DNA of 32,003 nucleotides from a virus. The number at the start of each line of letters is the position of its first letter. Within the stretch, counting starts at the first letter, position 1. This document shows positions 1 to 32,003 of the stretch, in pieces. Location: the IMG/VR virus record IMGVR_UViG_3300025098_000174, positions 1-32,003 of that record; one strand, written 5' to 3'. The notes under the pieces were generated by a model. That model ran no database searches and was not told the origin of the DNA. It saw only the letters and a program-made list of their open reading frames with translations. Both the position numbers and the translations under genes were made by a program.

Positions 1-1
1 G

Positions 2-142
2 GCGTGTGTAGGATATGCGTCTGCATATAAGATTATGCAACGCGAAATTGTAGAGAAAGATATCCAACTGCACATGGCATACATGTTTATAGAAGAGAGG
101 CTCAATGACAGAACGAGAAAGACTAGAGTACGAACAACTTAA
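2..142 (+). CDS. C-terminal fragment of an unidentified protein
   Basis: An open frame runs in from the left edge of the window and ends at a TAA at 140-142, giving 46 visible residues. The other two forward frames are closed by stops near the edge. The visible part is helical and basic at its end (NDRTRKTRVRTT). It overlaps the next small gene by 38 bases in another frame, which is common among the small genes here. No family is recognised and the true start lies outside the window. Confidence 0.4.
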   Translation, partial: ACVGYASAYKIMQREIVEKDIQLHMAYMFIEERLNDRTRKTRVRTT

Positions 143-230
143 AAAGAAATCAATCAACGGAGACATGAGTATTCAACAAGCACTGAAATACTTTCAACTC
201 AAACATAAAGCAAAGGGAGACAAACAATGA
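105..230 (+). CDS. 41-residue small protein, unknown
   Basis: ATG at 105 is preceded by a purine-rich ribosome site (AGAGAGG). The reading frame ends in a TGA that overlaps the ATG of the next gene as ATGA (227-230), a standard sign of translational coupling. The product is charged and probably helical (TERERLEYEQLKKK near the start, then a Gln/Lys-rich second helix). No function can be assigned. The coupling to the following gene is the main evidence that it is real. Confidence 0.6.
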   Translation: MTERERLEYEQLKKKSINGDMSIQQALKYFQLKHKAKGDKQ

Positions 231-754
231 ATCTATTTTATCTAAACCCAGACAGTGAAGTGTCAGCACGAAACCTATGTGACAAGCATGTACCTAAAAT
301 GTTATTGGAAACTTGTCAGATGTTATCTACTGCTGTCCGCAATCAGATCCCACAGCTGGTCAAGGGCGACACAGTATATAAGACTGCATATCCCAATCAC
401 CCCATGACTAGATGGGTAGGCGATAGCTACTACAATTTTATGTGGGCGTATCAACACGCAAATCAAATCAATGTTGAATACATCTATCGCTTTGGTAAGA
501 TTCATAAGTCAGAAAGAATCCTTGAGGTAATCAACAGATTCAAACAAGACATACATGAATCCTATTGCAAAGATAACAACATAGATATGACAACCATACC
601 ACAGTGTATGCCCGACGAGTACAAGAACAAAGACAATCCCGTAGAAGCATACCGCAATTATTATTTCCATGAGAAAAAATACTTTGCCAAGTGGGAGAAG
701 GGTCGTGCAAAACCTCAGTGGTTCAAAGAGAAAGAGAGATTACATGGTGAGTAG
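227..754 (+). CDS. Pyrimidine dimer DNA glycosylase-like protein (Pyr_excise type)
   Basis: The 175-residue protein has the layout of small phage proteins annotated as pyrimidine dimer glycosylase/endonuclease V relatives. It opens with an MNLFYLNPDSEVSA strand and continues with the motif CDKHVPKMLLETCQMLSTA (about residues 18-36), then HPMTRWV and a WAYQHA segment. In that family a conserved CDKHV.KM.LE.aQmLsta block packs near the N terminus. If the assignment is right it would excise UV photoproducts, plausible for a surface-ocean phage. The family link is from memory of motif shape, and enzymatic activity is unproven. It is translationally coupled to the gene upstream (ATGA), and its end overlaps the next start by 11 bases. 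Confidence 0.5.
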   Translation: MNLFYLNPDSEVSARNLCDKHVPKMLLETCQMLSTAVRNQIPQLVKGDTVYKTAYPNHPMTRWVGDSYYNFMWAYQHANQINVEYIYRFGKIHKSERILEVINRFKQDIHESYCKDNNIDMTTIPQCMPDEYKNKDNPVEAYRNYYFHEKKYFAKWEKGRAKPQWFKEKERLHGE

Positions 755-965
755 TAGTATACTGCAAGACAGGGTAGAAGAATTGAGACGCGAGATAGAG
801 ATACTAGATAAGCGAATCATACTTATGCAAGATGAGGTAGCTGAGATTGACAAGACATTAGCCAATCGTTCAGTCACTAGCATTAAAAATATTATACAAG
901 AAAGGGAGAGAACCAATGACAGAAGAACAAAGCAAGATACCAAGAGACAACTATCTGTTTGCTAA
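744..965 (+). CDS. Small coiled-coil protein
   Basis: The 73-residue product starts at the ATG at 744, inside the end of the preceding gene, with AAAGAGAG upstream as ribosome site. A longer in-frame extension to 669 is possible but lies wholly inside the previous gene and has no ribosome site. Residues about 5-45 show a heptad pattern rich in Leu, Ile, Glu and Lys (VEELRREIEILDKRI), so a coiled coil is likely. The C terminus is Arg/Lys-rich. Its last 50 bases overlap the next gene in another frame. Function unknown. Confidence 0.55.
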   Translation: MVSSSILQDRVEELRREIEILDKRIILMQDEVAEIDKTLANRSVTSIKNIIQERERTNDRRTKQDTKRQLSVC

Positions 966-1122
966 ACATGTATATGAATTTATGGATGAGCATATATCAG
1001 ACAAAGAAATGAAATCATTTATGATAGAGAGACTGGCTGAATGTTATGACGCTTTTCCTAAAAAGAAAATAGATGACCACAAGGCATACTTTAATTGGTT
1101 GGAGACACACAATGAAGGATAA
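916..1122 (+). CDS. 68-residue hypothetical protein
   Basis: ATG at 916 follows a good ribosome site (AAGGGAGAG). The protein is acidic to neutral and mostly helical (YLFAKHVYEFMDEHI; FMIERLAECYDAF), with no recognised domain. It overlaps the gene before by 50 bases and the gene after by 11, matching the packing of this block of early-type small genes. No function is proposed. Confidence 0.6.
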   Translation: MTEEQSKIPRDNYLFAKHVYEFMDEHISDKEMKSFMIERLAECYDAFPKKKIDDHKAYFNWLETHNEG

Positions 1123-1333
1123 TAACGTATGGGACATAGCTTATTGGAATCCAACCGACGAAGTGACGGATGAAGAACTGCAAAGATTCCTTGATAGTGG
1201 CGTAGGTACAGCAGAACACAACCCTAAATATTTTAATGTCCGTCAATTTGTCGAAGCATTTAACAGGCAAGAGGTCAGTGACTTGGGTTGGTTGTATCAC
1301 ACACCCCGACACAATGACGGAGAGAAAGAATGA
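1112..1333 (+). CDS. 73-residue acidic hypothetical protein
   Basis: The start chosen is ATG 1112, with GGAG eight bases upstream. The frame is open further upstream to 1073, but that part lies inside the previous gene. The product begins KDNNVWDIAYWNPTDEV and is acidic with several aromatic residues. It ends in TGA overlapping the next ATG (ATGA, 1330-1333). No family recognised. Confidence 0.6.
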   Translation: MKDNNVWDIAYWNPTDEVTDEELQRFLDSGVGTAEHNPKYFNVRQFVEAFNRQEVSDLGWLYHTPRHNDGEKE

Positions 1334-1482
1334 AGATAGATGTGCGAGCAAATGACTGCGTATATATTACTATCAATGGTCACATCTATTACATAGATGA
1401 TTCAACAGGTGAACAGATAATGGAAAGGTGGAGCGAAGATGAAGAAGGAAAAGATGAGGTGGGTGTGGTTTCACATCCATAA
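1330..1482 (+). CDS. 50-residue acidic hypothetical protein
   Basis: This short frame starts at the ATG of an ATGA overlap with the previous stop and ends at TAA 1480-1482. AGAGAAAGA serves as a possible ribosome site. The first half looks like two beta strands (VYITINGHIYYID), and the second half is an acidic helix (GEQIMERWSEDEEGK). It closes the first small-gene cluster, because the next bases hold a probable promoter. Function unknown. Confidence 0.55.
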   Translation: MKIDVRANDCVYITINGHIYYIDDSTGEQIMERWSEDEEGKDEVGVVSHP

Positions 1483-1486
1483 AAAC

Positions 1487-1503
1487 TCGAGAAAATTCGA
1501 GAA
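1487..1503 (+). promoter_or_regulatory. Possible operator: direct repeat of TCGAGAA
   Basis: The heptamer TCGAGAA occurs at 1487-1493 and again at 1497-1503, exactly 10 bp apart, so both copies face the same side of the helix. The pair lies five bases upstream of a -35 box, a normal place for a regulator to bind. No regulator can be named. Confidence 0.3.
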
Positions 1504-1508
1504 TTTAC

Positions 1509-1537
1509 TTGACAAAGAACATGATACATGGTATACA
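1509..1537 (+). promoter_or_regulatory. Sigma70-type promoter upstream of the metallopeptidase gene
   Basis: TTGACA at 1509-1514 and TATACA at 1532-1537 are separated by 17 bp, and TGG immediately precedes the -10 (extended -10). The expected transcription start (about 1543-1544) falls on the ATG of the metallopeptidase gene at 1543. The mRNA would therefore be leaderless, or the ATG at 1528 is not used. Basis is consensus matching only. Confidence 0.6.
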
Positions 1538-1542
1538 AAACT

Positions 1543-1998
1543 ATGGCGAAGAGTAAGAAGCTACCTAAATATATAACTATCGGACCATTTTCGGTGGAAT
1601 TAATATGTGCCCCCCATGATATCATGTATGAAGTAAGTGAGGCACAAGGTACATTCGTACAGAAACCGCCGTATAAAATCTATCTTGATAAGGAAATGAT
1701 TGAACGCGGTGGTGCTGATGCTGTGAATGTAGTGATACATGAGTGTATGCACGTTGCGTACTATCAGTATCAACTTAAAGATAAAGAAGAAGAGACAGTA
1801 GTTAATTCCTTTGGAAACTTTATGACAGAATTACTCTGTCGTTCTGAACTCAAAGAATGGCTACGCGAAAACATGAAGGGAGAGAATGGTAAAACAAAAA
1901 AGATTAGTGTTCGTGTACGGAACTCTCAAAAAGGGAGAAAGACTCAACGGGCTAATGGCAAAACAAAAAAGAATCGGCAAAGCAATAACCGTAGATAG
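1543..1998 (+). CDS. Putative zinc metallopeptidase (HExxH)
   Basis: The 151-residue protein contains HECMH at residues 66-70 in a hydrophobic helix (VVIHECMHVAYY), the signature of a zincin active site. A later helix, EEETVVNSFGNFMTELL, carries Glu residues that could supply the third ligand. Small phage proteins of this shape are common in marine phages, but the substrate is unknown. The start is placed at ATG 1543 rather than 1528 because the -10 box of the promoter covers 1532-1537. The last ~37 residues are Lys/Arg-rich and overlap the next gene by 113 bases in another frame, so this tail may have little constraint of its own. The frame carries one copy of the GGGGGCAC element (1607-1615, reverse orientation). 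Confidence 0.7.
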   Translation: MAKSKKLPKYITIGPFSVELICAPHDIMYEVSEAQGTFVQKPPYKIYLDKEMIERGGADAVNVVIHECMHVAYYQYQLKDKEEETVVNSFGNFMTELLCRSELKEWLRENMKGENGKTKKISVRVRNSQKGRKTQRANGKTKKNRQSNNRR

Positions 1999-2317
1999 TA
2001 ATTATACTATCAAAGATTTCTTGCACAGTTATCCAATAACATTTAGACACTACGATAACAAGGTGTGTAAATACAGAATCAAAGGCGAGCTGTATCATGT
2101 TAAAGATGATAACGTTTACGCAGCCGTGTGTGATATGGAACTCAATGCAGGATATACACTTGTAAATACGCTAGTGGAACTAGAGGATGGCACAGAGCAT
2201 GTGGCAGAAATGTTTTTAGTAGAAGAAACACCAGCGAAAATTACAGGTAAAGAAGTTCTCTCTGATTTCAGAGTGACAACAATAAAGAACATAAAAGAAT
2301 GGAGTGGCAGAGATTGA
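1886..2317 (+). CDS. Gamma-glutamylcyclotransferase-like (AIG2/YtfP fold) protein
   Basis: The 143-residue protein starts KRLVFVYGTLKKGERLNGL, with the YGTLxxG motif at residues 11-17 that marks the GGCT/AIG2 fold. It continues with an IGKA strand and a GELYHV strand, as expected for the small barrel. Members include gamma-glutamyl-amine cyclotransferases and phage proteins of unproven activity. The catalytic glutamate could not be placed with certainty. ATG 1886 has a strong ribosome site (AAGGGAGAG). It overlaps the metallopeptidase frame by 113 bases, so both cannot be freely evolving there. A near-identical 19-base stretch recurs at its codons 1-6 and 24-29 (MVKQKR, MAKQKR). Confidence 0.65.
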   Translation: MVKQKRLVFVYGTLKKGERLNGLMAKQKRIGKAITVDSNYTIKDFLHSYPITFRHYDNKVCKYRIKGELYHVKDDNVYAAVCDMELNAGYTLVNTLVELEDGTEHVAEMFLVEETPAKITGKEVLSDFRVTTIKNIKEWSGRD

Positions 2318-2433
2318 ATCTAATTATCTTGGAAGATATATGTAATAGAATAACAGGTGCAATGATGTGGGTATCTACATACGGAGTATTTATTCTGTTA
2401 GCTATAGGTGTTGTATTAAATATAATAGGATAG
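2299..2433 (+). CDS. 44-residue single-span membrane protein
   Basis: The frame runs from ATG 2299 to TAG 2431-2433 and overlaps the end of the previous gene. Residues about 23-44 form one hydrophobic segment (MWVSTYGVFILLAIGVVLNI) preceded by a charged amphipathic N-terminal part. It is therefore probably a small inner-membrane protein with its N terminus in the cytoplasm. The ribosome site is weak (AAAAGA). A shorter version from ATG 2362 or 2365 would keep only the membrane span. Function unknown. Confidence 0.45.
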   Translation: MEWQRLNLIILEDICNRITGAMMWVSTYGVFILLAIGVVLNIIG

Positions 2434-2441
2434 GAGTAAGC

Positions 2442-2654
2442 ATGGCAAAACGTAAATACACAACAGGGGATGACTACTTATTAGATGAAACCCTAGAACT
2501 AGAAGAGGATTTTGATGTGGAAGAATTTGAAAATGATCCCATGTTTGATCCAAATGACCACGAATATTTACAGGAGTTGAACAATGAAGAAGGCAAAGAC
2601 GGGCAACCTTTACCGTTGGACAGATATTTCAATCGCTTTAGAAAAAATCGTTAA
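2442..2654 (+). CDS. 70-residue strongly acidic protein
   Basis: The start is ATG 2442, eight bases after the previous stop, with a good AGGAG ribosome site. The frame is open back to 2367, but that part overlaps the membrane peptide and lacks a ribosome site. The product begins AKRKYTTGDDYLLDE and is dominated by Asp and Glu in its middle (LELEEDFDVEEFE). Acidic phage proteins of this size often mimic DNA or bind host proteins, but nothing here shows that. It overlaps the next gene by 71 bases. Confidence 0.6.
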   Translation: MAKRKYTTGDDYLLDETLELEEDFDVEEFENDPMFDPNDHEYLQELNNEEGKDGQPLPLDRYFNRFRKNR

Positions 2655-2910
2655 GGCAATTGATGATCCAACAAGTGATGAATCACCTAGGTTTATCATT
2701 AAGAATGACAAGCCTTTCACTTTACGTATGCGTATCTATCAGTACATTAAAGCATACAAGAAGTTGGCTGAAGAAACAGGGGAAGGAGACCCTACAAAAT
2801 ATGATGTACTTAAAATTAATCAAGTTGATGATGGTGTAGAAATCATGCACATCTTAGATGATGTCAAGGAACTAGAGATTGTTGACACAAATACAGGAGA
2901 AAAAATATGA
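2584..2910 (+). CDS. 108-residue hypothetical protein
   Basis: ATG 2584 follows ACAGGAG with suitable spacing. The product has a helical N-terminal half with Lys and aromatic residues (RMRIYQYIKAYKKLAEE) and an acidic C-terminal half that looks beta-like (DGVEIMHILDDVKELEIVD). It overlaps both neighbours, ending in an ATGA junction with the next gene. No family recognised. Confidence 0.65.
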   Translation: MKKAKTGNLYRWTDISIALEKIVKAIDDPTSDESPRFIIKNDKPFTLRMRIYQYIKAYKKLAEETGEGDPTKYDVLKINQVDDGVEIMHILDDVKELEIVDTNTGEKI

Positions 2911-3215
2911 CAGATGATAAACAATATCGTGCTTCGTTTGAAGCATGTGTAGAAAGTTTGAGAGACCCGCTGTTGGATGTATCAAAAGATTATGATACTG
3001 ATGTTATTATATCAGCGCTATATGAGATAGGAATGAGATTGTCTTTACTAAAGTATGGAACAATGGGTAGCTTTGGTTTACTAGCGGATGTACTACATAC
3101 ATTCACAACAGCGGGACCAATGATTGACGAGATGGAAAAGAATAACAACAAGACAGGGGACGCAATGAGTTCTGTATTCTCTTCCACAAAGACTGACACC
3201 TCAACAAAACATTAA
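2907..3215 (+). CDS. 102-residue hypothetical protein
   Basis: It is translationally coupled to the preceding gene through ATGA (2907-2910), with a ribosome site (CAGGAG) inside that gene. The protein is mainly helical (FEACVESLRDPLLDV; IISALYEIGMRLSLLKYG) and ends in a low-complexity Ser/Thr/Lys tail. It is probably soluble. No function recognised. Confidence 0.65.
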   Translation: MTDDKQYRASFEACVESLRDPLLDVSKDYDTDVIISALYEIGMRLSLLKYGTMGSFGLLADVLHTFTTAGPMIDEMEKNNNKTGDAMSSVFSSTKTDTSTKH

Positions 3216-3224
3216 GGAGATAAG

Positions 3225-3458
3225 ATGAGTGATAAGCCAGAGATAGAAATACCTACAGAATTATTGGAGAAAGATTCAGTTGAGTTGTCCAATGATGACG
3301 TAGCTATTCAAAAAATAGTAGACTATTTAAAAGCTACACGTATCAACGTACGTGAGGCGGAGTCAAGCGGTAAACGTATATCCAAAAAGAGCGCAACAAC
3401 AAAAGCACCTAAGAAATTTGAAAAGAATATACTTGATATGTTAGTGTCAGAGACATGA
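3225..3458 (+). CDS. 77-residue hypothetical protein
   Basis: ATG 3225 follows AAGGAGAT with good spacing. The N-terminal half is acidic (ELLEKDSVELSNDDVAIQK) and the C-terminal half is Lys-rich (GKRISKKSATTKAPKKFEK). Such a bipolar charge pattern suits a protein that binds nucleic acid or a partner, though this is only inference. It ends in an ATGA overlap with the next gene. Confidence 0.6.
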   Translation: MSDKPEIEIPTELLEKDSVELSNDDVAIQKIVDYLKATRINVREAESSGKRISKKSATTKAPKKFEKNILDMLVSET

Positions 3459-3694
3459 AAACTGTAGTATTTTTAATAGGGTATTTATGTTTGGGTCCTG
3501 TTGATGATCAGAAATGTATCAACATGGCATCTGAATTTCTTTATCCCGATGTTAATAATTGTGAGATAGCACGCGCAAATATATCAAAAGAACTTAATGA
3601 CATAGAGGGTTTGATGTTGAAGTGTGTACCGTCAGATTTGATTGAGAACTACGTGGAGTATAGACCTAATGTTATACTACCATCTATAAAATAA
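3455..3694 (+). CDS. Small four-cysteine protein, possibly exported
   Basis: The 79-residue product starts MKTVVFLIGYLCLGPVDD, a short hydrophobic N terminus resembling a brief signal sequence. It then has cysteines near residues 12, 21, 36 and 57. That spacing would allow disulfides in the periplasm, but there is no clear cleavage site and the hydrophobic stretch is short. Cytoplasmic location remains possible. It is coupled by ATGA to the upstream gene and followed after ten bases by the nuclease gene, whose ribosome site is AAGGAGAC. Confidence 0.6.
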   Translation: MKTVVFLIGYLCLGPVDDQKCINMASEFLYPDVNNCEIARANISKELNDIEGLMLKCVPSDLIENYVEYRPNVILPSIK

Positions 3695-3704
3695 GGAGAC
3701 AACA

Positions 3705-4664
3705 ATGAGTGAGAACGAATTACCAAGAATTAGAAAGTTTGTATGGGATGAAAACAATCAGCCCATCCAAAAGATATGGGACACTTCAAGCCTAAGTTCT
3801 TTCTTAGCTTGCCCTAGATATTACAAGCTGTCTGTGTTAGACGGTTGGAAATCTACAAGCTACTCAAGTGCTACAGGATTTGGTTCCGCAGTACACCATG
3901 GCTTAGAAGAACTAGACAAAGCGAGGCACGAGGGGTTAACTAAAAGTGAATCTACAAAACGTGCGGTAGCTATGGTCTTGCGTGATTACGGTGAGGATTT
4001 AAAACTTGCTGATGAAAATGCAAGAGGTTTAGAGGCGGCGCTCCGAGCGGTTGTTTGGAAAGCAGAAGAGTTCTGGGATGATAAGCTAAAGCTAGCTACC
4101 ATGCCAGACGGATCGCCAGCACTAGAGCAAAGGTTTGAAGTACCCATTGGTGACCAAGGTCATAGGTTCAGCGGTCGAATAGATAAGATTGTTTCTATTG
4201 ATGACAGGCTGTACCTGGTTGACACCAAGACAACTAAGACTGCTTTGTCAGACTGGTATTTCAATGGCTATATGCCCAACAACCAAGTGTTCGCATACAT
4301 CTGGGCGTGTCGTGAAGTATTGAAGTTACCTGTGGATGGCTTCATCATTGATGCAGTGCAGACAGGCGCGAACTTCACAAGGTTTGCAAGACAAGTATAC
4401 ACTGTACCTAAAGAATTAATTGATGAGTGGTACAATGATACGTTGCATCATCTTAGTATATCAGATGTATATGCTAGCTCGCAATACTATCCCGCGAACT
4501 TTACATCATGTGGAAACTACGGCGGTTGCAGATATAGAGAAGCATGTGCTCATGCGAAATCACAAAGGGGAATGTTCTTTGGTAATGACTTTCACCAAGA
4601 GTATCACCCAGATTTAGAAGAAACAAAACCACAAGAACTTGAAGTTATCAAGGGTGGTAAATAA
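3705..4664 (+). CDS. PD-(D/E)XK exonuclease, RecB/Cas4-like, with iron-sulfur cysteines
   Basis: The 319-residue protein shows the RecB-family nuclease layout. An early SxLxxFLACPRYYK motif (Cys36) is followed by a GxxVHHGLE helix. The catalytic block is FSGRIDKI followed by LYLVDTKTTK, giving the D-(D/E)xK residues. At the C terminus are three cysteines at 269, 275 and 281 (C-x5-C-x5-C). One early Cys plus three late ones is the 4Fe-4S arrangement of Cas4 and AddB nucleases. It probably resects DNA ends for recombination with the Sak4-like ATPase and SSB candidate that follow. The start at 3705 has an AAGGAGAC ribosome site. A promoter lies just after its stop, so the next genes may also be transcribed independently. 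Confidence 0.85.
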   Translation: MSENELPRIRKFVWDENNQPIQKIWDTSSLSSFLACPRYYKLSVLDGWKSTSYSSATGFGSAVHHGLEELDKARHEGLTKSESTKRAVAMVLRDYGEDLKLADENARGLEAALRAVVWKAEEFWDDKLKLATMPDGSPALEQRFEVPIGDQGHRFSGRIDKIVSIDDRLYLVDTKTTKTALSDWYFNGYMPNNQVFAYIWACREVLKLPVDGFIIDAVQTGANFTRFARQVYTVPKELIDEWYNDTLHHLSISDVYASSQYYPANFTSCGNYGGCRYREACAHAKSQRGMFFGNDFHQEYHPDLEETKPQELEVIKGGK

Positions 4665-4669
4665 TTTTC

Positions 4670-4697
4670 TTGACAAATCTTTTTAATAGTATATAAT
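4670..4697 (+). promoter_or_regulatory. Sigma70-type promoter for the recombination/replication genes
   Basis: TTGACA at 4670-4675 and TATAAT at 4692-4697 are both exact consensus, separated by 16 bp. The site lies in a 58-base gap between the nuclease stop and the ATPase start (4723), which has its own ribosome site (TAGGAGAC). It is the only promoter here with a 16-bp spacer and without the TGG extension. Confidence 0.75.
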
Positions 4698-4722
4698 TCA
4701 AAACATTATAGGAGACCAGTAT

Positions 4723-5526
4723 ATGGCAAACATAAGTAAACATAAATCAACAAGTGTTACCAAGCTATTACTCTGCGGAGATAGTGGTAGTGGTAAGACA
4801 TCTGCTCTAGCGAGTTTAGCTAACGCAGGTAAAAAATTACGTATACTAGACTATGATGACGGACTTGATATCTTGCCCGAGTTTTTAAAACCCGAGGCAG
4901 TACAGAACGTTTCATATGTTACGTTAAGAGATTCACTAGGACAGGCGGACTCGTTTAGACGAGGGGCACGTTTGTTATCCCATTGGAAAGATGGCGATGA
5001 AGACTTAGGTCCTGTGAAAGAGTGGGGAGACGATACAGTTTTAGTAATTGATTCCCTCACACTGTTAGGCGAAGCTGCTTTGAGAGCGGCTCTTGTCTTT
5101 AACAATAAGAAACCAACAGAGCAAGCCAGCCAACCCGAGTGGGGAGCGGCGGCGCGTGATGTCCAGAACATTATACAATATATCACAGGCAATGAAGTGA
5201 AATGTAATGTAGTGGTAACCACGCACATGCAGTATATGGAAGGCGATTTGGGTGTGTCAAAAGCATATCCAACATCTGTCGGTTCGAAGTTATCTACTAA
5301 GATAGGTAGGTACTTTAACTGTGTATGCAGAATAGATACTCGTTCATCTAGTAAAGGAACAGAGCGCACGTTACGTACAATGTCAGATCATAGAATGGAT
5401 CTGAAAGTTACCGCGCCGTCTTTAATAGAGCCGAACATTGAACTTAACTTGCAAAAGTTATTTGATTCTATTCAAAGTAATGCGCAGTCTAAACTCAAAG
5501 AGAGCAATACGAAAGGAGATAAATAA
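4723..5526 (+). CDS. Sak4-like RecA-fold ATPase (AAA_24)
   Basis: The 267-residue protein carries Walker A GDSGSGKT at residues 19-26, a DYDDG segment at about residue 42, and Walker B VLVIDS with Asp110. A VVVTTHM sensor-like strand follows. This is the phage Sak4/AAA_24 pattern, a single-domain RecA relative that promotes strand annealing with a phage SSB. The SSB candidate is indeed the next gene, overlapping by TAATG (5524-5528), and a RecB-like nuclease precedes it, so a recombination module is well supported by context. It is transcribed from the consensus promoter just upstream. A single-mismatch relative of the repeated element, AGGGGCAC, lies at 4972-4979. Confidence 0.8.
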   Translation: MANISKHKSTSVTKLLLCGDSGSGKTSALASLANAGKKLRILDYDDGLDILPEFLKPEAVQNVSYVTLRDSLGQADSFRRGARLLSHWKDGDEDLGPVKEWGDDTVLVIDSLTLLGEAALRAALVFNNKKPTEQASQPEWGAAARDVQNIIQYITGNEVKCNVVVTTHMQYMEGDLGVSKAYPTSVGSKLSTKIGRYFNCVCRIDTRSSSKGTERTLRTMSDHRMDLKVTAPSLIEPNIELNLQKLFDSIQSNAQSKLKESNTKGDK

Positions 5527-5963
5527 TGTCGAATGTTGCTGACTTTTTAAACATGACACCCAATGACACGCCAGAATCTGTCGTGCTACCAGAGGGTAGT
5601 TATGAGTTCTCTATAACTTCTTATAGAGCGGATGAAGTGGGTCAAAATAATACCCCCCTCATCAAAGTAAACGTTAAGGCGATTGGAGTGATCGACTCAG
5701 ATTTAACTGACGAGAAACTCAAGGACGCACAGCCAACTCGTATGGAGTTCTGGGCTACACCTAACGCCTTGAAAGTAAACAATCCTGCAACAGGATTGAA
5801 GTCGTTTCTAACCAACGGGTTAGACATGGGTCATGTGGAAGACCTGCCTTACAGTGAATTGCTAGAGATGGCAATTGGCAAAACCTTCAAGGGCTTAATC
5901 AAGCACGAGATGGTGGGGCAGAATAAAGATATTCTACAACCAACAGTAAAGAGAATACTCTAA
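5526..5963 (+). CDS. Putative single-stranded DNA-binding protein
   Basis: The 145-residue protein follows the Sak4-like gene with a one-base TAATG overlap. The segment LPEGSYEFSITSYRADEV, then a beta-rich middle (PLIKVNVKAIGV) and TRMEFWATP, resembles the DUF669-type/OB-fold phage proteins that accompany recombinases. No aromatic binding residues can be proved from sequence alone. Position between the ATPase and the DNA polymerase genes supports an SSB role. An alternative is an unrelated recombination accessory protein. Confidence 0.55.
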   Translation: MSNVADFLNMTPNDTPESVVLPEGSYEFSITSYRADEVGQNNTPLIKVNVKAIGVIDSDLTDEKLKDAQPTRMEFWATPNALKVNNPATGLKSFLTNGLDMGHVEDLPYSELLEMAIGKTFKGLIKHEMVGQNKDILQPTVKRIL

Positions 5964-5964
5964 C

Positions 5965-7050
5965 ATGACTAAGCAGACAGTACCTTCACAACAACCTAAC
6001 GGTGATTGCAAGATAGCTTTCGTATTTGATTTTCCAACTACGGATGAGCAACGTCTTGGTGAAATCATGATTGGTAGTACGGGAAAAATGTTTCACAAAA
6101 TGTGTGAGATATTAGAACTAAATGTGGAGAACTGTTTGCTTACGCATGCTCTCGCTCAGAAGCCTGCACAAGAGAACCCCGCCCATTTCTTTATGAACAA
6201 GAAGAACTATTCTAAGTTTAGTAAAGAGAATAAGTGGCGCTCCAAGTATCCTGTGCATGGCTTCGGCTTTTTAAAAGAAGAATACGAGAGTGAATTAGAG
6301 CGGTTGCAAAACGAGCTTAACGCGTGCAAACCTAATGTCATTATTGCCATGGGTAGCGTTGCGTTATGGGCGCTGACAGGACTAGACAAGATAGGTACTT
6401 ACAGGGGAACCATTCTTAAATCGGACCTCACAGGTGGGACCAAAGTTATGCCTACGTTTAGTCCTAGTGCCGTTATTAGAAACTTCGACTTCCGTCCTAT
6501 TGTCTTAGCAGATATTAGGAAGGCTGTCGAGGAATCCAACACACCACAAATCAAAATAAAAGAAAGAGAGTTATGGATTGAACCAGACATCAAAGACCTC
6601 GAGGACTTCGAACAAAAATTTATTAGAGAGAATAACACAGATCAGCCACTCAGTTTCGACATTGAAACAGGGGGCGGTTTTATTACTTGTATTGGTTTCG
6701 CTCCAAGCGATACTGTCGCTCTCGTTATACCATTCAAAGACAAGCGCAACGTACTCCAAAACTATTGGACCGACCCTGCCCATGAGCAACGAGCTTGGGC
6801 TTGGATAAAGCGTGTTCTTGAGAACGAGAAGATTACTAAGGTCGCTCAAAATCAAACGTATGATGTGTCGTGGTTAGAATATAAATACAACATCACAGTC
6901 AATGGAACTATCCACGATACAATGCATGCCCAGCATGCACTACAGCCCGAACAACAGAAAGGCTTAGGCTTTTTAGGTTCGATATACACAAACGAGGGTG
7001 CTTGGAAAACTATGGCTAAGTTTTCAAAGAGTACTAAGAGAGATGAATAG
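5965..7050 (+). CDS. DNA polymerase I, N-terminal gene: uracil-DNA glycosylase-like domain plus 3'-5' exonuclease part
   Basis: Residues about 13-195 look like a family 4/5 uracil-DNA glycosylase fold: IAFVFDFP, then GEIMIGSTGK (32-41), the NVIIAMGSVAL strand, and a late segment where the usual HPS motif reads SPS (166-168). Residues about 225-355 are a DnaQ/Pol I exonuclease, with ExoI SFDIETGG (Asp232, Glu234) and ExoII NQTYDVSW (Asp300). A segment ending YTNEGAWK follows. The frame then stops before the ExoIII motif, which is found at the start of the separate polymerase gene at 7578. UDG-like domains fused to phage polymerases are known, for example in SPO1. Here the catalytic His of the UDG motif is absent, so this part may only bind uracil or DNA. 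Confidence 0.8.
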   Translation: MTKQTVPSQQPNGDCKIAFVFDFPTTDEQRLGEIMIGSTGKMFHKMCEILELNVENCLLTHALAQKPAQENPAHFFMNKKNYSKFSKENKWRSKYPVHGFGFLKEEYESELERLQNELNACKPNVIIAMGSVALWALTGLDKIGTYRGTILKSDLTGGTKVMPTFSPSAVIRNFDFRPIVLADIRKAVEESNTPQIKIKERELWIEPDIKDLEDFEQKFIRENNTDQPLSFDIETGGGFITCIGFAPSDTVALVIPFKDKRNVLQNYWTDPAHEQRAWAWIKRVLENEKITKVAQNQTYDVSWLEYKYNITVNGTIHDTMHAQHALQPEQQKGLGFLGSIYTNEGAWKTMAKFSKSTKRDE

Positions 7051-7058
7051 ATGTAATA

Positions 7059-7346
7059 ATGACCAAACGTGCTCCATACTTTGCGGAGTTACATATACCA
7101 AATGATTTAGTAACTATCGAAAGTGAAGTACGATTGTGGAGATCAGTAATAGACCAAGCGATATCAGACTTTCTCACAGAGAACAAGTCCCGAGAGAGTT
7201 TATCAAACAAAGAACGAGCCAAGATTTGGCTGAGAGGAAAGACAGAAGATTTCAGTATTGTGTGCGACTATGCACAATTAAATGCGAAGAATGTAAGGGA
7301 AGAAATATTTAATATTATAGGTGGCATAGATGAGTTATACAAATAA
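7059..7346 (+). CDS. 95-residue hypothetical protein between the two polymerase genes
   Basis: The protein starts TKRAPYFAELHIPNDLVTIE and is mainly helical and charged, with no recognised domain. The ribosome site is weak: only AGAGAG about 15 bases upstream. It sits in the gap that separates the exonuclease half from the polymerase half. It overlaps the next gene by 17 bases in another frame. It shows no motif typical of homing endonucleases (no LAGLIDADG, GIY-YIG or HNH pattern), so it is not an obvious invading element. Confidence 0.6.
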   Translation: MTKRAPYFAELHIPNDLVTIESEVRLWRSVIDQAISDFLTENKSRESLSNKERAKIWLRGKTEDFSIVCDYAQLNAKNVREEIFNIIGGIDELYK

Positions 7347-7560
7347 TAAAGCAACAACAGCATACAGTACACAGGTGGGCGGTGACCACTACAAAAAATA
7401 TAAGATACAACCCTCTGAGTTCGTTAATCAAAACAATTTTCTTTTTGCAGAAGGTAACGCAATCAAATATATCTGCAGGCATAAAGACAAAGGAGGCAAA
7501 CAAGATTTATTAAAAGCAAAACACTATATCGACATGATAATTGAGAGAGACTATGAGTAA
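7330..7560 (+). CDS. DUF3310 (SaV-like) protein
   Basis: The 76-residue product contains QVGGDHYKKYKIQPSEFV, then FAEGNAIKYICRHKDKGGK and DLLKAKHYIDMII. These are the GGDHY...QP...i......f..GN.iKYi.Rh..K.g..DL.KA.hY blocks that define DUF3310, a short family common in phages and sometimes labelled nucleotide kinase. No phosphate-binding motif is present, so kinase activity is not supported. It lies between the two halves of the DNA polymerase, so a role in nucleotide metabolism or replication is plausible but unproven. Confidence 0.8.
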   Translation: MSYTNNKATTAYSTQVGGDHYKKYKIQPSEFVNQNNFLFAEGNAIKYICRHKDKGGKQDLLKAKHYIDMIIERDYE

Positions 7561-7577
7561 CACAGGAGACAAAAGCA

Positions 7578-9137
7578 ATGGCAAAAATAATAAAGAACGT
7601 AGATATACAAAATATCGAGCTAGATTCTGAGCAAACACTCTGGACTTACTGCGCCCTTGACTGTGCGGTAACGCTAGAGATTTGGCAGAAGATCAAGAAA
7701 GAACTAGACGATACTACAACCAAGACATATCAGTTTGAACTAGACAGCCTCAAGCCTGCGATGGCTATGATGCAGAAGGGTTTACGCGTTGACTTAGAGA
7801 AAGTTAGGAACATGCGTGCCCCCTTGAAAAAAGCGCGTTTGAAATTAGAGAGAATGTTGAATCTCTTTTCACAAGCGGCAACAGGTAAAGACTTAAACCA
7901 CGCCTCACCAAAACAATTACAGGATTTATTTTATGTACACTTAGGTATACCTAAGATCATGTCATATAAAAAAGGTAAGTCAAAAGTTTCAACAGATCGT
8001 GAGGCTCTTGAAAAACTAAGAGAGAACTACCCACGAGCAAAAGTATTTGCCAACGCTATCCTTGCGTTGCGCGATATCGACAAACAACTTGGTGTGCTTG
8101 ATACAGATAGAGACAAAGATAATCGTATTCGTTGTTCTTATAATGTGGCAGGTACAGAGACAGGTCGTTGGTCATCTTCAGAAGCCCCTTGGGGTACAGG
8201 AACTAATCTTCAAAACATAACGAAAGACTTGCGCGAAATATTTATACCCGATGAAGGTATGACTATGTTCTACGCAGACTTAGAGCAAGCGGAATCCCGT
8301 GTGGTTGCCTACTTAACAGACGACCAAGGATATATTGATGCTTGTGAGAGTGGTGACTTGCATACCACTGTGGTTAAAATGGTCTGGAAAAACATGGGTT
8401 GGAGTGGCGATCCTAAACAAGAGAGACAGCTAGCCGAGAATCCTTATTACTTACAGTTTAGTTTTAGGGATATGTGTAAGCGCGCAGGTCATGGTACTAA
8501 CTATGGTTTGTCAGCCGCGTCTTTGGCTAGACATCTGAAGATTAAAGTAGCACATGCTACACGATTCCAATTACTTTATTATGGTGGAGTGGTCAGTCTT
8601 GATTCTGTCAATCGCTGGCATCAACAAGATCCTAAAGCTGGTTTTGATGAGCTTCTAGCATATGGTAAAGTATATGGTGAAAAGACTCAGTATGTTGATG
8701 TGCCTGGCGCGTTCCCTGGAATACGTAAATGGCATGACAGTATAGCAAATGAGTTGTTAAATACTGGGACACTAACTACTCCTATTGGTAGACGCAGACA
8801 ATTCTGGGGCAGGCTGGATGATGCCACTACATTACGTGGTGCTATTGCTTACGTACCTCAATCTACTATTGGTGATTTATTGAACATGGGATTATATCGA
8901 GTGTGGAATGAGTTATGTGATGATGGTGTTCAAGTATTGGGACAAGTACACGACGCGATTTTAGGACAGGTTCCTACTGAAAAGGTAGATGAGCTGATGC
9001 CTAAGATCGTTGAGTGTATGACTAATCCTATTCAAGTAGGTACTAGAACACTGGTGATACCTTCCTCTGTAGAGGTGGGTAACACATGGAAGAATATGAA
9101 AACATGGGAAAGGGGGCACGATGGCGCGAATATATAA
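7578..9137 (+). CDS. DNA polymerase I, C-terminal gene: end of exonuclease plus family A polymerase
   Basis: The 519-residue protein begins with the ExoIII motif that completes the upstream exonuclease (Tyr24, Asp28 in YCALD), followed by the thumb. The palm/fingers carry motif A (FYADLEQAESRV, Asp234), motif B (RDMCKRAGHGTNYG, Arg297, Lys301, Tyr309) and motif C (VHDA, Asp459). All catalytic polymerase residues are therefore present. Aligned to T7 and E. coli Pol I, the residue equivalent to Tyr526/Phe762 is His305. Motif C reads HDA rather than HDE. ATG 7578 follows AGGAGAC. The last 17 bases overlap the next gene, and the repeated element at 9112-9119 lies in this end. A second element is at 7816-7823. 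Confidence 0.9.
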   Translation: MAKIIKNVDIQNIELDSEQTLWTYCALDCAVTLEIWQKIKKELDDTTTKTYQFELDSLKPAMAMMQKGLRVDLEKVRNMRAPLKKARLKLERMLNLFSQAATGKDLNHASPKQLQDLFYVHLGIPKIMSYKKGKSKVSTDREALEKLRENYPRAKVFANAILALRDIDKQLGVLDTDRDKDNRIRCSYNVAGTETGRWSSSEAPWGTGTNLQNITKDLREIFIPDEGMTMFYADLEQAESRVVAYLTDDQGYIDACESGDLHTTVVKMVWKNMGWSGDPKQERQLAENPYYLQFSFRDMCKRAGHGTNYGLSAASLARHLKIKVAHATRFQLLYYGGVVSLDSVNRWHQQDPKAGFDELLAYGKVYGEKTQYVDVPGAFPGIRKWHDSIANELLNTGTLTTPIGRRRQFWGRLDDATTLRGAIAYVPQSTIGDLLNMGLYRVWNELCDDGVQVLGQVHDAILGQVPTEKVDELMPKIVECMTNPIQVGTRTLVIPSSVEVGNTWKNMKTWERGHDGANI

Positions 9138-10377
9138 AGACTATATAGATGCATGTGTAAAGGCTACAGAAAAAAGTCCGATACCTAAGTTGTTTAGAAC
9201 TTGGGCGGCACTGTCATCTGTGTCTGGTGCATTAGGTAGAAGAGTGTGGATGCCTATGGCTAACTACGATATACGTGCGAATATATTCGTCGTGCTTGTG
9301 GCTGGACCTGGGCGAAACAAATCAGTAAGTTTGATTCTACCATTCAGTAAAATATTTCGTAAACTAACAACACCTATAGGTACAAAAACAGATCACGAGA
9401 ATTTTAATTCGGGGTTAGCTGAGTACGGTTTGAAAGAGTTTCCTTTGTATTGTATACAGGATAGAATTACCCCAGAAAAATTAGCAGTGGATATGTCTAA
9501 GGCTTCAAGACTAGACATGAGATTATCTACAATGGGTGAAGAATTTTTTGATGGGTCATTGACATTAGTAACTTCAGAGCTTGGTACATTTCTATCAAGA
9601 CATGAGCGTTACCTACAAATGTTCTTGACTGATATGTGGGATAGTAAAGAAGAATACTCACATAAGACCAAGACTGCGGGTGAGCATATTATTAAAGGTC
9701 CTTGTTTAAATTGGATCGCATGTGCTACACCCGAGCAGTTCGTGGATAACTTACCAGAAGATGCCAGATCACAAGGTCTATTATCTAGAATCATTCCTGT
9801 GTTTTATGATGGTGAAAAGATTCCTCAATCTTTATTACAAGATAGAGTATCTGATGCAACTATTGTAAATCTCAGACATGACTTAGCTGAGATTGCTAAG
9901 ATGTATGGACCAATGAGATTTGATGACCGAGCATTTGATAAGATCAATCAAGATATTGAAACAGGACTTGATCCAATACCAACTGATGCAAACTTAGCTG
10001 AGTATACACAACGTAGAGTATCACACTTTATTAAAGTATCTCTAGCTATCTCAGCCAGCAGTTCCAAGGATAAGATTATTACTTGGGACCATTGGCAGAG
10101 AACTAAAGACTTAATGTTTGAAGTAGAAGAGGCTATGCCTCGTGCGTTGGCAGGCTTTGGAATGGCTAGGGCGGGTAAACTAGCGCAAGATATGGCAGTA
10201 TGGTCTAAAGAAACCATGACAAATTCGAAGCAAGGATACATCCACCTTCGACACTTTAAGCGAGAACTTCTTCGAAGAACTCTCGCACCTGGTGAATCTG
10301 AGCAGACTGTCAAAGCTATGGAGGAAGCGGGATATATAAAAGTACAAGACGGTCTTGTGTTTCCCGTTAAGTTGTGA
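9121..10377 (+). CDS. DUF3987-like ATPase, probable helicase/primase-associated protein
   Basis: The 418-residue protein has a P-loop-like strand-loop VVLVAGPGRNKS (Gly62-Ser68). A Walker B-like LVTSELGTFLS, a sensor-like NWIACATPEQF and a possible arginine finger (LLSRIIPVF) follow. This order matches DUF3987-type replication ATPases, which often stand in for a phage helicase. The C-terminal ~90 residues look like a winged helix (LRHFKRELLRR...MEEAGYIKVQDG). The Walker A is not canonical (GPGRNKS), so the activity is inferred. The ribosome site region is formed by the repeated element GGGGGCAC, which ends one base before the ATG. The gene lies between the polymerase and ribonucleotide reductase. 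Confidence 0.7.
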   Translation: MARIYKDYIDACVKATEKSPIPKLFRTWAALSSVSGALGRRVWMPMANYDIRANIFVVLVAGPGRNKSVSLILPFSKIFRKLTTPIGTKTDHENFNSGLAEYGLKEFPLYCIQDRITPEKLAVDMSKASRLDMRLSTMGEEFFDGSLTLVTSELGTFLSRHERYLQMFLTDMWDSKEEYSHKTKTAGEHIIKGPCLNWIACATPEQFVDNLPEDARSQGLLSRIIPVFYDGEKIPQSLLQDRVSDATIVNLRHDLAEIAKMYGPMRFDDRAFDKINQDIETGLDPIPTDANLAEYTQRRVSHFIKVSLAISASSSKDKIITWDHWQRTKDLMFEVEEAMPRALAGFGMARAGKLAQDMAVWSKETMTNSKQGYIHLRHFKRELLRRTLAPGESEQTVKAMEEAGYIKVQDGLVFPVKL

Positions 10378-10429
10378 TAGGATGGCAAACTCGCCTCGAG
10401 AAACATTCAAAATTAATAAAGGAGCAAAC

Positions 10430-12187
10430 ATGAAAATAAATATAGACTACTCTCGCGATGAACTCTTGACAGAGTCTGGCAAAATAATACTAAAAGACAG
10501 ATACTTACTACCTACTGAGGCTAGTCCTCAAGACGGCTTTGCCAGAGCAGCAAAAACATTTGCGGATGATCAAGCACACGCACAAAGATTATATGACTAC
10601 GCTAGTAAGTTATGGTTTATGTTTTCCACACCTGTTCTATCCAACGGAGGTACAACACGAGGGCTACCTATATCTTGCTTCTTAAATTATGTAGATGATT
10701 CACGTGAAGGTTTAGCAGATCACTATACTGAGAACATATGGTTGTCTAGTATGGGCGGCGGTATTGGTGGCTACTGGGGTGATGTTAGATCACAGGGTAT
10801 GGCTACAAGTATTGGTAATAAAACTACAGGAGTTATTCCTTTCATGCACGTGGTCGATTCACAGATGACTGCCTTTCATCAAGGCGCAACACGCCGTGGT
10901 AGCTACGCTTCCTACATGGATGTATCACACCCAGAGATTGTAGAGTTTATTGAAATGAGAAAACCTACAGGCGGAGATATCCATAGAAAAAATTTAAACT
11001 TACACCACGGTATCAATGTATCAGATGCTTTCATGGAGGCTGTACAAAAAGGCGAGGCTTGGGATTTAATTGATCCCCATACTAAACAAGTTATTAAAAC
11101 TCTTGATGCTAGAACTTTATGGATTAAGATTCTAGAAACAAGGATAGCTACAGGCGAGCCATATATCTCATTCATTGACACAGTGAATGCAGCACTGCCA
11201 GAATCACAGAAGAAACTGGGATTAAAATTTAATCACTCAAACTTATGTTCTGAGATTACACTACCAACTGCAAAAGATAGAACTGCGGTGTGTTGTTTAT
11301 CCTCAGTGAACTTAGAATACTTTGATGAGTGGAAAGATAATAAATTATTCATAGAAGATTTGGTGCGTATGCTTGACAATGTTTTAGAGCATTTCATTAC
11401 AAGTGCCCCCTCTTACATGTGGCGTGCAGTTAACTCAGCGCGTTGTGAAAGAGCCATTGGCTTGGGTACAATGGGGTTACATAGTTACTTTCAGAAGAGA
11501 GAAGTAGCAATGGATGATGATATGTCTAAAGATATCAATGACTATATATTTAAGCATATAAACAAAGAGGCTCAATCTGCTAATCAAAAGCTGGGAGCAG
11601 AGAGGGGTTCTCCCGCAGACATGGAGGGCACAGGGCTAAGACATTCACATGTCATTGCCATTGCTCCTAATGCTTCTTCATCTGTAATTTGTGGGGGAAC
11701 TTCTCCATCTATCGAACCGCTACGCGCAAATGCGTTTTCTCAAAAGACTTTGAGCGGTACATTCCTTATGAAAAATAAATACTTAGAGAGAGTATTATTA
11801 AAGCATGATAGAAACAATAAAGAAGTTTGGAAATCTATTGTGACTAATGGGGGTAGTGTACAGCACTTAGAGTTCTTATCAGAACAAGAGAAATCTATAT
11901 TTAAAACAGCTATCGAGATGGACCAGAGGTTGCTAGTTGATCTAGCGGCAGACAGACAACAATACATCTGTCAATCACAAAGTTTAAACTTGTTCTTACC
12001 GCCAGACGTGGACACCAAAACATTACATGGTATTCACTTGAGGGCGTGGAAAGGTAAAGTAAAAACACTTTACTACATGAGAAGCCAAGCTTTAAAGAAA
12101 GTAGAAAATCTATCTAACCAGATAGAAAGAACTATAAGACAAGACTATCAACAAGAAGAAGCCGCATGCGTGGCTTGCGAAGCATAA
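10430..12187 (+). CDS. nrdA: Ribonucleotide reductase class I large subunit NrdA
   Basis: The 585-residue protein has the redox Cys83 (PISCFLNYV), the radical-site cysteine Cys273 in NLCSEITLP, and its redox partner Cys289 (CCLSSVNL). It also has an IAPNASSS loop and a C-terminal C-x-x-C pair (Cys580, Cys583) for reduction by thioredoxin or glutaredoxin. It reduces ribonucleoside diphosphates together with NrdB, the next gene. At 585 residues against about 760 in E. coli it lacks the N-terminal ATP cone, so allosteric activity control by dATP is probably absent. ATG 10430 has an AAAGGAG ribosome site; the frame extends to 10355 but without one. A CTCGAGAAA motif lies at 10395-10403. The repeated element is at 11403-11410. 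Confidence 0.93.
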   Translation: MKINIDYSRDELLTESGKIILKDRYLLPTEASPQDGFARAAKTFADDQAHAQRLYDYASKLWFMFSTPVLSNGGTTRGLPISCFLNYVDDSREGLADHYTENIWLSSMGGGIGGYWGDVRSQGMATSIGNKTTGVIPFMHVVDSQMTAFHQGATRRGSYASYMDVSHPEIVEFIEMRKPTGGDIHRKNLNLHHGINVSDAFMEAVQKGEAWDLIDPHTKQVIKTLDARTLWIKILETRIATGEPYISFIDTVNAALPESQKKLGLKFNHSNLCSEITLPTAKDRTAVCCLSSVNLEYFDEWKDNKLFIEDLVRMLDNVLEHFITSAPSYMWRAVNSARCERAIGLGTMGLHSYFQKREVAMDDDMSKDINDYIFKHINKEAQSANQKLGAERGSPADMEGTGLRHSHVIAIAPNASSSVICGGTSPSIEPLRANAFSQKTLSGTFLMKNKYLERVLLKHDRNNKEVWKSIVTNGGSVQHLEFLSEQEKSIFKTAIEMDQRLLVDLAADRQQYICQSQSLNLFLPPDVDTKTLHGIHLRAWKGKVKTLYYMRSQALKKVENLSNQIERTIRQDYQQEEAACVACEA

Positions 12188-12196
12188 GGAGAATAT

Positions 12197-13162
12197 ATGT
12201 CAGTATTTAACGGAAGAGAGTACTATAAACCATTTGAATATCCATGGGCGTTTGAAGCCTATGACCAACAACAAAAGATGCACTGGTTACCCAGTGAAGT
12301 TCCATTGCATGAAGATGTAAATGATTGGAACTCTAAGATGAATGATGCAGAAAAGAATCTAGTGAAACAGATTTTAACGTTCTTTACCCAAGGTGACGTA
12401 GACATTGCACAAGCCTATATGGATGTGTATATACCCATGTTCAAGAAACCAGAAGTGCGTATGATGTTATCCGCTATTGCTACGTCGGAGGCTAACCATG
12501 CGCATAGTTATTCACTGCTGAATGATACTATTGGTATGGATGACAGAGAGTATAAAGCATTCCAAGAGTACGCAGAGATGGCAGACAAACATAACTATCT
12601 TTGGGAAAATAAAGGGGGCACGGAAGAAGAGAAGATCGTTCGTGACATGGCAGTGTTCTCTGCATTCGGTGAAGGCTTGCAATTGTTTGGTTCATTTATT
12701 ATGCTACTAAACTTTCAGCGCTTCGGTAAGATGAAAGGTATGGGGCAAATTGTAGCGTGGTCTATCAGAGATGAGAATCACCACGTTGAAAACATGATTA
12801 AACTTTTACATACTGTATTAGATGAGAAGCCACACATCTGGAATGATCAATTTAAAAAGTCACTGTATGATATATGTAGAGACATGGTAACTTTGGAAGA
12901 AAAGTTTATTGATCTAGCATTTGAGCAGGGTCCAGTCGAAGGCTTAACTCCTCAAGAAGTTAAGAACTATGTACATTATATGGCGGACAGAAGATTACTT
13001 CAGCTAGGCTTGAAGCCTAACTACGGAGTAAAGTCAAACCCATTGGAATGGGTAGACTATATTGTCAACGGACAGGCACACGAAAACTTCTTCGAAACTA
13101 GAGCTACTGAATACGCAAAGGGCGCAGTTCAAGGAGATTGGGGTGATGCATTTTCCTCTTGA
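12197..13162 (+). CDS. nrdB: Ribonucleotide reductase class I small subunit NrdB
   Basis: The 321-residue protein retains the ferritin-like metal ligands Asp67, Glu98 and His101 (SEANHAHSYS), Glu159 (GEGLQ), and Glu193 with His196 (DENHH). Tyr105 lies four residues after His101, at the position of the E. coli radical Tyr122, so a tyrosyl-radical enzyme is indicated. The spacing of the ligands matches class Ia proteins (31 residues from Asp67 to Glu98 and 34 from Glu159 to Glu193). It lies nine bases after nrdA with an AAGGAG ribosome site. Its stop overlaps the -35 box of a promoter at 13159. The repeated element is at 12614-12621, coding KGGT. Confidence 0.94.
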   Translation: MSVFNGREYYKPFEYPWAFEAYDQQQKMHWLPSEVPLHEDVNDWNSKMNDAEKNLVKQILTFFTQGDVDIAQAYMDVYIPMFKKPEVRMMLSAIATSEANHAHSYSLLNDTIGMDDREYKAFQEYAEMADKHNYLWENKGGTEEEKIVRDMAVFSAFGEGLQLFGSFIMLLNFQRFGKMKGMGQIVAWSIRDENHHVENMIKLLHTVLDEKPHIWNDQFKKSLYDICRDMVTLEEKFIDLAFEQGPVEGLTPQEVKNYVHYMADRRLLQLGLKPNYGVKSNPLEWVDYIVNGQAHENFFETRATEYAKGAVQGDWGDAFSS

Positions 13163-13187
13163 CAAATTGACTAACTTATGGTATTAT
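13159..13187 (+). promoter_or_regulatory. Strong sigma70-type promoter overlapping the nrdB stop
   Basis: TTGACA at 13159-13164 and TATTAT at 13182-13187 are separated by 17 bp, with TGG directly before the -10. Transcription should start near 13194. There is no gene immediately downstream. Instead comes a 145-base stretch ending in a terminator, so the product may be a short RNA, with leak-through to the two small genes beyond. Confidence 0.75.
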
Positions 13188-13193
13188 TACTAT

Positions 13194-13325
13194 AAGATTA
13201 AATTGGAGACAGGGGGGCACGAAGAACCTTACTTCTCTTAGACGATATGTTTAAGAACAGTTTGGGGATCTCTTTTTTCCACAACCGTACAAAGGAGCTG
13301 GTAGAAATGCTGGCTCCTTTTTTTA
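13194..13325 (+). ncRNA. Candidate small RNA between promoter and terminator
   Basis: The interval from the predicted transcription start to the end of the terminator T-run is about 130 bases and holds no convincing gene. It includes one copy of the repeated element with six G (13212-13220), a possible small hairpin (GAAG/CTTC, about 13221-13236), an imperfect stem TTGgGGA/TCCaCAA (about 13260-13285) and the terminator. A 31-codon frame starts at ATG 13248, but it lacks a ribosome site and runs through the terminator. The RNA is inferred from signals only. Confidence 0.45.
13291..13325 (+). terminator. Rho-independent terminator
   Basis: AAAGGAGC at 13291-13298 pairs perfectly with GCTCCTTT at 13313-13320, giving an 8-bp stem with a 14-base loop. 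It is followed by a run of T that reaches 13324. It closes the candidate small RNA and would also stop read-through from nrdB. Confidence 0.8.
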
Positions 13326-13338
13326 TTACAGGAGCAAA

Positions 13339-13536
13339 ATGAAAACAGATACTTATCCTTTTAAAACTAAATACGATAGCCTTGCAAAAAAGCTATACCT
13401 GCTATTCAGCAGTAGACGCTTGACTTCTAAGCAAAAGTTTGCTACACTCTCAATCAAAGACAAGGACTACTGGAGAGCCTTGGCTGAGATATCAATAAAG
13501 GAGAAACTATGGCAAACCCAAGAACTTTCTCCGTAA
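13339..13536 (+). CDS. 65-residue hypothetical protein
   Basis: ATG 13339 follows ACAGGAG, 14 bases after the terminator T-run. The product is basic and helical (YDSLAKKLYLLFSSRRL; DYWRALAEISIKEKL) and has no known domain. Expression needs read-through of the terminator or another promoter not recognised here. It overlaps the next gene by 28 bases. Confidence 0.55.
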   Translation: MKTDTYPFKTKYDSLAKKLYLLFSSRRLTSKQKFATLSIKDKDYWRALAEISIKEKLWQTQELSP

Positions 13537-13709
13537 CTAACTCATTTGTTAATAGATGTTTAAACATCTTTAATACTGCAGGAACAGACGGAGACTCAGA
13601 ATTAGAACAGTACGCGAGAGCAGAATATAAAGACGATTGGTACTGGGCTTTTAATTTTTATAAAGAAAATCAATACTTCCCTAACGTATTAAGAATACCA
13701 CAGAAGTAA
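13509..13709 (+). CDS. 66-residue hypothetical protein, last gene of the rightward arm
   Basis: ATG 13509 is preceded by AAAGGAGA. The protein is rich in Asn, Phe, Tyr and Trp (DDWYWAFNFYKENQYFP near the end) and probably compact. No family recognised. A hairpin follows 17 bases after the stop, where the leftward operon also ends. Confidence 0.6.
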   Translation: MANPRTFSVTNSFVNRCLNIFNTAGTDGDSELEQYARAEYKDDWYWAFNFYKENQYFPNVLRIPQK

Positions 13710-13725
13710 ATTATAAGAGGAATGG

Positions 13726-13752
13726 GCTAGGCTTCTTGCCTAGCTTTGTTCT
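13726..13752 (+). terminator. Hairpin between convergent operons
   Basis: GCTAGGC at 13726-13732 pairs with GCCTAGC at 13738-13744 around a TTCTT loop, followed by TTTGTTCTT. The T-rich side faces the rightward transcripts, so it acts best as their terminator. On the other strand the stem contains the stop codon of the leftward gene ending at 13740, and no T-run follows. Confidence 0.6.
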
Positions 13753-14378
13753 TCGAACTCATAAAAGAAATTAGTATCATCCCCTGCGGTGTACTTAGAT
13801 TTATTTTCCACACCATATTCAATAGTTGAAACCTTGTAGTCTGGGAACCTCATCTTCTTTGGGGATAAAGACTTATCGTAGAATATTACCCGATTGTTAG
13901 GCTGAGCGGCGAAATATCCGTTGTCTAATTGTATTATATTAAAGGACTTATGTTGTGTAGGTACCTCAGAATACCCAATATCTGGTATATTATATTCGGG
14001 ATGACAACTATCTATAGTATATAAATACTCCCCATAATAAAAATTCCCGTTTGGAGCCTTGTATTTACATTTCCCCGACCCTACACTCACCTTTTGTATA
14101 ACTGAGATGTGGTAGCTGAAACAGTCCCAAAGCTCTAGGTCTTCAAGTTCCATCTCTTCCTTCGTTTCTTTCCAAACAAAAGCCGAGATAGGAAGCTTAT
14201 CATATAGAGCTCCCGTCTCATAGAGATAGGTCTCAAAATATAATGCGCGACCTTGGATAGATTTTGCGGTGATCCATAACCCTGGTTCGTATTCACCGTG
14301 CCCCCTCTGAAAGTCATAAAGATATTCCTTCTTAACAAGGACTTCAACAGGCGGCACATTGGCTACTAGGAAAGCCAC
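13740..14378 (-). CDS. Conserved marine-phage protein of unknown function, 212 residues
   Basis: The frame begins with GTG at 14378, two bases after the endolysin stop, and has no strong ribosome site, so translation probably depends on coupling. The protein starts AFLVANVPPVEVLVKKEYLY and is rich in Tyr, Phe and Trp. It has many beta-like segments (GNFYYGEYLYTID; IIQLDNGYFAAQP) and an acidic C terminus. Its tyrosine-rich beta character would suit a small virion or cell-surface protein, but nothing specific is recognised. It is the last gene of the lysis operon. The repeated element at 14298-14305 encodes RGHG here, a frame unlike the other copies. Confidence 0.6.
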   Translation of the reverse strand: MAFLVANVPPVEVLVKKEYLYDFQRGHGEYEPGLWITAKSIQGRALYFETYLYETGALYDKLPISAFVWKETKEEMELEDLELWDCFSYHISVIQKVSVGSGKCKYKAPNGNFYYGEYLYTIDSCHPEYNIPDIGYSEVPTQHKSFNIIQLDNGYFAAQPNNRVIFYDKSLSPKKMRFPDYKVSTIEYGVENKSKYTAGDDTNFFYEFEEQS

Positions 14379-14379
14379 G

Positions 14380-14826
14380 TTAGTAGGCTAGTCCTCTAAT
14401 TGTATATGATAATTTTTCTGCACGCATAGGTGTTTGTTTTGCCCAACGTGAATTGAGCATTTCGTCCGCGGCAAAATGATAGGTGTTAGTAGACAAGTGT
14501 CCAAGAAATTTCTTAAACTTACTTACCCCTCCAACACCTAACTGAAATACCATTTCTATAAGAACTTCTTTAACAGGTTCTGGGTGCTCGTCAAAATTGA
14601 TATTAAAATTGTCAGCGACCAATTGAGCGCAATCACAGGCATTTTCAAAATCATCTTCAAAGACGGCATCAAGTTGTTCTTGACTGTATTCAATACCTTC
14701 TTCATAGTTGTCCTCCTTTGTTACCAAGTGACCGTATCCTATGGTTGCGAATCCTAATGAATCCTTGTAAACATAAGACCTAAATCCTTCGTGTTCTTTT
14801 ATTCTCTCCTTAAGTTTTTCAAACAT
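14380..14826 (-). CDS. Endolysin, T4-type lysozyme (GH24)
   Basis: The 148-residue protein shows the T4 lysozyme active-site layout: Glu13 in KEHEGF, Asp22 in YKDSLG and Thr28 in ATIGYGH. This is the same Glu-x8-Asp-x5-Thr spacing as T4 (11, 20, 26). It would cleave the N-acetylmuramic acid to N-acetylglucosamine bond in peptidoglycan. ATG 14826 has a near-perfect AGGAGG six bases upstream, so it is preferred over the upstream in-frame start at 14847. No signal or membrane anchor is present, so release depends on the holin encoded two genes upstream. It is joined to the 37-residue gene before it by TAATG. Confidence 0.92.
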   Translation of the reverse strand: MFEKLKERIKEHEGFRSYVYKDSLGFATIGYGHLVTKEDNYEEGIEYSQEQLDAVFEDDFENACDCAQLVADNFNINFDEHPEPVKEVLIEMVFQLGVGGVSKFKKFLGHLSTNTYHFAADEMLNSRWAKQTPMRAEKLSYTIRGLAY

Positions 14827-14939
14827 TATCTGCCTCCTATACCCCAATGAACTTCATGTTCATCTTTAGGTTTTTCTTTTTCAAATAGTTTATATACACT
14901 AGCGATAATCTTATATGTGAATATTTCTAATTGATACAT
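14826..14939 (-). CDS. 37-residue peptide inside the lysis cassette
   Basis: The frame is joined at both ends by one-base TAATG overlaps: to the holin stop at 14939-14941 and to the endolysin start at 14826. This argues strongly that ribosomes translate it. The first half is an amphipathic or weakly hydrophobic helix (LEIFTYKIIASVYKLF) and the second is charged, ending VHWGIGGR. The last codons supply the AGGAGG ribosome site of the endolysin. It could be a lysis-timing peptide or a relay that links holin and endolysin translation. No family is recognised. Confidence 0.55.
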   Translation of the reverse strand: MYQLEIFTYKIIASVYKLFEKEKPKDEHEVHWGIGGR

Positions 14940-15334
14940 TATTTCTTTTTAGTTATTAATCCCATAGCACCTTTAGCCCCTTTGATACCAAAGCTAGCTG
15001 AGCAGGCGATATATAATAAATGTTTATAGTAATCTGGTAGACTATGCAAGGCTTCAAACCCTGCTTTAATATGCGGTGTCCAACCAGGAATAAAAACTAG
15101 CACCGCTGGAATTAACAGGGCTAGTAAAATTACTTCATCTTTCCAGCTCCCTTTCATTTGATCTACAGCGGATGCTTCCCATCCAATCTTTCCTGCGATC
15201 TGTTGTTCCTTTAAACTTTTCTGTGCTTTTATTTCTGTTAAAGCTAAATCAGCTTTAGCTTTCTTAGTAGCTACAAATCCTTTAACTGTGTCTCCTAGTA
15301 GAGATGCCAGAGGACCTACTAATAAATTAAACAT
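14939..15334 (-). CDS. Holin, GTA-type three-transmembrane family (candidate)
   Basis: The 131-residue protein has an N-terminal hydrophobic segment (FNLLVGPLASLLGDTV), a Lys/Gln/Glu helix and then the motif WEASAVDQMKGSWKDE typical of the GTA_holin_3TM group. Two further hydrophobic segments follow (VILLALLIPAVLVFIPGW; HLLYIACSASFGI), and the end is Lys-rich. It would form the membrane lesion that releases the endolysin, whose gene lies just downstream beyond a 37-residue peptide. Family assignment is from motif memory. Its topology and neighbours agree. Confidence 0.8.
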   Translation of the reverse strand: MFNLLVGPLASLLGDTVKGFVATKKAKADLALTEIKAQKSLKEQQIAGKIGWEASAVDQMKGSWKDEVILLALLIPAVLVFIPGWTPHIKAGFEALHSLPDYYKHLLYIACSASFGIKGAKGAMGLITKKK

Positions 15335-15594
15335 TACGATACCTTCCTAAATTTTTTAGTTTTCTTTTTTATATTCTTTGGTTGCGATGCATGTTGTTTA
15401 CCAGCAGCTTTAGCTTTTCTTTTCGCAGCGGTAGTCGCTGCATATTCACCAGAGGATAAAGACTTGATAGCGGCAGATGGTAAATATCTTTCACCTGTAG
15501 CTTTTGGACCTTGAGTAGATGGCTTACCAGATTTAGTACGCCACTTCTGTTTGGTCCAAGCCTTTAAACTTTTCTGTGATTTAGTTAACGCCAT
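15334..15594 (-). CDS. Basic DUF5872-like protein
   Basis: The 86-residue protein starts ALTKSQKSLKAWTKQKWRTK and continues KSGKPSTQG...GERYLPSAAIKSL, the W...W.TksGkpS......RYLP pattern of DUF5872-like proteins that recur in marine phages. The C-terminal 35 residues are mostly Lys, Ala and Arg. The start at 15594 overlaps the upstream stop as TAATG, so the longer in-frame extension to 15831 is not used. It runs one base into the holin start. A structural or nucleic-acid-binding role fits its charge, but function is unknown. Confidence 0.7.
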   Translation of the reverse strand: MALTKSQKSLKAWTKQKWRTKSGKPSTQGPKATGERYLPSAAIKSLSSGEYAATTAAKRKAKAAGKQHASQPKNIKKKTKKFRKVS

Positions 15595-15752
15595 TACTTC
15601 TTCTTTGACTTTTGTATTTTTTCCTTTAGAAAATCGGGTAGCTTTTTCTGTTTTGCTGTCAATTTTCCAGCTGGTCCCATTGCTGGTTTTTTTGTTTTCT
15701 TTTTGGCAGGTCTCCCCACCTTGCTTCCGTATGTTCCTGGTCCCTTTGGCAT
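15594..15752 (-). CDS. 52-residue very basic protein
   Basis: ATG 15752 has an AAAGGAA ribosome site, and the product begins PKGPGTYGSKVGRPAKKKTKK. The upstream in-frame extension to 15797 lies inside the Cys-rich microprotein and is not needed. It ends by TAATG overlap with the next gene. Short proteins opening with KGxGTYGSKVGRP are frequent in marine phage genomes, where no role is established. The composition points to nucleic-acid binding. Confidence 0.65.
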   Translation of the reverse strand: MPKGPGTYGSKVGRPAKKKTKKPAMGPAGKLTAKQKKLPDFLKEKIQKSKKK

Positions 15753-15754
15753 TT

Positions 15755-15853
15755 TTATTCCTTTCCGTGTGCGCAATTTGCGCAACCACAATGGCATTGA
15801 GAGGAGTTACTGCAGTGACAATTGTGCCCACAAGATTTGCAAATTGATTCCAT
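15755..15853 (-). CDS. 32-residue Cys/His-rich metallothionein-like microprotein
   Basis: The frame runs from ATG 15853 to TAA 15755-15757, one base after the stop of the upstream gene (TAGGATG) and two bases before the next start. It encodes 8 Cys (residues 5, 8, 12, 14, 20, 22, 24, 27) and 4 His (10, 13, 21, 29) in 32 residues, in CxxC, CxC and CxCxC arrangements. These are the patterns of small metal-thiolate proteins. The aromatic residues are absent, as is usual for metallothioneins. A GGAGGT ribosome site lies 13 bases upstream, inside the preceding gene. It probably binds Zn, Cu or Fe-S, but the metal and purpose are unknown. The frame is too short for usual gene finders. Confidence 0.65.
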   Translation of the reverse strand: MESICKSCGHNCHCSNSSQCHCGCANCAHGKE

Positions 15854-15854
15854 C

Positions 15855-16049
15855 CTATGATTTGTAACCTCCGCCTTTTGATTTATATTGTTTGGCTAGC
15901 ATTTGTGCTTTGCGTGCTGACCACTGTCCTGGGGCTCCACCTTTTCCGCCAGCTTTTATTCTATTAAACAATGCCTTCCTCATACTAGGCTTAGTATAAT
16001 TACCTGCTTTGTTTACGGTAGATTTACTTTTTGTTTTTGACTTTATCAT
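15855..16049 (-). CDS. 64-residue basic Gly/Lys-rich phage protein
   Basis: The start chosen is ATG 16049 (ribosome site AAGG six bases upstream); the frame extends to 16064. The product contains STVNKAGNYTKPSMRKALFN, then IKAGGKGGAPGQWSARKAQM and ends YKSKGGGYKS. This sequence style (AGNYTKP.mRk.lF..IKAGgKGG.pGQWSARKAQ.LA..Y) recurs in marine phage genomes, usually in the neighbourhood of lysis genes. Function is unknown, and DNA or RNA binding is plausible. It overlaps the upstream gene by 26 bases. Confidence 0.75.
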   Translation of the reverse strand: MIKSKTKSKSTVNKAGNYTKPSMRKALFNRIKAGGKGGAPGQWSARKAQMLAKQYKSKGGGYKS

Positions 16050-16248
16050 ATAGTGCCTTAACAAATCCTCTCATTACTACTCTACCTTGCGGAGATTTTT
16101 CTCCTCTTTGTTGAGATAGAATAGCTTTCTTTATCTTACCAGCTTTAGCCCTAGCTCTAGAGCCTGGTGTAGAAAACTTTTTCTTTTTAGGTTTCTTTTT
16201 TGTACCGCTTTTAATTTGCTGATATGTTTGTGCTCTAGTGATTGGCAT
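16024..16248 (-). CDS. 74-residue basic phage protein
   Basis: ATG 16248 overlaps the upstream stop as TAATG. The product opens PITRAQTYQQIKSGTKKK, followed by a long Lys/Arg-rich middle and a short helix at the end (RGFVKALYDKVKNKK). It is one of five consecutive very basic small proteins in the lysis operon. No enzymatic motif is present. Confidence 0.65.
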   Translation of the reverse strand: MPITRAQTYQQIKSGTKKKPKKKKFSTPGSRARAKAGKIKKAILSQQRGEKSPQGRVVMRGFVKALYDKVKNKK

Positions 16249-16487
16249 TATTTATATTTCTTTTCTAAATCTTTTCTTCTAGCTATTTTAATTTGTTTTC
16301 TTTTAACTGGATTTTTAACAGTCTTTTTATCTCTAATATCTTCATAAGTTTTTTTAACTGTATCAATAGCTTTTGATATTTTTTTAACATAAGGTCTAGC
16401 TACTTCTAAATTAGGATAACGTACTTTCTCTCTGTATTTATCCACTCCCTTACCCAATGGTTCTTTTCTTACTCTCTGGTTTTTCAT
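16248..16487 (-). CDS. 79-residue basic protein
   Basis: ATG 16487 follows AAGGATAT, which overlaps the stop of the 38-residue gene. The protein is about one third Lys and Arg (KNQRVRKEPLGKGVDKYREK at the start, RKDLEKKYK at the end) with a central helix that includes PYVKKISKAIDTVKKTY. It probably binds nucleic acid. No known domain. Confidence 0.6.
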   Translation of the reverse strand: MKNQRVRKEPLGKGVDKYREKVRYPNLEVARPYVKKISKAIDTVKKTYEDIRDKKTVKNPVKRKQIKIARRKDLEKKYK

Positions 16488-16496
16488 GATATATCC

Positions 16497-16613
16497 TTAC
16501 TTAGATGGTGAAGAATCAGATGAGGCTTCTGATTGGGGTGCTTCAACCTTTACTGCATCACCACCAATTTTAACAACAGGTGCTGTTATTTTTATTTCTT
16601 CTGTGAGTTTCAT
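16497..16613 (-). CDS. 38-residue first gene of the lysis operon, possibly leaderless
   Basis: The frame starts at ATG 16613, exactly seven bases after the -10 box of a well-matched leftward promoter, so the mRNA would begin at or next to the start codon. No ribosome site is visible. The product has a beta-like N-terminal part (KLTEEIKITAPVVKIGG) and a Ser/Asp/Pro tail. Upstream in-frame codons exist to 16922 but overlap the divergent gene. Function unknown. Confidence 0.45.
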   Translation of the reverse strand: MKLTEEIKITAPVVKIGGDAVKVEAPQSEASSDSSPSK

Positions 16614-16619
16614 ACAAAG

Positions 16620-16648
16620 AGTATACCATATCATTATTTGCTTGACAA
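16620..16648 (-). promoter_or_regulatory. Leftward promoter of the basic-protein/lysis operon
   Basis: On the reverse strand TTGTCA (16648-16643) and TATACT (16625-16620) are separated by 17 bp, with TGG directly before the -10. The predicted start is near 16613. The -35 box shares five bases with the -35 box of the rightward promoter at 16642, so the two cannot be occupied at once. Confidence 0.65.
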
Positions 16649-16670
16649 GGGTGAAAAAACGTGGTAATAT
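16642..16670 (+). promoter_or_regulatory. Rightward promoter of the HTH-metallophosphatase gene
   Basis: TTGACA at 16642-16647 and TAATAT at 16665-16670 are separated by 17 bp, with TGG directly before the -10. Transcription should start near 16677, leaving a short leader with an AGGAG ribosome site (16682-16686) ahead of ATG 16693. Confidence 0.7.
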
Positions 16671-16692
16671 TCGCGCACTACAGGAGATAATT

Positions 16693-17931
16693 ATGGCAAA
16701 AACTACAGCAAAAAGCATACTAATTGACGCTCTAAATGCAGTCATTAGAAATAAAGGCAACAAAGCGGCAGCCTCTAGGGAACTAGGAATACCGCGCACT
16801 ACTCTCATAGAGAGAATTGAACAAGCCCAACTACAGGGTGTTAAACCTACAACGGTGCCCCCCGACGCTGAGGCAGCACTGATTGAACAGCAGTACGCAC
16901 ACGACGCAGAAATTCGTGACATTAAAAGACAAGTAGATTTACTAGCTAAAGAAAATCTTTCCCACCAGAAACTGAAAGACAGCCTACTTAAAGCAGATAA
17001 TCATGTAGTCAAACCACCCAAGTGGTTGACAAAGAATACGCCTGCCAAGGGGGCACCTGGTGTGCCTACTATATTCCTATCTGACTTTCACTGGGGTGAA
17101 GTAGTCTATAAAGAAGCGGTCAATAATATCAATGAGTATGATAGAACCATAGCATTAAGAAGATTCAAGAACGTTATCAATACAACCATAGACTTATGTA
17201 CTAACCACATGGTTAACCCTAAGTATCCTGGTATTATCTGTGCGTTAGGTGGTGATATGATCTCGGGTGATATTCATGATGAGCTAGCTGAAAGTAATGA
17301 TGGTTCTAATATAGAACACGTCTTAGATTTACTAGACAATTTAACATGGGCGTTAGGTAAATTTGCAGATGTATTTGGTAAAGTGTTTGTACCTTGTACA
17401 TTTGGTAACCACTCTCGCACATATAAACAATACCGCCACAAGCAAGCCGCGAAAACTAATTACGATTGGATGTTATACAATTTATTATCTAGGCATTTTA
17501 AAAATGATAAGAGAATACAGTTCCAAATACCTACAGGTTTTGATACAGTATATAAAGTGTATGGTGTTAACTATTTATTGACCCATGGTGATCGCCTCGG
17601 AGTAGCGGGGGGCACGGGAATTGTGGGAATGCTTGGACCTATTGCACGTGGTGTCCAGAAGATTAAACAGGAATACCACAACCAAAATAAAACAATTGAC
17701 TATGTAATTATGGGTCACTACCATCAGTACATATCATTAAAGGGGTGTATCGTTAATGGCTCTACAAAGGGTTATGATGAATACGCTTACTCAAACCGAT
17801 TCACATCTGAGAGACCTCAACAAGCTTTATGGTTTACCCACCCAGAATATGGTGTTACTTTTCAAGTGCCTGTAGTAGTTGATGAGCCTATCAAAAAGAA
17901 ATCTAAAGATTGGGTTTCTTGGATGTGCTAA
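16693..17931 (+). CDS. HTH domain fused to calcineurin-like metallophosphatase
   Basis: The 412-residue protein has an N-terminal helix-turn-helix of the Fis/HTH_8 style (about residues 16-44: AVIRNKGNKAAASRELGI, PRTTLIERI), a coiled linker, and then a complete metallophosphoesterase core. The core motifs are DFH (Asp131, His133), GGD (Asp188), GNH (Asn239, His240), THGD (His298) and GHYH (His342, His344). All dinuclear-metal ligands are therefore present. Its substrate could be a nucleotide, a nucleic acid or a protein. The HTH suggests it acts on or from DNA. It is read against the surrounding leftward genes from a promoter that overlaps the lysis promoter. Three copies of the repeated element lie inside (16855, 17049, 17608). 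Its stop is one base from the stop of the convergent giant gene. Confidence 0.88.
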   Translation: MAKTTAKSILIDALNAVIRNKGNKAAASRELGIPRTTLIERIEQAQLQGVKPTTVPPDAEAALIEQQYAHDAEIRDIKRQVDLLAKENLSHQKLKDSLLKADNHVVKPPKWLTKNTPAKGAPGVPTIFLSDFHWGEVVYKEAVNNINEYDRTIALRRFKNVINTTIDLCTNHMVNPKYPGIICALGGDMISGDIHDELAESNDGSNIEHVLDLLDNLTWALGKFADVFGKVFVPCTFGNHSRTYKQYRHKQAAKTNYDWMLYNLLSRHFKNDKRIQFQIPTGFDTVYKVYGVNYLLTHGDRLGVAGGTGIVGMLGPIARGVQKIKQEYHNQNKTIDYVIMGHYHQYISLKGCIVNGSTKGYDEYAYSNRFTSERPQQALWFTHPEYGVTFQVPVVVDEPIKKKSKDWVSWMC

Positions 17932-17932
17932 A

Positions 17933-20900
17933 CTATTGAGGGTTTGGGCTAGGGAAATCATACTCTACGCCCAGACCTTCTGCGTCTTTCAAATTTTGTT
18001 GTATGTTTGTGGAGCCACCTTTTAGAACTCTGTATTCTTTTGATAAATCTTTCATCGCTTCCATAGCTAATCTTTGCACATCAACATTCAATTGGTTTGT
18101 CCAATCTTGCCTAGAGTTGTATGCATATAATTCTATTAATAACTCTTTTAAATCCTCTTGACCTTCTAGCTGTGATTCAAAATCCTTTTTAATCATACCT
18201 AAAAATATTTTTCTGTAAGCGGTAGTAACTTTTCTATTCATTCTAGATTGTACTTGAGAATTTCTTCCAGAATTTAAACGTTCTAATCTAAGCAACTCTC
18301 TTTCCTTTGTAATTTTAGTAGGTGAAAAACCTATACCTTGTAAGAAAGCGTCATATAAAGTAGCGTCTTCAGTTAGCACTGTACCATATCTACTCTCTAC
18401 TCTACCATCTTCTGCAATATCATTTGCTTTCAATAAGTTAGTAAGAAACGTGGGGGTTACTGCATATGCTAATTCTTTCGCAGGAAATTCTCCTGTAGCT
18501 TCGTAAGCTTGTAGAATATTTCTAGCATTTTGGAAAAAAATAGCACCAGGTGCTCCTAAAAATTCTTCAGCTCTTGCTCCAGTATTTAATCCCATCATAC
18601 TCAAGACGGCTCTCATTTGTCCAGAACCTGGTACAGCTCCGAAAGATAATCTTCTTTGCACATCTACGTTTGCTAGAGTATTTATAATACCATTCTCAAA
18701 AAATTCTGCTACCTTAGGTCCCGATACTTCAGCTAGCATATTTCTAAACTCTGACCTTGAATCTCTATCTATTCCTGTTACTAACCTAGTTAATAAATCT
18801 TTAACCCAAAGAGCGTCATCCATGCCAGGCATACCAAAAAACCCACCAGTAATCATTATCATAACTAACATTTTAGCTAAAGCTTTTCTGCCCGCCGCTT
18901 TTTGCGCAGGTGTACCTTGCCTTAATAACATTCTAGTCATTAAGCTAAACATCTGACTTATGTAAGTTTGGAATAAAAAGAAAGCTGAACCCCAACCACG
19001 CATATATTGTGGTCTATTTAATTTACCGTACACACCAAAAGTTTCTTCTAATACTTGTTGCGCTACTATTCTAGGTGTAGCGACTCCGCCATTTCTATTT
19101 ACGTTTCCTCTAAAATCTGCGTCTGTATTAAAGAAGTTAACTGCGCTTTCCATGGCGTCTGGTTTTTGCATCATCCTGTGGGAGGCAATATATGCAGTTA
19201 AACGTGCAATTGTTTCGAAGGTATTAAAGACACCACCAATGACAGTGTTCTCAAATGTTCTTAGTGCCCTTTGTCTAATTTGGTTTTGGCTAACTGTGCC
19301 ACCACCTACAGGCATCCCTGCTTCGTGTGCTGCCATACCTTGTTTGATTGTACCATTATATATGTCAGCCATAGCATCTTCTCTGACATCTTCTGGTAAC
19401 TTATCAAAATTTAAGAACACATCTTCAAATTTTCTACCATTGAACACTAACATTTTTCTTACGTCATTAAATGCTTTCACTAACTCAACAGCTGCGGATT
19501 GTTTCTGCCCAGATATTGTGCTTAAAATTGGACCACTAAATTGTACAATACTCATTAGCTGTAAGAAAGCAGAAGATATATTACCTCCCAAATAATACCA
19601 GAAACCTAGCCTACGAATTTGGGCTAACTCTTGTTTTGGGTCCATAACATATTTGTACCACTTACTAGAAGCATCACGTAAACTAACATCTGCTTGCTTA
19701 GGATCTTGCGTACCTCGATAAGCGTCTGCTATAGTTTTATTGAATCTATTACCTGCCGCGAAGTTACTGCTGGCTAAACCGTATTGAGTCAACCCTCTTG
19801 CGAAATCAGTACTGTATCCTGGTATACCTCCCGACTGTTTACGCGGTTGTATGAAAGCACTGTATCCTTGGACTACACCATTAGTAATATCAGTACCTTT
19901 ATTTAAAGTTGTTTCTATTTCTTTTCTTATTTCATTATATTTTTCTTTATTAGTGTCTGATAAAAATTGTGCGGCTGCGTCTATAGTATTTAGATCAGCT
20001 TGAACATCTCTTCTTAAATCATTAATAGTAACAGGTTTAGTTCCTGATATAGTTACATCAGGGTTACCTCCGTATTTATTTTGTAATGCTTCTCTAACTT
20101 CTTTTTCTTCATCTTGTTTGACAACACCAAAGCGTACCTTATCAAACATTCTATAATCTACGGTTTTACCGTCTTTATCTTTTACGACAATGTAATGACT
20201 GCCGTATCTTTGTAGTGGTACATAGTCTGTCTTTGTGAAGTCATTATACTTTCTCAGCTCAGAAGTAAGTGCCAACAATCCAGTCCCAGGTGCCCCCTCT
20301 TTATCAGCCTGTCCTAGTAATGTATTTAATCTAGCAATAACACCTTGACCTTCTTTAGCAGTTAGCTGTAAGTTAATTAATATTTCCGCGTTATCACCCA
20401 CAGCTTCCTTAAAATCTTTTACAGCATTAGTTAATTGAAGTATGTCTGTGTAACTTAAATTTTCATAATCATTTTCAGTGAGCTCAGTAATTGATTTAGT
20501 ATTATTTAAAAATGTTTTAGCATCTACATCTATAGCATTTAAAGTTATTAAAGTCTGAATAGTATTTGATAATAAATCTGTAGCAGAATCATTAGCTAGT
20601 AAACCTCTAACGATTTCTTTGTGCATCATTTGTACAGCCTCTTGCACATTCTCATAAGCTTCCGCTAAGTCACCTTCCAATACTACAACTTCTCCTGCTT
20701 TTACTGTACTATCTCCGCCATCTCCATTTCTCTCAGCTCTAAAAATTATTTGACCATTCTCATTCATCCTGTAACGACCCTTAACTTGCTGAGATATTTC
20801 TAATGCTTTATTAATTAGTTTAGCATACTCTGGATTACGCATTACTTTCATAAACTTTTTACTTAAGGTTGCTACGAATTGACTTTGTAATTCTCTAGAC

Positions 20901-23900
20901 TTTTGATCACGTGAACTTACAGCACTAAATAGCTTTTCAAACACAGGATATTTTTTAGCCCATACTCTGGCGTGGGAAAATATACGCGCAGGTGTGCCAA
21001 TACTTTCAGGTGAGGCTGTATTTGTTTCATCTGCTCGTGATTCTCTAGCAATGTCATTTTCCATTTGTCGAGTAGAGGATCTTAAACTTTGGCGTGTGCC
21101 TGGTATATACTTATCTATCTCTGGGGAAGATGGTTCATCAATATATTCTTGGCTGTAGTTGTATCCTGGTTGCGATTCTGGTATGTCAGTAATAGCAACA
21201 AATGGAGTTCGTCTTTGTTTAATTTTTGTTGAAGGGCTACGTTTCTCTAAACTTTGTTGGGTGTTATTCGCTATAGTATTATTTAATACTAAACGTTTAC
21301 GCTCTTGCATTCTTCTTTTAAATTCTCCGTTATCAATTGCATCGAATAATTGAGCAGGATTTGTATAACCTGTTTTAAATAGTGCTCTTGATAAGCCTAA
21401 GAAGAAAGCTTTTAATCTTTCAAATACTTTCGCCAGCCTACCTTTTGGAACATACTTCTTGTTAATATAAGCACCAAATGCTGCAGTAATACCTTCTTCT
21501 ATAATTATGTCTTCAGTCATGCCAGGCAAACCACTATAGTTTTTTCTAACATTAAAAGCATCTACCCAATGTTTCTTAGAAAATTCTTTTAACATGTTAA
21601 GCTCTTTGTCTGTAAACAAACCACTTCTAAACATGGCGTGCATTGCTTCATGTCTAAGTGTTACCATCAAACTATTCAATCTGCTCTCGTATGATAGATT
21701 ATCATACTTCTTACCTAGCACTTCTATGACTTGAGGATTCTGAAAATCCATAGCTTCTGTTGCAACATCGTAAGTGCCAATAAATTTGCCTAGTCTAGTT
21801 CTAGAGTTATCTAACCACCTATTGAGGATAGCCAGGTTGACATAGTCTAATCCCATATTATCTAACTCAGCACGCATCGCTAGATAAATACGCATTAAAT
21901 CCTTCTCAGCTTCTTTTGTAAACTGAGCTTTCTCTTCCTGTGTTTCTAGATAACCAACAACACCCAAGTCATTAATACTGTTTACTAATTGATCTGGGTT
22001 GTAGTCATCATCTCTTTTAAATATTCTACCAAGTTTTACTTCACCATTATTATATACAAAACCACCAATATCTAAATCTAGATTAGTTAACATTTCTGGA
22101 TTACCGTCCATATTATCTATAACCAAATCTTGAGTCTCGATACCTGCTTCTTGAATAATTCCTACAAAATCTCCGTAGTCTCTTCTGCCTTTATACCCTG
22201 GTATAGTTGTATCATAAAATAAAGCTTTTAAATTTTCGTCACGTATTTCTATCTGAATTGGTATGGGTTTGTCTGGATTTAATCTGCTAGCATATACTGC
22301 TCGATGTCTTCCTTCGTGCCCTGTAACACTTAGGATTGGATTACCCGCATCTGTGTAACGTAACTTTAATCTTAAATACGGTGGAGTAATACCATTTTGG
22401 GCACCCTTACCATATTGTTCTTGTAATTGATTTTGACGCTCTATGCTTGTGTCAGCCCCACTAGTGGCTAATCGTAAAAATACACTAGGCTTGAGATATA
22501 AAAACGCAGACTTACCCCCATCCAGCGTGCCCCCTGGGATTGAGCCAGATCCTGTATTCCAGAATGTATGCCCTACAGTTCCCCAGTAAGTTTTATTTTG
22601 TAATGCTTTAATCTTGTTGTCATTAATTTCTCGGCGTAATTCACCTTGTGCTCTAGTAGTAGAATCATCTACAGAATAAACTTCTATAGGTTTGATAATT
22701 GGTTTCTCTTTTGTTCCTTGATAAAGCGCGCGAATTTTGCCTTTGTTTGGGAAAGACTTTTGTGTTATTCTGTTTAGCTGTTGCCTTGTTAAAGGTTTAT
22801 AACCGAAAGAAGTATACAACACATTAAAGTTTTTTAAGTCTCCTTCTGCTCTATTAATCAAAGCTTGGAATCTATTTATTTCTGCAGCTCTATCTTCTTC
22901 TGTAATTCCTTTTCTTTTACGCAATCCTTCAATCGCTTTTTTGTAACCTTCAATTGCCGCGGGTGTGTGGTTTTCTTGCCCAATTCTATTAGCAAGTATT
23001 TGCATATCATAATACCTGTCTCGCGCTTCTTGTTGCATCACATCGCCAGATGCCTCATTTAAAACATCTCTGTAGCTAAGTAGCTCTTGCCTTTTCTCTT
23101 CCGTTAGTTTAGGATTTCTAAGCTGTTCGCTTACTTTAGATATTTCTTTAGCTAATTTCTCATCTGCTTGATTAACAATTTCTTCCTGAGGGACGGGGGG
23201 CACGGCGGGTGTAGTTCCGACTTGCTCTCTAATAGGTGAGGTACGCGGTTTATTTTCTACCTTGTTGTTTATTATTTCTTCTAAGATTTCACGTCCAGCA
23301 GTTTTGCCAGTCTTTTTATTTACAGATGTATTCTCTTGTATTTCTTTTAATGTTGCTGGAGTATAAATAGCACGTGGTCCACCACGTGGAACTTCTAAAG
23401 AAAATTCACCTTCTATCTCTTGTAAGTAACCAAGCTGACCTAGCTGTTGTATTTCTTCTGGTGTTAAATAATTGGAACCACTTTCTACTTCATGTGATAA
23501 AGCCCTTGGTCCTTGCGCTTCAATTAATTCCATTTGCGAATCTGTATATCCTCTACCTCTTAAGATGTTCATGAGCTTTTCTCTTTTCTTATCAGTTAGA
23601 GGTTTTACATTTATCTTTTCATAATCTTCTCTCTTATCAAATACAGGGGTTTGTTCAACCTCACCTGTTTGGGGATCAACAGTATCTGCTTTCTTATCTT
23701 CTGTCGGCTTTTTTATTATATTTAAACTATCTAATACACTTATATCTGTTTCAACGAAAGTATTTTTAGCACCAGGTGTTAAGTCTTTTAGAAAAACTTT
23801 CCTTTGACCACCCCGATCGTACGTTCCTATTACTTGGAATTGAGGTGTAACAATATTACCATCCTCATCTACTATATCATTGTCATCAATATCTTTACTA

Positions 23901-25195
23901 GAACTTATACCTGTAACAGTATAGGTATTGTTTGTATAATCTTCACCTAACTTGTCTATTACAACAGGGTCTTTATCATCATTAGTTCTGTTGTCTTGAT
24001 AAGCTTTAGAATCTTTAGCATCAATATTTTTAATATCACTTATTTGATAACTTTTTACAATACCACCAGTAATACCAAATGGTCCACCACCCGCAGCACC
24101 AGCACCTGCTGATTCACCAACTCTTTTATAAAAATCTTTGTCAGTGTACAAGTCGGATAAAGATGCAATTATTTCTTGGTCAGTGTCAAGAGCTTTTTCA
24201 ATTACTCCAGCAGATTCTACAAGAGCTTCCTGTGTTCCTTCAGCCAATGATTCGCCTGCTATTGACTTACCTGTTTCTTTGCCAATGGTTTTGGATGTAG
24301 ACTGTTTTAATAATTTATCTATGCCTTTGCGCGTAGCTTCTTTACCAAACTTTTGATAAAGCATTCTTTGTAATATACTACCAGCACCTAATAAATATTC
24401 AGTTGCCGCGTATGGTACACCAATAGCTAAAGATAATCCTGCGTTTGCTTTTTCAAAATCTGTAGCTTCTAGCTGTGCTATTCTGGAATCACCCACACCC
24501 ATACCGTAAGCCATACCTACGCCAAGTGCAGGGTTAACCATACTAGCAGCGAAGATGGGTATAGTAGTGACAAGACCTTGCCCAACATTGAATCCTAGCC
24601 AATCAAAGAAATGCGCGGCTCTATCCTCTTCAGTTAATATCTTTTCAATAGATGCTTCAAAAGGAATAACTTCACCATCTTTGGTTTTGATAAACTGATC
24701 TGCCATCCCTTGTATTTGATATCTTTGGATAGCATCATTGGTGGCTTTCTCTAAGTCTTCCATGCCTAAAACATCAGCCACAGTTCCGAGTGCCCCCGCT
24801 CCTATCTGTTTAAGACCAGCCCATCCACCTTTCAAACCTTTTGTAAATGCAGTATCATCTAAGTCGTTGGGGTTGTCATAGCGTTCAGCTCCAATACCAA
24901 ACTTATATATGTAACCTTGGTTAAATAAGTTTTGCTCTAGTTTAGGATTTTTTAAGTACGCTTGTACTTCTTCTTTTGTAGCGTCTTTAGGAACTGCCAT
25001 GCGAGGACCATTCGGGTCATCAGATAATAATATATATTTTAAATTTTCGGGAGATGAATCAGCCATTTGTTTTAGCTGTTCACTTGTAGGTTTAGGAGGA
25101 GCGGCGATTCCTTGTGAAGCTATGGCAGAACTTTTAGCTAGTATATTAGCTATGTTGGAATCACTTATAGGTTTATATGTTACTTCTTCTGCCAT
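17933..25195 (-). CDS. Giant 2420-residue polyvalent virion protein, probably ejected into the host
   Basis: The protein combines several parts. Hydrophobic segments lie near residues 195-270 (VTTIPIFAASMVNPALGVGM). A GHEGRHR motif has His960. A metallopeptidase-like helix LRHEAMHAMF has HEAMH at 1182-1186. Long charged coiled regions follow, and a C-terminal membrane-like domain at about 2060-2125 includes SAFFLFQTYISQMFSLM. This last part fits LPD38-type large polyvalent-protein domains. Such proteins sit inside the capsid or tail of podovirus-like particles, are ejected with the DNA and may form a trans-envelope conduit or modify the host. The length exceeds T7 gp16 (about 1300) by far. 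No clear ribosome site precedes ATG 25195; two hairpins do. Four copies of the repeated element lie inside (20290, 22527, 23196, 24790). Confidence 0.8.
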   Translation of the reverse strand: MAEEVTYKPISDSNIANILAKSSAIASQGIAAPPKPTSEQLKQMADSSPENLKYILLSDDPNGPRMAVPKDATKEEVQAYLKNPKLEQNLFNQGYIYKFGIGAERYDNPNDLDDTAFTKGLKGGWAGLKQIGAGALGTVADVLGMEDLEKATNDAIQRYQIQGMADQFIKTKDGEVIPFEASIEKILTEEDRAAHFFDWLGFNVGQGLVTTIPIFAASMVNPALGVGMAYGMGVGDSRIAQLEATDFEKANAGLSLAIGVPYAATEYLLGAGSILQRMLYQKFGKEATRKGIDKLLKQSTSKTIGKETGKSIAGESLAEGTQEALVESAGVIEKALDTDQEIIASLSDLYTDKDFYKRVGESAGAGAAGGGPFGITGGIVKSYQISDIKNIDAKDSKAYQDNRTNDDKDPVVIDKLGEDYTNNTYTVTGISSSKDIDDNDIVDEDGNIVTPQFQVIGTYDRGGQRKVFLKDLTPGAKNTFVETDISVLDSLNIIKKPTEDKKADTVDPQTGEVEQTPVFDKREDYEKINVKPLTDKKREKLMNILRGRGYTDSQMELIEAQGPRALSHEVESGSNYLTPEEIQQLGQLGYLQEIEGEFSLEVPRGGPRAIYTPATLKEIQENTSVNKKTGKTAGREILEEIINNKVENKPRTSPIREQVGTTPAVPPVPQEEIVNQADEKLAKEISKVSEQLRNPKLTEEKRQELLSYRDVLNEASGDVMQQEARDRYYDMQILANRIGQENHTPAAIEGYKKAIEGLRKRKGITEEDRAAEINRFQALINRAEGDLKNFNVLYTSFGYKPLTRQQLNRITQKSFPNKGKIRALYQGTKEKPIIKPIEVYSVDDSTTRAQGELRREINDNKIKALQNKTYWGTVGHTFWNTGSGSIPGGTLDGGKSAFLYLKPSVFLRLATSGADTSIERQNQLQEQYGKGAQNGITPPYLRLKLRYTDAGNPILSVTGHEGRHRAVYASRLNPDKPIPIQIEIRDENLKALFYDTTIPGYKGRRDYGDFVGIIQEAGIETQDLVIDNMDGNPEMLTNLDLDIGGFVYNNGEVKLGRIFKRDDDYNPDQLVNSINDLGVVGYLETQEEKAQFTKEAEKDLMRIYLAMRAELDNMGLDYVNLAILNRWLDNSRTRLGKFIGTYDVATEAMDFQNPQVIEVLGKKYDNLSYESRLNSLMVTLRHEAMHAMFRSGLFTDKELNMLKEFSKKHWVDAFNVRKNYSGLPGMTEDIIIEEGITAAFGAYINKKYVPKGRLAKVFERLKAFFLGLSRALFKTGYTNPAQLFDAIDNGEFKRRMQERKRLVLNNTIANNTQQSLEKRSPSTKIKQRRTPFVAITDIPESQPGYNYSQEYIDEPSSPEIDKYIPGTRQSLRSSTRQMENDIARESRADETNTASPESIGTPARIFSHARVWAKKYPVFEKLFSAVSSRDQKSRELQSQFVATLSKKFMKVMRNPEYAKLINKALEISQQVKGRYRMNENGQIIFRAERNGDGGDSTVKAGEVVVLEGDLAEAYENVQEAVQMMHKEIVRGLLANDSATDLLSNTIQTLITLNAIDVDAKTFLNNTKSITELTENDYENLSYTDILQLTNAVKDFKEAVGDNAEILINLQLTAKEGQGVIARLNTLLGQADKEGAPGTGLLALTSELRKYNDFTKTDYVPLQRYGSHYIVVKDKDGKTVDYRMFDKVRFGVVKQDEEKEVREALQNKYGGNPDVTISGTKPVTINDLRRDVQADLNTIDAAAQFLSDTNKEKYNEIRKEIETTLNKGTDITNGVVQGYSAFIQPRKQSGGIPGYSTDFARGLTQYGLASSNFAAGNRFNKTIADAYRGTQDPKQADVSLRDASSKWYKYVMDPKQELAQIRRLGFWYYLGGNISSAFLQLMSIVQFSGPILSTISGQKQSAAVELVKAFNDVRKMLVFNGRKFEDVFLNFDKLPEDVREDAMADIYNGTIKQGMAAHEAGMPVGGGTVSQNQIRQRALRTFENTVIGGVFNTFETIARLTAYIASHRMMQKPDAMESAVNFFNTDADFRGNVNRNGGVATPRIVAQQVLEETFGVYGKLNRPQYMRGWGSAFFLFQTYISQMFSLMTRMLLRQGTPAQKAAGRKALAKMLVMIMITGGFFGMPGMDDALWVKDLLTRLVTGIDRDSRSEFRNMLAEVSGPKVAEFFENGIINTLANVDVQRRLSFGAVPGSGQMRAVLSMMGLNTGARAEEFLGAPGAIFFQNARNILQAYEATGEFPAKELAYAVTPTFLTNLLKANDIAEDGRVESRYGTVLTEDATLYDAFLQGIGFSPTKITKERELLRLERLNSGRNSQVQSRMNRKVTTAYRKIFLGMIKKDFESQLEGQEDLKELLIELYAYNSRQDWTNQLNVDVQRLAMEAMKDLSKEYRVLKGGSTNIQQNLKDAEGLGVEYDFPSPNPQ

Positions 25196-25204
25196 GTTTT
25201 TTGT

Positions 25205-25236
25205 TACACTTTCGTGTATTCAAGAGCCAAGCTCTT
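25205..25236 (-). other. Two adjacent hairpins before the giant gene
   Basis: Read leftward, AAGAGC/GCTCTT (25236-25222, 3-base loop) lies just after the stop of the 342-residue gene. TACAC/GTGTA with a GAAA tetraloop (25218-25205) lies ten bases before the ATG of the giant gene. There is no T-run, so they look more like RNA-processing or translation-control structures than a terminator. Confidence 0.4.
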
Positions 25237-25240
25237 TACT

Positions 25241-26269
25241 TTAATAATCTTTATATGATTCGGTAATTTGTTTATTACCCTGACCAACAGCCCCTGTGCC
25301 TTCACCACCCACAGCATCTTGTATAGCTTGCATGGCTATTTGTTCACCAAAAGCCCCAGTAGTCATCGGTTTCTCTTTATTGATAATCATATCCATTTTC
25401 TTATTAAGAATCGCGTAATATTTTGATAGCTGTTCCTCAGTTAAATTAGGGTCTGTAGGGTCTATACCTTCTGCTGTTGCTTCAAACAGTGCAGCACTTT
25501 GCGCGTTTTTAATTTCATCTGTAGTTAATTGACTTTGCTTGTAAGCAATATCCATTTGAGCAGCTGCGATAGTGTATTCATCTAATTTTGTTTGACGTTT
25601 TCTTTCGAAGTCTTGCGTTGCAAGTTCTCTTTGCAATGCTTTAGTTGCTTTTCTGGCTTCATTAAAGTCTTGAAGACCCCCAACTAAACCTTCGCCCCTG
25701 GCTATAGCACTACCTAAAGCAATCAGAGAATCACCATCAGACATGATATCTTTTAAATAATCTTTTAACTCTTTAGGTCTATCATCTTCTTTAACTTTTT
25801 CTTCTTTTTTAGCATCTCCCTTTTTATCTTTACTTCGGATGGGTGGCTTATCTTTTAATTTAATATCAAAATCATAAGGCAATCTATCGTCTGCAGGTAT
25901 CTTAGAAAAAGATTTTTCTCTAGCTAAATAATCTGCGGCGTCTCGTCTTGCGTTTCCTTCTGAAAATATATTAGTGTCAGGGTCTAAAGTTATTATACCT
26001 GCTTTCTCCATGTCTTCGGCTAAATCTTTAACATTGTAATTACCTTCTTGTTCCATCAAATCCATAATTCCTAACGCGTCTGACATAGCTTGACCTTGAT
26101 TTTTATTAAACTCTCCTTGTTTAATATTACTAACAATACCACTTAAAGCTGTATCTAAGTTAGATTGAGGCTCTTGAAGTTGCGGGGCAATAGTACTTAC
26201 ATCATTTGTATTTAGTGGTATGCCCAAAGTCTCAGCTAAGTTTAAAAAATCTGAATATGAATCTGCCAT
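25241..26269 (-). CDS. Putative internal virion protein, 342 residues
   Basis: The start is ATG 26269, joined to the preceding stop by TAATG; the frame continues to 26287 without support. The protein is highly charged with long helices. A Lys/Asp-rich middle includes RSKDKKGDAKKEEKVKEDDR, followed by an Ala/Gln/Lys coiled segment (ALQRELATQDFERKRQ), and the C terminus is Gly/Gln-rich. It lies between two candidate internal proteins and directly upstream of the giant ejected protein, so a place in the same ejectosome is likely. No enzymatic motif was seen. Confidence 0.55.
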   Translation of the reverse strand: MADSYSDFLNLAETLGIPLNTNDVSTIAPQLQEPQSNLDTALSGIVSNIKQGEFNKNQGQAMSDALGIMDLMEQEGNYNVKDLAEDMEKAGIITLDPDTNIFSEGNARRDAADYLAREKSFSKIPADDRLPYDFDIKLKDKPPIRSKDKKGDAKKEEKVKEDDRPKELKDYLKDIMSDGDSLIALGSAIARGEGLVGGLQDFNEARKATKALQRELATQDFERKRQTKLDEYTIAAAQMDIAYKQSQLTTDEIKNAQSAALFEATAEGIDPTDPNLTEEQLSKYYAILNKKMDMIINKEKPMTTGAFGEQIAMQAIQDAVGGEGTGAVGQGNKQITESYKDY

Positions 26270-27147
26270 TATCCTAACGGCTGCCAACCTAAATTAGCCG
26301 CCACTCCTAATCCTTGCACACCTAAACCCATCGCCTGTGAAAAGAAACTAGGCTGTTGGACTGGTGTCCCAGTGTATGTTCTTGTTTCACCTGTCGGAAC
26401 TCCTCTTAAAATATCAGAGTAGAATCCTAATTGTTGTTTTGGGTAATCTCTTTCCTGTACAAATGTAGAGTAACCCAAGTCTAAAGCCTGTTGTTCCATC
26501 TGTCTTTGTAGCCCGCCAATGCCCATAGACTGTTGGAAATCTGATTGTCTTGCTGCTTGACCTGCCTGACCAGTACTTGCCATACCTAAAGCAGATTGTA
26601 ATTGTTGTTGTCTTTCTTGTTGTGCCGCACCTAGTGCAGTTTGAAAAGCTTGTTGTTGGGCTTGCGCATAGATATCACCAATCCCTTGTTGTAAATTTTT
26701 TTGACGCTCAGCTTCTAGTACAGCTTGTCGCGACCCACCGAATGCACCTGCTTGCGCAGACTGAGCTGCGATACCTTGCTGCTCAATGGCAGATTGTTTT
26801 CGCGCTTCTCTTGCTGCGATATCCGCAACATTAGTCATGTATGGGTTCATGTATCTTTGGAGATCGGCTTGACCAATCGGTGCCCCCGCTGCTGTTGCAG
26901 CAGTATAAGCTTGCCCCACCTGTGTACCCGCGATACCTGTCTGTGATTGGGCTCTGGCTATTGCGTCTTTTTCTGCTTGCGACATAGCCGCAAGTCTTGG
27001 ACCTGTGTAAGGTATAAAACCTTCTTTGGCTACATCACCTGCTACTCCCGTTAAGGATTTAGCAGCTTTCTCCATATACTCTGGAAGTTCTACTGAGGTT
27101 GTTGAAGTTTGTTGTGCTTCTTTAGTTCCGAATAAAAAATCTAACAT
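26269..27147 (-). CDS. Ala/Gln-rich putative DNA-transfer (internal virion) protein
   Basis: The 292-residue product is rich in Ala, Gln and Gly, with long helices (SAIEQQGIAAQSAQAG; GIGDIYAQAQQQAFQTALGA), a conserved-looking RYMNPYMTNV segment at about residue 98 and GAFGGSRQAVLEAER. The composition matches the small injected proteins of P22-like and marine podoviruses (P22 gp7/gp20 style), which coat or guide DNA during ejection. The assignment rests on composition and location, not on a proven domain. ATG 27147 overlaps the upstream stop as TAATG. The repeated element is at 26880-26887, coding GAP. Confidence 0.6.
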   Translation of the reverse strand: MLDFLFGTKEAQQTSTTSVELPEYMEKAAKSLTGVAGDVAKEGFIPYTGPRLAAMSQAEKDAIARAQSQTGIAGTQVGQAYTAATAAGAPIGQADLQRYMNPYMTNVADIAAREARKQSAIEQQGIAAQSAQAGAFGGSRQAVLEAERQKNLQQGIGDIYAQAQQQAFQTALGAAQQERQQQLQSALGMASTGQAGQAARQSDFQQSMGIGGLQRQMEQQALDLGYSTFVQERDYPKQQLGFYSDILRGVPTGETRTYTGTPVQQPSFFSQAMGLGVQGLGVAANLGWQPLG

Positions 27148-28367
27148 TATGAATCATCCCTTCTTTTTACAGCAGCATCAAGGTCTTCTAAAATATTTTT
27201 TCTATCAGGATCAGAACTATAATATCTACTCATAATATCTTCAAGAGATAAAGGTACTTGTACCTTTCTTCTATAACCAAAGAATGGATACTCTTCTTCT
27301 GATTCATCTTCATCATCTGTATCTGTATCATCTTCTCCAGTTGAGTCAGCAGTTCCAGCATCTTTGCTCATACGTTGTTTTTCTTCTTGAGCTTTCATTG
27401 CATCGTAAGCTTTTAATTTTTCATCGAAAGTCATCTCATCCCCTGGGAATAATTTATTTAGTAAACCCATTAAGCCAAAATTAGAAAAGAAGTCACCAAT
27501 CTTAGAAGCTCCCCCACCTAAACCAAACTTTAATCTCTTACCTTCTTCTGTATCATAGTCACCAAAAATACCTTCTTTTCTAAGATCATTATCAGCACTT
27601 CCTAAATAATAGTTTCCTGTAGTTAAAGGATCTCCATACTTCATTGCTCTATTTAACATTTTATTATAGTCACTGCTAAAGAAAGTTTTATTTGCTTGTC
27701 CTTTTAAAGCAGACAGTCCGCGTAGTGCATCTTGTCCTATATTACCCCCTGCCGCACCTTGAGCTTGTTTAGCTGCTCCTGCAACATATGCATTTATCAA
27801 TGCTTGTTGTGCATAATTGTTATCTATATTTTTGTCATCTTTAAATTCATCTTTTCCAATACCTCCAGCAACCATAGGAATATATGGTTTATTACCTGTG
27901 TCTTTTGAAGAACTTGGTGGCGGTGGTGGTGTATCTTTTGATCGCTTATTCATAGCATCCCTTAAACCTTGTGAAATCCTGGGTGATTTAGATATAGGTT
28001 TATCGGGCTTACCTCCTCTGTATTGCGAAACATAGTATGATGGTATACCTGTGACAGGTTGTGGTTCGCCTGCGCCACCTAATAATTTTAATATACCTTC
28101 TTCTTGTGGGTTAACGTAAGCTAGTCGTTCACCCTCTGGCGCCATCGCATTAACCGTACGCGCCGCTGATCGAATCTCGTTTTGAACATTGTCTAGTGCC
28201 ATGTTGTAATAATTAGGGACTGGCTGTTGTGCTCCAGGAAGTTCATAAATTCCCTGTGCCCCCTTCCTGTTCTGTTTTGATAAGAGTGCAGTAATACCTG
28301 GCGAAACTTCGTTCGCTCGTACGACCATATCTCCTTGTTGTACTGGACCTGCGTATCCTTGCATCAT
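27147..28367 (-). CDS. Putative virion structural protein, 406 residues
   Basis: The frame opens with two consecutive ATG codons (28367, 28364). Residues 1-40 include QGDMVVRANEVSPGITALLS, a form seen in phage proteins upstream of ejection genes. The middle is Gly/Pro/Ser-rich, a very acidic stretch lies near residues 335-360 (GEDDTDTDDEDESEEEY), and an Arg/Lys/Asp-rich helix closes the protein. It is probably a tail or internal protein, and no fold is recognised. A promoter with an exact TATAAT lies directly upstream, and the predicted transcription start coincides with the second ATG. The repeated element at 28256 lies inside and another at 28400 lies upstream. Confidence 0.55.
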   Translation of the reverse strand: MMQGYAGPVQQGDMVVRANEVSPGITALLSKQNRKGAQGIYELPGAQQPVPNYYNMALDNVQNEIRSAARTVNAMAPEGERLAYVNPQEEGILKLLGGAGEPQPVTGIPSYYVSQYRGGKPDKPISKSPRISQGLRDAMNKRSKDTPPPPPSSSKDTGNKPYIPMVAGGIGKDEFKDDKNIDNNYAQQALINAYVAGAAKQAQGAAGGNIGQDALRGLSALKGQANKTFFSSDYNKMLNRAMKYGDPLTTGNYYLGSADNDLRKEGIFGDYDTEEGKRLKFGLGGGASKIGDFFSNFGLMGLLNKLFPGDEMTFDEKLKAYDAMKAQEEKQRMSKDAGTADSTGEDDTDTDDEDESEEEYPFFGYRRKVQVPLSLEDIMSRYYSSDPDRKNILEDLDAAVKRRDDS

Positions 28368-28370
28368 AAT

Positions 28371-28399
28371 ATTATACCCTTTTTATGCCCTAAATACAA
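28371..28399 (-). promoter_or_regulatory. Promoter of the ejection-protein operon
   Basis: On the reverse strand TATAAT (28376-28371) is preceded after 17 bp by TTGTAT (28399-28394), a weak -35. The repeated element GTGCCCCC (28407-28400 on this strand) abuts the -35 directly. Transcription would start at about 28364, on the second ATG of the gene. It sits in a 48-base gap, one of the few non-coding gaps of the right arm. Confidence 0.5.
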
Positions 28400-28415
28400 G
28401 GGGGCACGGTGAAAA

Positions 28416-28757
28416 TTATATCGGATTTTTTGTATCACTTCTGACCTCCAAGAATGAAACCAAACCACTGAGCTTGTTAGCTGTATCTGCTTGTAGTTTT
28501 AAAATGTCACCTTGCTCAAGGACAAGCGTGCCATCAATAACATTTAAAGAATCTTTACTGTCTAATACATGGTGAGCTATATCATAATCGGTACCACTCT
28601 TGTTAACAAAAACATTTAGTCCTATATTGCCTGATGTGGTGTGATTGGTAGTTTGTATCGTTTTAACAATAGTTTCTGTTTCGGTTGGGCATGTGTATAT
28701 TGTAGTTAAAGTTGTTGCGGTTAAAGTAAAACCTACTGACTTGTATAATGTTGACAT
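28416..28757 (-). CDS. Small beta-rich virion protein
   Basis: The 113-residue protein is Thr-rich and beta-like (VGFTLTATTLTTIYTCPTET at the start), with VIDGTLVLEQGDILKLQADT near residue 75 and a VSFLEVRSD end. Similar small beta-sandwich proteins, with the final LeqGD.lklqA block, are found among decoration and tail proteins of marine phages. A good ribosome site (AGGAGAT) precedes ATG 28757. It lies between tail-type genes, supporting a structural role. The exact position in the particle is unknown. Confidence 0.6.
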   Translation of the reverse strand: MSTLYKSVGFTLTATTLTTIYTCPTETETIVKTIQTTNHTTSGNIGLNVFVNKSGTDYDIAHHVLDSKDSLNVIDGTLVLEQGDILKLQADTANKLSGLVSFLEVRSDTKNPI

Positions 28758-28954
28758 TAATTATGATCTCCTAAAAACCAAGCCATTGCTCTAATCTCTG
28801 TTTGGTCTGCTATCTTTACTGGCGGATTCTCTTCTGAGTAATCCCTTAGTTTTAAAACCTGTATTAATGCGTCATATGTTCTGACATCAATCTTTCCTTC
28901 TGTTCTTTCTTTGTATGAAGGTTCTGGGTATGCGGGTCTGCTGTATAATGCCAT
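28757..28954 (-). CDS. 65-residue hypothetical virion-region protein
   Basis: ATG 28954 overlaps the stop of the large upstream gene as TAATG, indicating coupled translation. The product begins ALYSRPAYPEPSYKERTEGK, has one helix (VRTYDALIQVLKLR), and ends with RAMAWFLGDHN. No family is known. Its place between two structural genes suggests a tail or connector accessory protein. Confidence 0.55.
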   Translation of the reverse strand: MALYSRPAYPEPSYKERTEGKIDVRTYDALIQVLKLRDYSEENPPVKIADQTEIRAMAWFLGDHN

Positions 28955-30804
28955 TACCTTAATCCATCCTGTCTACCGTCCGCACGCCACGTGCCTAATC
29001 TCCATGACACTCCTGTTGTATCAGATTCATACCTGGCTTGGAAGGATCTACCTCTAGCGCGAAAATCTAACTCAGGGTCAGTTGCGTTAATAGTAAATGG
29101 TCCTTTAGTTATCAAGGCATCTTGCGGGTATATTTTACTATTTAATGTAAACTTCATGGCTGTACCATTTTTAAATGTAATGTCAGGAATCACCCTATCT
29201 AAGAAATAAACATTGTCGCCATTCTGATCACCATTAAAGAAACCTGTTTCCACAAAAGCAGTGATCGCACTGCCTGCTGCATCTACCCCATCTTCTTGGT
29301 TATATTGAATACCAGAAGAATCAATCGCTAAAGGATTGGAATAGATATTAGAATCTGCCCAAGCTGTTCTGCCTAAATCTCCAATAGACCAAGTCTTGTC
29401 AATGTAATTATAGATGACATACTTATCTACATCTAAAGAACCTTGCGATGGATAGAACCACCATAGCTCGTTAAACTTAATGTTTTGTCCGCAGAAAACT
29501 TTCTCACGCTGAACTTGGTTAAAGTTATTAAAGATGTGTGTCAATACGGGACATTCTAAAGTACGCACAGCACCATCATACATGTAGAAGTTATCCACAC
29601 CCATCCAGAATGAAGCACCTTCTATTGTGGTTGCCGCGTTCTTGGATATAGTACCAGAGATTTCTCCTAACACTGAGAATGAGAATGTAAATGGTGGACC
29701 AATAAACTGCATAGAATACACATCTACATCTGTCCATAAGAATATTTGACCACGCCCTTTTTCAACAGCCTCAATGTTTGTACCTGTACCTAGTCTTTGT
29801 TCACCTGCTGTATTGACTAACTGAGGTGTCCATGTTTGAAAATCTTCTTGATTACAAAAGCGCACTGTCATTCGATCATAGTCTGATGAACCCACAGGAT
29901 TACAACCAAATGCAATTAGGTGTCTATCAGGAGTAGATACCATAACTTGCCCGACCTTTGATGGAATCTGTGAAGCATCACCGCTTAAAGTATTTGTGAC
30001 ATAGTAAGCTAGTGTTGTCCCACGAAAAGTAGTAGGAGATGCAATAAAAGCGCTGATATCAAAATAATAAATAGTATCTTCGCCGCCACCTACAGATGCA
30101 ACAATGTCCTCACCCCATGCATCCATTGACCAAACTCTTGGTGACAAAACAATACCTGATGTACTTCTTGCTGTACCCCAAGAGGATTGTCCCCATAAAC
30201 CTACACCATAACCATAACCTGTTAGACCATCAGAAGGACCGTTGTTTACTAAGTAACGTAATGTAACTGAACCTCCGCCTGTTACTCCTCCAGATGCTGC
30301 TGCTCCTGTGCCTGTAATTTTGTAAGTGTTAGCACTTAAATAAGTTGCTACGTATTCTCCCGCTGCAATTGTAATACCATCTAAGGTAACTGCCGTGTCA
30401 ATAACCACACGAGAACCTGGGTCAGTGTTTGCTAAACCATGGGAAACGTGAGTGACTGTTACTTCATTAGTGCCTGCTGCTCCCGTTGTATAGGGATTAG
30501 TTAGTGTTGCTGAATCTGTTCTATACGGCGTGACATCATATACTACACCAGAGTACTCAATGTAAACATGGGTTGATGTTCCCATGAGAATCATCTTGGT
30601 TCCGTTGAGATCGCGATGAGGTAGAATGTTTCGGCATGCGCCACTGATTTGTGCGGAGCTAAACCTCTTAGTCCAGCCACCTATCTTCTCTGCATACCCT
30701 TGAAAGAAGCGCACCTTGTCCGCGTTAGTATAACGCATTTGCGCTTGGTAATCTGTGATGTCTGTGATAACCCCTGGAGGCGCTGTTAATTTTACGAATG
30801 GCAT
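28954..30804 (-). CDS. Tail hub/gatekeeper-like structural protein (P22 gp10-like candidate)
   Basis: The 616-residue protein opens PFVKLTAPPGVITDITDYQA and has repeated beta segments across its length with Trp-Gly turns (WGQSSWGTA; VWSMDAWGEDIVASVGG). A D-R-H-L-I-A-F-G block and a FLWTDVDVYSMQFIGPPFTF strand pair also occur. This resembles the beta-propeller packaged-DNA stabilisation proteins (P22 gp10) that plug the portal, but the similarity is of pattern rather than alignment. A tail tubular protein is the alternative. The repeated element (30811-30818) lies between its ATG and the previous stop, and supplies the purine-rich ribosome site AAGGGGG. Confidence 0.6.
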   Translation of the reverse strand: MPFVKLTAPPGVITDITDYQAQMRYTNADKVRFFQGYAEKIGGWTKRFSSAQISGACRNILPHRDLNGTKMILMGTSTHVYIEYSGVVYDVTPYRTDSATLTNPYTTGAAGTNEVTVTHVSHGLANTDPGSRVVIDTAVTLDGITIAAGEYVATYLSANTYKITGTGAAASGGVTGGGSVTLRYLVNNGPSDGLTGYGYGVGLWGQSSWGTARSTSGIVLSPRVWSMDAWGEDIVASVGGGEDTIYYFDISAFIASPTTFRGTTLAYYVTNTLSGDASQIPSKVGQVMVSTPDRHLIAFGCNPVGSSDYDRMTVRFCNQEDFQTWTPQLVNTAGEQRLGTGTNIEAVEKGRGQIFLWTDVDVYSMQFIGPPFTFSFSVLGEISGTISKNAATTIEGASFWMGVDNFYMYDGAVRTLECPVLTHIFNNFNQVQREKVFCGQNIKFNELWWFYPSQGSLDVDKYVIYNYIDKTWSIGDLGRTAWADSNIYSNPLAIDSSGIQYNQEDGVDAAGSAITAFVETGFFNGDQNGDNVYFLDRVIPDITFKNGTAMKFTLNSKIYPQDALITKGPFTINATDPELDFRARGRSFQARYESDTTGVSWRLGTWRADGRQDGLR

Positions 30805-30822
30805 TTAGCCGTGCCCCCTTCC

Positions 30823-31023
30823 CTATCTTTTAGGTGTTGTTACTAACCAATTTTCCATCCACACTATCTTCTCTTTGATAATGGCAATGTCTTGTTGCAT
30901 TTGTGTTACGGAATCTACTTTCTTTTCAACCGCATTAAGTCTTTCAGAAAACATTCCCCAAGACATAGCTATGGTAGCTGCCAGTACTATGTACGGTAAT
31001 ACAGTCTTGAGATCTATTTTCAT
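30823..31023 (-). CDS. 66-residue membrane-anchored coiled-coil protein
   Basis: Residues about 8-24 form one transmembrane helix (VLPYIVLAATIAMSWGMF), followed by a heptad-rich helix (ERLNAVEKKVDSVTQMQQDI) and IKEKIVWMENWL. This N-in small membrane protein with a coiled coil occurs in many phages, sometimes labelled holin or spanin-like without evidence. A GTA-type holin is already present in the lysis operon, so a second holin, an antiholin or a tail-associated membrane protein are all possible. It has no strong ribosome site and lies two bases after the upstream stop. Confidence 0.55.
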   Translation of the reverse strand: MKIDLKTVLPYIVLAATIAMSWGMFSERLNAVEKKVDSVTQMQQDIAIIKEKIVWMENWLVTTPKR

Positions 31024-31025
31024 TT

Positions 31026-31352
31026 TTAGCTCTTAGGATTATCTGATTTAATGCCTTGTATTCTGGTTTTCCAAGCGTCCATATTATGATAAATTTCATC
31101 AAGTTGTTCGCCTATATCACCATACGCAGCTTTACGAGTTGCGTCTACAGTAGCATTTGACTCAGCAGTATTAGCAACAGTTTCATATGTCGCTAACTGG
31201 TCATCAGTAGGTTTAGCTACACCAGAGATATTCCACTCTTTAATGTATGCACCTTGACCATCATCCTGTAAAAGAACATCAGCTTGAAAGTCTACAGTAT
31301 TTACACTGTTAGCTTTTAAATACTCTTTTACTTTTGTACTTAGTTGTGCCAT
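31026..31352 (-). CDS. Tail assembly chaperone-like protein, second copy
   Basis: The 108-residue protein ends with RKAAYGDIGEQLDEIYHN, then WKTRIQGIKSDNPK, the same C-terminal plan as the next upstream gene (AYPSIQDQLDMQY...WKDAVAKVKSDNPKG). The R....Y..I..QLD..yh...W.......K...PK pattern is that of phage tail assembly chaperone (Phage_tail_APC) domains near tail-fiber genes. The N-terminal halves differ. It is separated from its paralogue by only four bases. The role as a fiber chaperone is inferred. Confidence 0.6.
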   Translation of the reverse strand: MAQLSTKVKEYLKANSVNTVDFQADVLLQDDGQGAYIKEWNISGVAKPTDDQLATYETVANTAESNATVDATRKAAYGDIGEQLDEIYHNMDAWKTRIQGIKSDNPKS

Positions 31353-31356
31353 TTGT

Positions 31357-31710
31357 TTACCCCTTTGGATTATCTGATTTAACTTTTGCTACTGCGTCTT
31401 TCCAAGTAGACGTGCTATTAACACTATCCCAGTATTGCATATCTAACTGGTCTTGAATTGACGGATAAGCATCTGCTCTATCTCTTTGATACTTGTTATT
31501 GTCATAGGCAGTTTGTAACTCAGCTTTCTTTGCTGATACTTGACTCCATGTAAAATCCTGTGTGTCTTTGTAAATAGCACTGCCATTCTCATCTGCACCA
31601 GAGATATATTTTACATTGGCTTCGTACTCAGCTTGATTGCTAGGTTCACCATTGACTACTACTTGAGCATTTGCATCAAGAGCTTTGATTGCACTTATTA
31701 TATCTGTCAT
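31357..31710 (-). CDS. Tail assembly chaperone-like protein, first copy
   Basis: The 117-residue protein has an N-terminal beta-rich segment (IKALDANAQVVVNGEPSNQA), a central GADENGSAIYKDTQDFTW block and the C-terminal RADAYPSIQDQLDMQYWDSV...WKDAVAKVKSDNPKG motif shared with its neighbour. ATG 31710 has an AAAGGAAA ribosome site. It follows the probable fiber/receptor-binding gene, the usual place for such a chaperone. Confidence 0.6.
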   Translation of the reverse strand: MTDIISAIKALDANAQVVVNGEPSNQAEYEANVKYISGADENGSAIYKDTQDFTWSQVSAKKAELQTAYDNNKYQRDRADAYPSIQDQLDMQYWDSVNSTSTWKDAVAKVKSDNPKG

Positions 31711-31735
31711 TTATTTTTCCTTTCTTGAATTTTCA

Positions 31736-32002
31736 TTATGCTAATATTTCTTGTAAAAATATATCACTTCTGTTACCTGCTACTTGTGTTGAGAAATGTC
31801 CTGAAACACAAGCTATTTGTAATTTTATAGTACATTGAGAAGTTGTATTTGGACTATCAATATAATCTATCGGTATTATATCAGTTAATGAATCGTGATT
31901 ACCATCAAAACTATCATATCTTGGTAGTTCAGTAGATGTAAATAAAGTATTATCTGAACTGTCAAAAGTATTTATAACTCTAAATTTTGCAGTTGCGTTT
32001 GT
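31736..32002 (-). CDS. C-terminal part of a tail fiber or receptor-binding protein
   Basis: The frame enters from the right edge and ends at TAA (31738-31736), giving 88 visible residues. These are beta-rich with many Thr, Ser and Asn. The segment includes YIDSPNTTSQCTIKLQIACV and ends RSDIFLQEILA. C termini of marine phage spike or fiber proteins often carry the ...D.P.t.s..tYk.q... strand pair. The following tail-chaperone-like genes support this. The size of the full protein cannot be told. Confidence 0.55.
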   Translation of the reverse strand, partial: TNATAKFRVINTFDSSDNTLFTSTELPRYDSFDGNHDSLTDIIPIDYIDSPNTTSQCTIKLQIACVSGHFSTQVAGNRSDIFLQEILA

Positions 32003-32003
32003 A

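Follow-up and report, generated by a model that had tools for sequence, protein, structure and literature searches.

The Chi sites of RecBCD and AddAB (in E. coli, GCTGGTGG) are asymmetric, G-rich words of about 8 bp that occur on both strands, are scattered in genes regardless of frame and do not need near-cognates. They are over-represented in phages that lack a RecBCD inhibitor, including the virulent phage T5, and are enriched about 2.5-fold in lambdoid phages (PMC3784561). The nick motifs of LUZ24-like phages (tf and Rembedalsseter, TACT/RTGMC), phiKMV-like phages and T5-like phages are hard-edged, lie mostly in genes and have variants among relatives; in tf itself, 14 nicks fall in TACT/RTGMC, a hard-edged word located in genes that varies between relatives (PMC3517423, PMC11780129). 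Cluster A mycobacteriophages such as L5 carry 20-30 dispersed, asymmetric stoperators whose motifs drift between relatives (PMC6550527). The octamer described here, GGGGGCAC, shares the listed properties of Chi, is similar to the nick motifs in these respects and in length and copy number, and is dispersed, asymmetric and drifting like the stoperators, although the latter belong to temperate phages with a known repressor.

The window, the whole 32,003-nucleotide stretch of viral DNA that was analyzed, contains 18 exact copies of GGGGGCAC, 7 on the plus strand and 11 on the minus strand, and this recount agrees with the earlier note. Dinucleotide-preserving shuffles produced a mean of 0.20 copies and a maximum of 1, and the reversed pattern of the octamer was found 0 times in the window. 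The excess over composition is about 90-fold, far above the value for Chi in lambdoid phages. A codon-aware null had been set beforehand as a refuting test; synonymous-codon shuffling gave only about 0.3 copies in genes (mean 0.33, maximum 2) where 15 are seen, which upholds the claim that the copies are no coding artefact. Chance or composition is ruled out as the source of the excess by the shuffles, a 3-mer model and the codon null. The copies are located as follows.

1607-1614, minus strand: inside gene 1528-1998, antisense
7816-7823, minus strand: DNA polymerase gene, antisense; in most of the relatives aligned, either intact or AGGGGCAC
9112-9119, plus strand: end of the polymerase gene, directly 5' of the start codon (9121) of the next gene
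11403-11410, minus strand: NrdA gene, antisense; other sequence at this place in most relatives
12614-12621, plus strand: NrdB gene
13213-13220, plus strand: outside genes, with a sigma70-like promoter on one side and a terminator on the other
14298-14305, minus strand: ferredoxin-family gene, sense
16855-16862, minus strand: gene for a helix-turn-helix (HTH) phosphoesterase, antisense; intact in all contigs aligned there
17049-17056, plus strand: HTH-phosphoesterase gene, sense
17608-17615, plus strand: HTH-phosphoesterase gene, sense
20290-20297, minus strand: gene of 2420 amino acids
22527-22534, minus strand: gene of 2420 amino acids
23196-23203, plus strand: gene of 2420 amino acids, antisense
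24790-24797, minus strand: gene of 2420 amino acids
26880-26887, minus strand: ejection-protein-like gene
28256-28263, minus strand: gene 27147-28367
28400-28407, plus strand: intergenic
30811-30818, minus strand: intergenic, shortly before the start codon of gene 28954-30804

Three copies (13213, 28400 and 30811) lie outside genes and that at 9112 sits at the polymerase end; the earlier note had counted four in or at intergenic gaps. The copies in genes occupy all three sense frames and two antisense frames. The single-mismatch relative that the earlier note had put at 4972 exists, as AGGGGCAC, but lies at 4962 on the plus strand. One-mismatch forms number 7 in the window against 5.2 expected, and near-cognates are therefore not enriched there.

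The octamer is enriched, at about 0.5 copies per kb, in every contig of appreciable size from a single clade of uncultured marine phages, whose DNA polymerases are about 61-100% identical to that of the window; the largest contigs contain 15-27 copies. It is not enriched in the nearest outgroups (polymerase at most 42% identical), and no such enriched word was found in pelagiphage-like contigs or in phages CRP-901, HTVC027P and DSL-LC04. Caulobacter phage Kuura, whose replication block holds the nearest isolated relatives of the polymerase (36% identical), nuclease (26%) and Sak4 (28%), differs in lacking the octamer and in showing a milder enrichment of its own word, GAGGGAC. This sharp boundary is consistent with a single origin of the octamer on the polymerase tree. 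Within the clade, the subclades differ in carrying strict GGGGGCAC, RGGGGCAC or GGGGGCAN; the core is hard-edged, with flanks that carry almost no information, and drifts slightly from subclade to subclade, its loosest position in far subclades being the 3'-terminal base.

Purifying selection acts on these sites. At 72-78% identity, 60% of them are intact, compared with 19% of other 8-mers with at least seven G/C bases, and at 65-72% identity the corresponding values are 29% and 5%, a retention three to six times that of other G+C-rich 8-mers. The copy at 13213 is the best conserved, being intact in all near relatives aligned there. Over the longer divergence between subclades, positions change while density is kept. 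Both the enrichment and the conserved positions that were to be looked for in related phages are thus present. Copies are spaced a little more evenly than a random distribution would give, with per-genome P values of 0.01 to 0.5.

Strand counts are near equal in the largest contigs (16 plus and 11 minus, 11 plus and 13 minus, 7 plus and 8 minus). Sense copies outnumber antisense copies by about 3:1, an excess no larger than expected under the codon null (roughly 4 to 11:1); with codon tolerance taken into account, strand use does not follow transcription. No clear polarity of strand use was seen along the genome, and regular strand alternation was not significant per genome. Close divergent pairs (a minus copy and then a plus copy, 85-330 bp) appear to be over-common, with an estimated P of about 0.05 after correction. 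As both strands are used and the orientation preference does not go beyond codon tolerance, an RNA signal or translation element is disfavored; of the functions proposed earlier, a protein-recognized site fits the data. An Rfam scan of the window returned no family above threshold. A general promoter element is ruled out, the octamer being present at only one clear sigma70-like promoter, and a sigma54 -24 box was rejected by inspection, there being no TTGC at a fixed distance. The proposed functions can be narrowed to genome-wide distributed signals, not to a single function.

The following proteins of the window are of note.

3705-4664, plus strand: RecB/Cas4-type PD-(D/E)XK nuclease (PF12705, 1.5e-17; phrog_1218, 2e-23)
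4723-5526, plus strand: Sak4-like single-strand annealing ATPase, adjoining the nuclease (phrog_124, 8e-18; PF13479, 2e-14)
5526-5963, plus strand: conserved small protein encoded in the recombination block, with no family match
16693-17931, plus strand: Fis-type helix-turn-helix and calcineurin-like phosphoesterase (the HTH-phosphoesterase)

The nuclease, whose translation shows cysteines that may coordinate an iron-sulphur cluster, and the HTH-phosphoesterase are candidate readers of the octamer. The small protein at 5526-5963 possibly binds single-stranded DNA, as judged by inspection. In the structure model of the HTH-phosphoesterase, confidence is low outside the helix-turn-helix and a portion of the coiled coil. 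Contigs fetched by means of this protein were enriched in the octamer, but belonged to the same clade wherever this could be checked, and a module-swap test with it was therefore uninformative. The protein at 9121-10377 is DUF3987 helicase-like.

It is tentatively proposed that GGGGGCAC is a short, strand-specific, Chi-like signal that is needed in both orientations along the whole phage chromosome. An end-processing or unwinding enzyme would meet the octamer on one strand and its activity would then change, such that, for example, degradation stops and recombination or concatemer formation starts. The octamer would be read in single-stranded DNA, and the outcome would be recombination or end protection. 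The enrichment and its sharp clade boundary, the retention and turnover of the sites, the independence from transcription and the resemblance to Chi speak for this reading, as does the possession of a nuclease and Sak4 recombination block. Against it count the much lower enrichment of Chi in lambdoid phages, the lack of a phage-like density in the bacterial genomes sampled and the lack of clear strand polarity along the genome. The phage itself, through the RecB/Cas4-type nuclease with Sak4 or through the HTH-phosphoesterase, is a likelier source of the reader than the host with its RecBCD or AddAB. A fully phage-encoded system, in which the phage's RecB/Cas4-type nuclease or other DNA-processing enzyme takes GGGGGCA(C) on a single strand as its cue to switch and the genomes of the clade are seeded with it in both orientations, is a more doubtful proposition.

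That the octamer is instead a Chi of the host, or some other signal of its chromosome that the phage has taken over to withstand RecBCD or AddAB and that needs no phage reader, seems quite improbable. The word has the form of Chi, and host Chi is enriched in virulent and temperate phages (PMC3784561). Unlike Chi, however, GGGGGCAC is limited to a phage clade: none of about 790 genomes, drawn from Alphaproteobacteria, other Pseudomonadota and Bacteroidota, had a phage-like density of it, in a survey that could not have revealed a chromosomal Chi excess as small as that of E. coli (about 2.3-fold), and the lack of such an enriched word in the pelagiphage-like contigs and the three phages named with them also argues against a host signal. 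A host search by alignment of the polymerase against GTDB genomes gave no match, and NrdA led to a few short contigs and otherwise just generic relatives in Alphaproteobacteria. Single-strand nick sites are a rather unlikely explanation, but one with several points of contact. The virion protein encoded at 28954-30804 has distant relatives (25%) in tf and further LUZ24-like phages, both groups possess amidoligase genes as well as convergent gene sets, the tf nick word is similar in copy number, the same k-mer method applied to tf recovers TACTGTGAC, and the HTH-phosphoesterase is plausible as a sequence-guided nuclease. The known nick motifs are nevertheless confined to one strand (PMC3517423, PMC11780129), whereas the strands are near equal here; contig ends are not enriched in the octamer (the outermost 50 bp of 228 ends contained 6 sites, the background density); and MW202713 has a 40%-identical phosphoesterase but lacks the motif.

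Recognition in double-stranded DNA by a phage protein acting genome-wide, for example an architectural protein or a repressor of the stoperator type, is unlikely. The copy number in the largest contigs resembles that of stoperators (PMC6550527), and a sigma70-like promoter lies shortly upstream of the best conserved copy, at 13213, in close and distant members of the clade alike; but stoperators are 13-14 bp long and oriented with transcription, in contrast to the flanks and strand bias found here, the other strong promoters lack the octamer, and no repressor or integrase gene was recognized among the proteins scanned, which took in some of the small ORFs. There is still less likelihood that the octamer is a primase template at which the G-run is copied into C-rich lagging-strand primers. 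T7 primase starts at GGGTC, primer-start sites would be needed on both strands, the spacing of 2-3 kb resembles Okazaki fragment lengths and is more regular than random, and the loose 3'-terminal base was counted in favor. Known primases, though, recognize three to five bases rather than 7-8 and would accept near-cognates, single-strand gaps between copies reach about 10 kb in one genome, and no primase catalytic domain was recognized among the proteins scanned.

Short words that organize whole phage chromosomes are rare and mostly unexplained; we know of no function for the nicks of T5 and tf. GGGGGCAC is a strong signal that a large clade of uncultured marine phages shares as a derived trait; it drifts between subclades and differs from the known nick motifs in occupying both strands. 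The subclade variants provide a ready-made series in which to look for the reader, and the octamer offers an exact and cheap test in native metagenomic DNA. If the Chi-like system is phage-encoded, it would constitute a self-contained recombination or end-protection code that is independent of the host.

The earlier note claimed 18 exact copies of the 8-letter motif GGGGGCA(C), 7 on the plus and 11 on the minus strand, and both the count and the places were borne out. Dinucleotide-keeping shuffles of the window held a mean of 0.2 copies and at most 1, and the motif read backwards occurred 0 times. The further claim that the copies are no coding artefact held against a codon-preserving null, which gave a mean of 0.33 copies and a maximum of 2, versus 15 within genes. 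As both nulls fall far below the observed counts, the excess is due neither to composition nor to codon usage. Within genes the copies fall in every sense frame and in two of the antisense ones. One-mismatch forms stand at chance in the window (7 versus 5.2 expected).

The window is a 32-kb part of an uncultured phage genome, and the contigs analysed are genome fragments. One related IMG/VR contig, G001 (51,851 bases), holds nearly the whole window in reverse direction at 99.9% identity; its copies number 27, 16 on one strand and 11 on the other. The window encodes a PD-(D/E)XK nuclease, a Sak4-like protein, a split DNA polymerase, a helicase-like DUF3987 protein, NrdA, NrdB, lysozyme, an HTH-phosphoesterase, a 2420-aa protein and virion proteins; the terminase, portal and capsid genes lie beyond it. 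Of the virion proteins, the one encoded at 28954-30804 shares 33-36% identity with its counterparts in Roseobacter phage CRP-901, pelagiphage HTVC027P and phage DSL-LC04, and some 25% with those of LUZ24-like phages such as tf. The gene at 5965-7050, distinct from the polymerase gene at 7578-9137, appears on inspection and by a phrog_17 match to fuse a uracil-DNA-glycosylase-like N-terminal part to a 3'-5' exonuclease domain, and 227-754 matches pyrimidine dimer DNA glycosylase (PF03013, 3.4e-07), a DenV-like repair enzyme. Glutamine-amidotransferase-like, amidoligase and AIG2-like genes (G001 33.1-35.3 kb, corresponding to L090 13085-15270, and window 1886-2317) resemble the tf amidoligase cluster and are kept in the clade, where they diverge fast.

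No clade member turned up in the phage collection, the top polymerase match there being Caulobacter phage Kuura (36%). The whole Kuura genome has its own distinct, strand-skewed word, GAGGGAC (33 copies versus 6.7 expected). Most of its copies lie antisense to the genes of the two convergent arms; the antisense count is 23, versus 3.7 in a codon-shuffle null.

Among 80 contigs fetched by NrdA, the motif was present at 67% identity and above, and pelagiphage-like contigs (NrdA about 60-63%) carried none; it was also absent from four pelagiphage-like records. One NrdA match (10001-11851 of contig L041) has three in-frame stops when translated as it stands, suggestive of a frameshift or an error in assembly. 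The 18 contigs searched whole held 3 to 27 copies each, with 0 for the backwards control. By polymerase, sizeable contigs at least 63% identical were enriched, and the next known relatives (42% or less) were not; on a polymerase tree the trait is compatible with having arisen once, at the clade's base. An HTH-phosphoesterase search yielded additional, likewise enriched contigs. Enrichment also held for clade members whose fetched stretch lacks Nrd genes, so the trait is not carried along with those genes.

The sites are under selection: in alignments 72-78% identical, the motif was intact in 60% of comparisons, as against 19% for other 8-mers containing seven or more G/C, and at 65-72% identity in 29% versus 5%. 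Between distant subclades most copies stand at differing positions, while each large contig retains about 12 to 31 of them. The motif is over-represented outside genes, up to about fourfold. Gaps between copies tended to exceed random evenness (P 0.01 to 0.5 per genome, values not fully independent because the genomes are kin). Close pairs were more often divergent (minus then plus, 85-330 bp apart) than otherwise arranged, as at G001 3284/3427, 14638/14831 and 37087/37235 and similarly in other contigs, an excess that we estimate at only about P 0.05 after correction.

With redundant copies removed, information was restricted to 7-8 core bases and a weak 5' A run. The first base is loosened to A in two related contigs (G014, G853) and the eighth to any base in three (G023, G024, G852); the middle bases are nearly invariant across subclades. 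These patterns suggest a word that is recognised all or none and drifts together with its putative reader.

Copies on the coding strand outnumber those on the noncoding strand about 3 to 1, and the codon null alone predicts about 4 to 11 to 1; no influence of transcription direction on orientation was seen beyond that null. In every near member the copy at 13213 follows a sigma70-like promoter and precedes an intrinsic terminator:

Window 13159-13335: TTGACA-17-TATTAT promoter, leader, and terminator preceding a small ORF at 13340.

Far clade members have the motif at the same promoter-terminator position with unrelated flanks; other clear promoters lack it. The leader, which near relatives conserve strongly (GAACCTTAC...GTTTGGGGA...TTCCACA), may code for one or two overlapping micropeptides (MGGTKNL...); the region had no Rfam match.

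The motif is evenly dense, used in both orientations, prone to position turnover, indifferent to genes and built on a hard-edged G-rich core. These traits point to an enzyme meeting the signal as it travels along DNA, more than to the control of particular genes. A nick site is a doubtful reading: the nick motifs of LUZ24-like phages (PMC3517423, PMC11780129) are comparable in strength and copy number and belong to distant kin, but are confined to one strand, whereas the clade motif lies on both. Binding by a protein acting genome-wide is rather unlikely; stoperators (PMC6550527) are alike in number and drift, but track transcription, which the clade motif does not. That the motif marks primer starts seems improbable.

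A pure host signal is equally hard to favour, as in a survey of about 790 genomes from Alphaproteobacteria, other Pseudomonadota and Bacteroidota none came near the phage density of 500 per Mb; the densest genome held 158 per Mb, and its backwards control reached 70 per Mb. This disfavours a strong host chromosomal signal, although a two- to threefold Chi-like excess, as on the E. coli chromosome (PMC3784561), would escape the survey. A polymerase search of GTDB genomes gave no match, and the NrdA host search returned mainly generic alphaproteobacterial relatives.

Gene content makes a RecB/Cas4-type nuclease with Sak4, or the HTH-phosphoesterase, candidate readers; MW202713, a record without the motif, encodes a 40%-identical relative of the latter. 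Chi sites are alike in form and unlike in strength. Our tentative preference is that the motif would be a Chi-like processing signal met by an enzyme moving on DNA, its reader more likely encoded by the phage than by the host.

Follow-up and report, generated by a model that had tools for sequence, protein, structure and literature searches.

A predicted metallothionein-like, virus-restricted microprotein encoded in the lysis module of a marine tailed phage

The lysis module of the viral DNA analysed here raises the question of what a phage would do with a 32-aa protein of which one residue in four is a cysteine. The window, the whole 32,003-nucleotide stretch that was analysed (IMG/VR record IMGVR_UViG_3300025098_000174), is, judging by its proteins, a fragment of an HMO-2011-like marine tailed phage, since its 131-aa protein has relatives in Puniceispirillum phage HMO-2011 and in Roseobacter phages CRP-901 and CRP-902. 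Our translation placed the microprotein ORF (15755-15853, 32 aa) on the minus strand, where it runs from 15853 to 15755 and reads MESICKSCGHNCHCSNSSQCHCGCANCAHGKE*. The eight Cys and four His that the first-pass annotation had counted, with the Cys arranged as CxxC, CxC and CxCxC (25% Cys), are all present in this minus-strand translation; that annotation named no strand. The plus-strand reading of 15755-15853 (LFLSVCAICAT...) was rejected.

The gene is packed as tightly as had been claimed. Upstream, the phrog_17747 gene, of unknown function (15855-16049, minus strand; E 9e-36; ending ..KGGGYKS), has its stop at 15855, leaving a gap of one base, while the ATG of the downstream gene lies at 15752, after a gap of two bases. 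This downstream gene encodes a 52-aa basic protein (15594-15752, minus strand), and its start is supported because the relatives begin with the conserved MPxGxGTYG; the alternative in-frame ATG at 15797, which overlaps the microprotein ORF, is not the conserved start and was rejected. Next in the minus-strand order are an 86-aa basic protein of phrog_14910 (15334-15594, minus strand; E 9e-34), the 131-aa holin-like protein of phrog_2524 (14939-15334, minus strand), with relatives in HMO-2011 and in Pseudomonas PA11 (ORF031/DUF3154), and a phage lysozyme or endolysin of PF00959 (14380-14847, minus strand; E 1.2e-11). The lysozyme and the holin-like protein confirm the lysis setting proposed in the first-pass annotation. 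A 212-aa protein (13740-14378, minus strand) matched phrog_3704 (E 1e-88), which carries the label 'ferredoxin'; for this protein we found neither a Pfam match nor any obvious Fe-S Cys cluster, and the label may be wrong. Also near the lysis module, a 2420-aa ORF (17933-25195, minus strand) probably encodes a giant virion protein.

The microprotein is a real protein-coding gene under strong purifying selection. In support of this, the orthologues at the same locus (L013, L209, L211, L239, L246, L259 and L296) keep the frame, every Cys and also the conserved His. Pairwise dN was 0.02-0.09 between the window and these orthologues and reached 0.11 between orthologues, well below dS, which ranged from about 0.1 to more than 1 and was saturated for the window compared with L259. 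Across the family the median dN/dS was 0.085, with all values below 1 (n=137 pairs among the matches listed); note that these pairs were restricted to an identical Cys layout, which lowers dN somewhat. At the invariant Cys, His, Gly and Ser, synonymous codons vary freely. A chance or non-coding frame could be entertained, as the ORF is very short and the density of TGY codons leaves some other frames open, but this conservation refutes it: dN/dS lies well below 1, the ligands are invariant and the peptide recurs in many viral neighbourhoods, and 300 windows simulated with a first-order Markov model of the real one contained a single comparable ORF (20-40 aa, 8 or more Cys). We therefore consider the chance of such a frame negligible. 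The first-pass annotation had expected a genuine gene to keep its frame and its Cys positions at this locus in related phages; among the orthologues the frame is unbroken and the Cys do not vary freely, and this check therefore did not refute the gene. Many other relatives have a different gene there.

These other genes define the character of the locus. In HMO-2011, the interval between phrog_17747 and phrog_14910 contains a gene annotated as the methanesulfonate monooxygenase alpha subunit (L398:3886-4968), which points to a cargo slot in this part of the module. In L126, L132, L150, L158 and L178 the slot is occupied by a conserved 30-aa basic IKxCxC microprotein, such as MKIIKKIICKLFHIKQCECKKPKTKKQRRM, whose gene overlaps the stop of the upstream phrog_17747 gene by 4 bases, and further relatives carry various other genes or an unrelated, acidic, Cys-rich microprotein. 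We rejected the idea that the lysis module always includes the 32-aa protein, since relatives carry other genes in the slot. Because the interval is a cargo slot in the phage group of the window, the microprotein gene is accessory and exchangeable, and it is not universal at the locus.

By its motif, the 32-aa protein belongs to a previously unnamed family of tiny proteins that occurs across many unrelated viral genomes and has the pattern CxxCGHxCHCSNxxxC(x0-4)CxCxxCx[H/C]. Two scans of viral contigs with degenerate DNA motifs each returned at least 119 stretches, which after translation gave at least 80 distinct proteins of an SNG subfamily (consensus xCKNCGHxCHCSNGGSCxxCxCxNCEH) and at least 66 broader relatives. 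Since the second scan fixed CGHxCHC[ST]N...C, the independent evidence comes from the first Cys, the distal CxCxxC and the terminal position only. The first Cys and the distal CxCxxC were each present in 80 of 81 members among the matches listed; of the exceptions, one peptide has its start within the motif and the other is cut by a contig end. The last ligand position was His in 65 and Cys in 15 of the matches listed, with no other residue, the swap expected of a metal ligand. The family thus has eight invariant Cys, together with two invariant His in CGHxCHC, a block that the search pattern partly fixed. From the first to the last Cys, 80 members averaged 35% Cys and 9% His, and V, I, L, M, F, Y and W together made up about 2%. 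Among the matches listed for the broader relatives (L001-L119) there were 66 distinct CxxCGHxCHC microproteins, many ending in ...PDCxxCxNDVCxxCxC and some on contigs of over 80 kb, which together would form a wider, putative viral superfamily.

Where, then, does this family occur? It spans at least eight neighbourhoods, including lysis, portal and T4-like baseplate regions: members lie near the T4-like baseplate wedge gene gp25 (L205, L225), adjoin portal genes (L234, L201), stand beside the phrog_2524 holin-like gene or occur in RNR-carrying HMO-like contigs, and the intergenic distances around them are near-zero or overlapping. None of 84,980 prokaryote genomes (257 Gb) contained the strict motif. 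The loose motif had 19 matches there, one of them in a long protein with a zinc-binding-type stretch, and none of these continues into a Cys-rich peptide of the family kind. The family profile matched none of 385 genomes from the alphaproteobacterial class of an uncultured Rhodobacteraceae genome, a group without a positive genome, and matched 10 of 10 viral records tested. A host-derived (auxiliary) origin is therefore unsupported, no genuine member having been found in the 84,980 prokaryote genomes by motif or in the 385 by profile. As judged by these motif and profile searches, the family is virus-restricted within the genomes searched.

Cultured relatives were reached via neighbouring genes. 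The closest isolate to the T4-like contig L205 is HTVC008M, whose gp25 is 79% identical, and at the T4-like locus of the SAR11 phages HTVC008M (AGE60383.1, 40 aa) and Mosig (QOI69074.1, 45 aa) relatives of the family are annotated as 'hypothetical'. These proteins sit upstream of gp25, the same position as the metagenomic members, and share the CxxCGHxxHC or CxxCGHxCHC start and the distal Cys cluster; they differ in having a longer linker (40-45 aa in all) and fall outside the SNG subfamily. Their annotation weakens the earlier claim that standard gene callers would miss such a gene. Against the phage collection, tblastn with the 32-mer and with a 39-aa relative gave no match, and with a 44-aa relative only three weak, unrelated ones; BLAST performs poorly with short Cys-rich queries.

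We then compared the protein with known families. Pfam hmmscan of the microprotein returned no family, zinc-finger models and Fe-S families included, PHROGs returned no match for the ORF or the close relatives tested, and NCBIfam had no family model, with only a weak, irrelevant dapD match for one relative. The bacterial metallothionein model PF02069 had no match in the window at E<=10, while four control genomes matched, one of them over the cut-off. Searching the PDB with the family profile (hmmsearch, E<=10) retrieved only two chains, both metallothioneins (2mrb and 1dft; E 5 and 9, not significant). An AlphaFold2 model made without metal had no regular secondary structure (pLDDT 68) and is uninformative about the fold. 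By reading the sequence, we found no hydrophobic transmembrane or signal-like stretch in the 32 aa, and a holin or membrane lysis effector was rejected for want of a hydrophobic segment.

Since neither PF02069 nor any other Pfam, PHROG or NCBIfam model matches, we name the protein metallothionein-like and not a metallothionein, even though, as far as its sequence tells, it would work like one. It is small, has Cys-dense CxC and CxxC arrays, few aromatic or hydrophobic residues and conserved ligand positions, and its Cys content falls within the range of about 15-35% that was applied. The metallothionein-like composition claimed in the first-pass annotation holds up in this respect, with 8 Cys in 32 aa (25%), 35% Cys in the family core and almost no hydrophobics. 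SmtA coordinates Zn4 through Cys9His2 and contains a CGHxxCxC segment. Like BmtA and SmtA (PF02069), the phage proteins are small and Cys/His-rich, and the short members ending in CxC have nine core Cys and two invariant His; unlike them, they are mostly shorter (29-45 aa), lack a hydrophobic core, space their Cys differently and are restricted to viruses, where they lie in late gene clusters. The eukaryotic domains 2mrb (MT-2A) and 1dft (MT-1) are likewise Cys-dense, CxC-rich and about 30 aa long, but they lack conserved His ligands, and the E values of 5-9 are likely composition-driven.

Taken together, the composition, the His/Cys exchange, the lack of predicted secondary structure in the metal-free model and the non-significant PDB metallothioneins suggest a metal-thiolate cluster in a chain that has no independent core. 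Our preferred reading, to which we give a probability of about 0.58, is that the ORF encodes a phage-restricted, metallothionein-like peptide, predicted to bind Zn or Cu, that is made late and buffers metal. This peptide would use 8-9 core Cys together with 2-3 His, at most 11 ligands, to enclose either several Cu(I) or between two and four Zn(II) in a thiolate/imidazole cluster; lacking a hydrophobic core, the chain would owe its fold to the metal. Two to four Zn(II) can reasonably be expected for each peptide, as the 8-9 core Cys and 2-3 conserved His resemble the Cys9His2 of SmtA. Late production would come about by translational coupling, which the placement with lysis and structural genes at near-zero or overlapping intergenic distances suggests. 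The microprotein may then buffer metal freed by the turnover of host proteins, or secure scarce metal for the infected cell. Counting against this reading, many relatives do without the gene and there is no significant similarity to any metallothionein.

Also against the preferred reading, the strict CGHxCHCSN block, which is more rigid than most metallothioneins, could mean a specific structured Zn site that binds a partner. An unlikely but credible alternative is a small structural zinc protein of the knuckle or ribbon kind (CxxCGH ... CxxCxH), using one or two Zn(II) for folding and not as a metal buffer, which would have a specific binding partner, either a protein of host or phage or a nucleic acid, in host takeover, anti-defence or regulation of lysis. 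CxxCG is a typical zinc-knuckle turn, and the phage proteins resemble zinc-ribbon and zinc-knuckle proteins in this first knuckle and in the CxxC(x)H end. Moreover, the CGHxCHCSN block recurs in unrelated contexts, though partly fixed by the search pattern, and CxxCGHxCHC is also found in broader relatives with longer, less Cys-dense chains. However, the phage family carries additional CHC...CxC ligands, and one or two structural sites would not call for 8-11 Cys in a chain of about 30 aa. Between the ligands there are almost no hydrophobic or aromatic residues, unlike in zinc ribbons, and no Pfam or NCBIfam zinc-finger model matches.

We regard as improbable a minor virion component or assembly factor that travels with structural genes. 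The members near T4-like gp25, the portal and other structural genes would fit such a role, but members also lie inside lysis modules, as in the window, the absence of the gene from many close relatives at the locus argues that it is not generally needed for assembly, and the parts of the literature that we consulted gave no proteomic evidence. About equally improbable, in our view, is a thiol redox or disulfide peptide, or else a carrier of Fe-S, that responds to the redox changes at lysis. Such a peptide would account for the high Cys density and the CxxC and CxC motifs; against it stand the lack of a signal-like hydrophobic segment for export, the lack of a match to any known Fe-S family, and the last-position His/Cys exchange and conserved His, which argue for metal ligation.

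A second Cys-rich microprotein family, with the pattern CxTCECYxCDCEECxCxCH, is unrelated in sequence, 34-50 aa long and mostly acidic in its tail. It is represented by L318:2966-3079 and also found in L411, L422, L449, L482, L483, L496 and L501, and, where the flanking sequence is long enough, most of its loci fall between the phrog_17747 gene and the lysozyme gene of related phages; the one member tested had no Pfam or PHROG match. The broader proposal, that the 32-aa protein represents a virus-exclusive metallothionein family exchanged between marine phages that are not related to one another (HMO-2011-like, T4-like and other tailed phages) in late-cluster cargo slots, is tentative, and we put it a little short of an even chance. 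If it is true, then this family and the CxTCECY microprotein together would mean that metal buffers dedicated to the final stage of infection evolve time and again in phages of metal-poor seawater.

In the open-licence literature we found no relevant paper on a phage, viral or bacteriophage metallothionein, and term searches of the papers on HMO-2011-type phages, pelagimyophages and phage small proteins turned up no mention of such a protein. A need for metal buffering in seawater is plausible, given that marine Synechococcus store zinc with a cellular metallothionein (PMC9337993), a different protein from the phage microprotein. The family has no Pfam, PHROG or NCBIfam model, yet it is recurrent in many viral contigs, and cultured SAR11 phages carry relatives. 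Since HTVC008M and Mosig are isolates on a culturable host, the question is directly testable. If the predicted metal binding is true, phages would play an active part in managing Zn or Cu around lysis, and this would affect the recycling of trace metals in the ocean and the handling of metal stress in infected cells.
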